Below, in pieces: positions 1-64,000 of a stretch of 64,000 bases of DNA. The stretch comes from an uncultured Prevotellaceae bacterium. GTDB lineage: Bacteria > Bacteroidota > Bacteroidia > Bacteroidales > Muribaculaceae. Within the stretch, counting starts at the first letter, position 1. Every line of letters begins with the position of its first letter. The stretch is taken from assembly GCA_900318335.1 (NCBI GenBank), contig ONKF01000001.1:62001-126000 (forward strand), in the 5' to 3' direction. Below the pieces are notes generated by a model. It saw nothing but the letters and a program-made list of their open reading frames with translations, made no database searches and was not told where the DNA came from. A program made the position numbers and the translations under genes.

Positions 1-1107
1 ACCATAATCGTTCAACTGGATGGTATTGCCCAGCATCGATGAGGTTACCCAGAAGTTGGTACCCTCGTCGGCGATAGGCGACAGACGGTAAGAAGCGATG
101 CCGTCCCAATCCTCAGGATCATCGGCCAACTTGGTGGTGAACGAGAAATAGCTCACATTAGCATCCTCCTCGCTGTGCTCACCGTTGAAGGTCACCTGGG
201 CACTGTACAGGCCCGTCGAGGCGTCCTTGGCCATTGCCACGCCCACACTTGGATTCCAGGAGTTGCCTTCGGCCTCACCCAGGATATACAGGTCTCCACT
301 GGGCTGCGGACCGGGGGTGTCACCCTCTTTCTCAACAATCAGGTAACCGCCAGCCAGGCTTGCGGTGAACTTCCACGTACCAGCGGGAATCTTAAAGGCG
401 GTGCTACCCTTCTGCAACGGCATCTGGGTATCCTCGGTCACCAGATAGTCCTCGGTGCCGGTAGCGCCATAGCGATAGTTGGCAATGGCGTCCCAGTCAC
501 CAGAAGCGACCGAGAGTCGGGTTGTGAACGAAAAGTAGCTGTAGCCCTCGTTCTCGCCCTGAGTGGTCACGGTAGCCGTGAAGACACCTGATGAGGGGTT
601 ATAGTCCATAGGCACGCCAATGCTGGGATCCCAGCCATTGCCGTTAACCTCGCCCAGGATGTAGAGATCGTCTGAACCGACAGGACCGCTGCTTTCTTCT
701 GAAATCTTGAAGCGCTTGTTGATCGTGTCGAACGTGAAAACATAGCTCGAGCCATCACCAGTAAAGGCATAGGCACCTCCAGAAGTCTTCTGGGTTGTAA
801 TCCACGTGCCACCAGACACTTCCTGGTCCGTATTATTCAACGGACCATAACGGTAGTTGCTGTTGAACGTGTTCCAACCAGCGTCGTCGTTAGTGGTGGC
901 CAAGGCATCTCCGAACACAAAATACACCTTACCACTGATAGTGGCCGTGTAATTGTAGGTTCCGTCAGCCTTAGCAGTCATCAAAACGCCGCCAGCAGGA
1001 TTCCAACCGCCAAACGGAGCGTCGCCCACGATATACATCTGGGCGCTGACTTGCAGCGTCAGCATCGACACCACAAGCGCAAGAAATAGTGTAAGCGTTT
1101 TTTTCAT
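1..1107 (-). CDS. Secreted SusE/SusF-like modular protein, 3' end cut off by window edge
   Basis: The frame is open for 369 codons from an ATG at 1107 to the left edge, with no stop, so the C-terminus is missing. The N-terminus is a Sec signal peptide (MKKTLTLFLALVVSML, then a cut after VSA) without a lipobox cysteine. Three related modules follow, each opening with a form of YILGEVNGNGWDPSIGVPM (near residues 24, 147 and 263) and ending in an SYFSFTT/YRYG region. This layout resembles outer-membrane SusE/SusF-type glycan-binding modules, in which aromatic residues contact starch-like glycans; that function is inferred from the family. A possible -7 box (TAATTTTG) lies at 1202-1209 on the minus strand, about 95 bases upstream. 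The gene diverges from the LRR gene at 1429. No susC or susD gene is visible, so it may be a stand-alone surface protein with a sorting tail beyond the edge. Confidence 0.7.
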   Translation of the reverse strand, partial: MKKTLTLFLALVVSMLTLQVSAQMYIVGDAPFGGWNPAGGVLMTAKADGTYNYTATISGKVYFVFGDALATTNDDAGWNTFNSNYRYGPLNNTDQEVSGGTWITTQKTSGGAYAFTGDGSSYVFTFDTINKRFKISEESSGPVGSDDLYILGEVNGNGWDPSIGVPMDYNPSSGVFTATVTTQGENEGYSYFSFTTRLSVASGDWDAIANYRYGATGTEDYLVTEDTQMPLQKGSTAFKIPAGTWKFTASLAGGYLIVEKEGDTPGPQPSGDLYILGEAEGNSWNPSVGVAMAKDASTGLYSAQVTFNGEHSEEDANVSYFSFTTKLADDPEDWDGIASYRLSPIADEGTNFWVTSSMLGNTIQLNDYG

Positions 1108-1428
1108 TGTGATACTTGTTTTTAGAGTTATATGAATTAATTTGTTTTGGTTATTCAGATGGCGCGGGTGCCAGCACACCCTGTTGGAACGATAATGTCC
1201 ACAAAATTAATGATTTCTATTGGCACATATACCCCTACCCTCCCCCTCATCCCCTAAAAAAACCACGCAAACGATTGCACCACCCCCACCCGATTGTGGC
1301 TCCCGGTCAAATCTTTTCAATATAGTTGATTTCAGGCACCTTTACACCTTGGTTTATTATTGTCGAGGTTATTATGGCAAAAGTGGAAATAATGGATTAC
1401 CTTTGTTGACATGAAAGAAAGGAGTAGA
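1108..1428. other. Divergent intergenic region
   Basis: This 321-base gap separates the minus-strand modular protein from the plus-strand LRR protein. It is AT-rich near both starts and has a C-rich stretch around 1230-1300. It holds a -7-like box for each direction (minus 1202-1209, plus 1398-1405). I see no RNA gene or other coding frame. Confidence 0.5.
1398..1405 (+). promoter_or_regulatory. -7 box (TACCTTTG) of the LRR gene
   Basis: The sequence TACCTTTG matches the Bacteroidetes -7 consensus TAnnTTTG. No clear -33 TTG is found at the usual spacing. Transcription would begin near 1410, which argues against using the ATG at 1411 and for the ATG pair at 1429/1432. Confidence 0.45.
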
Positions 1429-3807
1429 ATGATGATACCTCCAGTTACCACCACAACCGGCCATCTCAGGGGTCTCACGGCCTTGGCACAGTATATCAAC
1501 GGCCTATGCCTGCTGCTGGTGCTCCTGTTACCTATGGCCGCAAGCGCCCATGACTTTGAGCAGGATGGCATCTATTACAATCTCGAGAGTGATCATGCCG
1601 TGGTTGCCCCGGGCACCTTCCCCTATACGGGCAACGTGGTCATCCCTGATGCCGTCACCCACCAGGGCCATAACTATCCCGTCACCGCTATCAGCACATC
1701 AGCCTTCCGTGACTGCTCTGACCTGATAAGCGTGTACATTCCCAGTTCGGTCACGGCCATCGGTGAACACGCCTTTGCCGGATGCACCGCACTCGACAGT
1801 GTGGCCATCAGCGATTTAGCCGCTTGGTGTAGGATAGATTTCTCGGCAGAATCCTCCAACCCCTGCTATCGGGCTCATCACCTGTACCTCGATGGTGAGG
1901 AAATCATTGACCTGGTCATCCCCGACTCGGTAACGGAAGTCAATTCTTACGCGTTCACGGGATGTGCGTCAATAGTGAGCGTGAACATCCCCAGTGGAGT
2001 CGCCAGTATTGGCCTATCAGCCTTCAGTTGCTGCCCCTCAATCACTTCCATCACTGTGGCGGGCGACAACCCGTCCTATGACTCCCGCGACAGCTGCAAC
2101 GCCATCATCGTCACCGCTACGGGCATTCTGATGACCGGGTGCCAGAAGACCGTCATTCCGCCCACCGTCACCGCCATCGGGAGCTGGGCTTTCAGCGGTT
2201 GTAGCAGCCTGACGGGTATCCACATTCCCGACTCGGTGACCGAAATTGGCCTCGAGTCATTCTACAACTGCTCGTCGCTCATCGGAGTGAATATCCCCAA
2301 TTCTGTCACCCGCATCGGTTACCAGGCCTTCTATGGCTGCTCGTCGCTCAAGAGCATCCACATCCCCGCCAGCGTCAGGGCCATCGGCTCCTCGGCACTG
2401 GAGTACTGTTCCTCGTTGGGCAGCATCAGTGTAGCGAACGGTAACCGCAGATATGACTCCCGCGATGATTGCAACGCCATCATCGAGACCGACGGCAACA
2501 CCTTGATTGCAGGCTGCATGAACACCATCATCCCGGCCACGGTCGAGGCCATCGACGACTATGCCTTCTCCGGGCAATCCGCCCTCCGTGCTATCGATAT
2601 CCCCGATAGCGTGACCACTGTGGGCGATTACGCCTTTCGCGGTTGTTCCAGCCTGCGTAACGTCAGCATCCCCGAGGGGCTCACCAGCATTGGAGCCTCG
2701 GCATTCTTTGACTGCTCGATGCTCAACCGCATCGACATCCCCGCTTCAGTATCATCAATCGGCAGTTTCGCTCTGGAACATTGTCAGGCATTATACAGCA
2801 TCACTGTTGCCGACGGTAACCCCGTGTATGACTCCCGTGACAGTTGCAATGGCATCATCGAGACCGCAACGGGTGTCCTGATAGCCGGGTGCATGCGCTC
2901 AACCATCCCCGCAACGGTCACCGCCATCGGCGACAACGCCTTCAGCGGCTGCATCATGCTCACCAGGGCCGATATTCCCACATCGGTCACCTCAATCGGC
3001 CACTATGCGTTCACCGGTTGCAGTTCCCTGTCCAGCGTCAGCATCCCCAATACAGTCACCCATATCGGCGATGCCGCATTCAGCGGCTGTTCGGCACTTA
3101 CCCGCCTGGACATCCCTAATTCAGTCACACGGCTCGGTCATGCAGTCTTCACGGGGTGCTCATCGCTCGAGAGCATCACGCTACCCAAGTCGATGACCGC
3201 GATTGGCGACTATGAGTTCTATGGTTGTTCCATGCTCAAGGCCATCACCATCCCCAACTCAGTCAAGTCAATAGGTGAAGCGGCTTTCAGGGGTTGCCTG
3301 ATGCTCGGCAGCATCTCGATTCCCAAATCAGTCGCCACAATCGGGGGTTCAGCCTTCAGGGAATGTCCCTCGCTCACGGCAATAAGCGTGGCTAGCGGCA
3401 ATCCCGGCTACGATTCCCGCGGGGGATGCAACGCCATCATTGAGTCGGGCACGGGCAGGCTGGTAGCAGGCTGCCGGAATACGGTCATCCCGACTTCGGT
3501 CACCGCTATCGGATATGCTGCCTTTGACGGCTGTGTCTTCCTCACTGACCTGACCATTCCCCCAACGGTCACCTTCATCGGCAGTAAGGCTTTCAACAAC
3601 TGCCCTGGGTTGAAGGAGGTCGTGTGCGACATCGCCCATCCGTCGCTCGTGGCAACCGCTCCCGACGCGTTCAAGCTGCCCTCGGGAGAATACGCCGACC
3701 GCACGCTCCACGTTCCCGCAGCCTCGGCATCCAGTTATCAGACCACGGCTCCATGGTCCGATCAATTCGGCAATATCGTGGAAACCCCGCCAATCACCAA
3801 AAACTGA
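1429..3807 (+). CDS. BspA-like leucine-rich repeat (LRR_5) surface protein
   Basis: The protein is about 792 residues and is built almost entirely of BspA/TpLRR-type 23-residue repeats of the form IxIPxSVTxIGxxAFxGCSSL. BspA-family proteins are surface adhesins; here that role is inferred from the family. The N-terminus has a hydrophobic export segment (CLLLVLLLPMAASA). The LRR run is broken four times by a module with YDSRD, CNAII and AGC or TGC motifs, so the repeats come in blocks. The C-terminus ends with a typical capping segment (APWSDQFGNI) and carries no T9SS tail that I can recognise. I chose the ATG at 1429 because AAGGAG precedes it and the -7 box at 1398-1405 puts the transcript start near 1410. 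An ATG at 1411 would add six residues. Confidence 0.85.
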   Translation: MMIPPVTTTTGHLRGLTALAQYINGLCLLLVLLLPMAASAHDFEQDGIYYNLESDHAVVAPGTFPYTGNVVIPDAVTHQGHNYPVTAISTSAFRDCSDLISVYIPSSVTAIGEHAFAGCTALDSVAISDLAAWCRIDFSAESSNPCYRAHHLYLDGEEIIDLVIPDSVTEVNSYAFTGCASIVSVNIPSGVASIGLSAFSCCPSITSITVAGDNPSYDSRDSCNAIIVTATGILMTGCQKTVIPPTVTAIGSWAFSGCSSLTGIHIPDSVTEIGLESFYNCSSLIGVNIPNSVTRIGYQAFYGCSSLKSIHIPASVRAIGSSALEYCSSLGSISVANGNRRYDSRDDCNAIIETDGNTLIAGCMNTIIPATVEAIDDYAFSGQSALRAIDIPDSVTTVGDYAFRGCSSLRNVSIPEGLTSIGASAFFDCSMLNRIDIPASVSSIGSFALEHCQALYSITVADGNPVYDSRDSCNGIIETATGVLIAGCMRSTIPATVTAIGDNAFSGCIMLTRADIPTSVTSIGHYAFTGCSSLSSVSIPNTVTHIGDAAFSGCSALTRLDIPNSVTRLGHAVFTGCSSLESITLPKSMTAIGDYEFYGCSMLKAITIPNSVKSIGEAAFRGCLMLGSISIPKSVATIGGSAFRECPSLTAISVASGNPGYDSRGGCNAIIESGTGRLVAGCRNTVIPTSVTAIGYAAFDGCVFLTDLTIPPTVTFIGSKAFNNCPGLKEVVCDIAHPSLVATAPDAFKLPSGEYADRTLHVPAASASSYQTTAPWSDQFGNIVETPPITKN

Positions 3808-3839
3808 CAACTGAGGACCGGCAACTGGAAACTTTATAT

Positions 3840-3847
3840 TATCTTTG
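3840..3847 (+). promoter_or_regulatory. -7 box (TATCTTTG) of the phosphatase-transporter pair
   Basis: TATCTTTG followed by C matches TAnnTTTG and lies 23 bases before the ATG at 3870. It sits in the 62-base gap after the LRR gene. No good -33 TTG is seen at 19-21 bases upstream. Confidence 0.55.
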
Positions 3848-3869
3848 CAGAAAATTGGGACACATCGTT

Positions 3870-4538
3870 ATGAAAAAATTGGTGATATTTGACTTGGACG
3901 GCACGCTGCTCAACACAATCGAGGACCTGGGGCAGGCTGCCAACTATGCGCTGGAGCGTAACGGTTATGCGACTCACAGCATGGCCAGTTACCCTTACTT
4001 TGTGGGTAACGGCGTGCGGCGCCTGATGACCCGTGTGCTGCCCGAGGATGCCCGCGACGACGAGAACGTGGACCGTGTGCTCAAGGATTTCCTCGAGTAC
4101 TATGACGAGCACTGCACCGACTTCACCAAGCCCTATAACGGCATGCCCGAACTGCTGCAAGACCTGCGCGACTCGGGTATTGCGATAGCAGTGGCCAGCA
4201 ACAAGTACCAGAAGGCCGTGTCCAAGATCATCCCCCATTACTTCCCTGACATCAATTTTGTCGCCATCGAGGGGCAGAAAGAGGGGGTCAACGTCAAACC
4301 CGACCCCAGTATCGTGTTCGCCATCCTCGCTCAAGCCAAGGTGGCCAAGGCCGACTGCCTCTATGTGGGCGACAGCGGCGTGGACATGGAGACGGCACGT
4401 CGGGCATGCATCGACTCGGTGGGCGTTACTTGGGGGTTCCGCAGCATGAAGGAACTTGTCGAGTACCATGCCGACGCCATCGTCAACAACCCCGTGGACA
4501 TCCTGGGCATCGTTGAGAACGGCATCACTATTTCATAG
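3870..4538 (+). CDS. HAD-family phosphatase, phosphoglycolate phosphatase-like
   Basis: This 222-residue protein has all HAD motifs: motif I DLDGT at residues 8-12 (nucleophile Asp8), motif II in VASNK, the motif III Lys in KPDP, and motif IV GDSGVDM. An all-alpha C1 cap lies between motifs I and II, as in the Gph/PgmB group. Members hydrolyse small phosphate esters such as 2-phosphoglycolate in the cytosol; the exact substrate cannot be read from the sequence. The start at 3870 puts FDLDGT next to the N-terminus, as in the family, although the frame is open further upstream. The transporter gene at 4577 begins 38 bases after the stop, so the two are probably co-transcribed. Confidence 0.85.
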   Translation: MKKLVIFDLDGTLLNTIEDLGQAANYALERNGYATHSMASYPYFVGNGVRRLMTRVLPEDARDDENVDRVLKDFLEYYDEHCTDFTKPYNGMPELLQDLRDSGIAIAVASNKYQKAVSKIIPHYFPDINFVAIEGQKEGVNVKPDPSIVFAILAQAKVAKADCLYVGDSGVDMETARRACIDSVGVTWGFRSMKELVEYHADAIVNNPVDILGIVENGITIS

Positions 4539-4576
4539 AACAACCTCTAAACTCCAAATCATAGCTTCAGACCATC

Positions 4577-6262
4577 ATGAACTGGTTAACAGAATTATTC
4601 ATCGGCAACAGCGTGGCGCACACACTATTCATCTATGCCATCGTCATCGCCATCGGTGTTTTACTGGGTAAAGTCAAATTCTTTGGCATCTCCCTGGGTG
4701 CCACTTTTGTTCTGTTCTGTGGCATCCTGGTCGGTCACCTCGGTGTGGAGGTGGATCCCGCCACCCTCAAGTTCATCCAGGAATTCGGCCTCATCCTGTT
4801 CATCTTCTCGATCGGTTTGCAGGTGGGACCCAGCTTCTTCTCCTCGTTCAAGCACGAGGGCATCCAGCTCAATGGCATCGCGATGCTCATTGTGGCGCTG
4901 AATGTGGCGGTGGCGCTCGCTATCTACTTCATCGCGGGCAACATCAGCATCACCGATATGGTGGGTGTGATGAGCGGTGCCGTGACCAACACGCCTGGGC
5001 TTGGTGCCGCCCAGCAAGCCCTCATCGAGACCGTGGGCGACGGTGCTAACGACCTCAACGAGTCGATGTCACTGGGCTATGCCGCAGCCTATCCCCTCGG
5101 CGTCATTGGCATCATCCTGTCGATGGTGCTGTTGAAGGCATTCTTCCACATCAATGTCGATAAGGAAATCGAGGACATTGAGCGTGAGAAGGAAGACAGT
5201 CAGCTCAAGCCCCACGTTGTCACCTATCAGGTAACCAACAAACTCATCTATGACATCCCCGTGACGCGCCTGCACACCATCATCGACCACAACTTCACCA
5301 TCTCACGCATGAAACGTGCCGATGGAACCGTTGAGATTCCCCAAGGCGAGACCATCATTCACCAAGATGACGTGCTGCGCATTGTCATGAGTGCTAACGA
5401 CCAGGACATCTTTGATGCCATTATCGGTCCCCATGTGGACTTTGACTGGCAGCTCGAGACATCGCCCAAAGGTATCGTCAGCAAGCGCATCGTCATCACA
5501 AATAACGAACTCAATGGCCGCAAAATCGGCTCCATCCGTCTGCACGAGGGTTATAAAGTCAATATCACACGCATCTACCGCGCCGGCGTTGAACTGCTCG
5601 CCAGCCCCAACCTGTCGCTCCAAGTGGGCGACCGCCTCACCGTTGTGGGTCGTGAGGAGGATGTGGACCGCTTGGGCAAGCGCATGGGCGACTCTTACAA
5701 GCGCCTTGAGCATCCCAACCTGTTCACGATGTTCATTGGCATCTTCCTGGGTATCATCGTGGGTTCCATCCCCATCATGTTACCGGGTATGTCGGTGCCC
5801 ATGAAACTCGGTCTGGCCGGTGGACCCCTCGTGGTGGCCATCCTTATCGGCCGCTATGGTTATAAGGCCCGATTAGTCACCTACACCAGCACCGCAGCCA
5901 GCCTGATGCTGCGGGAATTGGGACTATGCCTGTTCCTTGCCTCGGTGGGTCTCGCCGCCGGTGGCAGGTTTGTATCCACCATCTTGAGCGCTAACGGTGC
6001 GTTGTGGGTCGTCTACGGCTTCCTCATCACCATCATCCCGCTGCTCGTCGCCGTGGTTGTCGCTCGAGGCAAGTTCCACCTGAACTACTGCACCATCATG
6101 GGTCTCGTGGCTGGTGCCACGACCGACCCGCCCGCTCTGGGCTATGCCAACACGACGGCCGGTAACGACGCGCCCGCCGTAGCCTATGCCACGGTCTATC
6201 CCTTGACAATGTTCATGCGAGTCCTTATCGCCGAACTCATCATCATATTCGCCGTCGCCTAA
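4577..6262 (+). CDS. AspT/YidE/YbjL-type membrane transporter with two RCK_C domains
   Basis: The protein has 561 residues. Two hydrophobic halves of about five membrane segments each flank a hydrophilic centre (about residues 200-385) that looks like two TrkA-C/RCK_C domains. The duplicated signature of the aspartate:alanine exchanger family is clear: GAVTNTPGLGAAQQAL in the first half and GATTDPPALGYAN in the second. Family members exchange small carboxylates or amino acids across the inner membrane; RCK_C domains usually bind a regulatory ligand. The substrate is unknown. It follows the HAD phosphatase closely and has no separate promoter that I can see. Confidence 0.85.
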   Translation: MNWLTELFIGNSVAHTLFIYAIVIAIGVLLGKVKFFGISLGATFVLFCGILVGHLGVEVDPATLKFIQEFGLILFIFSIGLQVGPSFFSSFKHEGIQLNGIAMLIVALNVAVALAIYFIAGNISITDMVGVMSGAVTNTPGLGAAQQALIETVGDGANDLNESMSLGYAAAYPLGVIGIILSMVLLKAFFHINVDKEIEDIEREKEDSQLKPHVVTYQVTNKLIYDIPVTRLHTIIDHNFTISRMKRADGTVEIPQGETIIHQDDVLRIVMSANDQDIFDAIIGPHVDFDWQLETSPKGIVSKRIVITNNELNGRKIGSIRLHEGYKVNITRIYRAGVELLASPNLSLQVGDRLTVVGREEDVDRLGKRMGDSYKRLEHPNLFTMFIGIFLGIIVGSIPIMLPGMSVPMKLGLAGGPLVVAILIGRYGYKARLVTYTSTAASLMLRELGLCLFLASVGLAAGGRFVSTILSANGALWVVYGFLITIIPLLVAVVVARGKFHLNYCTIMGLVAGATTDPPALGYANTTAGNDAPAVAYATVYPLTMFMRVLIAELIIIFAVA

Positions 6263-6301
6263 TCCCTCCACCCAATCACATCATATTGACGATCCCACAT
6301 G

Positions 6302-6425
6302 CGGGGCTAATGCGAACCTTTAGCTCGGCGTAGCCAATTTCACGATTTAACTGATTGTCACTAAGATTCATATCCAATTCATTCGTGAAATCACTCTAAT
6401 TAGCGCCATTGGTATTTAAGAACTC
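6302..6425 (+). repeat. Dispersed intergenic repeat, copy 1
   Basis: This stretch is highly similar to 52248-52373. Both contain GAACCTTTAGCTCGGCGTAG and continue with CCAAT, a GATTGTCACTAAGATT-type block, TCGTGAAATCA, TCTAATTAGCG and AACTC in the same order. It does not encode a protein. This copy lies downstream of the transporter stop. Confidence 0.75.
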
Positions 6426-6470
6426 CTGCTTGCCCGCTATGAGGTCATTAATGGCGATTGTTGTGTCTAA

Positions 6471-6750
6471 GCAGGCCGAAGGCCTGCACAAGGCCAGCGG
6501 CCTTGAATTGCTCAAACCCCAGGGTGCACAGGCCGGAGGTCTGTGTAGCCTGGGGACTGTCAGGACAGTAGTAACGGGCCCTGAAAGGGGCCACTAACCG
6601 CGACACCACTTTAGCCTTGAAAAGGTGGCCCTCTTCGAGGCCCGTTCATTCGGTCACTCTTTCCCCAAGCCACACAGGTCTATCGACCTATGCGCCATGG
6701 GGTTACCTCAATTCAAGGCCAACGGCCTTGTCAAGGTCTTCGACCTTTTA
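6471..6750. repeat. Long imperfect inverted repeat made of nested hairpins
   Basis: The left arm (6471-6592) and the reverse complement of the right arm (6627-6750) align along their whole length. Each arm is a chain of small hairpins: GGCCGAAGGCC or GGTCGAAGACC, then AAGGCC/GGCCTT, a GAATTG spacer, a larger CCCC...GGGG stem enclosing a second stem, and a final GGGCC/GGCCC stem. About 34 bases separate the arms. No transposase or target-site duplication is seen. Confidence 0.75.
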
Positions 6751-6854
6751 TTCCATGGAAAAGCGCAACGAGACACTTTTTTTGCAGAATCAGTAATGCC
6801 AATCCATTGAATATCAGATAAAATTCATTTAGCAAAATGCTATTGCTGAAAACA

Positions 6855-6890
6855 GAAAAAAATGAGGACGCGTCGATTGGCGCGTCCTCA
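6855..6890 (-). terminator. Rho-independent terminator of the adhesin gene
   Basis: On the minus strand a perfect 10-bp stem (TGAGGACGCG paired with CGCGTCCTCA, 6863-6872/6881-6890) is followed by a run of seven T. It lies about 55 bases after the stop of the gene ending at 6945. Confidence 0.85.
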
Positions 6891-6944
6891 TTCATGAGTT
6901 GCTCAATCATCCGTTAAGGATGATGAGTGGTCGTGTTGAGTGAC

Positions 6945-8504
6945 TTACTTAACAAGAACCTTCTGGCCATTGTGGATGTAGATGCCAGCGGGCAGGTTGT
7001 TGGCATTCATCTTCTGACCCATCAGGTTGTAGTAGTTGTTGTCGCCCTTAACCTCGGCCTTAACCTCCTCAACGGCGGTGTTGCCCAGGGTGGTGAAGTA
7101 GTAAGAAGCAGTCCAATCACTTACCTGCTCACCGTCGGTAGCCTGTACCTGTACCTCATAGGTGGTCTCCTCGTCGAGGCCATTGAGAGCGCAGTTCAGA
7201 GCCTGGATACCGTTAACGTAGATCCACTCAGCCTCAACAGCGCCACCACCGATGGTAACGTCGTCGATGTTCAGACGGAACATGTCGGTAACATTGTAGT
7301 GACGGATAGCTACATGACCCTTCTGGCCAGCGTACTCGCTCAGGTCGAAGGTGTACTCGGTAACCTCACCAGTAGCGGTGATGTCATCAGAGATCTTGAC
7401 ATAGCTGTTCACATCGTTGGGGTCACCAGTGGTAACATAAACAGCAAATACCTCAGAAGCATAGCTGGGATCCTGACCAGCAGCCCAGAACGAAACCTCA
7501 CCATTCAGGGTTACCTCAGGAGATACCAACCAGTTGTCGGGAGTGAGAGCACCCCATAAATAGCTGGCAGAGGTCAGGTGACCAACACCGCTGTGGCAAG
7601 CCCAAGCGCCACCATTGTCCACGTTCAGGTGATACCAGTTATAGGTATCGCCATCGGCATCGATTGCGGTCCAACCGCCAGGCAGTGAGTTATCATCGGC
7701 CTGAGGCTCCTCGAAGTCCCAGAAGTAGGTCTCACCAGCGGGAGCGTCCTCGCTATAAACGCGGTAGCGCAGGTTCCACATAGCGTCATCATTGTCAACC
7801 CAAGATACGACAGCGTCGTGACGGCCAACTTCGGCAGTTACCTCCTCGGGGGTGGTGGGAACAGTAACGACGGGCTCACCGCCTTCTACTACCTCCAGGT
7901 AAACGCCATCAAAGCCTTCCAAACCGAGCTCTACGGTGTAGATGTAGTGCTTACCAGCCTCAAACACATAGTCATCGGCGCGGCCACTAACCATACCATA
8001 GTCAGAAGCAATCCAAACTCTGTCATAGGGGACGGGGTTGGTGATGCAGTAGTCATAGGTACCAGCGGGAATCAGGATGCTGACAGCATCATCAAGCACG
8101 ATGTTGGAAGTGTAGATAGAACCATCTGCATTCTCGGGGATCTTGTACTCAAACTCATCGTACACGCCCTCAGCAACATCACCATAGGTGGAAAGACCAC
8201 CGGTCTCGGGAATAACGGTGCCGTAAGCGGTTGCATCGGCATCGAGCAACATCTGATAGCCAGTGCCATCGCCCCAAACATCACCACAAGCCAGGGTTAC
8301 GCGTACCATACCTGCGGGGATGGGCTGCTCGTCATTCAGCATGGCCCTGAACTGGGTGTGCTGAGTGGCAACAGCGTTCTCAATGTGACGATTCTGGGTC
8401 AGGGCCTGCATTGCACCAGCCTTGCTCGTTGCGGTGCGCTGTGCCTGCATGGTAGGAACTGCCAGCATAGCAGCTAAAGCTAAAAAGTAAAATTTTGACT
8501 TCAT
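6945..8504 (-). CDS. Secreted DUF2436 / cleaved-adhesin protein with T9SS sorting tail
   Basis: The protein has 519 residues with a Sec signal peptide cleaved near MQAQ. Residues about 63-210 resemble DUF2436 of gingipains and HagA (ACGDVWGDGTGYQMLLDAD, later IPAGTYDYCI and DDYVFEAGKHY). An FN3-like linker follows, then a cleaved-adhesin (jelly-roll) domain at about 265-415 (LPGGWTAIDADGD, ALTPDNWLVSPEV, RHYNVTD). After another FN3-like segment the C-terminus ends YNLMGQKM...LPAGIYIHNGQKVLVK, a type A T9SS signal. In Porphyromonas these domains bind haem, haemoglobin or matrix proteins; here the ligand is unknown. There is no peptidase C25 domain. A canonical promoter (8567-8598) precedes it and a terminator follows, so it is a single-gene unit. 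Confidence 0.85.
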   Translation of the reverse strand: MKSKFYFLALAAMLAVPTMQAQRTATSKAGAMQALTQNRHIENAVATQHTQFRAMLNDEQPIPAGMVRVTLACGDVWGDGTGYQMLLDADATAYGTVIPETGGLSTYGDVAEGVYDEFEYKIPENADGSIYTSNIVLDDAVSILIPAGTYDYCITNPVPYDRVWIASDYGMVSGRADDYVFEAGKHYIYTVELGLEGFDGVYLEVVEGGEPVVTVPTTPEEVTAEVGRHDAVVSWVDNDDAMWNLRYRVYSEDAPAGETYFWDFEEPQADDNSLPGGWTAIDADGDTYNWYHLNVDNGGAWACHSGVGHLTSASYLWGALTPDNWLVSPEVTLNGEVSFWAAGQDPSYASEVFAVYVTTGDPNDVNSYVKISDDITATGEVTEYTFDLSEYAGQKGHVAIRHYNVTDMFRLNIDDVTIGGGAVEAEWIYVNGIQALNCALNGLDEETTYEVQVQATDGEQVSDWTASYYFTTLGNTAVEEVKAEVKGDNNYYNLMGQKMNANNLPAGIYIHNGQKVLVK

Positions 8505-8566
8505 AAGCTAAAAATAAATTATTAAAAAGTTATACAAAAATGGATAATCATACCACAAATTCGCCG

Positions 8567-8598
8567 CAAAAGTATTATATTTTTTTCAGTAGGACAAA
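8567..8598 (-). promoter_or_regulatory. Complete Bacteroidetes promoter of the adhesin gene
   Basis: On the minus strand, TTTG at 8598-8595 is followed after exactly 20 bases by TACTTTTG at 8574-8567, matching TTTG-N19-20-TAnnTTTG. Transcription should start near 8561, giving a leader of about 57 bases before the ATG at 8504. Confidence 0.8.
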
Positions 8599-8620
8599 CA
8601 ACTTACCTTAATAATTTTAA

Positions 8621-8650
8621 CCAAAAAAGAAACTACCGAAAACGGTAGTC
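8621..8650 (-). terminator. Rho-independent terminator after tamL
   Basis: On the minus strand ACTACCG/CGGTAGT (8632-8638/8643-8649) forms a stem with a TTTT loop, followed by TTC and a T6 tract. It lies about 40 bases after the tamL stop and closes the kdsA-TPR-tamL unit. Confidence 0.85.
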
Positions 8651-8688
8651 TATCTTTATTCCTCATAAATACCTTATTTATCAATACG

Positions 8689-11025
8689 TTAGAATGGGTA
8701 ACCCACCGAGAAATGGAACTCGCTATCACGCTTGAAGTCGGGATGAGTCAACGGCCAGTGCTCCTGTCCGCTGGCTGGATTATGGGCCTTCATACCCATA
8801 TCGACGCGCACCAGGAAATACTTGAAGTCTAACCTGAGGCCCGCTCCATAGGATGCCGCGATCTGCTCATAGAATTTATCGAACTTGAACACACCTCCCG
8901 GCTGGTCCTCATATTCCTTGATGGTCCAGATGTTGCCCGCGTCAACAAACATGCCCAACTCGACTACCCAGAAGAGTTTGGCCCTATACTCGAGATTGAC
9001 GTCAAAGCGGATGTCACCGCACTGGTAGATGAATTTGTCCAGCCTGTTGTTACTGTTGTAGCTGCCGGGACCCAAGGTGCGCACGCCCCAGCCGCGAACG
9101 CTGTTGGCTCCACCGCTGTAGAAACGTTTCTCAAAGGGCAACACGTCACTGTTACCATAGGGGACCGCTACTCCAGCGCCCACATGGAAAGCGATGCTCT
9201 GGCGGCGGTCAAAATAATGGGTGATGGCATAGTCGGCATCCATCTTGACATATTGGGAATAACGGATTCCCAGGGCCTTGTAACTGCCATTTTCATCGGC
9301 CTTCTGGCGTGAGAGGTGGGACAGGCCGTACAGCAGGTTACCCGCCGTCTCGGCATTGGCACGGATGGTGAACACATTGCGCTGGAACAGTCCCATCTGC
9401 TGCACGTTCATCTCGGCCTTGTTAGTGCGGTAGAAGTTGTAGCCCATCCTCATGATCAAGTGGTCACGGTAACTGTAGCGAAGCATCGGGTTGATGGCAT
9501 CGAGGAACTCCTTCTTGAACTTGGGCATACTGATGACGCTCAGGTCCACCAGCGTGAGCGTGTGGACCAGACGGCGGCTACGTTCGCTCCACTGGTAACG
9601 CCAGCCTCCGCCGGCGATGACACGAGTGTACTCGGGACGCGCCTGATAGTCAAAGTTGAGCGAGAAGATGGTCGAGGCCTGTATTTTGCGCTTAAAAGAG
9701 CGCTTAAGGAAGGGCGCCATGAACTTGGGGAACGTGATGCCCCACTCGGTGGAATACTCGCTGTAATTGTTATTGATCAGGTCGCTGACGTTACCCGACA
9801 GGCTCTCATAGGAGAGCTTGAACTTGCCATTGAGCACTTCGGCACCCTTGAAGATGTTGCGGTGCTGGTAATCAACGCCCACGCCGAAGCCCAGGTCACC
9901 CTCGCTGTTGGTACCCTCGAGCGAAACCGATATGGTCTGGGCGCTGCCCGGCTGCAAGAGGACATAGGCATCGAGCATGAGCACACCATCGACCTCACCG
10001 ATGGGACGCACATCGATATTGATCTGCTTGATGACGCTCAAGCGGCCCAGGGCACGATAGGTGCGGTTCACGGCCTCGGCATTGTAAAGCGAGCCGGGCT
10101 CGATGTGGTTGCACTCGTCGAGAACCTGCGGACGCAGATAGTGGGTCGAATCCTCATACACCCTCACCCCGCTCGACAGCACCACGGTGTCCTCACCCCA
10201 ATAGCTGTCGTGCATCGCCACGGGGTCGTAACGTGTGATGTAAGTCACATTACGCACGTAGAAAGGCTCGTGCTCATCGTAATAGGGCATTCGTTCATTG
10301 CGGTATGGCTCACGGGTGTTCAGCGTGAGGTCAACCGCATGGGAATCGGAGGCGGTGTCGGCTATGAAGGTGATATACTCCTTGTTGAAGGCATAGTAGC
10401 CGTGGTTACGTAGATTCTCGGTAATATCCTGACGCCACTGGTCCAGGTTGTTGAAATTCAGCAAATCGCCCTTGTGAACGACAAAATCAGCCGAATCCCC
10501 GAGAATGATGTCCCGCATGTCATCATCGGGAATCTCGTAGGCAATCGAGCGGATGAAATATGGCTCGCCCAGGGTAATGTCAAAGTCCACACGAGCTTTG
10601 CGCTTCACACTGTCAGTCGCAACGTGGTAAGTGACCACATTGTTCATGTAGCCACGGTTGATCAGGGCAGTTCTCAACTGCTCGGCGCTGGCCTCGGTCA
10701 AGGCATCATCATAGATCACAGGCGGAGTGCCCACACGCTGAATCCAGCGGTTAATCCACTTGGTGCTGTCCTTGCCCGACAGGTTATAGAACGCTAATTG
10801 CAGTTTGATGCCGCCCAGCACGCGGTGGTTGGCATTCTGCCGCAAGTAGTTGGCCAACTGCGACTTCTCGACATCATGTTGGGGATCGGTGATGTTGATC
10901 TTCACCTTGTCGAGCAACAGCTTGCCTTGGGGCACGTGCTTGGTCGAGGAGCATGACGAGAACACCGCCACGACCATAAATGCCATGACGATGCCTGTCA
11001 ATATCCTAGACACAAGTCCTCTCAT
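8689..11025 (-). CDS. tamL: TamL-type Omp85 outer-membrane lipoprotein
   Basis: The protein has about 778 residues. The N-terminus (MRGLVSRILTGIVMAF...VFSSC) is a lipoprotein signal with the acylated Cys in FSSC. POTRA-like segments follow, then an Omp85 beta-barrel with alternating strands, a GGANSVRGW motif in the region that matches the VRGY/F motif of Omp85 loop 6, and a C-terminal aromatic residue (VGYPF). In Bacteroidetes, TamL is the lipidated counterpart of TamA and acts with TamB in outer-membrane assembly or lipid transport. The ATG at 11025 was chosen because the upstream in-frame codons are TTG and GTG. It follows a TPR protein by 37 bases and kdsA further upstream, an envelope-biogenesis unit. 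Confidence 0.88.
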   Translation of the reverse strand: MRGLVSRILTGIVMAFMVVAVFSSCSSTKHVPQGKLLLDKVKINITDPQHDVEKSQLANYLRQNANHRVLGGIKLQLAFYNLSGKDSTKWINRWIQRVGTPPVIYDDALTEASAEQLRTALINRGYMNNVVTYHVATDSVKRKARVDFDITLGEPYFIRSIAYEIPDDDMRDIILGDSADFVVHKGDLLNFNNLDQWRQDITENLRNHGYYAFNKEYITFIADTASDSHAVDLTLNTREPYRNERMPYYDEHEPFYVRNVTYITRYDPVAMHDSYWGEDTVVLSSGVRVYEDSTHYLRPQVLDECNHIEPGSLYNAEAVNRTYRALGRLSVIKQINIDVRPIGEVDGVLMLDAYVLLQPGSAQTISVSLEGTNSEGDLGFGVGVDYQHRNIFKGAEVLNGKFKLSYESLSGNVSDLINNNYSEYSTEWGITFPKFMAPFLKRSFKRKIQASTIFSLNFDYQARPEYTRVIAGGGWRYQWSERSRRLVHTLTLVDLSVISMPKFKKEFLDAINPMLRYSYRDHLIMRMGYNFYRTNKAEMNVQQMGLFQRNVFTIRANAETAGNLLYGLSHLSRQKADENGSYKALGIRYSQYVKMDADYAITHYFDRRQSIAFHVGAGVAVPYGNSDVLPFEKRFYSGGANSVRGWGVRTLGPGSYNSNNRLDKFIYQCGDIRFDVNLEYRAKLFWVVELGMFVDAGNIWTIKEYEDQPGGVFKFDKFYEQIAASYGAGLRLDFKYFLVRVDMGMKAHNPASGQEHWPLTHPDFKRDSEFHFSVGYPF

Positions 11026-11062
11026 CACCAATGAATTGCCGTCTGAAGTCTAAAGCCTGGGC

Positions 11063-12664
11063 TTATCTGAAATTCCTTTGGGCTTTCTCGACGATCAGGT
11101 CAAAACCGGGTTCGGTGCGCAACGACTTGAGGCAGAGTGGCGACAGATTGTCATATTGCAGCTTGTACAGGCTGCCGTAACCATTGTCGATGGCCTTCTG
11201 GATATATTCCATGGCCTTGTAGTTGTCGCCCCTAAGCATCATGAAGACGGCAGCATAGTAGTAGTTCTCGCCTCCAGCGATCGTGCCGGCTTTAGTAATG
11301 TCGTTAAGCCACTTGAGCGCGTCGTTGTCACGGCCCAATTCGCTCAGGCCGATGCCCTTGAGGTCATACACATCATCACTCAAGAGGGCCATCACGCCGA
11401 AATCCTTGACAGCAGCCTTGAGGTTGTCGAGTTTCTTGAGCAACAGGCCGCGGGTGAGCAGGGCCTCGCCATTGCCAGGGTCGTTGGCGACTGCGGCATT
11501 CATGTAGCCCAGGGCTTCCTTGTCCTTGCCCTGACTGCTCAGGATGGCCGCCTTGGTCATCAGCATGGGCGCATGCTGCGGCGCGATTGCCGAACAGCGG
11601 TTCAAAATCTCCATCGCTCTCGCGGCATTGTCACTATCACCCACGTTGAACTCGGCCAGCGCCTTCACGATATAGGGTTCTGCCTGGGACGGATCGCGGG
11701 CAATCGCTTTGTCGGCGTGAATAATCGCCTCGTCAAAGCGGGCCAGCTCCAAGCAGCACTTGGCCATGTTGTAATCCAGCGTGGGACTGTCATACAGGTT
11801 GTTAGTCCTGATGAAACTCAAGTCCTTTAACGCCTGGGCATAATGCACATGGTCCATGGCGATGCTGGCACGCAGGTAGTGGTACAGTCCGCTGTCGTTA
11901 GTCTTATCGGCCAGGTTGGCAAGCGACTGCATCACGGCATCATAGTTGACATCGCTCAGGTCAAACAGGCTCTGCACGGCATTACCGCCATCACCCACCG
12001 ACATACCCAATATCAGGTCATTGACGGCAGCGTCAATTTTATTCTGGCGGGCATTGATGTCGGCACGGTTGATATAGACCTGGGGCTCGGTGCGGAAGAG
12101 TTCCACCGCCTTGTCGACATGCTCGAGAGCCGCCTTGGAGTTACCACGTGCAATCTCCACCTGGGCCAGGCCATACATCGCGTCATAGTTCATCGACTCG
12201 GCGCGCAGGATGGTCTTGAAAGCCTTCTCGGCGGCATTCAGGTTGCCGGCCTTGAGGTTGGCCTTGGCAATGAGGTCAGTGCAAGCGAGAGACTTGGGCT
12301 GGATTTCCTGGGCAAGGCGCAGGTCGGCCAACTCGCTCACATAGTCCTTGCGGGCATCACTGATGCGGGCACGCAGGATGTACTCGTCAAAACGCAGCTC
12401 GCTATCGGTCTTGGGAGTGATAAGCAAGGCCTGGTTGACATCGGCCAGGGCCGACGTGTAATCACCATTATAATAATGCTGGTGGGCACGGGCAAACAGC
12501 GTGTTATAATCATTGGGGTCCTTGGCAAGCTGGTCGTCATAGACCTTCATTACGGCATTGGTGATCTTGTCACGGAGCACGGCATCGCTGCTCTGAGCCA
12601 CGCCTGTCATTGCACTACCGACAACGACAAGCGAAAGTAAGAAATGGGCTAATCTCATATTCAT
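11063..12664 (-). CDS. Periplasmic tetratricopeptide-repeat protein
   Basis: This 533-residue protein has a signal peptide (LAHFLLSLVVVGSAMTGVAQ) followed by many TPR units from about residue 45 to the end. Typical examples are YNTLFARAHQHYYNGDYTSALADVNQALLI-type helices and AEAFxNVGDxxNAxxAM-like pairs. TPR proteins act as protein-interaction scaffolds; no enzymatic motif is present. The position between kdsA (24 bases upstream) and tamL (37 bases downstream) suggests a role in outer-membrane assembly, but that is inference from context only. The ATG at 12664 was used; a second ATG two codons later is equally possible. Confidence 0.85.
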   Translation of the reverse strand: MNMRLAHFLLSLVVVGSAMTGVAQSSDAVLRDKITNAVMKVYDDQLAKDPNDYNTLFARAHQHYYNGDYTSALADVNQALLITPKTDSELRFDEYILRARISDARKDYVSELADLRLAQEIQPKSLACTDLIAKANLKAGNLNAAEKAFKTILRAESMNYDAMYGLAQVEIARGNSKAALEHVDKAVELFRTEPQVYINRADINARQNKIDAAVNDLILGMSVGDGGNAVQSLFDLSDVNYDAVMQSLANLADKTNDSGLYHYLRASIAMDHVHYAQALKDLSFIRTNNLYDSPTLDYNMAKCCLELARFDEAIIHADKAIARDPSQAEPYIVKALAEFNVGDSDNAARAMEILNRCSAIAPQHAPMLMTKAAILSSQGKDKEALGYMNAAVANDPGNGEALLTRGLLLKKLDNLKAAVKDFGVMALLSDDVYDLKGIGLSELGRDNDALKWLNDITKAGTIAGGENYYYAAVFMMLRGDNYKAMEYIQKAIDNGYGSLYKLQYDNLSPLCLKSLRTEPGFDLIVEKAQRNFR

Positions 12665-12688
12665 AGTGGAAGTAATGATATCATCGTT

Positions 12689-13507
12689 TTACACATGATG
12701 GTCAATCTCGTTAATGGCTTGTTTGAGGCGCGTCAGGCGCGTCAGCAAGCCCTCGAGCAGGTCGAGCTTGAGCATATTGGCGCCATCGCTCTTGGCCACC
12801 GAGGGATCCTGATGGGTTTCAAGGAACAGACCATCGGCTCCAGTGGCGATGGCGGCACGTGCCATCGTCTCGATGAGTTCGGGGCGGCCACCAGTCACTC
12901 CCCCACCCTGGTTGGGCTGCTGCAGGGAATGAGTGATGTCCACAATGACGGGGGCAAATGCCTGCATCACGGGCACACCGCGGAAGTCCACCACCAGATC
13001 CTGATAGCCGAACGTGGTGCCACGCTCGGTGATGGTCACCTCATCGTTTCCGGCATCGCGCACCTTCTGCACGGCAAAGCGCATCGACTCGGGTGCCAGG
13101 AACTGGCCCTTCTTGATGTTGACCATGCGGCCCGTATGGGCGGTGGCGACCAGCAACTCGGTCTGGCGGCACAAGAAGGCGGGAATCTGTAACACGTCAA
13201 CATACTCGGCGGCGATATCGGCCTCCACGGGTTCGTGGATGTCGGTCACCACGGGAATCCCGAAGGTCTCGCCTACCTTGCGCAGTATCTTCAAGGCTTT
13301 CTCGTCACCGATACCCGTGAAAGAGTCGATGCGCGAGCGGTTGGCCTTGCGGTAACTGCCCTTAAACACATAGGGGATACCGAGCTTAGACGTGATCGTC
13401 ATGGCCTTCTCGGCGATATCCAATGCCATCTCCTCGCCCTCAATCACACAGGGACCCGCGAGCAGGAAGAAATTATGCTGTGGCGAAGCCATTAATTCTT
13501 TAACCAT
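12689..13507 (-). CDS. kdsA: 3-deoxy-D-manno-octulosonate 8-phosphate synthase
   Basis: KdsA condenses phosphoenolpyruvate with arabinose 5-phosphate to make KDO-8-phosphate for the lipopolysaccharide core. The 272-residue protein matches the family from end to end: LLAGPCVIEGEE near the N-terminus, FKGSYRKANRSR, GxPVVTDIHEP, DVLQIPAFLCRQT, the NIKKGQFLAPESM segment and the HSLQQPNQGGGVTGG region. It is the first gene of a minus-strand unit with the TPR protein and tamL. A -7 box at 13519-13526 lies 12 bases before the ATG. The cytosolic function is certain in type; the metal-dependence class was not assigned. Confidence 0.96.
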   Translation of the reverse strand: MVKELMASPQHNFFLLAGPCVIEGEEMALDIAEKAMTITSKLGIPYVFKGSYRKANRSRIDSFTGIGDEKALKILRKVGETFGIPVVTDIHEPVEADIAAEYVDVLQIPAFLCRQTELLVATAHTGRMVNIKKGQFLAPESMRFAVQKVRDAGNDEVTITERGTTFGYQDLVVDFRGVPVMQAFAPVIVDITHSLQQPNQGGGVTGGRPELIETMARAAIATGADGLFLETHQDPSVAKSDGANMLKLDLLEGLLTRLTRLKQAINEIDHHV

Positions 13508-13518
13508 ATTCTTCGTTC

Positions 13519-13526
13519 CAAATATA
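13519..13526 (-). promoter_or_regulatory. -7 box (TATATTTG) of the kdsA unit
   Basis: The minus strand reads TATATTTG, matching TAnnTTTG, just before kdsA. The usual -33 position falls in a TAAAC heptad repeat and has no clear TTG. The short leader makes the exact start of transcription uncertain. Confidence 0.45.
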
Positions 13527-13532
13527 ATGCTC

Positions 13533-13560
13533 TTTAAACTTTAAACTCTAAACCCTAAAC
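13533..13560. repeat. Four tandem 7-mers of the type YYTAAAC
   Basis: The plus strand reads TTTAAAC, TTTAAAC, TCTAAAC, CCTAAAC in direct succession, running into the last two codons of rsmE. Single related words occur in other gaps (near 4546 and 46527). Confidence 0.7.
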
Positions 13561-14277
13561 TCCACACTTTGCGCGCAAAGTGTGGATAGCCGCCACGGCC
13601 ATCATGCCGGCGGTCTCGGTGCGAAGGCGGCTCTCGCCCAGGGTCACAGGCACAAAACCCCCATCACGGGCAGCCTGCACCTCCTCGGGGCTGAAATCCC
13701 CCTCGGGCCCGATGAGCACCAGCGTGCCACGGCCAGGCTGATAAGCGCTGACGAGGGTCTGGCGCTGATCGCGAGGCAACTGCTCGTCACAGTAGGCGAC
13801 GCATCGGGTGCCGTCAAAGGGCTCGGCGAGCACTTGCTCCACAGGGGTCATCTCGTCCAAGCGTGGCAAGGTGGCCTTGAGCGACTGCTTCATGGCCGAG
13901 ACCATGATCTTCTTGAGGCGTTCGGTCTTGAGCACCGTGCGCTCGCTGTTGTGGCAGCGCAGGGGGATGATGCGGTCAACCCCCATCTCGACGCATTTCT
14001 CAACAAGCCACTCAATGCGGTCCAGATTCTTGGTGGGCGCAATGCCCAACACAATCTGTTGCCCCCAGTGGGGCGGCTGGTATTTCTTGTCCAGCACCTC
14101 GACGGCACACCGCTTTGGGTGGGCCATCGTGATGCGGCAAGTGTACAGGTTTCCGTTCCCGTCCACCACCTCGATGGTGGCGCCCTCGACCATGCGCAGC
14201 ACCTTGACGCAGTGCTTGGAATCCTCCTCGCCCAGCGTCAGGGTTTCTGCTATGTCGGGACAATAGAAACGGTGCAT
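13555..14277 (-). CDS. rsmE: 16S rRNA (uracil(1498)-N3)-methyltransferase RsmE
   Basis: RsmE methylates N3 of U1498 in 16S rRNA in the assembled small subunit. The 240-residue protein opens with MHRFYCPD, has the N-terminal PUA-like part (KHCVKVLRMVEG), and a C-terminal SPOUT knot with LIGPEGDFSPEEV, TLGESRLRTETAG and a final AAIHTLRA. The family start MHRFY selects the ATG at 14277; the frame is open three codons further to a TTG. The nupG-like gene ends 53 bases upstream. A perfect 26-base palindrome covers its last codons (13561-13586). Confidence 0.95.
   Translation of the reverse strand: MHRFYCPDIAETLTLGEEDSKHCVKVLRMVEGATIEVVDGNGNLYTCRITMAHPKRCAVEVLDKKYQPPHWGQQIVLGIAPTKNLDRIEWLVEKCVEMGVDRIIPLRCHNSERTVLKTERLKKIMVSAMKQSLKATLPRLDEMTPVEQVLAEPFDGTRCVAYCDEQLPRDQRQTLVSAYQPGRGTLVLIGPEGDFSPEEVQAARDGGFVPVTLGESRLRTETAGMMAVAAIHTLRAKCGV
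13561..13586. repeat. Perfect 26-base palindrome at the end of rsmE
   Basis: TCCACACTTTGCG is followed directly by its exact reverse complement. It covers the last eight or so codons of rsmE and lies about 35 bases upstream of the kdsA -7 box. It lacks a following T tract on the minus strand, so it is not a standard terminator. Confidence 0.7.
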
Positions 14278-14330
14278 GATTCTCAATCGTCAGGGATAAC
14301 CAGTGCCGCGGCATAGCCACGGCAGGCAGG

Positions 14331-15656
14331 TCATTTCTTGTCTTCGCGTACGTGCTTGTACTTGAACAGGAACATGAACGACACGGCTACCACCAGGGCA
14401 AACGTGGCGAAGATGTACCATGCAGTGCTCCAGCTCGTGGGGGTGTTGCCCACCAGGAAACCGTCCTCGGTCCAGTGGCACAGGCTGTTGACGATAGCAC
14501 CAGCAGCCAGCGTACCGATAGTAGCACCCAGACCGTTGGTCATGAGCATGAACAGACCCTGGGCCGATGCCTTGACATCGGGGGCACATTCCTTATCGAC
14601 AAAGATACCACCCGAGACGTTGAAGAAGTCGAACGCCACACCATAAACCAGGCACGACAGAACAATCAGGATAACTCCGGGGAAGGCGGGATTGCCGGCA
14701 CCGAAGAAGCCGAACCTCAATACCCAAGCAAACATCGCAATCAGCATAACGACCTTGATGCCATAACGCTTGAGGAAGAACGGGATCAACAGGATGCACA
14801 GGGCCTCGGCAATCTGGGAAAGCGAAACGAGCATCGTGGCATTGTTGGCGCCGAAGGTGTCGGCCATCACGGGATCACTCTTGAAGTGAGTCAGATAGGG
14901 CGTTGCAAAGCCATTGGTCACCTGAAGCGACATACCCAACATGGCCGAGAAGATGAAGAACATCGCCATCTTCTTGGTCTTGAACAGCTTGAAGGCGCTC
15001 AGGCCCAGCTGCTCGGTCAAAGACTTGGACTCCTTCTTGACGAGCCTGCAAGCGGGCAAGGTCATGCAGTACAGGAACAGCACGACGCTCAAGAGGCCCG
15101 ATACCATGAACTGCATGTAAGTATACTGGAACTTGTTAGCGTTTTCGCCAAGGGTGAAGCCGAAACTGCCTCCGTCGATTACGGCACAGTTGACAAACCA
15201 CATCGTGGCGATAAAGCCGATTGTGCCAAACACGCGGATGGGCGGGAAGTCCTTCTCGGTGTCCATACCGTTGTCCTTGAGGATGGTGAATGCCACCGTG
15301 TTGGACAAAGCCAGCGTGGGCATATAGAAGGCAACACTCAAGGTATAAAGCGTGATGAACGCTGCCTTATCAGGCATGGGGTTGGTCATGCCCATATAGG
15401 CCAGAGCCATCATCGCCATACCGGCAATCAGGTGGCATATGCCCAACAGGCGCTGGGGCTGAATGTACTTGTCGGCAACGATACCCATCAGCGTGGGCAT
15501 GAAAATCGACACAATGCCCTGGATAGCATAGAACCATGAGATTTCGGCACCCATGCCGGCACGTCCCAGGTAGTTGCCCATGCAGGTCAGATAAGCGCCC
15601 CACACGGCAAACTCCAGGAAATTCATCACAATGAGTCTCAACTTCAGATTTTTCAT
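14331..15656 (-). CDS. Nucleoside permease, NupG/XapB-type MFS transporter
   Basis: This 441-residue protein has twelve predicted membrane segments and matches the nucleoside:H+ symporter group. The N-terminus (KLRLIVMNFLEFAVWGAYL) and the segments EISWFYAIQGIVSIFMPTLMG and FVDKECAPDVKASAQGLFM are characteristic of NupG proteins. It would import nucleosides across the inner membrane by proton symport. The next gene downstream is rsmE; the -7 box at 15695-15702 lies 39 bases before the ATG, so it may start its own transcript. Confidence 0.88.
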   Translation of the reverse strand: MKNLKLRLIVMNFLEFAVWGAYLTCMGNYLGRAGMGAEISWFYAIQGIVSIFMPTLMGIVADKYIQPQRLLGICHLIAGMAMMALAYMGMTNPMPDKAAFITLYTLSVAFYMPTLALSNTVAFTILKDNGMDTEKDFPPIRVFGTIGFIATMWFVNCAVIDGGSFGFTLGENANKFQYTYMQFMVSGLLSVVLFLYCMTLPACRLVKKESKSLTEQLGLSAFKLFKTKKMAMFFIFSAMLGMSLQVTNGFATPYLTHFKSDPVMADTFGANNATMLVSLSQIAEALCILLIPFFLKRYGIKVVMLIAMFAWVLRFGFFGAGNPAFPGVILIVLSCLVYGVAFDFFNVSGGIFVDKECAPDVKASAQGLFMLMTNGLGATIGTLAAGAIVNSLCHWTEDGFLVGNTPTSWSTAWYIFATFALVVAVSFMFLFKYKHVREDKK

Positions 15657-15694
15657 AAGAACCTAATAATTTATGTTTGTACTGTTTTAATTGG

Positions 15695-15702
15695 CAAAAG
15701 TA
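15695..15702 (-). promoter_or_regulatory. -7 box (TACTTTTG) of the nucleoside permease gene
   Basis: The minus strand reads TACTTTTG followed by C, matching TAnnTTTG, 39 bases before the ATG at 15656. The expected -33 position falls at the end of the upstream gene and has no TTG. Confidence 0.5.
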
Positions 15703-15717
15703 ATAAAAAAACGCCAC

Positions 15718-16314
15718 TTATTCATCACCCTGGGCGGGATTAGTCTTCTGGGCAATGATTTTTTGCACCCGTGCGGCCTTTTCATATTCCTCCTTGTCAA
15801 TGTAGCGCTGCAGGCGTTGCTCCAGCTTCTCGACAGGCAGGTCCTCAAGACGGACGGTGCGCTGTGGCTTGTAATTACCGTCACGACGCCACTCGTAGCT
15901 CGTCAACTGCATCACCTCGGGGGTGGTGTAGATAGGAGCTCCGGTACGCAGGGCAATGGCGATGGCGTCGCTCGTGCGGGCATCGATCTCGGCAGCCACG
16001 CTACCGTTGTTGACATAGAGCATTGCGGCGAACACACCCTCCTTGAAACTATAGATGACCACACGTTGCAGCTCGATGCCATACACGTGAAACATGCTCA
16101 CAAACAGGTCGTGGGTCATGGGGCGCGACGGCACCACCTGCTCCAGCCTGATGGCGATGGACTGAGCCTCGGCAGCACCCACCACAATAGGGATGCGACG
16201 GCTCTCGTCGGGCGTGCTGTCGTCGTTCTCGAGCAACAGGGCATAGGCTCCGGGCTGCACCTCACTGCGTGTGATGCCCAGCACCTTCAACTTTATCAGT
16301 TTATCTGTTTCCAT
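15718..16314 (-). CDS. Bifunctional nuclease (BFN/DUF151) domain protein with UVR motif
   Basis: The 198-residue protein has a BFN/DUF151 domain at about residues 8-140 (IPIVVGAAEAQSIAI, MTHDLFVSM, EIDARTSDAIAIALRTGAPIY). A C-terminal UvrB/UvrC-type UVR motif follows (LEQRLQRYIDKEEYEKAARVQ, about residues 162-185). Some BFN proteins have RNase and DNase activity in vitro; the cellular role in Bacteroidetes is unclear. The protein has no signal peptide, so it should be cytosolic. It lies 80 bases after mnmA and 61 bases before the permease gene on the same strand. Confidence 0.88.
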   Translation of the reverse strand: METDKLIKLKVLGITRSEVQPGAYALLLENDDSTPDESRRIPIVVGAAEAQSIAIRLEQVVPSRPMTHDLFVSMFHVYGIELQRVVIYSFKEGVFAAMLYVNNGSVAAEIDARTSDAIAIALRTGAPIYTTPEVMQLTSYEWRRDGNYKPQRTVRLEDLPVEKLEQRLQRYIDKEEYEKAARVQKIIAQKTNPAQGDE

Positions 16315-16394
16315 TTGATGTTTCTATCTGTTGTGTCAGCAATGCGACGGTTCATCTTTGCCGACTTTCATCTATCTCTCAACTTCATCTCCAT

Positions 16395-17459
16395 TCACGC
16401 CGTGATGATGCCGCTACCATAACACAGGTGGCCCTTCGGGTCATAGATCACAGCAAATTGCCCAGGAGCAATACCCTGCACGTCCTCCTCGCTCTCGATG
16501 ACCCACTGGTGACCGTCAAGATGGGTGAACTTGCCGCGCATGATGTGAGGCGTGTGGCGGTTCTTGAACATGATGTCCACTGGACCCTCGACTCCCTCCC
16601 AGGGATTGCCCGAGATGAAATGCATCTCGTCGAGTCTCAAGGTGCGGCCATACTGCTTGGCAGTGCCGTAGCCGTTGGAAACGTAGATGACGTTCTCCTG
16701 GACATTCTTGCGTACGACATACCATGGTCCACCGCTCAGTCCCAGCCCCTTACGCTGGCCGATGGTGTGGAACCAGTATCCCCTGTGCTCACCGAGCTTG
16801 CGGCCCGTTTCCAACTCGATGATGGGACCGGGACGCTCGCCCAAGTGGCGGCGGATGAAGTCATTATAATCGATTTGGCCCAGGAAGCAGATGCCCTGGC
16901 TATCACGGCGATGGGCATTGGGAAGATGGGCTTCCTCGGCGATGCGGCGCACTTCCTCCTTGGGCAGGTTGCCGATGGGGAAGATTACGTGCTTCAACTG
17001 GTCATAAGTGATTTGGGCCAGGAAGTCGGTTTGGTCCTTGACGGGGTCAACTGCTGTGGCCAGGTATTTCACACCGTCTATGACCTCGGTCGTGGCATAA
17101 TGCCCCGTTGCTGTCTGGTCAAAATCCTTGCCCCAGCGCTGCTCAAAGAAGCCGAACTTGATCATGCGGTTGCACATCATGTCGGGATTGGGTGTCAAAC
17201 CCGCCTTGACGGTGCGCAAGGCATATTCCATCACGTGGTCCCAATACTCCTCGTGCAGCGACACCACCTCGAGGGGCAAGCCATAGCGGTGAGCGATAAG
17301 GGTACACATCTCGATATCTTCCTCGGCGCTGCAGTCGCCCTCGTCATTGTCCATGCCGATGCGGATGTAGAACAGGTGCAGGTCCTCGCCCTGCTCCTTG
17401 AGCAGATGGACCACCACGGCGCTGTCAACGCCACCCGATATCAAAACTGCTGTACTCAT
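16395..17459 (-). CDS. mnmA: tRNA-specific 2-thiouridylase MnmA
   Basis: MnmA installs the 2-thio group on U34 of tRNAs for Lys, Glu and Gln. The 354-residue protein has the PP-loop SGGVDSA at residues 8-14, NPDMMCN with the first catalytic Cys, DQTDFLAQI in place of the usual DQSYFL, and DSQGICFLG with the second catalytic Cys. The C-terminal part has the [11 protein letters not shown] and PGQFAVIYD segments of the beta-barrel. Length and order of motifs are normal. The start is the ATG just before the PP-loop strand, as in the family. Confidence 0.96.
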
Positions 17460-17516
17460 GCTCTCTTTTGTCAGTCTTCAGTTGTCTGTTGTCAATTTTT
17501 AGTTAGCGGATGCCCA

Positions 17517-17550
17517 ACTATTAACCAATCACTATTAACTATTAACTTTT
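17517..17550. repeat. ACTATTA heptad repeats in the mnmA/DoxX gap
   Basis: ACTATTA occurs at 17517-17523, 17531-17537 and 17538-17544, the last two in tandem, followed by CTTTTT. The stretch lies between the DoxX stop and the mnmA start. Confidence 0.6.
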
Positions 17551-18035
17551 TAAGCGTTGTCGAGAACTTCCTCGTCGTTCGCGCTCTCGGTGAAATGGGC
17601 CGCAATGATGTAGTCCAGCGAAATCTTACCCGGACCAGCCAGCAGCATGTACACAAAGATGCCGATGAACATTACGGGATAGCCGGGCTGGAACAGGAAC
17701 AGGGGGTTAGGGTCGGTTGCCGGCGTAGCCATGAAGATGTGCTCGGCAATGAGCATCAGCACCATCGGGAACAACACGGCAAGACGCGTGAGCAGGCCCA
17801 ACATGATGCACACGGCACACAGCAGTTCGATGGTAACCAGGACGGTCATCGATGCCTCTGGCGACATGCCCAGGAAACCCTGAAACGTGGGTACGATTGC
17901 ATCAAAATTCAGCATCTGGCGGATGCACAGCTGCAGGAACATGATGCCCGTGAACAAGCGCAGGAACAGGCGCGACAGGTTGCTGTAAGTGTGACCCACG
18001 CTATAGAGAAAAAGATTCTTGAAAAAACCAGTCAT
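17550..18035 (-). CDS. DoxX-family membrane protein
   Basis: This 161-residue protein has four hydrophobic segments (LSRLFLRLFTGIMFLQL, MTVLVTIELLCAVCIMLGL, LAVLFPMVLMLIAEHIFM, YPVMFIGIFVYMLLAGP) in the order typical of DoxX/DoxD proteins. The C-terminal GPGKISLDYII motif is also typical. DoxX members are small inner-membrane proteins linked to redox or stress functions in some bacteria; the function here is unknown. It lies between mnmA and the DUF5106 gene on the same strand. Confidence 0.85.
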   Translation of the reverse strand: MTGFFKNLFLYSVGHTYSNLSRLFLRLFTGIMFLQLCIRQMLNFDAIVPTFQGFLGMSPEASMTVLVTIELLCAVCIMLGLLTRLAVLFPMVLMLIAEHIFMATPATDPNPLFLFQPGYPVMFIGIFVYMLLAGPGKISLDYIIAAHFTESANDEEVLDNA

Positions 18036-18125
18036 TACGCTCTCAACATATCAGTTAAATAAACAATTACTTCATATTTGCCAGCCTTAGCACCTCAAGA
18101 ACAGACCAATGCCTAAGCGCAAATC

Positions 18126-19028
18126 CTAATATGCCGGATTCACAGCAGACATCAAGCCCTCGACCGAGAGCGCCTTGGTGACAATCGTACGGTTCTCGTC
18201 AAGCACATAGCAGCACGGGAAAGCACGCAGGTCCAAGTTGCGGGCCAGGTCCTCACCACAACCCACAATCCAGCGCTCGGCATAACCAGAGGCAGCAGAA
18301 GCCCAGTCAGCACTGTACTTGTTCATGCACAAGCACACAAACGTCGCTTCGCCCGACTCAAGCAAAGCGTTGAGGGCCACATCGGTGCTTAAGCGCAGGC
18401 GCCCGATAGTGCTGTCGGTACTATCATCGACAAAAAGCAGGATGTAGGTCTTGGCAGCAGGCAATTCGCTCAAGCGATGCTTCAAGCCATCAGTGCCAAC
18501 ATACTCAAAATCAAGCACAGCACCCACTTGGACGGAGTTGATGCGGGCCAGTTGCTCAGCATAGTGGTCACGCACATTGCGCGGCAACTGCTTGGAAGCC
18601 GCAAGCGTCTTAGCAAACGCCACATAGACCTCGTCGCTCCAGTACTCGGCCTCGGTGCCATAGAGCGCACGTTCGGCGACCTCTCCCAGTTTCTGCAGGT
18701 TAGCGGTATTGGATTGGGCCTTATTGACCAGGTCACGCACCACACCCATCACGATGTTGCGGTGGGAATAGCGGAAGAAATCCACAAAGTCGCGGAAAGT
18801 TCTCTCGAAGGCCTGATCGTCGGTAATCGGCTTGCTGATGTCAAAATTGTCCCAGAAGTGGGTGATAATGTAGTTACAGCGGCCCTCAAGCGTGGAACAC
18901 GTGTCAGGGGCCATAGGATAGGCAAACAGGGTGCCCGGCTGCTGCTCGGCCAACTGGTCTTGGGCTGCCAGTACACCGCTTGTCATTGCCAATGCAGTGA
19001 ATAATAATAAGATACGTCTCATTCTCAT
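18126..19028 (-). CDS. Exported DUF5106-type protein with thioredoxin-like C-terminal half
   Basis: The 300-residue protein has a signal peptide ending near VLAAQ. Residues about 35-165 match the DUF5106 pattern (ITHFWDNFDISKP, FVDFFRYSH, AERALYG, YWSDEVYVAFAK). The C-terminal half has a thioredoxin-like fold pattern (YILLFVDDSTDS, WIVGCGEDLARNLDLRAFP, CYVLDENRTIV). The usual CxxC active site is absent; a CC pair occurs after AFP. It is probably a periplasmic protein of unknown role. The adjacent upstream region (19029-19842) is non-coding and no consensus promoter lies close to the start. Confidence 0.78.
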   Translation of the reverse strand: MRMRRILLLFTALAMTSGVLAAQDQLAEQQPGTLFAYPMAPDTCSTLEGRCNYIITHFWDNFDISKPITDDQAFERTFRDFVDFFRYSHRNIVMGVVRDLVNKAQSNTANLQKLGEVAERALYGTEAEYWSDEVYVAFAKTLAASKQLPRNVRDHYAEQLARINSVQVGAVLDFEYVGTDGLKHRLSELPAAKTYILLFVDDSTDSTIGRLRLSTDVALNALLESGEATFVCLCMNKYSADWASAASGYAERWIVGCGEDLARNLDLRAFPCCYVLDENRTIVTKALSVEGLMSAVNPAY

Positions 19029-19570
19029 TGTTAATCGGCCTTGATGGCCTAATATTTAAGGTGCTAAATTACTATAAAACACTTAAACGAGGCCATTCTC
19101 TCCCCCAAAAATCACGACACGACAACATTTTTTCACAATAACCCGTATATGGGAAACGATCCATAGACTCAACCTCACGCTTAGTCGTCAAGCCGCTAAG
19201 TCATTTTTTAATATTCTCCAATAATTATCTTGTTCGCAGCAATTTACGACAGGAATGAATTAGGGTCTCGAAATGGCCACACCATCATCAACCATCGTAT
19301 TGAATTGATAATAAAAAACTTAACGACTTTGCGGCTTTGCGTGATATTTTGACTCACCACTATTCGGTGAACAGTAACGAGAATGAATTAGGCTGGCACA
19401 TCCCATCGTGAGGGATATGTCCAGCCATCTATCATAAAGCCATGGGGCAAATTAGGTTCAAGATTCAAGTAATTATGAGGCAGGGGCTATTCGCTTTTCC
19501 TGACGCAAAAGTAATGCCGTCTTGAGCACCAAAACTATAAAAAACGACAAAATCGATTAGGATTATTTGT

Positions 19571-19605
19571 GTTTTTTTGACCGCCAGTTTATGTTTTTTT
19601 GACCG
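19571..19605. repeat. Two direct repeats GTTTTTTTGACCG, 22-base period
   Basis: Identical 13-mers begin at 19571 and 19593, two helical turns apart, about 240-270 bases before the dockerin gene start. The arrangement fits a tandem protein-binding site, but no regulator is known. Confidence 0.55.
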
Positions 19606-19737
19606 AAGCAAACCTCAACGCTATGATTCACAGCAAATTAAAGACCAAAGAGGCCGCCATTTTGACAAAATATTCAATATTTTTCCTATTTTGTATACTT
19701 TTTGCTCGGAAAATAGCCGTCATTAAAAATATATGTT

Positions 19738-19745
19738 GTATATTT
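19738..19745 (+). promoter_or_regulatory. -7 box (TATATTTG) of the dockerin-repeat gene
   Basis: TATATTTG followed by C matches TAnnTTTG and would start a transcript near 19752, giving an AT-rich leader of about 90 bases. A -33 TTG at the right distance is not seen. Confidence 0.55.
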
Positions 19746-19842
19746 GCGCCATATTCTTGACTCATGCAAGAAATAACAAGTCAGATTAACACTTTTATTA
19801 TTTTTATTTTTTAATCATTTAATCATTAACATTAAACTACCA

Positions 19843-21216
19843 ATGACAAGAATCAACAGAATTTTAATTCTTGCCGTGATGGCATGTTCGTGCCTCAGCA
19901 TTATGGCACAAGGAATCACATTACGTGGCATTTATCAAACCCATCGCACCGACGCCAACGACGTCACAAGCGAGTACGTGGGCTGGAACTACAACTTGAT
20001 GAAAGCCATCTTTATTGTTCCCCAGGGATTGTACAAAATGGAATGGGACGGCACCAACGTGTCTATGCCCGTGAAAGACCCCGCCGTCAACAAAGCCGAC
20101 TTCTACAGCAACGGCAAATTCACCGACGATGCCAAGGCACTGTGGGCAGCCAATTTCAACATGATGCAAGCCAACTCAGGCGCCATTATCCATAATGGTA
20201 TCCTAACCACCATCATGTCGCGTACCGACATGCAGAACCCCGACGGCACCTGGGTCACCAACGACACCAACCGCTTTGCCGTGCGCAAGTGGGACATCAA
20301 GACCGGCGACCTGCTGAGCGCTGGCGACGTATATTATCCCGCTTGGCAATGCCTGGAATCGGCGGGTATGGCTGTTAACCCCAGGGATGGCAAGGTCTAT
20401 GGCCTGTTCCATATCACCAACAAGTACCTGCCCGATTCAATCCTCAACGATCCCGACTTCTTCGCTGACGAGAATACCGACTCGACCGACAGTGGTTATG
20501 CCATCTGCACCATCGACCTCGACAAGATGGAAATCAGCCAGATCACCCCGGGTCTGTACTACGAGAACTACGTTACCTTCGCCATCAACAGCGAGGGTCG
20601 CGCATTCGCCCTGACCAGCGGCGGCACCGCAGCCCTTCCCGCCGAGGACGGCAAGGTCTATGACATCAACGGCGACCTCACTGGCGCACACGTCTTCGAG
20701 TTCGACCTCCAGACCGGCCTCAGAATCTCCGACAACCGCGCCAGCACTGGTTACATGACCCAGGTGAAGCGCCAGTCGGCCTGCTTCAGCAAGAATGATC
20801 CCACCAAGATGTACTGGATGGGCTACTTCAACAGTGGCATGGGCTTTGACGATTACGGCAACTGGATGCCCCTGTCCGACCGTAACTGGATACAGAATGG
20901 CAAGTATGACACCGCTCTCTACGAGGTCGACATCACCACTGGCGAGGCCCGTCGCCTGGGCATCCTTGAGGACCGTTACCTCTTCTCACTGATGTGGGTT
21001 GACGGCGAAGAAGAGCCTGCACCTGTTGCCATCCGTGGTGACGTTGACAACAATGGCAAGGTTTCCATCACCGACGCCACCAAACTCATCGACGCCCTGC
21101 TCAATGGCAATGTATCCAGCCTCAACATCAACAGCGCTGACTGCAACCTTGACACCAACATCACGATCAGCGACATCACAATCCTCATCGACTATCTGCT
21201 GGGCGGCAATTGGTAA
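19843..21216 (+). CDS. Secreted protein with C-terminal dockerin type I-like repeats
   Basis: The 457-residue protein has a signal peptide ending at MAQ. Residues about 25-385 are a single repeat-rich region, probably a beta-propeller-like fold (AVRKWDIKTGDLL, YAICTIDLDKMEISQI, HVFEFDLQTGLRI, ALYEVDITTGEARRLG). The C-terminus has two EF-hand-like dockerin repeats: GDVDNNGKVSITDATKLID and CNLDTNITISDITILIDYLL. In clostridia, dockerins bind cohesins in cellulosomes; in gut Bacteroidales they occur on secreted proteins with no known cohesin partner. The second loop has NLDTNITISD, so one calcium ligand set is less canonical. A strong terminator follows at 21246. Confidence 0.8.
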   Translation: MTRINRILILAVMACSCLSIMAQGITLRGIYQTHRTDANDVTSEYVGWNYNLMKAIFIVPQGLYKMEWDGTNVSMPVKDPAVNKADFYSNGKFTDDAKALWAANFNMMQANSGAIIHNGILTTIMSRTDMQNPDGTWVTNDTNRFAVRKWDIKTGDLLSAGDVYYPAWQCLESAGMAVNPRDGKVYGLFHITNKYLPDSILNDPDFFADENTDSTDSGYAICTIDLDKMEISQITPGLYYENYVTFAINSEGRAFALTSGGTAALPAEDGKVYDINGDLTGAHVFEFDLQTGLRISDNRASTGYMTQVKRQSACFSKNDPTKMYWMGYFNSGMGFDDYGNWMPLSDRNWIQNGKYDTALYEVDITTGEARRLGILEDRYLFSLMWVDGEEEPAPVAIRGDVDNNGKVSITDATKLIDALLNGNVSSLNINSADCNLDTNITISDITILIDYLLGGNW

Positions 21217-21245
21217 TCAATCCACCGAGATAGGTAAAAACAAAA

Positions 21246-21284
21246 AGAGAGCCGGCTTTGGTTTAAGCCGACTCTCTTTTCTTT
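21246..21284 (+). terminator. Rho-independent terminator of the dockerin gene
   Basis: AGAGCCGGCTT (21248-21258) pairs with AAGCCGACTCT (21265-21275) with one mismatch and a short loop, then TTTTCTTT follows. It lies about 30 bases after the stop codon. The stem shares the word AGAGAGCCG with the terminator at 22499-22535. Confidence 0.88.
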
Positions 21285-21439
21285 ATCAATTTAACAACTC
21301 CCCTGCAGGAGTCACCGTATATCACTCAAAGACAACTGACAACAAGCCTTTACCACGAGCCGCATCAATCCTAATAGTCCTTTTCCTAAAGAGAATTAAC
21401 ATCGTTAGAACTATTCAGAAAAGTATTCATGACTATCTT

Positions 21440-22468
21440 TTATGATGGTTTAAGGAATTCTTTCTGGGCCGTGAATCTTGGGAAGTGGTCGCGCATGAAC
21501 GGCACAATCAGGAGTTCGAGTGCAACAATCAGGATGAACATGCAAGTGCGCCACAGCCATTCACTCACGCCGGCAAAGGCCCTTGATTGAATCAGGCTGA
21601 TATAGACAATAAGGAACATGTGGGTTCCCAACACGATCAACGAGTAACGCCCGAGGAAAGTGACAACAGGCACACGACGAGGTAAACACTTGCAGAACCA
21701 GAACAGTGACAGTATCGATGCAAAGGGGATGACGTAGCGGTGATACAGGAACATGCCTATTGAATCGATATGCGTATAATCACGAGCCAACAGCACCACC
21801 ACGGCAGCGACGACGAACAGTTGCAGCACCCCTATCCATGGGACCACACGTGCCTGGAGCCATCCCATACGTTTCACGTAATAACCCAGCACGAAATAGG
21901 GCAAGGCGACCATCGACGTCCCGATGCGCAGAGGCAATATAATCTGGTTGGATTCAAGGACATATCCCGCAATCGCAAGCAACAGGACCATAATGCACAC
22001 GGCCCAGATATTGAGACGGCTCTTCAAGATATAAAAGATGAGATTCACCCACAACAGGCTCAACAGGAACCACAATGGCGAAGCAGACCGGACGCGCCAT
22101 TCAGTGCGATAGAACACATCCAGCAACGCTCCCCATTCCATATCCGGCCCGTGCCCATCTATCCATCCCGTGATGCACGAGATGAGCATGCTCCCGACGA
22201 AGCACAATCCATAGAAAAACAGTAACGGGATGAAAATGTTGTTGATCTTGCGACGCGCAAACTCATTCATCCCGCTATAAGTCTTGAAAAAAACGCCTGA
22301 CAGGAAATAATACGTAGGCAAGCGGTAGGCGCGCAGGGCGTCATTGATGTGACGTGCCAGTTCATTATCCGAATCTACCAGCAAACCGCAGTGCATAAAC
22401 ACCACCATCAAGATGCAGATGCCCTTCAGCGTGTCAACATATGTAATCCTCTCTCTAACCCTTATCAC
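21440..22468 (-). CDS. Acyltransferase family 3 membrane protein
   Basis: This protein of about 342 residues has ten or so hydrophobic segments and the acyltransferase-3 (OafA/WecH-type) start: ITYVDTLKGICILMVVFMH with the conserved His, then RLPTYYFLSGVFF and RRKINNIFIPLLFFY. Such proteins transfer acetyl or other acyl groups to surface polysaccharides at the inner membrane. No in-frame ATG precedes this region. The frame opens with TTG at 22480; I prefer the GTG at 22468. It is separated from the next gene by a terminator (22499-22535), so it may have a separate promoter or be reached by readthrough. Confidence 0.82.
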   Translation of the reverse strand: MIRVRERITYVDTLKGICILMVVFMHCGLLVDSDNELARHINDALRAYRLPTYYFLSGVFFKTYSGMNEFARRKINNIFIPLLFFYGLCFVGSMLISCITGWIDGHGPDMEWGALLDVFYRTEWRVRSASPLWFLLSLLWVNLIFYILKSRLNIWAVCIMVLLLAIAGYVLESNQIILPLRIGTSMVALPYFVLGYYVKRMGWLQARVVPWIGVLQLFVVAAVVVLLARDYTHIDSIGMFLYHRYVIPFASILSLFWFCKCLPRRVPVVTFLGRYSLIVLGTHMFLIVYISLIQSRAFAGVSEWLWRTCMFILIVALELLIVPFMRDHFPRFTAQKEFLKPS

Positions 22469-22498
22469 AAACCCCAACAAACATGCACAAAAAACTTA

Positions 22499-22535
22499 GA
22501 CAAAACAGAGAGCCGAATCTATTATCGGCTCTCTT
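22499..22535 (-). terminator. Rho-independent terminator between GT32 and acyltransferase genes
   Basis: On the minus strand a perfect 10-bp stem (22507-22516/22525-22534) with an 8-base loop is followed by GTTTTGTC. It lies just after the stop of the GT32-like gene. The T tract is short, so readthrough to the acyltransferase gene is possible. Confidence 0.7.
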
Positions 22536-22539
22536 ATAG

Positions 22540-23322
22540 TCATGACTTCTGATTTTTTTTAGATTTCCAATCGCTATATTTCTTCCTAAGTTTAAACAAG
22601 GTTAGGCCAAACACCCGGTGAGACATACGAGACAGCCATAATTTGCGTGGATTTTGTTGCAACCAAGTCCGAGCATACCAATGAATCGACCGGGTTCTCT
22701 CGGTTTTCTTCAATCGACCAGTGATATCGTCAAAGGGGTTAAAATAATCTTCAGGATAGATCCATATGCCAGCAACATGCTGCATTTCAGGGGATTTCTG
22801 CAAGCCTTCCTCAACCAGCAGCCTCGTAGTATGAGCCACTACCGTACCCTCAATGATGCTACCATTCTCCCGCAGGAAATGCAATTCCCCATAGAAATCC
22901 AACACCTTTTTATAGAAATCCATACCAGCTGTAGCTCCGATTCCCAGACCAGGATTCACCATAGGAGTTCCAACAAGATCTTCAGGTATCACTTTGCACA
23001 TCACCTCCATACCCATAAATGCACCCTTCTCAACGATATCGTCTATAGGCCTGATGACTTCAACATCAGTATCAAAATAGACACCTCCATAGTGATACAG
23101 AATCCAAAATCGAGCATAATCGCTCACAAACGCGTATTTCCCAACGCTATAGGCTTCGGCAGTATAAGGAATAATATTGACATCAAAGTTATCCTCATTC
23201 CACTCCCTAATCTCATAGTCGGGCATATACTTGCGCCAACTCTCAATACACTTCACGGCACTTTCAGGCAACGGATTCCGCCCAAACCAGCAATAATGAA
23301 TTATTTTCGGAATTATATTCAT
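22540..23322 (-). CDS. GT32-like (DXD sugar-binding) glycosyltransferase
   Basis: The protein has 260 residues starting MNIIPKIIHYCWFG, a typical GT32/capsular glycosyltransferase start. It has YAFVSDYARFWILYHYGGVYFDTDVEV with the DxD motif, and HWYARTW near the end. GT32-type enzymes add a hexose or other sugar from a nucleotide donor during surface-glycan assembly. The ATG at 23322 follows the stop of the WbsX gene by 29 bases; the alternative GTG at 23370 would overlap that gene and is less likely. It is the last gene before a terminator. Confidence 0.85.
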   Translation of the reverse strand: MNIIPKIIHYCWFGRNPLPESAVKCIESWRKYMPDYEIREWNEDNFDVNIIPYTAEAYSVGKYAFVSDYARFWILYHYGGVYFDTDVEVIRPIDDIVEKGAFMGMEVMCKVIPEDLVGTPMVNPGLGIGATAGMDFYKKVLDFYGELHFLRENGSIIEGTVVAHTTRLLVEEGLQKSPEMQHVAGIWIYPEDYFNPFDDITGRLKKTERTRSIHWYARTWLQQNPRKLWLSRMSHRVFGLTLFKLRKKYSDWKSKKNQKS

Positions 23323-23351
23323 CTTTTCATGTAATTTGCAAGAAATTAGCC

Positions 23352-24452
23352 CTAACACTGTGACAGGCACTCCTTAATCACATCGAGGTATTGGGTGCCA
23401 AATTCAGCATCGGGTTCAATATAGTTGCCCTCACCCCACTCATTCCAAGAGCGCAAGAACAGGATGCGGTGTTCCTCTTGTTTGTCACGGATATAGTCGA
23501 GTGCCTGCTCCAGATGCGCCCTAAACAAGGATGGTGTTGAACCGAAATAAATTATCGCCCTGTTGGCACCCCGAGGTGTACGGTCATAATTGGGAACAAT
23601 CATCGGGTACACGTTCTCCAAGCGGTCCACATCGGTGAAACAATGCTTGATGATTTCACTGTAATCATATTTCTTGAGCAGCAAGCGAGAATCACAGAAC
23701 CGATGCAACTTGGTGAACAGATAAGTTTTAAGCCATGAGGTCTTTATCTCGGCAGAATAAAAATTCTCCCAACACATGGCATCAAATCCCAAGTCAAGGG
23801 TACGTCTGTATTTTTTCAAGGGACCGCCCTGCAAGCCCACAAAGTGTACTCCTTTGAGGCCGTTTTCTATCGCCAAACGGTTCCATAAGTCCATGAAATG
23901 AGCTGCATCGGGCAGTTTCACAGGAGCCCAGATGAGGAAAAGCGGCTTGCCATCGACCGTAATGTAGCGGCTGTCCTTGAATGCGGGCAACACGTGATTG
24001 AAGTGGGCAATAATATCCTCGTCACCAGGATAGGTCTGCTCTATCACCACAAGACCTCCCGGTTTCTTATACTTTGACCAGTCTTTGAGCCTCCACGTAT
24101 GGTTTGCCCATCCCAGACAGAAGGGGAAATCAGGCTTGCCTAATTGCAATACCTCGTTGAAGGGGCGCTCGAGCAGCTGCTTGCCGTTGCCGAACCAATA
24201 ATGCCAATAGCAGAATCCCTCTATCCCGGCATTGCGGGCCAATTCGGCCTGCCGCTCACGCACATCCGGATCAAGGAGATTATAGTATCCTAGCTCCCCA
24301 GGGACTTTAGGTTGGACATGGCCATTAAAGAGCGGCTTGGCGTTCTTTACGCTCGTCCACTCGGTAAAGCCCTTGCCCCACCACTCATCATTCTCGGGAA
24401 TCTCGTGATACTGGGGAAGATAGAAAGCGATTATCCTTGCTTTTTTACTCAT
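23352..24452 (-). CDS. WbsX-like protein (GH99-like domain) of glycan biosynthesis
   Basis: The 366-residue protein matches the WbsX/glycosyltransferase WbsX group: ARIIAFYLPQYHEIPENDEWWGKGFTEW at the N-terminus, GIEGFCYWHYWF, FPFCLGWANHTW, KPLFLIW and a C-terminal SWNEWGEGNYIEPD motif. The fold is a GH99-like TIM barrel; it is found in O-antigen and capsule clusters, where its exact reaction is still not well defined. The start overlaps the upstream GT4 gene by 8 bases, a sign of tight translational coupling. Confidence 0.88.
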   Translation of the reverse strand: MSKKARIIAFYLPQYHEIPENDEWWGKGFTEWTSVKNAKPLFNGHVQPKVPGELGYYNLLDPDVRERQAELARNAGIEGFCYWHYWFGNGKQLLERPFNEVLQLGKPDFPFCLGWANHTWRLKDWSKYKKPGGLVVIEQTYPGDEDIIAHFNHVLPAFKDSRYITVDGKPLFLIWAPVKLPDAAHFMDLWNRLAIENGLKGVHFVGLQGGPLKKYRRTLDLGFDAMCWENFYSAEIKTSWLKTYLFTKLHRFCDSRLLLKKYDYSEIIKHCFTDVDRLENVYPMIVPNYDRTPRGANRAIIYFGSTPSLFRAHLEQALDYIRDKQEEHRILFLRSWNEWGEGNYIEPDAEFGTQYLDVIKECLSQC

Positions 24453-25566
24453 CAGTTAATATCTTTTGGTATAGCCCATATATCTTGTCGACGTTACACT
24501 CTATCGAGTAGAGCCGCCGAGCTTGCTGCTGGGCTGTATATGCCTTCTCCTCATATGCTGACTGCGGCATTGAGGCCACCTCAAGCATGGAGTGTAATAA
24601 CTCTTGATTATCGTTGAACAACAGGCCTCCTGTCGCTTCCAGGATTTCTCTTGTACCTCCGCTGTTGCGCCCGATTACCATGCATCCCGCGCAACACGCC
24701 TCGGCGGTCATTCTGCCAAACCCCTCGCAACGTGATGCGGCAATCAGTGCTGTGGCCCTCTGCATATAGGGCCTCACCTCTATAGTATACCCTACCCAGT
24801 CTATCGCATCCGAGCAACCCAAATCCTGGGCCATGGCCTTCAGACTGTCGATATATTGTTGTTCGCCATCACCCAAGATCACCAATCTGAACGACGGGTA
24901 TTGCTTATTGAATGACGCGAACGCCTGCAGCAAGTATTCAAATCCCTTCTCTGGGCTGATACGGGTTGCTGACAAGAAGAACGGCTCACGAGGCACTTCT
25001 CTACCCTCCCCGTCCCGATGGCACACCCCATTGTAGATGGTCTGAGCCTTGCTATAATCGGACAAATTATAATAATCCCTGATGTCGTCGGTGACGGTGA
25101 TGACATGGGATTGTTTCAGATGCTTAATCAGGTCTGATTTTGACGGGAAGAATTTCCACCCGAAGTCCTTGTCCTGATATTCCCTGAGGTGCCACACATG
25201 AGGGATTGCGAGTTTCTTTGCCACCCGATAGCCCTCCCTAATCACGCCTGTGTTGGTGTGTATGATATCAGGTTGGACCGTTTCGGCTACCCTCTGAATG
25301 TCACAGAGGCTGTTATGCTTTCTTTTCAGGAGGTTAAGCACTCGCCCGATATACAACCGCCCTCGCTGGGGATAGACACTCTGGGCAATCCTGACAGGAT
25401 AATAACCGATACCCAGCTTGCTTAATCGTTGAGACAACTCCTCATGCAACTCTGGGCCTGCAGCAGCCACCTCCACGCCTTTACCTATGAGTCCTTCGGC
25501 CAAATTCAGGAAAGAGAGGGTTGAGCCATGCATCTGCGAGGTGTGTAACACGAACAGGACTTTCAT
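24445..25566 (-). CDS. GT4-type glycosyltransferase (GT-B fold)
   Basis: The protein has 373 residues: MKVLFVLHTSQMHGSTLSFLNLAEGL at the N-terminus and the GT4 C-terminal nucleotide-binding half (SATRISPEKGFEYLLQAF, LVILGDGEQQY, ASRCEGFGRMTAEACCAGCMVIG). The E-x7-E pattern is present as EGFGRMTAE. It would transfer a sugar with retention from a nucleotide donor to the growing lipid-linked glycan. The ATG at 25566 overlaps the stop of the upstream gene as ATGA, which fixes the start. Confidence 0.88.
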   Translation of the reverse strand: MKVLFVLHTSQMHGSTLSFLNLAEGLIGKGVEVAAAGPELHEELSQRLSKLGIGYYPVRIAQSVYPQRGRLYIGRVLNLLKRKHNSLCDIQRVAETVQPDIIHTNTGVIREGYRVAKKLAIPHVWHLREYQDKDFGWKFFPSKSDLIKHLKQSHVITVTDDIRDYYNLSDYSKAQTIYNGVCHRDGEGREVPREPFFLSATRISPEKGFEYLLQAFASFNKQYPSFRLVILGDGEQQYIDSLKAMAQDLGCSDAIDWVGYTIEVRPYMQRATALIAASRCEGFGRMTAEACCAGCMVIGRNSGGTREILEATGGLLFNDNQELLHSMLEVASMPQSAYEEKAYTAQQQARRLYSIECNVDKIYGLYQKILTDE

Positions 25567-26474
25567 TTGAACGGGCAACGCTTCTTGGGTAGCTTGACTT
25601 TGTCTCCTAACAGCCTCAGGTACTCTTGAGTGTAGTTCTGCATGCGGCCCTTATTGCTCGTGAATGTCATTTCCCCGAAATACAGTTTACCGCCCACTTC
25701 ATAGAAATCCACCCTCACCTGAGGAAAACCCGCCGACAATGCGGCAGCCGCGCTAATCATCTCATCGAGGCACTGAGGACGCGGCAGGATACCGTCACCA
25801 TCGCGATAGCCGTCATGGAATGCCGAATACTCAGGATGGCAAACCCAGTCAAGGTCATACACGTTGCCATATACACTCTCACGGGTCCTGTTATAGTAGG
25901 TCCAGACATGCTCTACTTGGCCATCAAATGCCCACAGCTTATAATCGACCAGAGAGGCCGAGGAGCCATATTGGAAATCTCCTTGCAAATACTCCTCGGC
26001 AATGATACGGGGAGGAATCTTGTTGTAATGAGGCTCGCAATTCAGGTAGCCGAACTTCTGTCTGAGCCTATCGTTCAACGTGGCATTGATGTGACCTTTG
26101 TCATATCCCCGCGCCTTATCGACAAATATTGTAGACCCGCTGTCATGGGTGCACTTGAGCACAAACCGTCCAGGCAAGCTGTTATAATCGATGTCATCCG
26201 CATTCTCCCAGACGCCATATAGCCGAGTCAATAGATGCCCATAGCCACGTTCCTCGACAAACTCACGCACCTTGACTTTATCAGTCAGTCGCGTCCATTC
26301 GCTGGTATCTGAATAGCAGATCAGCCACTGAATTTTCTCGTTAAGGTCTTTAGGGTTGTCCCAATCGACCGGATGCCCGAAGATGGCTGGCCACTCGTGG
26401 TCGATGATCAATTTGGGATAATGGTCAATCAGCAACTTGCGGATTTGCCACTTGAGTCGGTTCTTGATACTCAT
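25563..26474 (-). CDS. TupA-like ATP-grasp protein
   Basis: The 303-residue protein resembles the TupA-like ATP-grasp family of polysaccharide clusters: LNEKIQWLICYSDTSEWTRLTDKVKVREFV near the N-terminus, RFVLKCTHDSGS, the IIAEEYL strand, VDYKLWAFDGQV, and a C-terminal RVDFYEVGGKLYFGEMTFTSNKG segment with the usual acidic metal ligands. TupA-type proteins are thought to ligate an amino-acid or related group to a glycan; the substrate here is unknown. The start ATG at 26474 overlaps the flippase stop as ATGA. Confidence 0.85.
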   Translation of the reverse strand: MSIKNRLKWQIRKLLIDHYPKLIIDHEWPAIFGHPVDWDNPKDLNEKIQWLICYSDTSEWTRLTDKVKVREFVEERGYGHLLTRLYGVWENADDIDYNSLPGRFVLKCTHDSGSTIFVDKARGYDKGHINATLNDRLRQKFGYLNCEPHYNKIPPRIIAEEYLQGDFQYGSSASLVDYKLWAFDGQVEHVWTYYNRTRESVYGNVYDLDWVCHPEYSAFHDGYRDGDGILPRPQCLDEMISAAAALSAGFPQVRVDFYEVGGKLYFGEMTFTSNKGRMQNYTQEYLRLLGDKVKLPKKRCPFK

Positions 26475-27988
26475 CGGCCCAGATAGCGCATCACATATCC
26501 CAGGCACTTGCCACGCTCACTGCGGCGCAAACCCAGGAAGAACACCATTGCGGCACCAATGCCACCGGTCATCACAAACCCCAGCAGATGCTGAGCTGTC
26601 GTCCCAACCATCACCTGCCAATAGGCCAGCACATATACCGTCATCAGCACAAGTATCATCATGGGCCTGACATAAGCGTCTTTCATGAACGACTTGATGT
26701 CAAAGCGGTATATCACTTTCATCAGCACCAGTTGACTGATACGGCTGATGATATCAGAGAGCACAAACAGCACGAGTATCGTAACTGGCGGATAGCCCAT
26801 CTTGAACAGCACATATCCCACCGGCAACGTTAACAGGAACCAGAAAGCAAAACTGACCATGAACCACTTGATCTTGCCGAGCGCGTCCTTCAGGCGCAAC
26901 AGACCGCCACCGGTTCCAGCCACCAAAATGGTGATAAGCATAATACGGCAGAACAACACCGTGTGTTCAGGCACCGTACCAAGCCAGAAGCGCAAGACCA
27001 GTTCCATCTCGATAAACAGCGGGAAAACCACCATCAGCGACAGGAGCTGGCAGATGCGGCACACCCTGCTGGCAATCGCCGAAGCCTTATTGAGGTCACC
27101 TTTGCCTACGTTCTGGGTAATCTGTGGCGCCGAAGCCGTATCAAAATTGACAGTGAACGTCTCGACAAACGCCTGTAACGTCATGGCAATGCCGTAGGCC
27201 GCATTGACCACCGTGCCAAAGAAAAAGTTGATGAGCATGTTGGAGCCTTGTGTCCGTCCCATCAGTGCGACAGTGGCCAGCAGGATATAATTATTGAACA
27301 CCAGCAGCTCCTTGTAGTCGCCCAGGCGTTTACATAATTTCCACTTCACCAGACCCGGCCATTGCCTGTAGCACATGTAATGATACACGACAAACGAGAT
27401 AATCGTCGTCACACCCATGATCAGGGCATAGAAGCGCAGGGCATTTCCCTTGTAGTACAGCAAGACAATGACAAGCCCCAATTTCACCAGCACATTGATG
27501 ATGTCTATTACCGCGATCAGGAGAAACTTCTCCTTAGCGACACACGCACCCTGATAAGGCACATTGATGATACCGATACAGGTCACTGCAGTTGCCACTT
27601 GAAAAACAAACATCGCATCACCGGTTTTTCCTGGCGCGACATTCAAGTAATTCAGTATATAATAGACTCCCACGGTCTCAGCGACAATCAGGACAAGGAC
27701 AGCAATAGCAATATGGGTGACTTGGCACAGGTTAAAAACCTTATTGGGGTCTCCATCCGGCTTGCCGATTTCATAGTTCAGGAACCTGATTGTGGTTGAC
27801 GACATCGACCCGTTCATCACAGCGATCAGGGCAATCACGCCTCCCACCACACCATAAAGGCCATAGTCCGAAGCCCCTAACGCCTGGAGCACAAACCTCG
27901 ACGTCAGCAATCCGACAGCCGCTGTCACAATCAGCCGGACATAAACGACCACCGTATTCTCCGCAATCCGCCTATCCCCCGACGCCAT
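26471..27988 (-). CDS. Wzx-type polysaccharide flippase, first copy
   Basis: The 505-residue protein has about 14 membrane segments and the N-terminal pattern of MATE-like flippases (NTVVVYVRLIVTAAVGLLTSR, GASDYGLYGVVGG). It moves an undecaprenyl-linked repeat unit across the inner membrane. The ATG at 27988 (MASGDRRIAE) fits the family; the frame is open further to a TTG at 28045. Base composition is like the rest of the chromosome, unlike the AT-rich block just to its right. It is homologous in its N-terminal part to the second flippase at 36827-38491. Confidence 0.9.
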   Translation of the reverse strand: MASGDRRIAENTVVVYVRLIVTAAVGLLTSRFVLQALGASDYGLYGVVGGVIALIAVMNGSMSSTTIRFLNYEIGKPDGDPNKVFNLCQVTHIAIAVLVLIVAETVGVYYILNYLNVAPGKTGDAMFVFQVATAVTCIGIINVPYQGACVAKEKFLLIAVIDIINVLVKLGLVIVLLYYKGNALRFYALIMGVTTIISFVVYHYMCYRQWPGLVKWKLCKRLGDYKELLVFNNYILLATVALMGRTQGSNMLINFFFGTVVNAAYGIAMTLQAFVETFTVNFDTASAPQITQNVGKGDLNKASAIASRVCRICQLLSLMVVFPLFIEMELVLRFWLGTVPEHTVLFCRIMLITILVAGTGGGLLRLKDALGKIKWFMVSFAFWFLLTLPVGYVLFKMGYPPVTILVLFVLSDIISRISQLVLMKVIYRFDIKSFMKDAYVRPMMILVLMTVYVLAYWQVMVGTTAQHLLGFVMTGGIGAAMVFFLGLRRSERGKCLGYVMRYLGR

Positions 27989-28156
27989 CACACCCCAATC
28001 ACAAACCGCCTTTGCACACTTACCTCCCAACTTTTCAAGCCACAATAATCATGGGCATTATATTTGCGTGATAAAACACCACTAAGTACATTGCTAGTGC
28101 TTTTATCAAATCATATCCAAATATCCTATCCTGTTTTACGGGCATCTCGCCATTAA

Positions 28157-29374
28157 TTATAGTTCTTTCAGAATACCATATATCTTCTCGACCTCACTTT
28201 CATTGCCGTAATCGTGGGATAATAGATATTGAGGTATCGACTTGAGCAGTTCTTGGTTTTTCATGGCTTCAACTATTCCTCGTGCACAGTTTTCATTGTC
28301 TATCTGCACAATGATGCCATCCTTGCTATCCCTAATCTGACTTCCAGCTGTCGGATAATTCGTGACAATGACAGGTTTACACAGAATCTGCGCCTCTCGA
28401 ACAGTAACGCTCTTACCCTCATATCGGCTGGGCTGCACATAAATGTCACAGGCCTTGATATAAGGATAAGGATTCTCTTTCTTGCCCAACAAGATAACAT
28501 GGTCCAGCATGCCAGCCTCAGCAATTTTACGCCTAATCAAACCCTCCTCGCCTCCATAACCGATGATATACCAATGCAGATCAGGAAAGCCCGCATCCAC
28601 AATACGTTTGGCAATATCTGGCACATTATCATAATTTTTAGCATTTGTGTATCTCCCAACCGAGAGCAGATTAATGCCTGTCGAAGAGAATTCACTGCTC
28701 ACATCCAACAATTCTGCCTGAGACCTCACAAATGCAGGGGACAAAATATTTTCAATCTCGATAATCTTCCCTTCGAGCGACGGGAACGCCTTGAGGAAAG
28801 AACGGGTACAATCCGGTGAAATAGAAGCGATATAATCATACCCCGACCAAACGGGCAGTTCCTTCTCCACATTCACATGGATTGTCGAGTAATCCGTATG
28901 AATCCAAGCGATCTTTTTCTTTGCCCGCACTTTATTGAGGACAATATTATGAGGTGTCACAAAACTAATGGCAAGATCATACTCTCCCAGATATCCGAGT
29001 GAGGGCAGGAACGGCTGCACTCCATCTGCGATATATTGAAATGCGCTTCCATCCATCATCTTGGCGTTTCCACTCAACGTCTTATGATACTTTGCGTGTT
29101 GTCTTACAGCCTTTAGCCTGCCAAAAAGCACACCTAATTGTCCCTCAAGCAATATCCTCTTCATGGGCCGCTCAATAGCATTGTAACCACGCTTCTCGGG
29201 CAGAAGATTGATTTTCTCGGGAATCAATGGCATGAACTCCCCAGTGTGTTGATTGATGAATAAATCAACATCCACCTTGCTGGTATCCAATGTATTCAAT
29301 AAACCAAGCAAGGCCCTCTCGGCCCCACCCAGTTCCATATAATGAATGTTAATGAAAATCCGAGGCTTCTTCAC
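28157..29374 (-). CDS. GT4-type glycosyltransferase
   Basis: This 405-residue GT-B enzyme has YMELGGAERALLGLLN near the N-terminus, AWIHTDYS in the middle and a GT4 C-terminal half (LLSVGRYTNAKNYDNVPDIA, WYIIGYGGEEG, VQPSRYEGKSVTVREAQILCKPVIVTN). The start is GTG at 29374; an ATG upstream is blocked by a stop. The composition is intermediate between the normal-GC genes to its left and the AT-rich genes to its right. It probably adds a sugar to the repeat unit. The gap to the flippase gene is 168 bases. Confidence 0.87.
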   Translation of the reverse strand: MKKPRIFINIHYMELGGAERALLGLLNTLDTSKVDVDLFINQHTGEFMPLIPEKINLLPEKRGYNAIERPMKRILLEGQLGVLFGRLKAVRQHAKYHKTLSGNAKMMDGSAFQYIADGVQPFLPSLGYLGEYDLAISFVTPHNIVLNKVRAKKKIAWIHTDYSTIHVNVEKELPVWSGYDYIASISPDCTRSFLKAFPSLEGKIIEIENILSPAFVRSQAELLDVSSEFSSTGINLLSVGRYTNAKNYDNVPDIAKRIVDAGFPDLHWYIIGYGGEEGLIRRKIAEAGMLDHVILLGKKENPYPYIKACDIYVQPSRYEGKSVTVREAQILCKPVIVTNYPTAGSQIRDSKDGIIVQIDNENCARGIVEAMKNQELLKSIPQYLLSHDYGNESEVEKIYGILKEL

Positions 29375-29403
29375 GATTCAAATAAAGAGACTTTGCATGG
29401 TTT

Positions 29404-30390
29404 TCATTCATGCCTCATCAGCCAAGCAGCAATCATTGATAGATGAGCCTTGATCAAAATAAGATATACCTTATATCTTATTGGCAATAGGGCTTTTCTA
29501 TAATCATTTGTTACTATTACTTTTTTTAGGTACTCATTACTAAGCACTTTTTTCCATTGTCCTAGTTTATCAGTATGATTACTTCGCATCAATTTACACA
29601 ATAATGATATCGCATTGTATACCAGCTTTCCATTAGTATGCTTTATATCATAATCTATTCCCCACTCTCTGGAAATCTCATCTCCCATTTGAATGCTTTT
29701 CACAAAGTAATCTAAATCCGTTTCATGATAAGAAGACACGACAGATGAGGAATTCACTCTATTGTAATTATATAACAGATCATCGATGAGGACTACTTTT
29801 GGTTTAAGTTTAAAGACATTAAAATTGAACTCCCAGTCTTCCCCATGATATCTATCTTCATTTATGCTTAATTTGTTATTCGTTATGAATAAAGACTTAT
29901 ATAATTTGTTCCACAGGCTTGATAATCCAGTCTGTGGAACAAAGAACAATGACATTGCATACTTTGAATCTAAAACCTCATTACATACCAATCCGTGTTT
30001 CCTTTCTATTACAGCGTCTGGCATCACTTCCTTATAATTACACCACACGACATCGCAATCATCTCCCTCGGCAACTTGAACAAGTTTTTCAAGGAAATCA
30101 ACTTCAACCGTATCATCGCTATCAACGAATGCTATATATTCTCCCTTAGCAATCTCAATACCACGATTGCGTGCTTTAGAAGGACCTCCATTTACCTCTG
30201 ATTCTATTACCTTAATACGAGGGTCGCCTTTTGCAAATTCTTTACAAATTGCCAACGTATTATCCTTTGAACAATCATCAATTATAATCAACTCCCAATC
30301 CGAAAAAGACTGGTTTTGTATAGAGCATATTGATTGTTCAATATAAGCTTGACTATTATATACTGGAACGATAATGCTAACTTTACACAT
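29404..30390 (-). CDS. GT2 family glycosyltransferase
   Basis: The 328-residue protein has a GT-A fold start (VSIIVPVYNSQAYIEQSICSI), IIIDDCSKDNT, NGGPSKARNRGIEIAKGEYIAFVDSDD with the DxD motif, and a mid-region HGEDWEFN acidic motif. It would transfer a sugar with inversion on the cytosolic face. The gene is AT-rich, like its right-hand neighbours. The next upstream gene ends one base before its start codon, so the two are translationally coupled. Confidence 0.9.
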   Translation of the reverse strand: MCKVSIIVPVYNSQAYIEQSICSIQNQSFSDWELIIIDDCSKDNTLAICKEFAKGDPRIKVIESEVNGGPSKARNRGIEIAKGEYIAFVDSDDTVEVDFLEKLVQVAEGDDCDVVWCNYKEVMPDAVIERKHGLVCNEVLDSKYAMSLFFVPQTGLSSLWNKLYKSLFITNNKLSINEDRYHGEDWEFNFNVFKLKPKVVLIDDLLYNYNRVNSSSVVSSYHETDLDYFVKSIQMGDEISREWGIDYDIKHTNGKLVYNAISLLCKLMRSNHTDKLGQWKKVLSNEYLKKVIVTNDYRKALLPIRYKVYLILIKAHLSMIAAWLMRHE

Positions 30391-30391
30391 T

Positions 30392-31450
30392 TCAATGATT
30401 AAAAAACCTTTTCACCTTTCTCAAAGGCATTAATGCATTATAAACTGATGAAGCTATCAAGAATAACCTTGAATCATTTTTTTCAATCGAATAATAGAAA
30501 GGTTTTTCTATACATCGCATAACTTTATTCTCATACTGGTATCGACCCACATAACGGAACACTGAATCTGATGCCAATTTAAAAAACTGTTCTTTGATCT
30601 GGCCTCTACTCAATTTAGGATCGCTATTAATTAATTTATCTGACAAATAGCCAAACAGCCCATTCCAAGTACGACTATTAACAATGCTTTCAAAAGACCT
30701 ATCCATCACTTGAAAATCCTCTTTAAACTCCATAAATGACACATGGACTTTCTTCAACGCCTCTAAATATGACGGATTAAACCGACGTCTTATGCTTGAC
30801 GGATTGGACCAATAATAACGATATAAGACTTTACTAATAATCGAACACCTCTCTACTCTCTTGAAATACTCAATATTAAAGAGTTCGTCTTCCATGATAT
30901 TGTAATCACCAAACCTAATAGAATTATTTTTAATGATAGTTTGGCGATAAAATTTATTCCATAGAAAACCATTTCCATGCTTTGCTCTAAGAAAAGTTGC
31001 TACGTATAAATCAGCCAGTGCGTTTCTATTAGCAGCCAAACTATCATGAAAGACAATCCGTTCAACTTCTTTTGAAGATTCATCTACAATTGAGAAGCCA
31101 AAGACCAGTAAATCCAAAGACTCTCGTTCCGCCTTCTCTACACAAATACTTATAAGATTATTATCTATTTCATCATCCGAATCCATAAAATAAACATACT
31201 CTCCTTTGGCTACATCCAACCCGGCATTTCTTGCAGGACCCGGCCCAAGTTGAGATTGATTGATTATCTTAATTCTTGAATCCTGATTCTCAAATTCCTG
31301 ACAAATCTCTTTAGTTTTATCAGTTGAACCGTCATTGATTACAATTATCTCAATATCTGTATAGGTTTGAGACATTACAGATGATACAGCCCTACCTATG
31401 GTCTGAGCCGAATTAAACGCAGGAATAATGACACTAACCGTTGCATTCAT
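30392..31450 (-). CDS. GT2 family glycosyltransferase
   Basis: This 352-residue GT-A enzyme begins VSVIIPAFNSAQTIGRAVSSV and has IVINDGSTDKT, LGPGPARNAGLDVAKGEYVYFMDSDDEID with the DxD motif, and MEDELFNIEYF. It belongs to the same group as the neighbour at 29404 but is not a close copy. The start overlaps the pyruvyl-transferase gene by 17 bases. It lies in the AT-rich block of the glycan cluster. Confidence 0.9.
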   Translation of the reverse strand: MNATVSVIIPAFNSAQTIGRAVSSVMSQTYTDIEIIVINDGSTDKTKEICQEFENQDSRIKIINQSQLGPGPARNAGLDVAKGEYVYFMDSDDEIDNNLISICVEKAERESLDLLVFGFSIVDESSKEVERIVFHDSLAANRNALADLYVATFLRAKHGNGFLWNKFYRQTIIKNNSIRFGDYNIMEDELFNIEYFKRVERCSIISKVLYRYYWSNPSSIRRRFNPSYLEALKKVHVSFMEFKEDFQVMDRSFESIVNSRTWNGLFGYLSDKLINSDPKLSRGQIKEQFFKLASDSVFRYVGRYQYENKVMRCIEKPFYYSIEKNDSRLFLIASSVYNALMPLRKVKRFFNH

Positions 31451-32489
31451 TACAATGTCGTTTTAAGAAGGTTAAGCTATCACTTCTTAATTGAATGATT
31501 CGTGAATTATCTTCAATTTCCAAAAATCCATATTCATCCTTCTTAAACTTATAAAGACTTAATAATGTTTTGAAACGAGATTGACCACGATTACTATTAT
31601 TCAGGATTTTTACTGGCTTTTTAAACAATAATGAAAAAATAGAGCCATGATAAGAGTCTGTTATTATTCGGCTAGCATCTCGAAATATAGCAATCCACTG
31701 TGGCACTGATAATGAGCAATTGCCATCTGCCCCAAAAACTTTCAGGGGCAAACTTAACTTTTCAGCTAATACTCTACATTCATCAAGAAAAGAGTCAGTT
31801 GGATCCAAGCAATACACCGCAATAAATCGATCGTTGGTGATAGGCTCTCTAATGCATAAATTCAAATAATCTTGTGATGACAACAATAACGTTGGATCAA
31901 GTGTAATGATTGCTGGAAACTCTAACTTATTCTTTATAAATAGAACGCCACTTTCTTCTCTTGATGATACGGCATCAAAGAGTGATATTAAATGTCGACA
32001 ATTTGTGGTTTGTTCATTAGTGTACTCCCATTCTTCGCAGCCAAAAGACACAGAATATCCAATTCGGCGAATATTCTCTTCTCTGAGAAAATCAAGAAAG
32101 ACGGTTTCTATCCTCTTGTTGTATTTCGGACGCCAAATCTGATCACTACCAACGATAATAGCTTCAAATTTATATTTTTTAATCAGTCTTGTATTGTATT
32201 CATTGACAGGCTTGGTAAGATTAATATGTCTCGTAATAAAATCACCCAGCAATTTATCCGTAGAACGCCCTTTATATGGTTTGGAAAGTACAGGTGTATG
32301 TTTTCCGAATATTCTCAAAAAGAGGTTGAAACACTTCTTAACATAATAGAGGAAATACGGATATCTAACATACGCATCAATCGTCATCGGATGATGCCCA
32401 AGTTTTATGAGCACCTGCTGTAATGCCCAATTTTGAAGTATTCCTCCATAATTATAATGAAGAGGAAGTGTTACAATACCTATTCTCAT
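31434..32489 (-). CDS. Polysaccharide pyruvyl transferase family protein
   Basis: The 351-residue protein matches the pyruvyl-transferase (CsaB/WcaK-like) family: IVTLPLHYNYGGILQNWALQQ, FEAIIVGSDQIWRP, SYSVSF-like strand (GYSVSFGCEEW), SREESG, LDPTLLL, and ITDSYHGSIFSLLFKKPV near the C-terminus. The enzyme adds a pyruvate ketal to a sugar of the glycan, using phosphoenolpyruvate. An FrhB-type protein lies next to it, a pairing often found in such clusters. The gene is AT-rich. Confidence 0.88.
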   Translation of the reverse strand: MRIGIVTLPLHYNYGGILQNWALQQVLIKLGHHPMTIDAYVRYPYFLYYVKKCFNLFLRIFGKHTPVLSKPYKGRSTDKLLGDFITRHINLTKPVNEYNTRLIKKYKFEAIIVGSDQIWRPKYNKRIETVFLDFLREENIRRIGYSVSFGCEEWEYTNEQTTNCRHLISLFDAVSSREESGVLFIKNKLEFPAIITLDPTLLLSSQDYLNLCIREPITNDRFIAVYCLDPTDSFLDECRVLAEKLSLPLKVFGADGNCSLSVPQWIAIFRDASRIITDSYHGSIFSLLFKKPVKILNNSNRGQSRFKTLLSLYKFKKDEYGFLEIEDNSRIIQLRSDSLTFLKRHCNECNG

Positions 32490-32589
32490 ATTTGAAGCAG
32501 CTCACTTGTAATTTAAAGCCCCATGAATTATTGGAGCATAATACAAAAATGATGTATGAAAAAACATCAATTCACGTGTCCCTATTTTT

Positions 32590-33711
32590 TCAGGAAGAAC
32601 AAGCAAGTGATTTCAACCGATTAAGTATTCTATTAGTTAATGAGGGTTTCATCTCAAATGAGCAAAAACCATACTTATTAAATTTTTTCCAGTACCAATC
32701 ATAATGTGGCGGTTTAATTACGTTTTTATCTATTGAACTGGTTATGGCAAGTGATGCATCGTAATTAATTCTCTTTATCCGAGAACAGACCTCGGATAAA
32801 ACACGATCACCTTTTTCAGTATAAACAAAAAGCAAATTAACACCCTTGTCGTCGTTCAAATCAGGAAAAAAACTCTCTACACCCCAGAAATCAGCCATCA
32901 TTATATCACAACGGCTCTTCCCTGATTTAAACACACATCCATAACAAGATGGTCTTAAATAAAAGTCATTTAAATACCCTCGCATAAATGGATTATCTAT
33001 GAATCGCTCTGAGTACTCTCCTTTAATATACTCAAATAAAACTCGATAATTGTTCCATCCTTTTGCCTTATCTCTGAATGAGATATCAGAAATACCACCC
33101 CTTTTATAAATCCGTTGTTTTAAATAAGATTGCCATACTAAAGGACTTGGCACTCCATGACATGCGACTTGAACCAACAAAAGCTTTTCGTAGTCTTTAT
33201 TCAAGAACCTTCTTAAGCCAGCTATTTGGCACGGAGTCCCAGAAAAAAGTACATAGCGTTTATCATCTAAAAAGTGCTTCGCTAATACAAAGCAATTACG
33301 AATTTCAGACTGAAGATATTTGCTACCCCTAAATCTGTATAGATTATCCACACTTTCTGTATAATCATGAACCACATTCCATTTCTCATCAAATCTTGCT
33401 CCAAAAACAACTCCTTCCAAAACTAATACTTTATTTGCTAAAAGGGAGAAGACGCCCCCTGAAGAGCTTTTTAAACGAATGAACTCATTATGGTTATATG
33501 CAGCATAAACAGATTTGGGAGACTGCAACCGGCTCTGGTTGAGAATTGGGCAAACGTCTTCACACTGATGACACTCCACACACAAGTCTTGATCCACAAC
33601 AGGATAATAAAAACCTTGACAATCCTCTTTCATTGAAATACATTGACGTGGGCATCGCTGAACGCACGCGGCACAGCCACAACATTTTGATTTTTCAGAA
33701 ATATAAATCAT
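32590..33711 (-). CDS. FrhB-type (coenzyme F420 hydrogenase beta-like) 4Fe-4S protein
   Basis: The 373-residue protein has two N-terminal ferredoxin clusters: C10-x2-C13-x2-C16-x3-C20-P and C44-x2-C47-x2-C50-x3-C54-P. FrhB N- and C-terminal regions follow (SSGGVFSLLA, LFSGTPCQIAGLRRFL, PSCYGCVFK, DIMMADFWG). F420 itself is not expected in Bacteroidales. In polysaccharide clusters such proteins occur beside pyruvyl transferases and may carry out a flavin- and Fe-S-dependent reduction on a sugar; that is inference. The ATG at 33711 was chosen over a TTG two codons earlier. It is separated from the pyruvyl transferase by 100 bases. Confidence 0.87.
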   Translation of the reverse strand: MIYISEKSKCCGCAACVQRCPRQCISMKEDCQGFYYPVVDQDLCVECHQCEDVCPILNQSRLQSPKSVYAAYNHNEFIRLKSSSGGVFSLLANKVLVLEGVVFGARFDEKWNVVHDYTESVDNLYRFRGSKYLQSEIRNCFVLAKHFLDDKRYVLFSGTPCQIAGLRRFLNKDYEKLLLVQVACHGVPSPLVWQSYLKQRIYKRGGISDISFRDKAKGWNNYRVLFEYIKGEYSERFIDNPFMRGYLNDFYLRPSCYGCVFKSGKSRCDIMMADFWGVESFFPDLNDDKGVNLLFVYTEKGDRVLSEVCSRIKRINYDASLAITSSIDKNVIKPPHYDWYWKKFNKYGFCSFEMKPSLTNRILNRLKSLACSS

Positions 33712-33850
33712 ATTCAATCAAAAAAATTCATTGCCTTTCGTATTACCAGTAGCCTAACATCTGGTCGCACATAATAATTTCCGCAGGTCATATTTGAATT
33801 GTAAATAAGCATTTTGCATTCTGGCCACACATCAATTCACATCACAAAAA

Positions 33851-35482
33851 CTAATCAAGTACTGATTTACTATGTATTTCTTCACCATCTATCTCCTTAG
33901 CTCCTATCACATCCATAATCAAATAAGGCAGATCATCGCTATTCCAATGTTTAGGGTGATCCTGACGATTCTTTATGCGCTGCATCAGGTCCGGATACCG
34001 CTTTTGGAATAATGGTGAAGCATATATGAACATCGGTATTTCCACACCAAATGAATAACTTTGGGGTATATTACTTTTGCCATGAGCAAAATAGTCAGGT
34101 GAGCTGCGAAACATGTCTTGTCCATGATCCGAAATATAAACCAGAAAGGTCTCATAATCACTAAACAAATTAATAATCTGTTCAATGACTTTATCATTGT
34201 ACAAAATCGAATTATCATACGTTGATAAAATGCTACGCTGATGCTCTGGATTATCCATATAATCTTTTTCTTGGAAAAAAGCGAATGATTGAGGGTATCG
34301 CTTACTATAGTCAAAATGTGAACCAATTAAGTGGTATATCACAAAATTATGATTACTCTTCAAACGATCAAAAGCAATCTTTGACGTGTCAACAAGAATC
34401 ATATCATAATTCTTATGTATTTTTTCATTTTTCTCTTCCCCCTCTCTTTGAAGAAACCATTTCTCATTACAAGTTGATGCGAGAGAGAATATTTCACGAT
34501 TCCATTTACTCAAACTACCTTGGTTGCTAAACCAATAACATTTGTAGCCACACTCTTGCATAAGATTAATGATAGAATAGAAATTCTTTTGGCCCAACAT
34601 CTTTCGCTTTTCATCTGATTTACTATATGTACTCATCATGTACCTTATGGCTTCAATTGTCCTTGGAGCTGGAGCATCAACATCATCAAAAGCAAAAAGT
34701 AGACCGCCAGCCTTTAAAGCAGACAGGCAAGGATTTGTCAACTTATTATAATTATAAATTGAACTATGATTTCTTGCGAATGATTCTCCTATCACTAAAA
34801 TAATATTATCAGGGCACTTTACTCTCTCTTTAAACGCTATAATTGGACGATGCGTCGAATTTAGAGAACAGCTGTAGTTATTATTACAAAATTCAACTAT
34901 ACGTGCCATTATTGGTCCATCTTTCCAAACATTCCAACTATAAATATTACACAATAATGATAATAATAATAATAACAATGAAGGCAAAGCAAGTTTATTA
35001 CCAATTTTAAAATTGTGATTATGAGAAAGAAATGCAAAAAGAACTAATAATGAATAAAAGCATACTAAAAAAGCAATAATCCATTTCGGCAGCAGAACTG
35101 ACATAAAATCCATTGCTTCATCCTGATTCGTGTTAAGCATCAACAAGACCATGGAACTATCAAAATAGTAGCCTAATTGGAAGATACAATAAAAGTTTAA
35201 AGCAAAATCTAAAGCAGAAATAATTATGACAATAGATTGAATTAAAAGTCGGATTCTACTATTATTAATAAGACTAATGAGTAAAGTAACAATGTATGAT
35301 AAAACAAAACAGTGAACCGATAATAAAAAGGCATTAAGATAATAGCCATGAATGAAAATCTGAACTAAGACATATGGACTTGTAGCCAGAATAAAGAAAA
35401 ATACACAAAAAAGAAAATGCTCCCTAAAGGGCCGAAATAAAAATTTTATCACATCAGACAGTAAGCATTTATACTTTTCCAT
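33851..35482 (-). CDS. Phosphoethanolamine transferase-like membrane enzyme (sulfatase fold)
   Basis: The 543-residue protein has an N-terminal membrane part with about five segments (to residue 180) and a C-terminal alkaline-phosphatase-like domain. The metal-site motifs are IGESFARNHSSIYNY (residues 231-245) and YISDHGQDMF; a candidate nucleophile Thr lies in APRTIEAI near residue 275. HGKSNIP follows the DHG motif. EptA/CptA-type enzymes transfer phosphoethanolamine from a phospholipid to lipid A, core or a surface glycan in the periplasm. The target here is unknown. The gene is AT-rich and has longer gaps (139 and 158 bases) to its neighbours than the rest of the cluster. Confidence 0.85.
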   Translation of the reverse strand: MEKYKCLLSDVIKFLFRPFREHFLFCVFFFILATSPYVLVQIFIHGYYLNAFLLSVHCFVLSYIVTLLISLINNSRIRLLIQSIVIIISALDFALNFYCIFQLGYYFDSSMVLLMLNTNQDEAMDFMSVLLPKWIIAFLVCFYSLLVLFAFLSHNHNFKIGNKLALPSLLLLLLSLLCNIYSWNVWKDGPIMARIVEFCNNNYSCSLNSTHRPIIAFKERVKCPDNIILVIGESFARNHSSIYNYNKLTNPCLSALKAGGLLFAFDDVDAPAPRTIEAIRYMMSTYSKSDEKRKMLGQKNFYSIINLMQECGYKCYWFSNQGSLSKWNREIFSLASTCNEKWFLQREGEEKNEKIHKNYDMILVDTSKIAFDRLKSNHNFVIYHLIGSHFDYSKRYPQSFAFFQEKDYMDNPEHQRSILSTYDNSILYNDKVIEQIINLFSDYETFLVYISDHGQDMFRSSPDYFAHGKSNIPQSYSFGVEIPMFIYASPLFQKRYPDLMQRIKNRQDHPKHWNSDDLPYLIMDVIGAKEIDGEEIHSKSVLD

Positions 35483-35640
35483 AAATAACTCTTATTTTAA
35501 TGATTATGTCTTGATTTGAAATCCATCTTTATTTATACCACTCTATTGAAACTCAAGCAAACTATTTCTTTCGTCCATTATTTCAAAGGGGATATAGTTG
35601 GATAAGACTAATATATAGCATTTTATGCATCATCTGTCTT

Positions 35641-36843
35641 CTATAATTTACCCATGATTCTTAAAACATAACGTTTGAGTTCTAATACCGCTTCATCGTA
35701 TTTCACTACTGTTTTTGCAACAAATAATGATGGCATTTTGTAATTGTGCCGTTTGGCTAAATCCACATTATCTTTCGCATATACGTCTTTGTTGTAATCC
35801 ACAACTAACTGGCACTGATAACGAAACCGTTCTTTTTCCCATTTTTCAATATCAAAGACTTTTCTGAATTCGGATAATCGGCCAAGTACATCTATCGCAA
35901 ATATAGTTCTCAGACACTTATGACAGATTGAACAATTCTCTGCTGACGTAGTCGACTTGTCAACACAAACATTGATAAAGTCATGAACAAGTGGATAATC
36001 AATCATTCGCTCCACCTTTTGTGAACGTGAATATTGGGCGCCATCTGGAATCAAGTCTAGGGTTTCTGTAGACAGCATTGGAAATAGATAATTTTCAGAT
36101 ATGGAAGATAGATCAACTCTAGTTCTATCAAAAAGATAATCCATTTGATCACCATACGAATTATCACTTGCAATATAATATTTATTCAATCTCTTTTGAA
36201 AAGCCAATGCTCCTGTAGCTCTACAAAAGATTCCTGCGTCAAACTCCCAACCAATATAATAAAAGTCAAAAAGATTTGAGTCTAAGGGCACAAAGGGCAG
36301 TGATAAAAGATTTGTACACTGCTTTAAATACTGATAACGAGAGTGAAATTTTTCTCTTGCTCTCTCGCCTTCTCCATGAGAGCCCAAATTAAAGAAAAAC
36401 AACGTGTCAATGCGATAATTATCATTTGGCTCAACCTCAAAATGATCATACAGAGTTGTGAACGCATCTATACCAGCTGAAAATGCCGTTCCAACCCCAT
36501 GATGAATGGGTATTGTATTCTGATAACCTTGTACGTTAATCTGTACTGGTCTCATCTCTGGTCTATAAGCAATAATTACGCTCTGCACATAGCGTGAAAG
36601 ATTATAATGAAGTTTTTCTGAAACGTTTCCCTTGACCTCTATAATCCCTTCATCATAATACATTGCAGGATACAGCATGGCCAACATGAACGCATCATAC
36701 ACATCGTCAGTTAACCAATCAGCATACTCCACGGGCACCGAAAACCACAGTTTTTTCGTCTCGCTAAAAGAACAACTCACATCACAAACAATGCGTGCTG
36801 TTTCCGATTTTAACTCTTTTCTTAAATTAGAAATAATTACCAT
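35641..36843 (-). CDS. PP-loop-like protein of glycan cluster, function unknown
   Basis: I do not recognise a named family. Residues 121-128 read FSAGIDAF after a GVGTA strand, which resembles the PP-loop SGGxDS motif with Gly-to-Ala and Ser-to-Ala changes. A C-terminal zinc-knuckle-like motif C304-x2-C307-x2-C310 is followed by LRT, as in QueC-like and related cluster proteins. It has no signal peptide or membrane segment. The protein is 400 residues, overlaps the second flippase by 17 bases and lies in the AT-rich block. It could be a nucleotide-dependent enzyme that modifies a sugar or its precursor, but the altered motif leaves open a non-catalytic role. Confidence 0.65.
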   Translation of the reverse strand: MVIISNLRKELKSETARIVCDVSCSFSETKKLWFSVPVEYADWLTDDVYDAFMLAMLYPAMYYDEGIIEVKGNVSEKLHYNLSRYVQSVIIAYRPEMRPVQINVQGYQNTIPIHHGVGTAFSAGIDAFTTLYDHFEVEPNDNYRIDTLFFFNLGSHGEGERAREKFHSRYQYLKQCTNLLSLPFVPLDSNLFDFYYIGWEFDAGIFCRATGALAFQKRLNKYYIASDNSYGDQMDYLFDRTRVDLSSISENYLFPMLSTETLDLIPDGAQYSRSQKVERMIDYPLVHDFINVCVDKSTTSAENCSICHKCLRTIFAIDVLGRLSEFRKVFDIEKWEKERFRYQCQLVVDYNKDVYAKDNVDLAKRHNYKMPSLFVAKTVVKYDEAVLELKRYVLRIMGKL

Positions 36844-38491
36844 AAAGCTTTTTCAATGAAAGACTTACTTTTGATTTTAACTGACTTTTCTCTATCTTAC
36901 TCAAACCAATCGAATACAACATCAAAACAGTCAGCATAATATCCAAAAGAAATGATAACAATGGCTTCGTATTCAATAACGTATGCATTAGGTAGAGAAT
37001 AAAAACAATTATGGCTGAAACACTTATGATTTGCAAGAACACAATCATAACATAATCTGATATTCTGAAAGTACATATTCTATTCTGGGCAATGATTAGA
37101 TCTGCAATAAGAATCAATACAGTTATCATGACTGAAACCCAGAAAGCACTATATACAGGAATACCTATCACATACAGCAGATATATGATAGGCAAAGTGC
37201 AGAGATGACAACACCCTGTAACAAAACTAAATATCTTGATATCTCCGGTTGCATGTATGCCTATCTGAACACCAACAGATAATATATTAAAAAAACAAGA
37301 AAAAATGAATATTCTACAAAATAACGCAGATAACTGTGGTGGTTTAACAAGCCACATCTCTAATAACCATTCTACATTAAAGTAGAACGGAATACACAAT
37401 GCGCACAACAACAACGTAGAATAACGACAACACTTGTATATAAGTTGAACACAATTTGTGTATTCCTTGACACTATATAATTTGATAATTTGAGGCCTAA
37501 ATGCTATAGTAATATTATGTGATAGTGATAACACTACACTTAAAACTGTAGACGCAATATTATTAGCCGCATTATAAACAACACCAAAAAACATGTTAAC
37601 AAGGAATTGAATGCCTTGCTGTCTTATAGTTAAAGACATATTCCCGTAGAGGTCCCAGCCAGAGAAGGATATGAGGGGTTTGAGGATCGTTGGATTCCAA
37701 ATCCAATGGAAGTGGGATTCTGGGAAGTGGCGGATGCAGTAGATGCGGTATACCATAATGATAATAACGCTTACGGCAAAGACGAGGATGGCGTAGAGGA
37801 TGAGTTTGTCAAAGTTACCAATAGTGAGAAGATAAACGATGAGAAGTTTGAGGGTGACGTTAAGGATCTCGACATATGCATAAATGTCCATTTTCTCGTG
37901 GGCAATGATGGTGGCGTTATAGGGGACCTGGGTGATGCCGAGCATGGCGCTCAGGATGCTCATCTGATAGACCCAATGGGCGGCATTCATGCGTCCAGCG
38001 GGGATTACAAGCTTGTGGGTCAGGAACCATAGTCCGACTGTTTCGGCAAGTACAAACACAATCAGGGCAATGATAATGTGGACTATCAATGCGCTGGAAA
38101 AGGTTTCTGCCAAGCGCTTCTTGTCTCCTCGGCCTAACTCAAAGGTCAGGAAACGGCTTGTAGCACCGCTCATCGAAGCGTTGAGGAAACCGAGCATGGC
38201 CACCACACCGCCCACGACACCGTAGATGCCATAATCCTCAACTCCCAGCGTGTTGAGTACCACACGCGAGGTGTAAAGCCCCACGATCAGCGTGAGGAAC
38301 ATACGGATATAGAGCATCAGCGCATTCTTGGCTATGCGGCTGTTGCTGCTGGGCGGTTCGGGCTCCAGACCGACCTCTACCTCAACTGGCTGTAATACCT
38401 TCGGCTCCTCCGAGGCATCTCTAATTGCTTTGTTTTTATCTGTATCGCTTCCCTGCAATGGTTTTATACTCAAATAGTTAGCACACGACAA
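36827..38491 (-). CDS. Wzx-type polysaccharide flippase, second copy, mosaic composition
   Basis: This MATE-like flippase has about 12-14 membrane segments (NALMLYIRMFLTLIVGLYTSR, GVEDYGIYGVVGG) and about 550 residues. It is homologous to the flippase at 26471-27988, mainly in the N-terminal half. The codons for about residues 1-280 have chromosome-like composition (one 60-base line at 38281 is 55% G+C), while the rest is AT-rich (the line at 37561 is 33%). The change lies near 37640. The frame opens with TTG at 38491 after an in-frame TGA; no ATG lies near, and the first 50 or so residues are a hydrophilic extension unlike the other copy. The true start is uncertain. Confidence 0.83.
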   Translation of the reverse strand: MSCANYLSIKPLQGSDTDKNKAIRDASEEPKVLQPVEVEVGLEPEPPSSNSRIAKNALMLYIRMFLTLIVGLYTSRVVLNTLGVEDYGIYGVVGGVVAMLGFLNASMSGATSRFLTFELGRGDKKRLAETFSSALIVHIIIALIVFVLAETVGLWFLTHKLVIPAGRMNAAHWVYQMSILSAMLGITQVPYNATIIAHEKMDIYAYVEILNVTLKLLIVYLLTIGNFDKLILYAILVFAVSVIIIMVYRIYCIRHFPESHFHWIWNPTILKPLISFSGWDLYGNMSLTIRQQGIQFLVNMFFGVVYNAANNIASTVLSVVLSLSHNITIAFRPQIIKLYSVKEYTNCVQLIYKCCRYSTLLLCALCIPFYFNVEWLLEMWLVKPPQLSALFCRIFIFSCFFNILSVGVQIGIHATGDIKIFSFVTGCCHLCTLPIIYLLYVIGIPVYSAFWVSVMITVLILIADLIIAQNRICTFRISDYVMIVFLQIISVSAIIVFILYLMHTLLNTKPLLSFLLDIMLTVLMLYSIGLSKIEKSQLKSKVSLSLKKLYGNYF

Positions 38492-38645
38492 GGGTCACCG
38501 GGCGGGAGACCTGGTGGACCTGGGGAGCGGGTAAGGCTGGGGACACTATCGCAGTAGTCATTATCAGCGGGTTACCTATTACTATGTTGGGCGGAAGGAG
38601 GTACCGAGGAGTTGTCTCGGACCACAATCCGGCCCCATGAAATGG

Positions 38646-38676
38646 CAAAATTAGGATTTTTTAATGATGTACGCAA
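38646..38676 (-). promoter_or_regulatory. Promoter of the surface-glycan cluster
   Basis: On the minus strand TTG (38676-38674) is followed after exactly 20 bases by TAATTTTG (38653-38646), matching the Bacteroidetes -33/-7 consensus. A transcript would start near 38640 and run through the flippase and the rest of the cluster. The long, C-rich leader could be regulatory. Confidence 0.7.
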
Positions 38677-38688
38677 CTTTTTTTGCCA

Positions 38689-38731
38689 TAAAAAAGGGCG
38701 AGGCGGCATCGTGTGGATGATGCCGCCTCGT
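38689..38731 (-). terminator. Rho-independent terminator of the SGNH hydrolase gene
   Basis: On the minus strand a 12-bp GC-rich stem (CGAGGCGGCATC/GATGCCGCCTCG type, 38699-38710/38718-38729) is followed by CCCTTTTTT. It closes the long peptidoglycan-cluster direction at its downstream end. Confidence 0.88.
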
Positions 38732-38790
38732 CTGCCGGTAATTAGATTCAGTAGTTTGATTCTACGCTTGTATTACTAGTTCTAGTGGTG

Positions 38791-39444
38791 TTACTTGATG
38801 TAAGGTTTGATGGCATCGCGCCAGATGAGGTAGCCCTTGCCCATGAGGTGAAGGCCGTCGTTGGTGAGGTCGGCTCGCAGGCGGCCCTGGTCGTCAACAA
38901 ACAAGGGATACAGGTTAATCCAGGTTACACCTTGGCGGCGTGCGACCTGTTCGAGCAGGATATTGGCCTCGACGACGACATGGTCACGGCCCTTGAGTAG
39001 TTTCCACTCGCGCACATCGTTGTTGAATGGCAGCAAGCTCTGGAGATAAATCTTGGTGCGCGGGCTGCCTTGCTTGACCATGACGATGAGGCGCTCGGTC
39101 ACACGGGCGATGCTGTCGGCGGTGACTCCATGGGAGATGTCATTGACTCCGCCCATGATGAACAGCTTCTTGGGCTGACCCTTGATGATGGGGTCGATGC
39201 GGTCGATCAGTCCCTGGACAATGTCGCCAACGATGCCGCGGTTCTTGATATGCCGGTTACCCATCAGTTCGTTGAACTCACAGCCGTCGGTAAGGCTGTT
39301 GCCCAACATAACGATGTCCTTCTTGCCAATGGGCAGCTCGTCGAACAGGGTTGCTCGGCGAACGTAGTACGGGTCCTGATTGGCCTGGGCTACGGCGGTT
39401 AGGGCCATCAGCGCCAGCACGGCTATTATTGCTATTTTTTTCAT
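38791..39444 (-). CDS. Exported SGNH/GDSL hydrolase
   Basis: The 217-residue protein has a signal peptide (MKKIAIIAVLALMALTAVAQ) and all SGNH blocks: GNSLTDG with the catalytic Ser, GIVGD with the block II Gly, GGVNDI with the Asn, and NDGLHLMGKGY with the Asp-His pair. SGNH enzymes in this group are O-acetyl or acyl esterases. Beside murQ and NamZ it might remove O-acetyl groups from muramic acid, which is inference. The ATG at 39444 was chosen because the 30 bases before it hold a perfect hairpin (39461-39481), not coding sequence. It is the last gene before the terminator. Confidence 0.85.
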   Translation of the reverse strand: MKKIAIIAVLALMALTAVAQANQDPYYVRRATLFDELPIGKKDIVMLGNSLTDGCEFNELMGNRHIKNRGIVGDIVQGLIDRIDPIIKGQPKKLFIMGGVNDISHGVTADSIARVTERLIVMVKQGSPRTKIYLQSLLPFNNDVREWKLLKGRDHVVVEANILLEQVARRQGVTWINLYPLFVDDQGRLRADLTNDGLHLMGKGYLIWRDAIKPYIK

Positions 39445-39518
39445 TATTCCTGGTTTACTGTGGTGCGATGGCATCGCACCATACTTAACAATTACTCAGG
39501 CAATTACTACTCATGTAA

Positions 39519-40334
39519 TCACTGGCCCCGAAAGGCGTCTATGGCTTTTTTCACCGAGCCGTGGAGCAGGAGCAGCCGCTTGGCGTCGTCGTAGGGGAGC
39601 TTCAACTCCTCGACGAGCCAGCGGGTACCGCGGTCCACGAGTTTCTGGTTAGTGAGCTGCATATTGACCATCTTGTTGCCCTTGACACGTCCCATTTGTA
39701 TCATCACGCTGGTCGAAATCATGTTGCAGATCATCTTCTGCCCCGTTCCGCTCTTCATGCGGGAACTGCCGGTGACGTACTCCGGCCCTACAATCATCTC
39801 GATGGCTATCTCGGCAGCCTGGCTGACGGGGGCATCAGGATTGCTGGTGATGGCAGCGGTAAGGCACCCATTGGCACGCGCGTCACGCAGAGCACCGATG
39901 ACATAGGGCGTCGTGCCCGATGCGGCGATGCCGATGACAGTATCGAGCGGGGAAACGTTGTACTCCTGCAAGTCCTTCCAGCCCTGCTCGGTGTCATCCT
40001 CGGCATTCTCGACCGCGTTGCGCAGGGCGACGTCGCCACCTGCGATCACGCCGATAATCCACCCTGGCGACATGCCGAATGTGGGCGGTATCTCACTGGC
40101 ATCAAGCACACCGAGCCTGCCGCTGGTGCCCGCACCCATATAGAAGATGCGGCCACCTTTCTTCATACGCTCGACAATGCCCTCGACCAAGCGCTCGATC
40201 TGCGGAATCGTCTGTTGCACCGCATCGGCCACCTTGTGGTCCTCCTGGTTGATTTCGGTGAGAATCTCACGCACCGATTTCTTCTCCAGGTTATCGTATA
40301 GCGACTCTTGTTCGCTGATTTTCACAAATGCCAT
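39519..40334 (-). CDS. murQ: N-acetylmuramic acid 6-phosphate etherase
   Basis: MurQ cleaves the lactyl ether of MurNAc-6-phosphate, giving GlcNAc-6-phosphate and D-lactate, a central step of peptidoglycan recycling in the cytosol. The 271-residue protein has a SIS domain with GAGTSGRLGVLDASE (residues 67-81, catalytic Glu81 in ASEIPP), GGDVALRNAVENAEDD, AASGTTPYV, and the MKSGTGQKMICNMIST segment. Length and motif order are normal, apart from a slightly short C-terminus. It lies between a BadF-type sugar kinase and an SGNH hydrolase on the same strand. Confidence 0.96.
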   Translation of the reverse strand: MAFVKISEQESLYDNLEKKSVREILTEINQEDHKVADAVQQTIPQIERLVEGIVERMKKGGRIFYMGAGTSGRLGVLDASEIPPTFGMSPGWIIGVIAGGDVALRNAVENAEDDTEQGWKDLQEYNVSPLDTVIGIAASGTTPYVIGALRDARANGCLTAAITSNPDAPVSQAAEIAIEMIVGPEYVTGSSRMKSGTGQKMICNMISTSVMIQMGRVKGNKMVNMQLTNQKLVDRGTRWLVEELKLPYDDAKRLLLLHGSVKKAIDAFRGQ

Positions 40335-40410
40335 AATCTTATCAAATTTTTATTCAACTACTATCAGAATGATGTGCGTGCCCACAATGGCACACATCCT
40401 CACGTGGCCA

Positions 40411-41262
40411 TCACACCTCGGCCGAGTGATACTTCACCAGTCCCTCCATCGGGTCCTTGATGATGGTACCGATGGTGATGCCCAGAGCATCGGCAGCCTC
40501 CTTGAGCACCGCCTTCTCGCACAGGGCAATCGATCCCACAAAGTTACAGGGCAGTTCCTTGTAGTTAGGATAGCTGGCCACATTGCGGGTAAAGAAATCA
40601 GTGAACGAGCGCAGCACGATGTTGTGGATCGACGGCTCATCGATGTTATGCTCCAGGAAGGGGGCAAACTGGGCCAGGAAGCGGTTGGCGGCAGGCTTGC
40701 GGTAAACTGAAGTGATGATGGTCGTGTAGTCCAGGTTATACTCCTTCATGAACTTCTCGCACAGGTGCTCGGGCAACTGCTTCTTTAACACATCGCCCAC
40801 AAGCAGCTTGCCCAGCACGGCACCACTGCCCTCATCGCCCAGGATGTAGCCCAAGGGTGAGACATTCATCACCACTTTCTCGCCGTCGTAGTAGCACGAG
40901 TTGCTGCCAGTGCCCAGGATGCAGGCAATGCCCGGCTTGCGCCCGCACACGGCACGCGCAGCGGCCAGCAGATCGCTTGACACCTCGATTTTGGCAGCAC
41001 TGGGCAGGTTGGCACGCAGGGCATTCACCACCTGCTGCTTGATTTCGTCCGAGACGATGCCAGCGCCATAATAGTGGATCTCGTCCACCTTGTAATTGGT
41101 CAGGTGGGGAATCAGCTCGCGCTTGATCTGTTCCTTCATCTCCTCCTCAGTGAGCAGGAGGGCATTCATGCCGGTAGTGAAAATCTGTGCTACCTTTTCT
41201 TTTCCGTTAAGCAGCGTCCAGTTGATCTTGGTGGAGCCGCAGTCAGCAATAAGAATCATCAT
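40411..41262 (-). CDS. BadF/BadG-type N-acetylsugar kinase (MurK/NagK-like)
   Basis: The 283-residue protein has the ASKHA phosphate-1 motif ADCGSTKINW near residues 6-15, with Asp7, then CILGTGSNSCYYDG, GYILGDEGSGAVLGK and a C-terminal NFVGSIA adenosine region. Related bacterial kinases phosphorylate GlcNAc and MurNAc at O6. Its position directly upstream of murQ (76 bases) supports MurNAc-6-phosphate formation. A diverged second copy lies at 55492-56349. Cytosolic. The start has two ATG codons in tandem; I kept the first. Confidence 0.87.
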   Translation of the reverse strand: MMILIADCGSTKINWTLLNGKEKVAQIFTTGMNALLLTEEEMKEQIKRELIPHLTNYKVDEIHYYGAGIVSDEIKQQVVNALRANLPSAAKIEVSSDLLAAARAVCGRKPGIACILGTGSNSCYYDGEKVVMNVSPLGYILGDEGSGAVLGKLLVGDVLKKQLPEHLCEKFMKEYNLDYTTIITSVYRKPAANRFLAQFAPFLEHNIDEPSIHNIVLRSFTDFFTRNVASYPNYKELPCNFVGSIALCEKAVLKEAADALGITIGTIIKDPMEGLVKYHSAEV

Positions 41263-41303
41263 AATATTTGGTTTTTAGTTGTTAGTCCTTAGTTGTTGGG
41301 TGA

Positions 41304-42467
41304 TTATATCTTGATGTAAATTTTCTTCTTGTAGAGCACGTGGCCAATGAGCCAGTTGAGCAGCACAAATGAGATGGCATACAGAAGCGAGGCGGTATAC
41401 TCGTTGCAGAACGACAGGAAGAAGTTATAGACCGCGCTGTGGATGGTGATGTTACCGCCATCGGCATCATGGCCCACGGGAATTGCGCCAAACAGTATCG
41501 CGAGTATCGTCCCTATCAGGTAAAGGGCCAATGGATTGACACCGAAGGTCTCAAAGAAACGCGTCCAGCCGCCCTTCTTGTTGCCCTTGACATCGACAAA
41601 GTGGATCAACATCGCCTGGATGCACATTGCCATGCCGCATGTGATCAGCACAAACGTCGAGGACCACATCTTCTTGCCACAAGGGATGCCATATTGCAGC
41701 AACCAGCCGGCCAGCAGCATCAACGTGCCCCACAGCAGCATCGTGGTCATACGCTCGGTGTTGTTGTGGACACTCAGTATCATGCGGCCCACCAGGTAGC
41801 CGATAAGCACATGGGCGATGCAAGGCAAGGTACTCAGGATGCCCTCGGGGTCAAACGAGATGCTCTCGCCATAGGCAGTCTCGTGGTACATGTGGTCGGT
41901 GCCCAGCACACTGTTGTCAATCTGGGCGATGATGTTGTCGAGCGAGAAGTCATAACCATGTCCCAAGCCCAGAATCAATGCATAGGCCACAAGGATGATG
42001 CCTATGAGCCACGGGATGAACTTGCGGTTAAACAGCACTACGCATAGCGACCCGAACAGATATACCAGCGCCAACCGCTGGAACACGCCCAGATACCGCA
42101 ACGTGTCAATGATATTGACGGCCTCACTGAAGGGGTCTCCCTTGCACAGGCCGCGCACCAGGTGTCCAAACCACTGCACCGCCCAGCCAATGAGGAACAG
42201 GATCACCGCACGGCGAACGATCTTCCACATCAACGGTCCCGATGGCTTGTAATTGAATTTCTTGAACGAGAACGCCATCGACACACCCATACAGAAAACA
42301 AAGAACGGGAACACCAGGTCGGTGGGCGACAACCCTATCCAATCGGCATGCTCCAGCGGCCTGTATATGTAACTCCAGGTGCCGGGGTTATTCACCAGCA
42401 GCATTCCCGCGATGGTGATACCCCGCAGGATGTCAAGTGACAGCAATCGTTTATTCTCTTTAGCCAT
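41304..42467 (-). CDS. NagX-like membrane acetyltransferase (DUF5009)
   Basis: The 387-residue protein has about ten membrane segments and the heparan-alpha-glucosaminide N-acetyltransferase-like pattern: RLLSLDILRGITIAGMLLVNNPG with the conserved Arg-Gly, LSPTDLVFPFFVFCMGVSM, and RYLGVFQRLALVYL. The lysosomal relative acetylates glucosamine ends of heparan; bacterial members in chitin or muropeptide loci (NagX) are linked to amino-sugar use. It could acetylate de-N-acetylated wall sugars so that they enter the MurK/MurQ route. The ATG at 42467 (MAKENKRLLSLD) was chosen; the open frame upstream has no membrane signal and reaches into NamZ. Confidence 0.85.
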   Translation of the reverse strand: MAKENKRLLSLDILRGITIAGMLLVNNPGTWSYIYRPLEHADWIGLSPTDLVFPFFVFCMGVSMAFSFKKFNYKPSGPLMWKIVRRAVILFLIGWAVQWFGHLVRGLCKGDPFSEAVNIIDTLRYLGVFQRLALVYLFGSLCVVLFNRKFIPWLIGIILVAYALILGLGHGYDFSLDNIIAQIDNSVLGTDHMYHETAYGESISFDPEGILSTLPCIAHVLIGYLVGRMILSVHNNTERMTTMLLWGTLMLLAGWLLQYGIPCGKKMWSSTFVLITCGMAMCIQAMLIHFVDVKGNKKGGWTRFFETFGVNPLALYLIGTILAILFGAIPVGHDADGGNITIHSAVYNFFLSFCNEYTASLLYAISFVLLNWLIGHVLYKKKIYIKI

Positions 42468-42511
42468 AATCTTTATATTTTGGGACAAAAGAACCGTCCC
42501 TTTGTCCCGTT

Positions 42512-43765
42512 TTAGTGATAGAGGTAGTATTTTGCGGAACGGGTGCGGAAGGCTTCGACGTCCTTGTTCCAGTAGTCGGCGATGTCCTCGACGAGGTAGC
42601 GCCTGATGAAACGCTCGCGGATTTCCTTTGAGCCGCACACCTTGTCGAACATGGCATAACGCTTGGGATTCTGCTCAAACAGTTCCACCTGGGGGTACAT
42701 CTCATGGATGACCTGCAGGAAGTAAAACTGTGTCATGCACAGGTTGGCGGCATCGATGTCGGTGATATAGGTCTGGACCCCATGCACCTCCTGCAACGAC
42801 TTGTCCACCGCTACACTCAAGGCAAAGAACGGCTTGTAGTTGATGGGCCTGAATTGCATGCCGGGCAGGTTCAGGGCATTCATCTTCATTGCAAGCGAGT
42901 CGGCATTGATCCACGATGCGGCAAACGTCTGGAATGGCAACGTGTAGCCGATGCCAGTGTTAAAAATGTACAGCTCACCCAAGATGCCAGACACGGGATA
43001 GAAAAATGCGCTCTCGGGGGTCGGAATCTGGGGTGAAGGAGCTACCCAAGGCATACCCGTCTCACGGAACTGCATATCGCGTGTCCACCCCTCCATCGGG
43101 ACGACGGTCAGTTTGCACTTGCGGCCGGTCTTGGACTCCTGGCCGATGATACCCTCCTCGTTGAGGAAAGTGGCCAGCTCGCCAGGGGTCAAGCCATAGA
43201 TATAGGGGATGGCATACTTGCTCACAAACGAGAAATAGCCCGGCTCCACGAGATTGCCCTCAATCTTGTTACCACCCAGCGGATTAGGACGGTCCAGCAC
43301 CATGAATTCGGTGCCGTATTTAGCACAGGCCTGCATGCACACACCCATCGTGGCATAGAACGTGTAGCTGCGGCAACCCACATCCTGTATGTCATAAATG
43401 AGCACATCAATATCCTTGAGCATCTCGGCCGTGGGCTCATGGGTCTTGCCGAAGAGCGAATACATCTTGATACCGGTAATGGGGTCCACTGCGTCGCCCA
43501 CGGCATCGCCAGCATGGGCATTGCCACGCACGCCGTGCTCGGGACCGAACAGCGCCACGAGTTGCACACCAGGTGCTTCGTTGAGGATGTCAACGGTACT
43601 CTTGAGGTTGTTATCGATGCCACTTGGGTTGGTCACCAGTCCCACGCGCTTGCCCTGCAACGGCGCGAATCCGCCGTCACGCAGTACCTCGACACCCGGC
43701 TTTACAACGGCCCCAGCCGTCACTGCCGCCATCATCATACACACTACAAATAATATCTTCTTCAT
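42512..43765 (-). CDS. namZ: NamZ-like exo-beta-N-acetylmuramidase (DUF1343)
   Basis: NamZ (GH171) removes single MurNAc residues from the non-reducing end of peptidoglycan glycans. The 417-residue protein has a signal peptide (MKKILFVVCMMMAAVTAGA) and the DUF1343 pattern: KRVGLVTNPSGID, ALFGPEHGVRG (GPEHG at residues 74-78), VDVLIYDIQDVGCRSYTF-like strand, DRPNPLGG, and FTPESAFFYPV-type segments. The GPEHG Glu is the expected catalytic acid. The ATG at 43765 gives the signal peptide at the N-terminus; an ATG at 43789 would overlap ampG. It lies 10 bases after ampG. Confidence 0.9.
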   Translation of the reverse strand: MKKILFVVCMMMAAVTAGAVVKPGVEVLRDGGFAPLQGKRVGLVTNPSGIDNNLKSTVDILNEAPGVQLVALFGPEHGVRGNAHAGDAVGDAVDPITGIKMYSLFGKTHEPTAEMLKDIDVLIYDIQDVGCRSYTFYATMGVCMQACAKYGTEFMVLDRPNPLGGNKIEGNLVEPGYFSFVSKYAIPYIYGLTPGELATFLNEEGIIGQESKTGRKCKLTVVPMEGWTRDMQFRETGMPWVAPSPQIPTPESAFFYPVSGILGELYIFNTGIGYTLPFQTFAASWINADSLAMKMNALNLPGMQFRPINYKPFFALSVAVDKSLQEVHGVQTYITDIDAANLCMTQFYFLQVIHEMYPQVELFEQNPKRYAMFDKVCGSKEIRERFIRRYLVEDIADYWNKDVEAFRTRSAKYYLYH

Positions 43766-43775
43766 CGCTTTTCCA

Positions 43776-45110
43776 TTATTTAAGGCCATAATCAGGGTCT
43801 ATCTTGCGGTCAACAAAGAAAGTCACCGCAATCGTTGCAATACTGCAGGCAAACGACAGCCAGAAGAAAGCAGCATATCCCATCGACTCCTGCAAGAAGC
43901 CGGCAAACATACCGGGAATCATCATGCTCAACGACATGAACGCAGTGCAGATGGCATAGTGTGAGGTTTTGAACTCGCCCTCCGAGAAATACATCATGTA
44001 CAGCATATAGGCCGTGAAACCGAATCCGTAGCCGAATTGCTCAATGATGATGCAGATGGCAATCACATAGAAATTGACAGGCAACTGCATCGACAGATAT
44101 ACGAATGTGAGACAAGGCAAAGTCATGCAGGCAGCCATCCACCACAGGGCTTTCTTCAAGCCCACCTTAGAGGAGAAAATACCACCCAGGATGCCACCGG
44201 CAAGCAAGGCTGCCACACCCAGCGTGCCATAAGCCAGTCCCACCTCCTGGGTCGTCATGGCCAAGCCTCCCTTGTCCGAGGGGTCGAGCAGGAAAGGCTT
44301 GCACATCTTCAGCAGGAACGCCTCGGGCAGACGGTAGAGCAGCATGAAAGCAATAGCCAACCATACACCCGGCTTGGTGAAGTAGGTGGCGATGGTACGT
44401 CCGAACTCTGACATGACGGCAGAACTATTAGACTTGAACGAGCCCTCAATCGAGGATTTATCGCTTGCGGGACGGGGAATGATAAAGATGTGATAAATCG
44501 AGAACAGGCACAGGATGGCAGCCGCTATGGCCATGGTCACCTTCCACGCCTGTGGAATTGAGGTCTTGGTCTCCAGGTAGCCGGCAATCCACACGAGAAC
44601 GCCATTACCGAAGATGTTGGCCAATCGGTAGAACGTCGAACGCACGCCGACAAAAGCTGACTGGTTCTTCTGCGACAATGCCAGCATATAGAAGCCATCG
44701 GCAGCAATGTCATGCGTCGCGCTGGCAAAGGCCGTGATGATGAAGAATATCAGCGTCACTGTGAACATGCTGATGGGGGTAGTTCCCGCCTGTATCATCG
44801 CCTCGCCCGGTGACGGCAACGTGATGGTGAGCAGGATTAGCGTTATCGCCATAACAATCTGCATGGTCGTGATCCACCAGCGTTTTTTCTTGATGATGTC
44901 CACAAAGGGGCTCCACAACGGCTTGATCACCCACGGCAGATAGATCAGACTGGTAAACAAGGCCATCTGTCCATTGGGAACACCCATCTTCTTGAACAGG
45001 ATCACCGAAATCTCGTTCACGAGGAAATAGGGGATGCCCTCGATAAAATACAACGTGGAGATCCACAACCACGGATTCCTCTTGTTGGATTCAACCTCAA
45101 CTTCTTTCAT
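43776..45110 (-). CDS. ampG: AmpG-like muropeptide permease (MFS)
   Basis: The 444-residue protein has 12-14 membrane segments and the AmpG pattern: LYFIEGIPYFLVNEI at the N-terminus, LIYLPWVIKPLWSPFVD, and ASATHDIAADGFYMLAL. AmpG imports GlcNAc-anhydroMurNAc or MurNAc-type fragments. In Tannerella, a related transporter is tied to MurNAc scavenging. It sits between NamZ (10 bases downstream) and SpoIID, which fits release followed by import. The C-terminal membrane half is complete. Confidence 0.88.
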   Translation of the reverse strand: MKEVEVESNKRNPWLWISTLYFIEGIPYFLVNEISVILFKKMGVPNGQMALFTSLIYLPWVIKPLWSPFVDIIKKKRWWITTMQIVMAITLILLTITLPSPGEAMIQAGTTPISMFTVTLIFFIITAFASATHDIAADGFYMLALSQKNQSAFVGVRSTFYRLANIFGNGVLVWIAGYLETKTSIPQAWKVTMAIAAAILCLFSIYHIFIIPRPASDKSSIEGSFKSNSSAVMSEFGRTIATYFTKPGVWLAIAFMLLYRLPEAFLLKMCKPFLLDPSDKGGLAMTTQEVGLAYGTLGVAALLAGGILGGIFSSKVGLKKALWWMAACMTLPCLTFVYLSMQLPVNFYVIAICIIIEQFGYGFGFTAYMLYMMYFSEGEFKTSHYAICTAFMSLSMMIPGMFAGFLQESMGYAAFFWLSFACSIATIAVTFFVDRKIDPDYGLK

Positions 45111-45164
45111 ATCATTAGTTTTTTAATTGTTATTCTTATCAGGACCTTAGGGTCTTTAAGGACA

Positions 45165-46499
45165 TTAGTATCGTTTCTCGATGGTGGCGCCCACGAAGTA
45201 GTGCAGCAGGATCTGCTTGTAGTCAAATCCCTTGGCACCCATCACGGCGGCACCAATTTGGCACAAGCCCACACCATGGCCCCACCCTGCCCCGCGCAGC
45301 ACAAACTTGGCGGGATAGCCGTCGTCGCCGATTTGGTGCTTCTCGACGACAAAGGCCGAGCTGTACAGGCACGAGGGCGACAAGGCATATCGAATGGTCA
45401 GCTCCTTGCCGATGATGCGTTCACGCTTCTCACCGACGATGCGCAGGCGGTACAAGCGGCCGCTGGTGCCACGGGCCACGGGCTGCAGGTCACGGATGCG
45501 GCCATAATCGATACCAGTGCGCTCCTTGATTAATGCCGAGAGCTCGTCTTGGGTATATTCCACCTTCCAGCGGTAGAAATCCTTGGTCTCCTGGTCGTAG
45601 TCGTTGAGCACCTGGGAGAGGATTTCGGGGTCGGTGGTGTTGCAGTAAGCGCTGGGGCTGGAAAGAATCCACTCGGCGGCGTTATCCTCGAGGGACAGGT
45701 CGGGGAAGTCCTCCTCGTCCTTGCCGTCGCGGCGCGCCTCCAGATAGTCGTGGTGATGTGGCTCCCAGCAATTCTCAAACTCCTCCATCACGCCACCGCA
45801 TGACTTGGAAAAGCGGGCGTCACACAACGCGCCGCCATGCATCAGCACTTGACCCCATGTGGCACCGACGGCTTGCTCTACTTTCTCGGTTGTGGCGCGG
45901 GTGATACCTTGATAGCGCTGGCAGTGGTCATCGGCACACACGTCAAAGTTCACATGGTCATCACGGTCCCACCACTTGACCTGTTCCTCGGGGGTATCCT
46001 TCATCTCGCCTTCACCATGTGGATTGCGTTCTATGGGCTTGACGGTCTCCTCGGTATGGATCTGGGCCAGCAGCCAGCTGCGGGAGATGACAGCATGCGC
46101 CTTCAGCAGTTCCAGCGAGGCGTTGGCGCTCATCTCGCTGGAGATGACGCTCAGCAGATAATCCTCAACGCTCAGCACGTTGATAGGCGTCAACCGCCCG
46201 TTCTCGACAATCAGGTGCAGCGCGCCCTTGAAGGTCTGGTCCTCCTGGCGCTTCCAGTGGAAACTCACGCCGATGGTCACCGCCTTGAGCGTGAACGAGG
46301 CTCCTTGAGCATCGACAGGCTCAAACATCAACTCGCCATAGCGTTTGCCGTTCCACTCTACCTGTCCATCAGCACAGCGTGCCGTTTGGCTTCCGCTACA
46401 CGTGGCACCATTCACGCGGTAGTCACCATTGAGCACAAACTCAACTTGAGGCTCATTCATGATGCCCACCCTCACTTGCGGTATCTGTTTTTCGTCCAT
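45165..46499 (-). CDS. SpoIID/LytB-domain protein without visible signal peptide
   Basis: The 444-residue protein contains a SpoIID/LytB domain: INVLSVEDYLLSVISSEM with the conserved Glu122, LLKAHAVISRSWLLAQ, SKSCGGVMEE, and RGAGWGHGVGLCQIGAA near the C-terminus. SpoIID-type lytic transglycosylases or amidase enhancers act on denuded glycan strands. The start MDEKQIPQVRVGIM has no signal peptide or membrane segment, so its location is unclear; it may be cytosolic and act on imported fragments, or be exported in another way. It lies 54 bases upstream of ampG. Confidence 0.85.
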   Translation of the reverse strand: MDEKQIPQVRVGIMNEPQVEFVLNGDYRVNGATCSGSQTARCADGQVEWNGKRYGELMFEPVDAQGASFTLKAVTIGVSFHWKRQEDQTFKGALHLIVENGRLTPINVLSVEDYLLSVISSEMSANASLELLKAHAVISRSWLLAQIHTEETVKPIERNPHGEGEMKDTPEEQVKWWDRDDHVNFDVCADDHCQRYQGITRATTEKVEQAVGATWGQVLMHGGALCDARFSKSCGGVMEEFENCWEPHHHDYLEARRDGKDEEDFPDLSLEDNAAEWILSSPSAYCNTTDPEILSQVLNDYDQETKDFYRWKVEYTQDELSALIKERTGIDYGRIRDLQPVARGTSGRLYRLRIVGEKRERIIGKELTIRYALSPSCLYSSAFVVEKHQIGDDGYPAKFVLRGAGWGHGVGLCQIGAAVMGAKGFDYKQILLHYFVGATIEKRY

Positions 46500-46569
46500 A
46501 TTATCAATTATTTATTCTCTATACCATAAACTCTAAACTTCCAATTTGCGGATTAATTCTCAAATTGGA

Positions 46570-47529
46570 TTAAAACGGTTGGAGGTTCTCCCAGTGTTGG
46601 TTGAAGCCCTTGATGACGGGGGCCAGCTCCTGGCGCGTCATGCACAGTTCGTCATAGAGGGCCTGGATAATCTCGGGCGTGAGGATGTCAAAGTCCTTGC
46701 GCTCGGGAACTGCCCACAAGCCTCCCATATCGACAGCACCAGGGCTGAGCAAGAAGCGCCCCTCGCCCTCACCGTAGCAGGCGGGACGGTGCTTGCGTCG
46801 CGGGAAGATGACCAAGTGCCACAGGCGATTGGTATTGTTCCACCAGCACAGGGCATTGACCATCGGCTCATAAGCCTCCTCAGGAACAGGGAGCAAATCC
46901 AGCAGACGCAGCGCATAACGCTCGGCTGCACGCTGGGTCGAAGTTTCAATCGTAAAGAGGTTGCGCCCCAGTGAATCCAAGTAGCCGATGAACCCCTCGT
47001 CACTGTCGGCCAGCAGATGGGTCGTGGCATGATCCAACTCATCGCACAACGGCATTTCGCCCTTGGCACCAGCCTGGAAATGGGCATGGTCGGGTGCCGA
47101 CGCTCCGCACTGCGGACCGTTATAGAACACCACAAAATCGGGCAATGCCCTGGCGAGCGACAGCATATCCCCCACCCTGCCTGCCAGCCGCTGCGGCAGA
47201 TGCCGCAGGTCGGCAATCGTCAGGTGGCGCTTGAATATGGGATAAGGATTGACCTGGATCTTGTAGTGGTCACCCCACAAGATGGTTTTCTGCCGTGCGG
47301 GTTGGTTGTCGCTGCACAAGAAACACGGTCGGTTCGAGAGCGACTTCTCGTCGATGGCGGCTGCCGACGAACGCCTTCGCTCGGGATTATGCTGCAAGAC
47401 GATGGAGAACTCGCCCACCTGCAACGTGCGCACCTCGGCATGGGCGAGCGCCTCATAATTGGCGCCAGCCACATCCCAATCACGCATTTGCCTGGTAATG
47501 AGCCTATCGATTACTTTGCTATAATCCAT
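46570..47529 (-). CDS. DUF4922 protein, HIT/GalT-like nucleotidyltransferase or phosphorylase
   Basis: The 319-residue protein has a HIT-superfamily HxHxQ motif as HAHFQ (His148, His150, Gln152) after NGPQCGASAPD, and a CxxC zinc pair (Cys69, Cys72). GalT, GDP-L-galactose phosphorylase and Ap4A phosphorylase share this motif; the middle His forms a nucleotidyl intermediate. No substrate is known for DUF4922. It is cytosolic. In this cluster it could process a sugar-1-phosphate or nucleotide sugar of wall recycling, which is inference. The ATG at 47529 was chosen over the preceding TTG. It lies 43-70 bases from its GT2 and SpoIID neighbours. Confidence 0.82.
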   Translation of the reverse strand: MDYSKVIDRLITRQMRDWDVAGANYEALAHAEVRTLQVGEFSIVLQHNPERRRSSAAAIDEKSLSNRPCFLCSDNQPARQKTILWGDHYKIQVNPYPIFKRHLTIADLRHLPQRLAGRVGDMLSLARALPDFVVFYNGPQCGASAPDHAHFQAGAKGEMPLCDELDHATTHLLADSDEGFIGYLDSLGRNLFTIETSTQRAAERYALRLLDLLPVPEEAYEPMVNALCWWNNTNRLWHLVIFPRRKHRPACYGEGEGRFLLSPGAVDMGGLWAVPERKDFDILTPEIIQALYDELCMTRQELAPVIKGFNQHWENLQPF

Positions 47530-47575
47530 CAACTGTCCTCCCGATATGCAGTGAAAAACATTAAAAATCTAAAGC

Positions 47576-49060
47576 TTATTTCTTATTCATCGCGATTCGG
47601 GCCTGGAGTTCCCAGGTGCGGATGCGGTCCTTGTACAGGTTGTTGCGGTTCATCTTCTCGATATCGAGCGAGGCATCGCTGTTGTCATCCCAACGGCGGC
47701 ACAGGTACACGGGCGTGTAAACGCGCCCAATCTGGTAGTTGCGAGAGATATTCAAGCCCAGAGCGTAATCCTCGCCATAGCTGGTGTTGGGCAGCTTCAC
47801 TTCGCGCAGCACGGGCGTATAGAAAGCACGCGGTGCGCCCAAGCCATTGATGCGCAGGGCATTGTTGCGGCCATTCTCGGGTGTCCATTCCTTGTGGTCG
47901 ATGATGCCGGGGGGAATGGGATTGAGATGGATGTCGGTCATCTGATAAGTGCCCACCACCATGGCTACGTTCTGCTCGTAGAAAGCGTCAACCATCGTCT
48001 GCAGCGTGTGCTCATCCTTGTACATGTCGTCGCTGTCGAGCTGCACGATGAATTTACCGACGTTTTTACGGTGGGCGGCAAGGTTCCAGTAACCGCCGAT
48101 GCCCATGTCGTAGAAGTCGGCGATAATGTGAATCAGGCGCGGGTCATTATACTCAGCGATGGCCTCACGGGTGCCGTCGGTCGAGAAGTTGTCCACAACC
48201 ATCAGGTTGAACTTGAAATTGCACTCCTGCTTGAGCACCGAGTCGATAGCGTCGCGGATGGTGCGGATGCGGTTGCGCACGGGAATCATCACCGTAGCCT
48301 CGACCTCAAAGTCGCCCTTGTCAAACTCGATGTGGCGGAAGTTGGGCACTTCCTTGCCATCCTCGATGCGTGTGGGAGCCAGGTAGCCGCCCACCTCCTT
48401 GAGATGCTCGGTGCAGGCCTGCTCCATCTCGATCTGGCGGCCACGGTTACGCGGGTCAACGTAGTCAAAGATTTTCTCGCCGCTCTTGCGGGTATCCAGC
48501 TCGACGTCGCTGTACAGGAACTCGTTGATGTGGGTAATTTGGGCGAACTGCGACAACTTCAACCGCAGATCATACAAACCAGCAAACTCATAGTCAGCCT
48601 TCATCGCAGCGGCAGCCTTCTTGAAGCAGCAACCACAGAAGAACAGCACTGAGCCGAAGTCGAAATCGTCCCGGAGGCTACCCATCTGGTAGTCGATAAC
48701 AGGAGCCTTGTCAGCGCCCTTCTCGGTCACATTGTAGTGGTCGGCATAGAGCATACCCGAGCGGGTATCGTCACCGAGCTTGGCAAAGCGCTCAATGGCA
48801 AAGGGAGCCATCTTCAAGGTGTCATGCTTGGTGTAGAGCAGCACGTAGTCGGCGTCGGCACGCTCGGCAATGGCACGCATCGTGGCACTGGAAGTGAGGC
48901 CCTTGACGGGAACCAGTTCACACCCCTCGACAGCAGCGGCACCTTCCTCGGTGGCCAGGAGATAGATTTTGTTCACCAACTCCTGCTCACGGAGGTTCTG
49001 GATGGTTTGCGCAGCCTGCTCGGCGTTAGCAAACGGGATAAAACAATTGATTCTTCCCAT
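47576..49060 (-). CDS. Two-domain GT2-like glycosyltransferase
   Basis: The 494-residue protein has a first GT-A-like half ([32 protein letters not shown]) and a second, more typical GT2 domain from about residue 255 ([46 protein letters not shown] with the DxD motif, GYGEDYALG-like SYGEDYALG). It has no membrane segment. The first half lacks a clear donor-site motif and may bind an acceptor or be degenerate. Its product is unknown. It is tightly placed between the DUF4922 gene and the split amidase, so it should act in the same process. Confidence 0.82.
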
Positions 49061-49134
49061 GATTGTCTTTTCTTGTTTATATTGTTGATAATTGATTGTT
49101 CAATTTTTCTATAGTTTCCGGGTGGTCTATATGG

Positions 49135-52100
49135 TTATTTCAGGTACTCCATGATGCGGTTCATCAGGCTGTTGCGCTCTTGGGCAGTGGTCAGTGCCTC
49201 GAGGGGGAAACCGAGCACCACGGTGCGGTAACCGCCACGGTCGCTGGCGATGCCGGCGGGAAGGCCGTTCTCGCCATAGCGCATCCACGTGAAACCACGG
49301 CTATCGCTGGCACGGATGGCATCAGGTGACTCAACGGCATACTGCAAGTCGTTCAACTTGTTGACAAAGGTCCATGCGCCCTCGCTGGCCAAGCCACGGT
49401 CGGGGCAATCCACCGTGTAGATGGTGCCGTCGAGCGATGCGCGTCCGTTCAGGCCCTCAAATCCGAGCACATCCTTAACAAAGGCCTTGCCAGCCTCGTC
49501 ATTGTTGCCAGCGGCATTGTCCCACAGGTCACTGCCCACATAGGAGCCCGTCATCATCACGCTGCCACCTTTACCGGTGAAGGCGCGCAAGACGTCCATC
49601 AGCCCCTGGGTGTAGATTTTGAAGCGTGTGGGTTTCAGGCCGCTTCCGGTCTTGATTTCCTTCTGCTTGCCCAGGATGAGGTCCATCAAGCGATAGCCCT
49701 CGGTATTATAATTGCCCTCCAGAGCCTGCTGGCTGCACGAGACAAAAGAGTATCCGGCATTCATCAGGGCCTCGCCATGTACTGCAGGGTAATCAAAGGA
49801 GTTACCCGCGATGTTCATGGTCTCATAGTCGCTGCGGCTGGCACCGAAACCGGGTGCATCGTCGTCTTTCCACTCGATGCTGCGGCGGAACTCATATTGC
49901 GAACCCAGGTAGTTGATCTGCTGGATGTAAGGCACACCGTGGTCCTTGTTGTCATCAAAGCCCGCCAGCGTGCTGTCCTCAAACCAGTCGGGACCGCTCA
50001 CGCGGGTGAAGCCGTTGACCACCAGCACGTCACCCTTGCTGGCTGCCGCCTCGCCCAAGCTCAATATTTCGCTGGGGAAGCTGCGGCCACCATCGTTCAT
50101 GGCGATGATGCGGTAACTGTGCAGCTTGTTGTCGTTGATGCGCACGCTGTACTGCGGTCCCTTGACGGTGGCGATTTCCTTAAAGCCGCCATCCAGACCC
50201 ACGCGCTCACACACGATATAGCTCGTGGCATCGGCGCCCTCGCTCAAGTCGTCATGGGTGGGATTCCACGTGAGCAGGTACTGACCCTTGGCTGTCTTGG
50301 TGATGGCAAAGGTGTTGACAGGCAACGGCTGGATGACATAGCTGCGGTGGTCGCGCTGGGCAATGAATTTCAACATGCCCTTATAGATGGCGCGGCTCAC
50401 GTCGAAGCGGAACATCGGGTCAAGACCGTATTTCATATCGGCGAAATTCTGGTGCGAGAGCAGCTCCATGAGCACGGCAGGAACCTCGGGCACACGGGCC
50501 TCGTAGTAGCTCTTGTCCCACATTCCGCGACGCGTCCAGTTGGGTTCCCACTTGGCCCGCACGTCCTTGACGATTTCGGTCGAGAGCAGGTTGGCAAAGC
50601 GGCGCGAGAGTTCGCGCGGCGTACCGTTGGCATACTTACCAAACTGCTTTCCGTTAGCGCGGGTGCAGTAGATCAGCAGGGTGCCCACAATCTCATCGTC
50701 GGGCGTAGCACCGGCATCGGTGTGCAGACAGAATGACAGATCCACAGGCACACGCAGGCCGCCACGGTCGGGCAGCACGTCGCTGCCGCCAGCAAGGTAG
50801 TTGACCCACTCGCCACGGCTGCGGTAATCGTCGGTATAGTCATTGATGCCACGCGAGGTGGAATAGACGCTGTCGGGGAAGCCTGCCCACTGCAGATAGT
50901 AACGCGAGCCCAGGTGGTACCAGGGGTGGTTGCCGCTGCCGATGTAGCTGTAGTCCACACCGGGTTTGCCCAGGCAGGCCTCATTGTTCTCGCCGTTGGC
51001 CTTCTGCTCGGCCACAATCGCCAGGTTTTCCTCGGTGGGCAGGGCCACACGGCGGACGATATTGCCCTTGCCGCCACCCACACTGATGGCGTCGGCGGTA
51101 ATCACGGCGTTCTTGTCCTCGCTCAGGTTGGACACCTCAACAACGGCCTTATTCATGCCCTGGGCCAGCGGGAAAGTGCCCAGATAGACCCACACGCCAC
51201 CTGCCATGGTCTGATCCACGCGGAACTGGCGCGTACCGCTCAGGCTGTTGACCGTATAGGTCACGTCGCGGGCACTGTTGGGCAAAGACTTATAGGAGAT
51301 ATAGACGGCATACTCACCGCCGTAGGGCAACTCGGCGTCCCACGTAGCGGTCGAGACCTTCTTCTTGTCCTTCTCGGCCTTGACCATGCGGTAAGTGCCC
51401 TCGGTGAAGGGATTCTCAAAGTCCTTGTACTCGGCATGCAGGTAACCGAAGCCCGGCCCGATGCCGTCCTGCCACTTCTGCTTGCCGTTGTGCTCGCTGT
51501 AGTAATCAAAGGCCATACCGCCGTCGTTATCTACCACGGCACCATAGTTGTGGGTGTCGCGCTCACGTGCGTTCCACACATATGCACCCGCATTCTCCAG
51601 CATGGGGATGAGGAAGGGCAGCACATAGCTGTGAGTGTACATGTCCTCGACGGTCTGCATCAGGCGGGCACGCTGCCACTCCCAGCGGTTGAGTTTGGGC
51701 TCGAAATACCAGCCGTGGCTGGGCCACATTGCCACGATGTTGCCATCCAGGCCAGCACGATAGTGACGGTTGGCATCCAGTTCGCTGATGAAGGGGTTGT
51801 GGCTGCGCTTATAGGCAGGCTCATAGTCGGCAAAGTACTTGTTGATGTCGTTGCCAACAATGGTAATGAGCACGGGACTGTCGTCTCCGATGCCGAGTGC
51901 CTCGCGGATCTCGTCGCGCATCTTCTCGACGCCTTCCTGTGTGAACGGCACGTCGCCGAAGTTCTCACTGACATCCACCTTGACGGTGTCGTTCTCCAGC
52001 ACCAGGGAGCGCACTTTCAGGTCTCCCACGCCCATGTGCTCGGGCAGTTTGCTCTCCACGATGCGTTGCACGACATCCTGCTGCTCCTGAGTGAACGCCA

Positions 52101-52176
52101 TTCCCTGTGCCTGCATGGACAGGGACATAGACGCACAAACGGCTAAGCCCAGCAATACTCCAGTTGATTTTTTCAT
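49135..52176 (-). CDS. Exported N-acetylmuramoyl-L-alanine amidase interrupted by a golvesin-like domain
   Basis: The 1013-residue protein has a signal peptide (cleaved near MQAQ). An amidase-type region begins at about residue 145 (IVAMWPSHGWYF with the first His, MLENAGAYVWNARERD). A golvesin/xanthan-lyase-like beta-domain lies at about 235-390. The amidase then resumes with FCLHTDAG (second metal His) and PAVLMELLSHQN (catalytic Glu). An FN3 segment (about 635-725) and a C-terminal flavodoxin- or ThuA-like region follow (VLVVNGFTRV). It probably cleaves the lactyl-L-Ala amide in wall fragments outside the inner membrane. It has no T9SS tail. A complete promoter lies upstream at 52412-52443. 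Confidence 0.83.
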   Translation of the reverse strand: MKKSTGVLLGLAVCASMSLSMQAQGMAFTQEQQDVVQRIVESKLPEHMGVGDLKVRSLVLENDTVKVDVSENFGDVPFTQEGVEKMRDEIREALGIGDDSPVLITIVGNDINKYFADYEPAYKRSHNPFISELDANRHYRAGLDGNIVAMWPSHGWYFEPKLNRWEWQRARLMQTVEDMYTHSYVLPFLIPMLENAGAYVWNARERDTHNYGAVVDNDGGMAFDYYSEHNGKQKWQDGIGPGFGYLHAEYKDFENPFTEGTYRMVKAEKDKKKVSTATWDAELPYGGEYAVYISYKSLPNSARDVTYTVNSLSGTRQFRVDQTMAGGVWVYLGTFPLAQGMNKAVVEVSNLSEDKNAVITADAISVGGGKGNIVRRVALPTEENLAIVAEQKANGENNEACLGKPGVDYSYIGSGNHPWYHLGSRYYLQWAGFPDSVYSTSRGINDYTDDYRSRGEWVNYLAGGSDVLPDRGGLRVPVDLSFCLHTDAGATPDDEIVGTLLIYCTRANGKQFGKYANGTPRELSRRFANLLSTEIVKDVRAKWEPNWTRRGMWDKSYYEARVPEVPAVLMELLSHQNFADMKYGLDPMFRFDVSRAIYKGMLKFIAQRDHRSYVIQPLPVNTFAITKTAKGQYLLTWNPTHDDLSEGADATSYIVCERVGLDGGFKEIATVKGPQYSVRINDNKLHSYRIIAMNDGGRSFPSEILSLGEAAASKGDVLVVNGFTRVSGPDWFEDSTLAGFDDNKDHGVPYIQQINYLGSQYEFRRSIEWKDDDAPGFGASRSDYETMNIAGNSFDYPAVHGEALMNAGYSFVSCSQQALEGNYNTEGYRLMDLILGKQKEIKTGSGLKPTRFKIYTQGLMDVLRAFTGKGGSVMMTGSYVGSDLWDNAAGNNDEAGKAFVKDVLGFEGLNGRASLDGTIYTVDCPDRGLASEGAWTFVNKLNDLQYAVESPDAIRASDSRGFTWMRYGENGLPAGIASDRGGYRTVVLGFPLEALTTAQERNSLMNRIMEYLK

Positions 52177-52247
52177 ATCGTTTTAACGGTTTTTGTTCTA
52201 TTTGGCTAATAACTTATGCAAAGATATAGCCGTTGGCCCAAACCCTT

Positions 52248-52373
52248 CGGGGCTGATGTGAACCTTTAGCTCGGCGTAGCCAATCTCACAAATACAACCA
52301 ATTGTCACAAAGATTGATATCTAATTCAATCGTGAAATCAGTCTAATTAGCGTAATTAGCATTAAAAAACTCT
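52248..52373 (+). repeat. Dispersed intergenic repeat, copy 2
   Basis: This is the second copy of the repeat at 6302-6425, in the same orientation. It starts GGGGCTGATGTGAACC and ends ATTAAAAAACTC. It lies between the amidase promoter and start, so on the minus strand it would be inside the leader RNA. Confidence 0.75.
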
Positions 52374-52411
52374 CAGGGTCAACTTCTATATCATTCCCAT
52401 TACTTATGCAA

Positions 52412-52443
52412 CAAAAGTAGTACAACCAAACGAAAAACCCAAA
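52412..52443 (-). promoter_or_regulatory. Complete promoter of the golvesin-amidase gene
   Basis: On the minus strand TTTG at 52443-52440 is followed after exactly 20 bases by TACTTTTG at 52419-52412. This gives a leader of about 230 bases before the ATG at 52176 and divides the amidase unit from the MG2/plug gene upstream. Confidence 0.8.
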
Positions 52444-52586
52444 CAAAACACCCCCAAAAGCCCTCTTTACAACATTTTTTATAAATTAACTACACTTTTT
52501 AAGAATAATCACCACCCAAGAATCCCTCGTTACGGTTCACACCTGATGCCACAACCCATTCGTCGCAACTGTTATCGCGCTACGTG

Positions 52587-52666
52587 CGAGAAATCAGACA
52601 AAATCACAAATTAAATGAAAATTCAATTTCGCTTAATTTTTAAATAAAATTTTGTTTGATTTCTCG
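52587..52666. repeat. AT-rich imperfect inverted repeat (18-base arms)
   Basis: CGAGAAATCAGACAAAAT (52587-52604) matches the reverse complement of 52649-52666 with one difference, with a 44-base loop. It lies just downstream of the MG2/plug gene on the minus strand, but no T tract follows, so terminator function is uncertain. Confidence 0.6.
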
Positions 52667-52716
52667 ACCGCCTGGCCGATTCAGATTGAGGCATGTATGT
52701 TATGGCTTGGCGCTGG

Positions 52717-55356
52717 TCAGCGCTTGGTCACTTGGCGTGTGGAGCGGACGAGCGTGCCGTCAGGGGTCACACCCTCAACGAGAATGGCATAGGTCGTGTT
52801 GTGAGCATCGCTGGCATAGAAGTCAAACGAAGCCTTGCCGTCCTCGCCCACTTTCACGCTGGGGTTCCAGTAGAGCACTCGGCGCAGGTCATTACCGGGC
52901 TCAATGCCGCAATCCCCCTGATCGTAGCGCGGCGAGTAAAATTCCACGGGTTGTTGCGCCCCCATCGGGTGGGCAATCTTGACATATCGGCTGGGTTCCT
53001 TCCACACTTTGTCCGTGACCGCCTTGCTGCTGAAGTTCACCGAAACCTTTCCTCCACGACCACGTCTGAAATCAATAAAATCGACATTCTGCATACTGAT
53101 AAACCCATCGGCAATAGAGACATCAGACAAATCATAGTCTGAGCCTGTTTCAAATGGCGCGTACTTAATGCGCTTGATCTTATCATTTTTCCAATCAGTT
53201 TGTGCCAGCGTCATGGTCAATGCCTGTTTGAAGGTCTCAGTATCGGTAAAATAGATGTCACTGAGCGGTTCACCGTCGATGGTGATATTGACTTTTTCAT
53301 AGTTGGTCACACCAATCGCCCGCAAGGCTCCATCGACCGAGGTGATGCCCAATTTTTGAATGTCATCGGCCGTCAGATAACGTTTTGTCTCGACCGAGGG
53401 CATGTGCCGACGCCAGGCCGCGGTAACCACCAGTTCATCGAGCCTGACGTGTCGCCAGTCATTTTCATTGACCAGTCGCCAAGCCTGCTCTTCCTGCACA
53501 TTGGCCGTCAATCCGCTTGAAGAGCCGGCATCAATCAGATAATAGTTTTCGGGGTATTGTTCTTCGGCCAGTTCCAGATTGATCTGCTTTTTTCCCTTGT
53601 CGTTCATGGCAATGACCACACAATCCACGCCATCGGGCATCAGGGGCACCGGGACCGAGAATCGGCCCAGCGAGTCGGTCGTAGACACATCGGCATATTC
53701 CAATTTGGGGATAATCAGGCCCACCTCGGCATTGGCAAGCGGCTTCTTGCGGAACTCGCTCAGGACGCGGCCTGTCACCACCTGCGAGACCTCGAGGGGG
53801 TATTGCGGCTCGGCGACGAGTCCCTTGAGCACGCGGGGGATGTCATAACGGCGCCATCCCTGGGTGAGCATGAGCATGTCGAGATGACGTCCACGCTCGT
53901 GGGCATCCACGCTGTCGCCCTGTTCAAAGTAATATCCCGGGTCGTGAATGTAGCCGCGCAGGTCGCTCTGCAGCAGCAGGTTGGAATAGATATTACCATC
54001 TGTCGCCACGGCTGCGTTGTCATCCACCACGGCCACGGCACAATGGCTGCCGGCCTCACGGGTCAACTCGCCCAAGTCCATATCCACCTTGACGTGCTCG
54101 CGGTCATTGTAGTCATTGCGGTCGGTGACAAGAGGCACGGAGGGCAACTCTTTTCCTGCAGCATAGAACAGACGTTCGCTCAAGCAGTGCCAACCCTCGT
54201 CAAACAGCATGGCCTGAACGACGCCTGGCTCCAACTGCGACGGGTCGATGGCAAGGGATTCATAGCCCTGGGCCACATACCGTCCCCGTTGCTGCAGCAC
54301 CAGCAGGCTCCCTGCAGCACGGGCGCCCACGGCCCTCAAGTTGAGCGAATCGCCTTCACGGCGAACCTGCACCACTGTGGCATCGGTACGCACCTGGGGC
54401 AAGTCAAAGGTGGTGAACTCATCAAAGTTGTCGCGCCACCGCGCCGTATAGCGACAGTCGGCCCGCGGCGTGAACCTCACCACGCCCATGCCGTCGTGCT
54501 CGACCAGGAGCGGTGCGACCACTGTGCCCTGCTCGTCCACCAGTTCGCCCGAAGCCTCTACAGTCATGTTACCAGGGTCGTGCATCTTGTATGCGACCGC
54601 ATTTTCCACCCCGGGCACCAGATAGCCGCCCTCGGGATAGAAGTCCACCAGCACCTTGTGGCTTGGGGGCAGCGGGATATACTTGGCGTATCCGTCAATC
54701 TCGACGAGGACAAACGGCTCCTGGGCCTCCTTGCCCTTGAGCGTGAATTGCGCCTCACCGTTGCCGCCGTCACGGGATTTCATAAATCCATACCGGTTCA
54801 GATAATAGAACTCACTGAACTCACAGGGCTGGCCCGATAAATCCATATAACGCAGCCTCACTTCCACCTCTTCGCCAAATCGCACACACTGAGCGGCGAT
54901 GCGACGTTTCAACGACATCAGGCCCGCAATCTCGACTGGCTGGCGGCAGAAGTAGTCGTATCCGGCATTCTGCATGAACAAGGTGTAGGCCGTCAACTGG
55001 TAACGTCCCTCGGGCAAGTCATCGGGAATGAGCAGGTAGCCCTCGCACACGCCGTCGTCGCCCTGATGGATTTTCACGCGTTCGCACACCGAGTCGGTGG
55101 GTGACAGCAGCTCAACGTACACAAACTTGCTGGCCGACACGGGCTGATGGGTCGCGGCATCCACCACCCAGGCTCTGAGCCTGATAGTGTCGCCACTCAG
55201 GTAAGCGCCACGATCGGTCATCACGTGTATCTTCTCTTGCGGGAACTCATAGCGTTGGAGGTCCAGACGCTCGGCAATGGCCTGGATATCTTGGGCTCGA
55301 ACGCTCGCGACAATGGCCATCAACATGATTATCAAGTGAAATATCCTATTATTCAT
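52717..55356 (-). CDS. Exported MG2-like protein with TonB-plug domain, no barrel
   Basis: The 879-residue protein has a signal peptide (LIIMLMAIVASVRAQ) followed by macroglobulin-like domains (KIHVMTDRGAYLSGDTIRLRAWV; FYPEGGYLVPGVENAVAY). A carboxypeptidase-regulatory-like domain follows near residue 540 (VTGRVLSEFRKKPLANAEV), and then a plug-like segment near 640-760 (LDELVVTAAWRR, GALRAIGVTNYEKV). It ends in a macroglobulin-type segment (LYWNPSVKVGEDGKASFDF). No beta-barrel strands or T9SS tail are seen. Such proteins are common in Bacteroidetes and are poorly understood. It might handle wall or protein substrates in the periplasm or at the surface. It lies between the amidase and the second kinase. 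Confidence 0.8.
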   Translation of the reverse strand: MNNRIFHLIIMLMAIVASVRAQDIQAIAERLDLQRYEFPQEKIHVMTDRGAYLSGDTIRLRAWVVDAATHQPVSASKFVYVELLSPTDSVCERVKIHQGDDGVCEGYLLIPDDLPEGRYQLTAYTLFMQNAGYDYFCRQPVEIAGLMSLKRRIAAQCVRFGEEVEVRLRYMDLSGQPCEFSEFYYLNRYGFMKSRDGGNGEAQFTLKGKEAQEPFVLVEIDGYAKYIPLPPSHKVLVDFYPEGGYLVPGVENAVAYKMHDPGNMTVEASGELVDEQGTVVAPLLVEHDGMGVVRFTPRADCRYTARWRDNFDEFTTFDLPQVRTDATVVQVRREGDSLNLRAVGARAAGSLLVLQQRGRYVAQGYESLAIDPSQLEPGVVQAMLFDEGWHCLSERLFYAAGKELPSVPLVTDRNDYNDREHVKVDMDLGELTREAGSHCAVAVVDDNAAVATDGNIYSNLLLQSDLRGYIHDPGYYFEQGDSVDAHERGRHLDMLMLTQGWRRYDIPRVLKGLVAEPQYPLEVSQVVTGRVLSEFRKKPLANAEVGLIIPKLEYADVSTTDSLGRFSVPVPLMPDGVDCVVIAMNDKGKKQINLELAEEQYPENYYLIDAGSSSGLTANVQEEQAWRLVNENDWRHVRLDELVVTAAWRRHMPSVETKRYLTADDIQKLGITSVDGALRAIGVTNYEKVNITIDGEPLSDIYFTDTETFKQALTMTLAQTDWKNDKIKRIKYAPFETGSDYDLSDVSIADGFISMQNVDFIDFRRGRGGKVSVNFSSKAVTDKVWKEPSRYVKIAHPMGAQQPVEFYSPRYDQGDCGIEPGNDLRRVLYWNPSVKVGEDGKASFDFYASDAHNTTYAILVEGVTPDGTLVRSTRQVTKR

Positions 55357-55491
55357 AATTTGAGTAACATTTCATCTTGATATTTGACCAGAATTTGTTA
55401 AAAAGGTTTAAAAGACACAACAAAACGATTCTCTTTCGCCCATGAATTGGTCTTTCTTCCTTCCCTCAGGGTAGCGCGCGATACAGCCAAT

Positions 55492-56349
55492 TCAGGTTTG
55501 GTCGCTGTGGTAGGCGACAAGGCCGGGCATGGAGCTGAGGACGATTTTGCGGACCGTGGCGCCAAAGTTGCTGGCTACCTCAAGCAGGATTTCACTGTAG
55601 GTCGTCGCGATGGGACCGACGAAATTGACGGGGATACTCTTGTAGTCATACTGGCACACGTTGCGCTCAAAGAAGCGCTTGAACTCGCCAGCAATCAGGT
55701 CGTGGACATACTGGCTATCCAGATGCTCGCTCAGGAAGAACGAGTAGGATCGCAGGTTGCGCGTTGCGGCAGGATTGTTGAGCACGGCATCGAGCACCTC
55801 GGCGGGTGTCACTTTGTATTTATCAAAGAAAGCCTCGGTCAGCACCTTGGGGGCAAGCCCCTTGAGGGCATCGCCCAAGAACACGCGGCCCAGCGCGGCA
55901 CCGCTGCCCTCATCACCCAGGATAAAGCCCAGGGCAGGAACATTCTTGACAATCTCCTTGCCGTTATACAGGCACGAGTTGCTTCCCGTGCCCAGGATGC
56001 ACGCCAGTCCGGGCTCGCGCACGAGCAGACCGCGCGCGGCTCCCAGCAGGTCACTCATCACCGTCACCGGGGTCTTGAACTGGGCCACCAGCGAGGATTC
56101 GATAATCTTGTTCTTCTCGGGACCCGAGCAGCCTGCACCATAGAAGTAAACATGGCTCCAACGGCGCTTAAAGAATTCGGGGGGTAATTCCAAGCGTATG
56201 CTATGACTGATCTCGCGACGAGTCATGAAAAACGGGTTTAGACCCTGGGTATAGGCATGCTCCAACACTTCACCGCCATCAATCAATGACCACTCGGTGC
56301 GCGTCGTGCTGCTCTCGGCTATCAGGGTTACGTTTTGACCTTTAATCAT
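55492..56349 (-). CDS. BadF/BadG-type kinase, diverged second copy
   Basis: The 285-residue protein is a paralogue of the kinase at 40411-41262: CILGTGSNSCLYNG, GFILGDEGSGAALGR and NFVGPIA are shared. The phosphate-1 motif reads AESSTTRTEW (Glu12) in place of ADCGSTKINW (Asp7), so the metal-binding Asp is changed to Glu and the glycine is lost. It may have altered substrate or activity, or act as a sensor. A possible -7 box (TAATTTTG) lies at 56427-56434 on the minus strand. The 135-base gap downstream leads to the MG2/plug gene. Confidence 0.83.
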   Translation of the reverse strand: MIKGQNVTLIAESSTTRTEWSLIDGGEVLEHAYTQGLNPFFMTRREISHSIRLELPPEFFKRRWSHVYFYGAGCSGPEKNKIIESSLVAQFKTPVTVMSDLLGAARGLLVREPGLACILGTGSNSCLYNGKEIVKNVPALGFILGDEGSGAALGRVFLGDALKGLAPKVLTEAFFDKYKVTPAEVLDAVLNNPAATRNLRSYSFFLSEHLDSQYVHDLIAGEFKRFFERNVCQYDYKSIPVNFVGPIATTYSEILLEVASNFGATVRKIVLSSMPGLVAYHSDQT

Positions 56350-56689
56350 TCTTATTATTCAGTTAACGAATGTACCTTTCTGTTAATTTATCGTTAAAAT
56401 CAATTCGCGCTTCATTTTTGCGCCTACAAAATTATGCAAAATACCGCTCCCAGCCGACAATCTATCAATTTAATTCCGAAAATAAACATAAATTTAACAT
56501 ACAGTCACACTTATTAACTATTATACCAATAAGACTGGCTATACTCCCAGATTAAAGTATGAAAGTTTGAGGTCAATGGATAAAGAAGACATCCGCACTC
56601 CAATAGGAATGCGGATGTCTTGATATTGCGGGTCCTTACGGACAATACGCTACTTATAACGCCTTTGACGGCATGAGACTTGGCTGAGT
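56350..56689. other. 340-base AT-rich gap between kinase and Hsp20 genes
   Basis: No coding frame is supported. It contains a minus-strand -7-like box (56427-56434) for the kinase and a 12-bp perfect hairpin (56586-56621) behind hsp20. Confidence 0.5.
56586..56621 (-). terminator. Candidate terminator after hsp20
   Basis: AAGACATCCGCA (56586-56597) pairs perfectly with TGCGGATGTCTT (56610-56621). On the minus strand it is followed by CTTTATCC, a weak T tract, so this is a candidate only. Confidence 0.5.
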
Positions 56690-57142
56690 TTAGGCGATGT
56701 CGATGACGCGGTCCATCTTCTTCTCGGGCTCGGGAGCGATCTTGGGGAGTTCAATGCTCAGGATGCCGTCCTCGACCTTGGCGCTGATGTGCTCCTTGTC
56801 CACCTCGTCGGGCAGGATGTAGGTCTGCTCATAGTTGGTGTAAGAGAACTCACGGCGCACATAGTGGAACTTAGCGCCCTCTTCCTCGCCGGACTTGTCC
56901 TCGTGCTCGGCCTTGTTCTCGATCTTGACAACCAGGTTGCCCTCGTTATTGATGTTGACCTTGCAGAACTCCTTCTTCAGGCCCGGTGCGGCGACTTCCA
57001 TGGTGAAAGCGGTGTCGTTCTCCTTGACGTTGACTGCGGGAGCGGTGGTCACATGGCGCGGGGTCCAATCCATGTCAAACAGGTCGTTGAATGCGGTGTC
57101 TAACCAGTTGTTGCGGTTGTTGCGAATTACAGGAAAATACAT
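56690..57142 (-). CDS. Small heat-shock protein, Hsp20/alpha-crystallin family
   Basis: The 150-residue protein has an alpha-crystallin domain at about residues 35-140: APAVNVKENDTAFTMEVAAPG, KVNINNEGNLVVKIENK, EFSYTNYEQTYILPDEVD, and KVEDGILSIELPKI with the family signature. Hsp20 proteins are ATP-independent holdases that bind unfolded proteins in the cytosol. No CIRCE element or consensus -7 box was seen in the 278-base upstream gap. Its place within the wall cluster may be accidental; it is bounded by its own candidate terminator and by the upstream terminator. Confidence 0.93.
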   Translation of the reverse strand: MYFPVIRNNRNNWLDTAFNDLFDMDWTPRHVTTAPAVNVKENDTAFTMEVAAPGLKKEFCKVNINNEGNLVVKIENKAEHEDKSGEEEGAKFHYVRREFSYTNYEQTYILPDEVDKEHISAKVEDGILSIELPKIAPEPEKKMDRVIDIA

Positions 57143-57310
57143 AGTTTCTACCTCCTAATTGTTTTTTATTTATGAGTCTTTATTAAATGTTCGTTGTTCA
57201 CTTGCGCTCGCGGGACTTGCGACCCGTTTGCACCTCCAGATAAAGCAAAAGCGGTGCCAACGGGGCAATGTATAACTACTGTTAAAATTCAAAGACACCC
57301 TGTCAGTTTT

Positions 57311-57355
57311 TTAGCAAAAATTAAACAAGAAACTGACAAAATGTCAGTTTCTTGT
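57311..57355 (-). terminator. Rho-independent terminator after the T9SS amidase gene
   Basis: A perfect 14-bp stem (57325-57338/57342-57355; ACAAGAAACTGACA and its complement) with a three-base loop is followed on the minus strand by TTTAATTTTTG. It is about 65 bases past the amidase stop. A half-site TGTCAGTTT recurs at 57301-57309. Confidence 0.78.
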
Positions 57356-57372
57356 TATAAAAGGCTATATTT

Positions 57373-57414
57373 TCTAGAGCATCTAGATAATCTAGAGATT
57401 CTAGATGCTCTAGA
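57373..57414. repeat. CTAG-rich perfect inverted repeat
   Basis: CTAGAGCATCTAGA (57374-57387) and its exact reverse complement (57400-57413) flank a 12-base loop that itself contains TCTAGAGA. CTAG occurs five times in 42 bases. It begins seven bases past the amidase stop codon. Confidence 0.75.
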
Positions 57415-57420
57415 GGGTTT

Positions 57421-59847
57421 CTACTTGATGGCGACCTTCTGGGTGGTGGTGCGGCCGTTGATGTGGACGCGCACGAGATAGATGCCCGGCTCGACGTCTG
57501 CAACATTGAGGCAGTTACCACCAGCGGCTTTGACATTGCGGCCATTGATATCCAGCAGTTCCAGGCCCTGCACCCAGGTGTCGGCGCTCACGACGATATA
57601 GTCATCGTTGACGGTCAACTGCATGTTGGCCAGGCGAGCCTCATCAACGCCTGAAGACGCCTTCTTGAGCAGGTTGTCGAACTTGATTGTGCCTCCGTTC
57701 TTGCCCATTAGCGGATGGTAGAGTCTTATAGTAAAACCATACAACTGGAATGTGCTGTCAGCCGGCAGGTCAAGAGGAATTTCCAGATAACGCCAGCCGT
57801 GGAAATTGATCTCGCCTAATTCAATTGGCCACACGTATGAATAGCCATCGTAAGGAGTACTGAGAAGAATGACACTTGGAATATTGTAACTCATGTCTCC
57901 CCACACGTGGATACACAATGTGTCGCCGCGCGAAAACTTCACAACCGGAGCCTCATCAAACTTGAAACCTTGACTCCTGCCGGTTTCCACATCAAAGTCA
58001 AACTCATAGTCAAACTGCAGCGATTTGTTGCCGAACAGCCTGTCGGTCGAGGCGGTGATTTCAGATCCAGTGTAGTATGTGATAGGATCTACCATAACAC
58101 TGAAGCCGTCGGTGCTTTCAAAGCCTTCAACGACCTCCATGCCGGGCTTGTCGGCTCCGGCGTCAACGCCCTGGAAGACGATGTCGCGGGCCGCGGGCAG
58201 GTGGATGCCGGCGGTGTCGGCGATGTCAACGTCGAGGATGAGGTGGTAGTCCTTGCCGGGCTCGATGTCCTTGACGAGCGGGACACGGATGTAGCCGTAG
58301 TCGTCGCCCTTCTTGTTATACTTGATGCTGCGCTTGTTCCAAGCCAACTCGGTGCCCTCACTGTCGAGCACACGCAGGCGCTGGAACAGGTTATAGGTAT
58401 CGAGCATCGAGTCCACACGCAGTTCGACGGTGGGTGTCTTGTAATGGACCTGTGCGCCCTCGTAGGGGAATACGGCCAATTCTTCCAGATGGTTGCGCTT
58501 TTGGGTGTAGAACTGCATCACGAAGTCTTCCTCCATGGGCGTGCCACCGCCATGCTCGGCGCTCTTGTCGAGCGTGAGGGTGTAGAGGGTGTTCACGTCA
58601 AAGGCATCGGTTGGCGTGAACACGAGGCGGTAATAGGAGTCCTGCCACTCGAAGGTGCCCTCCACTGGCGGGTCAAGGCGGAAGGCGTTGCACGTCGTCT
58701 CGTCGTCCATGTCCCAGTTGAAGGTGAGCGTGATGGGCGTGCTGCACTTCACGGCGGGATCGCCCTCGTGCCACACGGGGCTATAGTCCACGACCACGGG
58801 AGGCGTGTCACGCACGCGCTTGAGGAAGAAGTTCTGATAGGTCGGCGCGTTGGCGCTGACGGTCACCTGGGCCGTCTGGGTAAAGTGCTTGGGCGAACTC
58901 ACCTCGACGGTATAGGTACCGGGGTTGACATACTTGAACACGTAGATGCCGTTCCTGAGGGTGTCGGTCACACAGCGCTGCACCTCGTTGCCGCCCGCGT
59001 CGAGCAGGCGAACGGTAGCGTCGTGGATGGGCATCAGGTTGTCGTCGCCATAGACGATGAAGGGCTGCGGATTTTCCTGCAGGCGCTTGATGCGGTCGTC
59101 ACGCACGTTGCCCGTCACGACACCCTGCCCGAAGTTGTCCAGCCGATTGAAATACTTGTCGGCACCAAGCGAGATGTTCCATCCCTCCATCCAGCAGTAG
59201 TAGAAGCTGAGCAGGCGGTAGGCCTCGGGGATATAGTCGTGGAAGGAGCCCTCACTCAGGTTGGCGACGGCACGGTTGCCACGCAGCACACCATAACCCT
59301 GGGTGCCCCACTCGGGACGGAACGACCAGTCGCCCCAGATCTGGTAGTTGTGGGTCCACACCGTATTCTGGCTGGCATACAGGTAAGGCTCCAGGTCGGC
59401 AGCCAGCACGTCGGCATTGGCGACCTGAGGACTGCCCGTGTAGCCACGGTAGAATACCATCGGGAAGTTGTTCACCGCACTGGTGCCCGTGGCGTTGCTG
59501 TGGATTGAGTAGAAGACGTCGGCGCCGCTCTGGTTGCACAGGGCGACGATGGTCGAGAGCGCCAGGTCATCGGCAGTGGTGTTGGTCACACGCGAGATGC
59601 TGGTCTTGTAGCCCTTCTTCTCGAGGATTTCCTTCAGGGCAAGGCCCTTGCGCAGGTTGGACTTGCTCTCCCATGAGCCGGCGCTGTCGCCCTGGGTAAA
59701 GGGATAGATGACCATGTTGCGGTCGTCGCTGTCATAGCCGCCATGACCGGGATTGATATACACGTGGGGCTGCTGGGCACTTACCACATTTACAGTGAAC
59801 ACTGCCAGCAGTGCCATCATCGATAATTGGAGTAATGACTTTTTCAT
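57421..59847 (-). CDS. Secreted N-acetylmuramoyl-L-alanine amidase with T9SS tail
   Basis: The 808-residue protein has a signal peptide ending at VSAQ. An Amidase_3 domain follows at about residues 27-225 with metal ligands His35 (INPGHGG), Glu60 (WESKSN) and His116 (SIHSNA), and catalytic Glu199 (SEGSFHD). A carboxypeptidase-regulatory-like domain (about 265-340), an Ig-like domain (PVWHEGDPAVKCSTPITLTF) and a carbohydrate-binding-type beta-domain (about 590-730) come next. The C-terminus (LLDINGRNVK...GIYLVRVHINGRTTTQKVAIK) is a type A T9SS signal. It should cleave the MurNAc-L-Ala bond at the cell surface or outside. It lies 14 bases after the propeller gene at 59862. Confidence 0.9.
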   Translation of the reverse strand: MKKSLLQLSMMALLAVFTVNVVSAQQPHVYINPGHGGYDSDDRNMVIYPFTQGDSAGSWESKSNLRKGLALKEILEKKGYKTSISRVTNTTADDLALSTIVALCNQSGADVFYSIHSNATGTSAVNNFPMVFYRGYTGSPQVANADVLAADLEPYLYASQNTVWTHNYQIWGDWSFRPEWGTQGYGVLRGNRAVANLSEGSFHDYIPEAYRLLSFYYCWMEGWNISLGADKYFNRLDNFGQGVVTGNVRDDRIKRLQENPQPFIVYGDDNLMPIHDATVRLLDAGGNEVQRCVTDTLRNGIYVFKYVNPGTYTVEVSSPKHFTQTAQVTVSANAPTYQNFFLKRVRDTPPVVVDYSPVWHEGDPAVKCSTPITLTFNWDMDDETTCNAFRLDPPVEGTFEWQDSYYRLVFTPTDAFDVNTLYTLTLDKSAEHGGGTPMEEDFVMQFYTQKRNHLEELAVFPYEGAQVHYKTPTVELRVDSMLDTYNLFQRLRVLDSEGTELAWNKRSIKYNKKGDDYGYIRVPLVKDIEPGKDYHLILDVDIADTAGIHLPAARDIVFQGVDAGADKPGMEVVEGFESTDGFSVMVDPITYYTGSEITASTDRLFGNKSLQFDYEFDFDVETGRSQGFKFDEAPVVKFSRGDTLCIHVWGDMSYNIPSVILLSTPYDGYSYVWPIELGEINFHGWRYLEIPLDLPADSTFQLYGFTIRLYHPLMGKNGGTIKFDNLLKKASSGVDEARLANMQLTVNDDYIVVSADTWVQGLELLDINGRNVKAAGGNCLNVADVEPGIYLVRVHINGRTTTQKVAIK

Positions 59848-59861
59848 GACAAGCTGGTGTT

Positions 59862-60701
59862 TTATTCGTAAATGTTGATTTCCATCTCATAGAGCAGACC
59901 GTCGATGGTTGTATAGACGATCTTGCCGCCCCCGCATGTGGGTTGCATCGTCATCGAGGCGGGCTTGGTCAGTTCAGTCTGCCAGGTGCCGTCGGCCTTG
60001 AGCAGCAGCAGTTGGGACGAAGTGAACTGATGGCCATCGTCCTTGGCATTCTGAGCCACGATGTAGTTGTTGTTATACCAGCACGGCATTTCATAGTTAC
60101 CCAGCATGGCAACCACCTGACCGCGCAGGTCAATGACCACAATGCCCTTGCCAGCAGCAAAGAAGGCCACACGCTGCCCGTCGGGCGAAAGCGAGGCCCA
60201 CAAGTAACCCGCCCATGAGTCCACGGGGCTGAAGACGCGCTCCTCGCCACCCACGGTGACATGGACGCGGCTGCCCTCGGTCCACGCGGCATCGCCCTGC
60301 TCAGCAGGCACGGCACGCATGGCGCCATGGCGCGTCGGCGTGACGACGTTGGCCTTGCGGGTCTTTGCGTCATAGCACTGGCCCGTGCGATAGACCAGAT
60401 GGTCCTCCCCCACCGACTGAGTCACAAAATACACCTTGCCGTCGCGGCCGAAGCAGGCATCGCGGCCCGCCACATAGTCCTGGGTGACCACGGTGGTCAC
60501 GCCGTCGGCAAAATCATGCAACTTGAGGGCACCGCCCTCGGTTGTGAACAGCAGTCGTTCGCCCGCGTTATCGAGCACGGGGTAATAGGCGGGTCCCTCC
60601 ACGCCCTCGAGCAACCGCTGGCGAGAGACCACTTCCACCTCCTGGGCCATCACGGGCAGCATCACCACCGCCGCCAGCATCACAATCAACATTCTCTTCA
60701 T
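59862..60701 (-). CDS. Exported TolB-like beta-propeller protein
   Basis: The 279-residue protein has a signal peptide ending at VMAQ and a series of propeller blades: GKVYFVTQ, LVYRTGQCYD, GYLWASLSPDGQRVAFFA, EMPCWYNNNYIVAQ. It is homologous over its length to the N-terminal half of the propeller-amidase fusion at 60749, where the same words occur in the same order. No catalytic site is seen. It probably binds wall fragments or its amidase partner in the periplasm or outside. It is located between the two amidase genes with short gaps (47 and 14 bases), so all three are co-transcribed. Confidence 0.87.
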   Translation of the reverse strand: MKRMLIVMLAAVVMLPVMAQEVEVVSRQRLLEGVEGPAYYPVLDNAGERLLFTTEGGALKLHDFADGVTTVVTQDYVAGRDACFGRDGKVYFVTQSVGEDHLVYRTGQCYDAKTRKANVVTPTRHGAMRAVPAEQGDAAWTEGSRVHVTVGGEERVFSPVDSWAGYLWASLSPDGQRVAFFAAGKGIVVIDLRGQVVAMLGNYEMPCWYNNNYIVAQNAKDDGHQFTSSQLLLLKADGTWQTELTKPASMTMQPTCGGGKIVYTTIDGLLYEMEINIYE

Positions 60702-60748
60702 CTCACTATTCTTTATTTATTTCACTTTCACACAAAAAAAACTAAAAA

Positions 60749-62686
60749 CTACCTTTTAGGCTTCTGATTCTTGGAAATCTTCAGGTTCTTATAAGCCGTC
60801 TGGCCCTTTTTCACCTTGACCTTGGCTGTCTGGTACAGGTCATCCTTGCCGTAGTACAGCTCCAACTTGTACTTGTCGGGGGGCAGGTTGGTGAACACAA
60901 ACACTCCGTTGTCCTGGTTATCGACCGTATAGACACGGCTGAGGGCACCAGCCCCATTATACAGGCGCACCAAGGCCCCGTTGATGGGCATCAGCTTGTC
61001 CTCGTCAAACACGCGCTTGTCCTCGTCAACGCGATTGATGTCCGACCAGCGCACCGTACCGGCAATCACGCTGTTGGCATACCGGCCCTTGCGGCCGAAG
61101 TACTCGTCCATCGCCAGGGACTGGTTCCAGGCCTCCAGCCAGCAATAGTTGTTGCTCAGCAGGCGTTCGCGTTCGGGCAGGTAGTCGTGGAACGAGCCCT
61201 CGCTCAACATGCCAGGCAGCTTGTTGAACCGCAGCACGCCCAGTCCCACCTTGTAACCCCAGTCATAGAACGACCAGTCACCGTTGCTGCGCTCCTTGTT
61301 GGTCCACACAGCCAGCGCGTTCTTGACGGCATATTTCATCACCAGATTGCTCAACTTGAGGCTCCCCTCGACAACGGGTTCCCCGTCCCAGCCGCGGTAC
61401 AGTGCCAGCGGGAAGTTCAGGCGCTTCTCGACACCCGTGGCGTTGCTGTGGATCGAGAAAAAGATATCGGCACCGCTGTTGGCGGCCAGCGAAACGATTT
61501 CAAACAGGTCCAGGTCATCCTCGGTCGTGTTGGTCTTGCGCGAGATGGCGGTCTCATAGCCCTTGTTAGTGAGGATTTCTACCAGGGCGAGGCCCTTGGT
61601 CAGATTTGAGTTGGATTCATAGTAGTGTATCGTGTCCTGGCGCCCGATGACCCACGTGGGCACGTGGCGGTCGTCGCTGTCATGGCCGCCGTGGCCGGGG
61701 TTGATGAACACGCGGGGCACATCCTTGCGGCTGACGGGGTCCTTCACTTTCTCGGTCTTGCCCTTGCCAGTGGCCGCGGGGGCAGGCATCGCCGGGGCGA
61801 TGTCCAGCTCCAGTTGACGCACCTCGCCGCTGTAGAGCAGCGAGTAAACCACCTTGCCGCCTGCCGTCATGGGCTGCACTGCGCGCTCGTCACGGCCCGA
61901 GATGGGCTTGCACACCTCGCCATCGACCGACAGCAGCCAGATGCGCGACCCGCTGGTGCGCACGTTACCCGCATTGCTCATGGCGATGATGTAATCGTCG
62001 TTATACCAGCTGGGCATGAGGAACTCACCCAGGTCACTGACAATCTCCCCGTTCAGGTCACACACGAACAGTCCGCGCGAGGCGGCCTCAAACATGACAC
62101 GGGTGCCGTCGGGCGACATCGCCGCCCACAGGTAGCCGTTGCTGTCGGTGACGGGCTGCAAGACTCGCGTCGTGCCTGCCTCATCAACCAGATAGAGTTT
62201 GTCGCCGCGGGTGTAACAGTAGGCACCCACCTGCTTGGCGTTACGGTACACCTGGCGCTCGCCATTGATCACCACTCCCCGGGCGGCATGCAGGGGCTGC
62301 ACGCGCCCGTGCTGGGCCTTGAGCACGACCTTGTCCTTGCCGGTGACAGGGTCATAGCAGTGTCCCGTGCGGTAAACCAGGCCGTTTTTCTTGCGCTGCT
62401 GGGTCACGTAATACACCTTGCCGTCCTGCCCGATGATGGCGTCAAATCCGGGATAACCCTTGCTGGCCACCGTCTTCACCACGCCTGTCGAAAGGTTCTT
62501 CAACATCAGGCTGGTCCCCTCGGTGGGCGAGTAGAGCAGCCACTGCCCGTCGGCACTGATCTGCGGGAAAAAGCCGCAACTGTCCACTTGGGTCCGCACA
62601 CTGCCTGTCTTCACGCCCACTGCGCCAGCGACAAATGCCCACAGGCAAGCCAGCGCTATTGTCATGTAGAGTCTATTCATGCTCAT
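60749..62686 (-). CDS. Fused beta-propeller / N-acetylmuramoyl-L-alanine amidase
   Basis: The 645-residue protein joins a signal peptide, a TolB-like propeller (about residues 30-300; GKVYYVTQ, LVYRTGHCYD, GYLWAAMSPDGTRVMF), a Pro/Ala/Lys-rich linker (about 298-325), and an Amidase_3 domain with His332 (INPGHGG), Glu357 (YYESNS), His413 (SIHSNA) and Glu496 (SEGSFHD). A C-terminal carboxypeptidase-like domain follows (GVFVFTNLPPDKYKLELYYG), ending in a Lys-rich tail, with no T9SS signal. It should cut the MurNAc-L-Ala bond in the periplasm. It is the first gene of the unit 62686-57421; a -7 box (TACCTTTG, 62713-62720) lies 27 bases upstream. Confidence 0.9.
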   Translation of the reverse strand: MSMNRLYMTIALACLWAFVAGAVGVKTGSVRTQVDSCGFFPQISADGQWLLYSPTEGTSLMLKNLSTGVVKTVASKGYPGFDAIIGQDGKVYYVTQQRKKNGLVYRTGHCYDPVTGKDKVVLKAQHGRVQPLHAARGVVINGERQVYRNAKQVGAYCYTRGDKLYLVDEAGTTRVLQPVTDSNGYLWAAMSPDGTRVMFEAASRGLFVCDLNGEIVSDLGEFLMPSWYNDDYIIAMSNAGNVRTSGSRIWLLSVDGEVCKPISGRDERAVQPMTAGGKVVYSLLYSGEVRQLELDIAPAMPAPAATGKGKTEKVKDPVSRKDVPRVFINPGHGGHDSDDRHVPTWVIGRQDTIHYYESNSNLTKGLALVEILTNKGYETAISRKTNTTEDDLDLFEIVSLAANSGADIFFSIHSNATGVEKRLNFPLALYRGWDGEPVVEGSLKLSNLVMKYAVKNALAVWTNKERSNGDWSFYDWGYKVGLGVLRFNKLPGMLSEGSFHDYLPERERLLSNNYCWLEAWNQSLAMDEYFGRKGRYANSVIAGTVRWSDINRVDEDKRVFDEDKLMPINGALVRLYNGAGALSRVYTVDNQDNGVFVFTNLPPDKYKLELYYGKDDLYQTAKVKVKKGQTAYKNLKISKNQKPKR

Positions 62687-62712
62687 TAATTGTTGATTTC
62701 AGTAATAAAAGA

Positions 62713-62720
62713 CAAAGGTA
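62713..62720 (-). promoter_or_regulatory. -7 box (TACCTTTG) of the propeller/amidase unit
   Basis: The minus strand reads TACCTTTG, matching TAnnTTTG, 27 bases before the ATG at 62686. A TTG occurs 26 bases further upstream, more than the usual spacing. Confidence 0.5.
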
Positions 62721-62897
62721 ATGAAAAGATTTCAGTTTCATGTTTTCAATCACCATTTTTTCATTGCGTGAAGCAAAATAACCCCCATTTTCAACTACCT
62801 CATAGCAAAACCGACCAAAAACCATCAATTTCCAGAAATACGCCTTTAATAAATGTTAAATCATTGCAAAATGCGCCCATTTTACCTACAAAATGTG

Positions 62898-62905
62898 TAT
62901 TTTTG
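62898..62905 (+). promoter_or_regulatory. -7 box (TATTTTTG) of the right-edge gene
   Basis: TATTTTTG matches TAnnTTTG and lies about 62 bases before the ATG at 62968. No -33 TTG is found at the usual distance. Confidence 0.4.
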
Positions 62906-62967
62906 AAAAATAACCCACTTGTTCTGAATTTCACCATCTTTATTAACCAAATAAAACCATTAGGCTT

Positions 62968-64000
62968 ATGAAGAAATTACTATTGCTACTATTAGGCCTC
63001 ACCATTGCGGTGGGAGCCTCGGCTGGCGTGGATTCCTGGCGCAGCCACCACCCCGCCAAGAAACAGCGAACAGAGCGATCGATTACCGATCGCACGGCTA
63101 AAAAACAGAGCGCCCTTGACCTCAAGGCCTCACACGCCCAGAAACATCATGCCAAGCCTCAGACCAAACCCTTCCAGGGCAAGAGCACAGGCAGGCTCCG
63201 GGATGGCGCCCCCGTTGTCATCACCGAGCAGCCCGAGGGCACACTGGTGACCTACCTGCGCACCGGGTACTTTATCGATTCCTATGACAGGCCCACTGCC
63301 TTTAATGCCGAGGTAAACATCGTCTATGGACTCGACGGACAGACGGTCTATATCCAGGATCCCGTCTTCCCGCCACAGTTCAACACATGGGTGATGGGTA
63401 CCATCTCCAACGACAAGATCCATGTGCCGCTGGGCCAGTATGTCAATGCCGATTATGGCGTGCTCTTGGCTTGGGGCACATGCACGATGACGGCCACCAT
63501 TGACCCGGATGACGACCCCTACGTGTTCACGCCCGATGCCAGTGCCACCGAGGTCACTTACACCATCAGCGACAACACCATCACCATGGACAACACTACC
63601 GCCGGCAACAATGGCGATGGCGCCGTGGGACTTGCCATCTTGATGGATAATGGTGATCCCTACTTCATGATGGAGTACAACGCCGTGTTCACCGAGAAAG
63701 AGAAACCCACGGTGATCGACGAGCAACCCGAGGGCACTGTAGCCTACTACAAGCGCACCGGTTATTACTATGACTATAATTATACAACCATCCTGCCCCA
63801 GATGGGCCTTGTCACCATGGTCTATGACCCGGACGGAACCACTGTATATATTAAGGATCTCGTTTACAGTGATTTCACGGGCAACTGGGTGAGAGGAACC
63901 ATCGAGGAAGGCAAAATCCATGTCCCGATGGGCCAGTACGTCTATGTTGATTATGACAATGAAGGTAATTATCTGTACGGCCTCTTCTTGGCCTGGAGTT
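62968..64000 (+). CDS. Secreted protein with duplicated modules, 3' end cut off by window edge
   Basis: The frame is open for 344 codons from ATG at 62968 to the right edge. It has a signal peptide (MKKLLLLLLGLTIAVGASA), a basic His/Lys-rich segment (residues about 25-75), and two modules of about 175 residues. Each module opens with EQPEG and RTGY (VITEQPEGTLVTYLRTGY; VIDEQPEGTVAYYKRTGY) and later has TVYI, GTI, KIHVP and GQYV. I do not recognise the family. The length and tandem design suggest a surface protein, possibly with a sorting tail beyond the edge. It diverges from the propeller/amidase unit across 281 bases that hold one -7 box for each direction. Confidence 0.72.
   Translation, partial: MKKLLLLLLGLTIAVGASAGVDSWRSHHPAKKQRTERSITDRTAKKQSALDLKASHAQKHHAKPQTKPFQGKSTGRLRDGAPVVITEQPEGTLVTYLRTGYFIDSYDRPTAFNAEVNIVYGLDGQTVYIQDPVFPPQFNTWVMGTISNDKIHVPLGQYVNADYGVLLAWGTCTMTATIDPDDDPYVFTPDASATEVTYTISDNTITMDNTTAGNNGDGAVGLAILMDNGDPYFMMEYNAVFTEKEKPTVIDEQPEGTVAYYKRTGYYYDYNYTTILPQMGLVTMVYDPDGTTVYIKDLVYSDFTGNWVRGTIEEGKIHVPMGQYVYVDYDNEGNYLYGLFLAWS

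Follow-up and report, generated by a model that had tools for sequence, protein, structure and literature searches.

The most interesting part of the locus at 38791-62686 of the window (the whole stretch of 64,000 nucleotides that was analysed) is a group of three genes encoding GT2, DUF4922, and a SpoIID-type protein without a signal peptide (SpoIIDcyt). What is new here is this leaderless SpoIID, which is fused to or co-occurs with DUF4922 and GT2, whereas the operon order itself is already known. We consider that the run 38791-52176 may be the counterpart of the T. forsythia salvage operon, with a cytosolic triad acting on imported disaccharides, a reading to which we would give somewhat less than an even chance. 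The triad may represent a missing step in the reuse of imported wall fragments; it offers three named genes to test, likely corrects the location of SpoIID, and places DUF4922 in a functional context. If true, the cytosolic route would span many Bacteroidales families and a second class of the phylum. Muropeptide handling in Bacteroidales also bears on which wall fragments get to a host.

Extent and conservation of the locus

Based on the ORF list and profile families, 38791-62686 contains 16 minus-strand genes, the majority of which belong to peptidoglycan-related families, in agreement with a preliminary description that had counted about fifteen on the same strand. The MurQ, NamZ, AmpG-like, and NagX-like proteins and the two kinases named there as BadF-type (here MurK-type) are all present by profile or sequence match, and its DUF4922/GT2 pair corresponds to adjacent genes. 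However, the part that is conserved does not span the full 24 kb but is a ten-gene run (38791-52176) in the order Golv, GT2, DUF4922, SpoIID, AmpG, NamZ, NagX-like, MurK, MurQ, and GDSL. Intergenic gaps from Golv to GDSL are at most 76 bp throughout, which, together with a promoter-like motif at 52.4 kb, would agree with a single transcript.

The run opens with Golv (49135-52176), an exported protein of 1013 aa with an N-terminal leader and a Golvesin_C domain (PF25275, E 6e-23), found upstream of GT2 in 34 of the 47 related loci whose sequence extends 9.9 kb or more in that direction. Its Amidase_3 match (PF01520, 23 bits) is under the curated cut-off of 27, and Golv is only tentatively a third amidase; of the three exported amidases plus SpoIID proposed previously, two clear Amidase_3 proteins stand, but Golv is below the cut-off and SpoIID has no leader. 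Downstream of the triad lies a predicted AmpG-type MFS muropeptide importer (43776-45110; PF07690, E 7.7e-18), whose TIGR00901 score of 183 bits is below the cut-off of 350, such that formal membership is not claimed; by resemblance and by synteny with the T. forsythia permease, it probably works like AmpG. The predicted exported exo-N-acetylmuramidase NamZ (42512-43789) has both NamZ domains, NamZ_N and NamZ_C (PF07075, E 4.7e-84, 281 bits; PF20732, E 4.2e-35), as well as a leader, and matches PDB 4k05 (E 1.6e-149). It is followed by a predicted NagX/HGSNAT-like membrane acetyltransferase (41304-42467, with the start chosen at MAKENKRLL; the mechanical ORF extends to 42638), which scores 126 bits against NF046061, far under the cut-off of 480, and matches no Pfam family at E 0.001. 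K1 (40411-41262), a predicted MurK-type MurNAc 6-kinase, is nearer to T. forsythia MurK (phmmer; 8oqw, E 6.5e-94, 317 bits) than to K1058 (215 bits). The last two genes encode the MurNAc-6-P etherase MurQ (39519-40334; TIGR00274, 311.6 bits, above the cut-off of 302) and an exported GDSL/SGNH hydrolase with a leader (38791-39474; PF13472, E 3.7e-21), possibly an O-acetyl esterase.

Examination of gene order in relatives did not reveal scattering or a lack of co-occurrence for the core. Around DUF4922 in 35 order loci (the genomes with DUF4922 except the 36th, the window's own), GT2 was found within 6 kb in 29, AmpG in 25, SpoIID in 23, MurK in 15, NamZ in 13, MurQ in 8, Golv in 6, and NagX in 3. 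Among 80 named loci, which were picked by GT2 similarity, 62 have at least 6.5 kb beyond GT2; within 9.5 kb after GT2, these contain AmpG (58), SpoIID (54), DUF4922 (50), NamZ (50), MurK (39), NagX (38), and MurQ (21), where far genes may drop off the fetched end. Some Prevotella-type loci (L089, L133, and L137) have the order GT2-AmpG-NamZ-NagX-MurK-MurQ, with DUF4922 and SpoIID absent at the locus itself.

Further genes lie upstream of this core. An exported MG2-domain protein (52717-55356; PF01835, E 2.3e-9) and an HSP20 small heat-shock protein (56690-57142; PF00011, E 4.1e-19) are both close enough to GT2 to be covered by the flanks of these 47 loci (9.9 kb or more), yet were found in only 3 and 4 of them, respectively, and are probably lineage-specific bystanders. 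Between them lies K2 (55492-56349), a kinase nearest to T. forsythia K1058 (8oqk/8ow7, 331 bits, versus 230 for MurK) and present in 19 of 47 relatives. K1058 itself binds MurNAc but turns it over poorly. Ami2 (57421-59847; PF01520, 45.8 bits) is an exported Amidase_3 protein with a T9SS sorting domain of type A at its end (TIGR04183, 34.2 bits, cut-off 23), in line with the proposed T9SS export for one amidase. Ami3 (60749-62686; PF01520, 48.2 bits) is also exported and has an N-terminal module fused to Amidase_3; the fusion described earlier as propeller-amidase is thus present, but no profile shows a propeller. Its residues 34-296 share 38% identity over 269 aa with an exported 279-aa protein (59862-60701), a stand-alone homolog of this N-terminal part. 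These two amidases and the gene of the 279-aa protein are 8.4-13.6 kb from GT2, mostly beyond the fetched flanks of relatives, yet one or more of the three is still present in 13 of 47 loci. Ami2 was found in at least 11 of 47 (a lower bound, as it is close to where the fetched flanks stop) and Ami3, whose distance from GT2 in the window (11.7 kb) is outside the 10-kb flanks, in at least 4 of 47. We regard Ami2 and Ami3 as accessory genes.

Promoters and terminators had been placed at 52.4, 57.3, and 62.7 kb, which is roughly right for the first two, but only a -7-like motif is found near 62.7 kb. By comparison with TTG...TAnnTTTG, which we take to be the Bacteroidetes consensus, promoter-like motifs occur on the minus strand upstream of Golv (52412-52446) and of K2 (56427-56460), both being motif matches only, and a strong terminator-like hairpin with a 15-pair stem and a T-rich tail is located 3' of Ami2 (57324-57356, minus strand). 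Overall, scans for sigma-70 promoters and terminators gave no excess over shuffled sequence.

That a dedicated, PUL-like locus for peptidoglycan utilisation occupies all 24 kb appears quite improbable. The single strand throughout, the several exported amidases, and the near relatives whose fetched parts largely retain the order (L067-L071) would be expected under such an explanation, and the core does co-occur. However, none of the 16 proteins matched the defining SusC/SusD pair at E 0.001, and the locus is therefore not a PUL; moreover, the stretch is interrupted by three gaps (540, 340, and 278 bp) as well as by separate promoter- and terminator-like signals, and MG2 and HSP20 are rare in relatives.

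The leaderless SpoIID, DUF4922, and GT2

SpoIIDcyt (45165-46499, 444 aa) is predicted to be of lytic-transglycosylase type (PF08486, E 2e-23, 83 bits; TIGR02669, 163 bits), with PDB matches to SpoIID (4rwr, 5i1t, and 5txu). Its N-terminus, MDEKQIPQVRVGIM, has no signal peptide, and it is therefore not a fourth exported enzyme as had been assumed. Only one of 81 relatives passed the leader test (1/65 in named loci and 0/16 in the other class), versus 55/60 for NamZ and 43/46 for Golv in the named loci; the test was also passed by 1/2 other-class NamZ proteins and by 14/20 ordinary SpoIID proteins of non-carriers. SpoIIDcyt is thus very likely cytosolic, judging from its sequence and those of its relatives. 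It has the domain, the catalytic Glu, and the metal pattern of SpoIID but apparently not the export or membrane location; among the 81 relatives, the simple catalytic-Glu pattern is found in all and the H-C-H-C pattern in 78.

DUF4922 (46570-47529; PF16269, 203 bits) belongs to the HIT/GalT superfamily (Ap4A-phosphorylase/GGP type) by its predicted fold and its HxHxQ motif, the latter conserved in 81/82 relatives. Its profile matches yeast Apa2 (4i5t, E 1.4e-6), which is also the best Foldseek match (E 7.5e-10, TM 0.56) of its AlphaFold model (pLDDT 93.7), followed by GalT-like/ADP-glucose phosphorylase structures. We infer from this fold that the substrate may be an NDP-sugar undergoing phosphorolysis. 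GT2 (47576-49060, 494 aa; PF00535, E 1.3e-19) consists of two GT-A-like halves, with LDSDD in the C-terminal half (DSDD in 98/99 relatives) and LYTKHD at a like place in the N-terminal half. In Foldseek, its AlphaFold model (pLDDT 87.9) best matches the K4 chondroitin polymerase of E. coli (E 9.4e-21), with a whole-chain TM of just 0.40.

These three proteins form a triad and are nearly always found together. DUF4922 and SpoIIDcyt (>200 bits) were detected in 36 and 37 of 149 genomes of the order sample, with 36 in common, and in 41 and 40 of 296 genomes of the phylum sample, with 40 in common, i.e., both are present in 36/37 and 40/41 carrier genomes. GT2 was found in 37/38 carriers and 0/42 non-carriers of the other class; in the order sample, it was sought near DUF4922 only (29/35) rather than genome-wide. 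Fusions of GT2 with DUF4922, of DUF4922 with SpoIID (in nine named loci and, in the order sample, in three families), and one triple fusion were observed. In another class, the block GT2-DUF4922-SpoIID-AmpG is again present, with a BadF-type kinase nearby; of 20 loci from that class, chosen mostly for SpoIIDcyt-DUF4922 closeness, 9 have AmpG no more than 6 kb from DUF4922. One genome (G371) contains GT2, DUF4922, AmpG, a leaderless NagZ-type GH3, and AnmK without SpoIIDcyt, implying that GT2 and DUF4922 are not simply a replacement for NagZ. As a separate observation, the co-occurrence of SpoIIDcyt and DUF4922 holds even on separate contigs.

Possible role of the triad and alternative explanations

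It is possible that exported Golv and amidases, together with NamZ, degrade wall material, that AmpG brings in GlcNAc-anhMurNAc and GlcNAc-MurNAc, and that MurK and MurQ convert MurNAc to GlcNAc-6-P, in which case GT2, DUF4922, and SpoIIDcyt would act as one cytosolic enzyme unit between import and MurK and could help where AnmK and leaderless NagZ are absent. SpoIIDcyt would attack the C1 side of MurNAc and so open the 1,6-anhydro ring, either by muramidase-like hydrolysis or by the lytic-transglycosylase reaction in reverse. GT2 might exchange the GlcNAc unit with the NDP pool and DUF4922 might phosphorolyse the NDP-sugar to sugar-1-P, both together amounting to a nucleotide-catalysed phosphorolysis that would save ATP. 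We know of no activity for any triad member, and we infer each of the triad's reactions from gene order, co-occurrence, fusions, missing signal peptides, motifs, and predicted folds. Also weighing against this reading are the carriers that have AnmK (see below), the G371 genome, the f152/f134 loci in which SpoIIDcyt adjoins a GT4 transferase, and the Prevotella-type loci in which DUF4922 and SpoIID are absent. That the proposed reactions add up to an unrecognised cytosolic route that could do without AnmK and NagZ, with ring opening by a SpoIID fold and splitting of the disaccharide to sugar-1-phosphate by GT2 and an NDP-sugar phosphorylase, is a distinctly unlikely, if attractive, proposal.

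The distribution of AnmK is relevant to this proposal. No AnmK match was found in the window genome (92.9% complete), and all six of its GH3 matches, including both KHFPGHG ones, have a leader. In the order sample, AnmK is rarer in carriers (4/37, i.e., 33 without a match) than in other genomes (94/112). However, phylogeny may be the cause: on the rpoB tree, the deficit follows mainly one deep split, with most AnmK-less carriers in one clade, and nine independent pairs comprised on average 2.4 with opposite changes of triad and AnmK, 0.1 with the same change, and 6.5 without difference (sign test, median p 0.5). The triad might thus serve in cell-wall sugar metabolism unrelated to anhydro sugars, the AnmK deficit being inherited within one clade, an explanation on the unlikely side, with which the non-significant pairs and the coexistence of AnmK and the triad in 15/40 phylum-sample carriers and in Bacteroides ihuae (a control with DUF4922, AnmK, and the whole locus, L085) are consistent. 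Yet the few contrasts run in the predicted direction, the sole genome with GT2 and DUF4922 but without SpoIIDcyt has AnmK, and T. forsythia, which has no predicted AnmK, is reported to grow on sources of GlcNAc-anhMurNAc, albeit more poorly, the authors of that report leaving the fate of anhMurNAc open (PMC7670621).

Two further explanations concern what the triad acts on and where. It might build or remodel a glycan or glycoconjugate in the cytosol, such as a capsule, a protein glycan, or a storage polymer, with DUF4922 controlling the NDP-sugar pool, GT2 polymerising, and SpoIIDcyt trimming, and placement in the operon would then reflect a shared sugar supply rather than muropeptide breakdown. 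This is fairly unlikely: GT2 is nearest to chondroitin polymerase in both profile and fold, a GT4 glycosyltransferase, not AmpG, adjoins SpoIIDcyt in the three f152/f134 loci scanned, and the T. forsythia operon was termed glycosylation-related in earlier work as cited in PMC5388701, but AmpG is close to DUF4922 in many loci of both the order and the other class (see above), and NamZ, MurK-type kinases, or NagZ-type GH3 often adjoin the triad. Alternatively, SpoIID could be an ordinary periplasmic lytic transglycosylase acting on amidase-denuded strands after non-classical export, with DUF4922 and GT2 as passengers. The preliminary description had likewise counted SpoIID among the exported enzymes. 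The catalytic-Glu and metal-ligand patterns of SpoIID are conserved, and exported amidases are encoded nearby, C. difficile SpoIID reportedly depending on prior amidase action (PMC6221140); nevertheless, this is very improbable given that 80/81 relatives lack a leader while most same-locus NamZ and Golv proteins have one, that SpoIID is repeatedly fused to a HIT-fold protein, and that it co-occurs with DUF4922 even across contigs.

Comparison with known systems

SpoIIDcyt shares the domain and the catalytic-Glu region with the SpoIID lytic transglycosylases 4rwr, 5i1t, and 5txu; its H-C-H-C pattern resembles that of C. difficile SpoIID, and the C-terminal GHGVG motif is also common to them. 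It differs from them in having no export signal, in its length of 444 aa, and in being encoded with, or fused to, DUF4922 and GT2. A chlamydial SpoIID has been reported to be both a lytic transglycosylase and a muramidase (PMC9928106). DUF4922 has the HIT-superfamily fold and HxHxQ motif in common with Apa2, plant GDP-L-galactose phosphorylase, and ADP-glucose phosphorylase, but its identity to Apa2 chains is 16-18% (TM 0.54-0.60), and it is conserved with GT2 and SpoIIDcyt. The AmpG-NagZ-AnmK-MurQ recycling of E. coli has AmpG-type import and the MurNAc-6-P etherase in common with the window, whereas the window genome is without an AnmK match and its NagZ-type GH3 proteins have leaders. To our knowledge, E. 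coli recycling has no counterpart of the GT2-DUF4922-SpoIIDcyt triad.

The closest system is the T. forsythia operon Tanf_08345-08385, for which the published annotation gives the order xanthan lyase, gtf, gtf, lytB, ampG, ybbC, murT, murK, and murQ (PMC5388701) and which is reported to be one GppX-controlled transcript whose ampG is required for proper growth on peptidoglycan (PMC5388701, PMC7670621). The first nine core genes of the window share this order by that annotation, and Golv-GT2-DUF4922-SpoIID-AmpG-NamZ-x-MurK-MurQ is found on one strand in the window; therefore, the core arrangement is not new. The 'xanthan lyase' (Tanf_08345) is the positional counterpart of Golv, the DUF4922 and SpoIID positions are named glycosyltransferase and amidase enhancer in print (PMC5388701), and the place of murT is held in the window by the NagX-like gene, compared by position only. 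Unlike the T. forsythia operon, the window has extra exported amidases, MG2, HSP20, and GDSL genes. Among solved structures, T. forsythia MurK and K1058 come closest to K1 and K2, respectively, and K1058 is located upstream there too.

Extent and signals of the gene run

ORF, family and protein analysis of the region 38791-62686 identified 16 genes, all on the minus strand, and the preliminary description of this region as a peptidoglycan salvage locus was largely right, although it misplaced SpoIID, the full 24-kb extent is not supported, and Tannerella forsythia already has this arrangement. Ten of these genes form a core run from 52176 down to 38791 (minus strand), in the order Golv, GT2, DUF4922, SpoIID, AmpG, NamZ, NagX-like, MurK (K1), MurQ and GDSL, with intergenic gaps of at most 76 bp if the NagX-like gene starts at 42467; a match to what we take to be the Bacteroidetes-type promoter consensus lies upstream at 52412-52446 (minus strand). 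Beyond the core run, MG2, K2 (a K1058-like kinase), HSP20 and an amidase block (Ami2, a 279-aa gene and Ami3) lie on the same strand, each preceded on the side of the run by gaps of 540, 135, 340 and 278 bp, respectively, and a strong terminator-like hairpin occurs at 57324-57356 (minus strand). The 279-aa protein (59862-60701) is a homologue (38% identity) of the N-terminal region of Ami3, the outermost amidase (60749-62686), which suggests that one module may have been duplicated, fused or split. Immediately past the other end of the run, a MatE-like gene (36827-38491; 24 bits, slightly under the cut-off of 24.9) is perhaps a member of a neighbouring polysaccharide cluster.

To define the conserved part, 80 named loci were chosen for GT2 similarity, the best 13 matches among the named contigs having 81-94% identity and coming from metagenome-assembled genomes titled mainly Prevotellaceae, Muribaculaceae or Bacteroidales. 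Within 9.5 kb after GT2, the 62 loci that reach at least 6.5 kb beyond this gene contained AmpG (58), SpoIID (54), DUF4922 (50), NamZ (50), MurK (39), NagX (38) and MurQ (21). Before GT2, where 47 loci reach at least 9.9 kb, we detected Golv in 34, K2 in 19 and Ami2 in 11, and one or more of the three amidase-block genes in 13; since flanks of approximately 10 kb were fetched and the amidase genes lie 8.4-13.6 kb from GT2 in the window, near or past the fetched ends, the amidase counts are lower bounds. MG2 (3/47) and HSP20 (4/47) are rare although they lie inside the reach of the flanks. Thus, of the 24-kb extent initially proposed, the core run is supported, MG2 and HSP20 are probably bystanders, and the amidase block, of which one or more genes occur in at least 13 of the 47 loci, may belong to it.

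In the order sample (149 genomes), the 35 loci examined within 6 kb around DUF4922 contained GT2 (29), AmpG (25), SpoIID (23), MurK (15), NamZ (13), K2-like kinases (9), MurQ (8), Golv (6) and NagX (3), the low counts of the outer genes implying that outer salvage genes are often located elsewhere. Strong MurQ matches (>160 bits) were found in 19/36 genomes with DUF4922 vs 11/113 others; NamZ is near-universal (138/149), so its mere presence carries little information.

Location of SpoIID and its association with GT2 and DUF4922

SpoIID had been listed among the exported enzymes. The window protein begins with MDEKQIPQVRVGIM, and aligned relatives begin alike. Using a strict, start-independent and home-made leader test (any start up to 60 codons upstream), rather than a trained predictor, we detected a leader-like stretch in 1/65 and 0/16 SpoIID relatives, vs 55/60 NamZ and 43/46 Golv proteins from named loci (NamZ 1/2 in the other class); the corresponding values for DUF4922 were 1/63 and 0/19. 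Ordinary SpoIID proteins of 20 non-carrier genomes passed in 14 cases, the test missing six exported controls that by eye seem to bear a leader (L276 least clearly). A first, looser threshold, which flagged 8/65 and 4/16 SpoIID relatives, was rejected, as we ascribed these hits to a conserved N-terminal strand (pattern P-x-I-x-VGI). Judged from sequence, the window SpoIID very likely stays in the cytosol, which overturns its listing as exported. A simple catalytic-Glu pattern is present in 81/81 of these relatives of the leaderless type (SpoIIDcyt) and an H-C-H-C pattern in 78/81, and by weak alignment the window residues appear equivalent to E101, C140 and H145, which are reported to be required for in vitro activity of Clostridioides difficile SpoIID (PMC6221140).

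GT2, DUF4922 and SpoIIDcyt form a triad whose co-occurrence persists although the genes are frequently on separate contigs. In the order sample, 36 genomes have DUF4922 and 37 have a SpoIID profile match above 200 bits, namely the same 36 and G096; GT2 was sought here beside DUF4922 only. The phylum sample (296 genomes) contains DUF4922 in 41 and SpoIIDcyt in 40 genomes, 40 being common and G371 having DUF4922 without SpoIIDcyt. GT2 occurs in 37/38 other-class DUF4922 carriers (absent in G304) vs 0/42 non-carriers, the search covering these 80 genomes out of an initial list that comprised 37 more. All 38 of these distant carriers are members of a different class (their kinship being "same phylum"), and 20 stretches were taken from 19 of them, mainly where SpoIIDcyt is close to DUF4922. 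GT2-DUF4922-SpoIID-AmpG recurs there in two families, f132 and f148 (L247-L249 and L251-L253; L250 ends at the contig end); AmpG is present in 9/20 stretches, and the scanned kinases adjoining L247, L248 and L253 are BadF/NagK-like. Fusions join GT2 to DUF4922 (L058, L060, L061, L117, L123 of Bacteroides xylanisolvens XB1A, and L124) and DUF4922 to SpoIID (L052, L059, L064 and nine named loci), and a triple fusion in L057 is interrupted by the contig end.

Several variants were also observed. Two consecutive GT2 copies precede DUF4922 in L072, L075 and L078. Three AmpG-like proteins of approximately 620-630 aa (L115:12409-14271, L121:11443-13335 and L032:10769-12643) carry a soluble-looking insert of approximately 190 aa between their N- and C-terminal halves, for which no convincing Pfam family was found; the window AmpG (444 aa) has no such insert.

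AnmK, NagZ and the predicted role of the triad

E. coli-type recycling runs through AmpG, NagZ (a GH3 enzyme), AnmK and MurQ. AnmK was not found in the window genome (92.9% complete), which has six GH3 matches, all with an N-terminal leader, two of them containing KHFPGHG, which we take to be the NagZ-type motif. AnmK is present in 98/149 order genomes (4/37 carriers vs 94/112 others; Fisher p = 7e-16) and in 15/40 carriers vs 191/256 others of the phylum sample (p = 9e-6). An rpoB tree (FastTree) of 100 order genomes (all 37 carriers, 48/94 with AnmK only and 15/18 with neither) gave 12 changes for each label and placed most AnmK-less carriers in one clade; nine independent pairs on supported branches averaged 2.4 opposite, 0.1 same and 6.5 without difference, which is not significant, a sign test needing at least six pairs differing in AnmK to reach 0.05. 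In the window genome itself, the first ~50 rpoB positions are separated by a stop from a 1211-aa open frame (G000:C53:671-4334), perhaps a sequence error. The control Bacteroides ihuae has DUF4922, AnmK and the whole locus (L085). We therefore rejected the triad as a strict AnmK replacement, as the tree and pairs are compatible with shared ancestry, and AnmK occurs in B. ihuae and the 15 phylum carriers; the triad goes together with AnmK loss, but not exclusively.

The AlphaFold model of DUF4922 (pLDDT 93.7; first Met absent from the model) best matched yeast Ap4A phosphorylase Apa2 (E = 7.5e-10, TM 0.56), followed by plant GalT-like/ADP-glucose phosphorylase, and its profile also retrieves Apa2 by sequence; one group of plant GGPs is assigned to the DUF4922 superfamily in a GGP paper (PMC9871823). 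The GT2 model (pLDDT 87.9) matched the two-domain glycosyltransferase K4 chondroitin polymerase of E. coli (E = 9.4e-21), the whole-chain TM of 0.40 implying that the two halves are arranged differently. We consider it most likely that the triad works as a cytosolic unit between AmpG and MurK/MurQ, where SpoIIDcyt would attack at the MurNAc C1 side, and GT2 with DUF4922 may carry out nucleotide-catalysed phosphorolysis, bond specificities that we infer for each enzyme. For chlamydial SpoIID, both muramidase and lytic transglycosylase activities are reported (PMC9928106).

Several loci run counter to a simple substitution of NagZ and AnmK. Besides B. ihuae, G371 has AnmK and a leaderless NagZ-type GH3 beside NamZ-AmpG-GT2-DUF4922 (L266), without SpoIIDcyt. 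A gene of ~370 aa follows SpoIIDcyt in L254-L260 and L263 of another class, the three scanned (L254, L259 and L263, of families f152 and f134) encoding GT4 glycosyltransferases. Prevotella-type loci (L089, L133 and L137; Prevotella/Hoylesella) retain Golv-GT2-AmpG-NamZ-NagX-MurK-MurQ but lack DUF4922 and SpoIID within the locus. A role of the triad in glycan synthesis instead of muropeptide breakdown is retained as a less likely alternative. The finding in B. ihuae and the limited flank length slightly lower the probability of our best explanation as a whole, a T. forsythia-type salvage run with a cytosolic triad acting on AmpG-imported disaccharides, which is tentative and falls slightly short of an even chance; they also lower that of the triad being an unrecognised cytosolic wall-fragment pathway able to run without AnmK and NagZ, which seems rather unlikely.

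Comparison with Tannerella forsythia

Since a Pfam search with the NagX-like window protein gave no match and NagX is only presumed to be a DUF5009 member, its acetyltransferase role is putative. For DUF5009 proteins, a 2025 paper states that function has been confirmed by experiment for none (PMC12423673). In T. forsythia, published reports describe a single transcript by RT-PCR, comprising Tanf_08345 (xanthan lyase), two "gtf" genes, lytB, ampG, ybbC, murT, murK and murQ, under GppX control (PMC5388701), and a peptidoglycan-induced AmpG that takes up GlcNAc-anhMurNAc and GlcNAc-MurNAc (PMC7670621). The latter report does not predict AnmK for this organism and describes lower growth on mainly GlcNAc-anhMurNAc sources than on GlcNAc-MurNAc and poor growth on free anhMurNAc. 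K1058 lies upstream of the T. forsythia salvage cluster, and MurNAc is presumed by the authors not to be its natural substrate (PMC10465942). In titles and abstract openings, we found no literature on a cytosolic SpoIID/DUF4922/GT2 unit. The window has the gene order published for the T. forsythia operon, except that the NagX-like gene stands in place of murT, and its kinases K1 and K2 are closest to MurK and K1058, respectively; hence the locus belongs to a described kind and the arrangement was already known; what is new here, and can be tested, is the triad of GT2, DUF4922 and SpoIID with its very probable cytosolic location.
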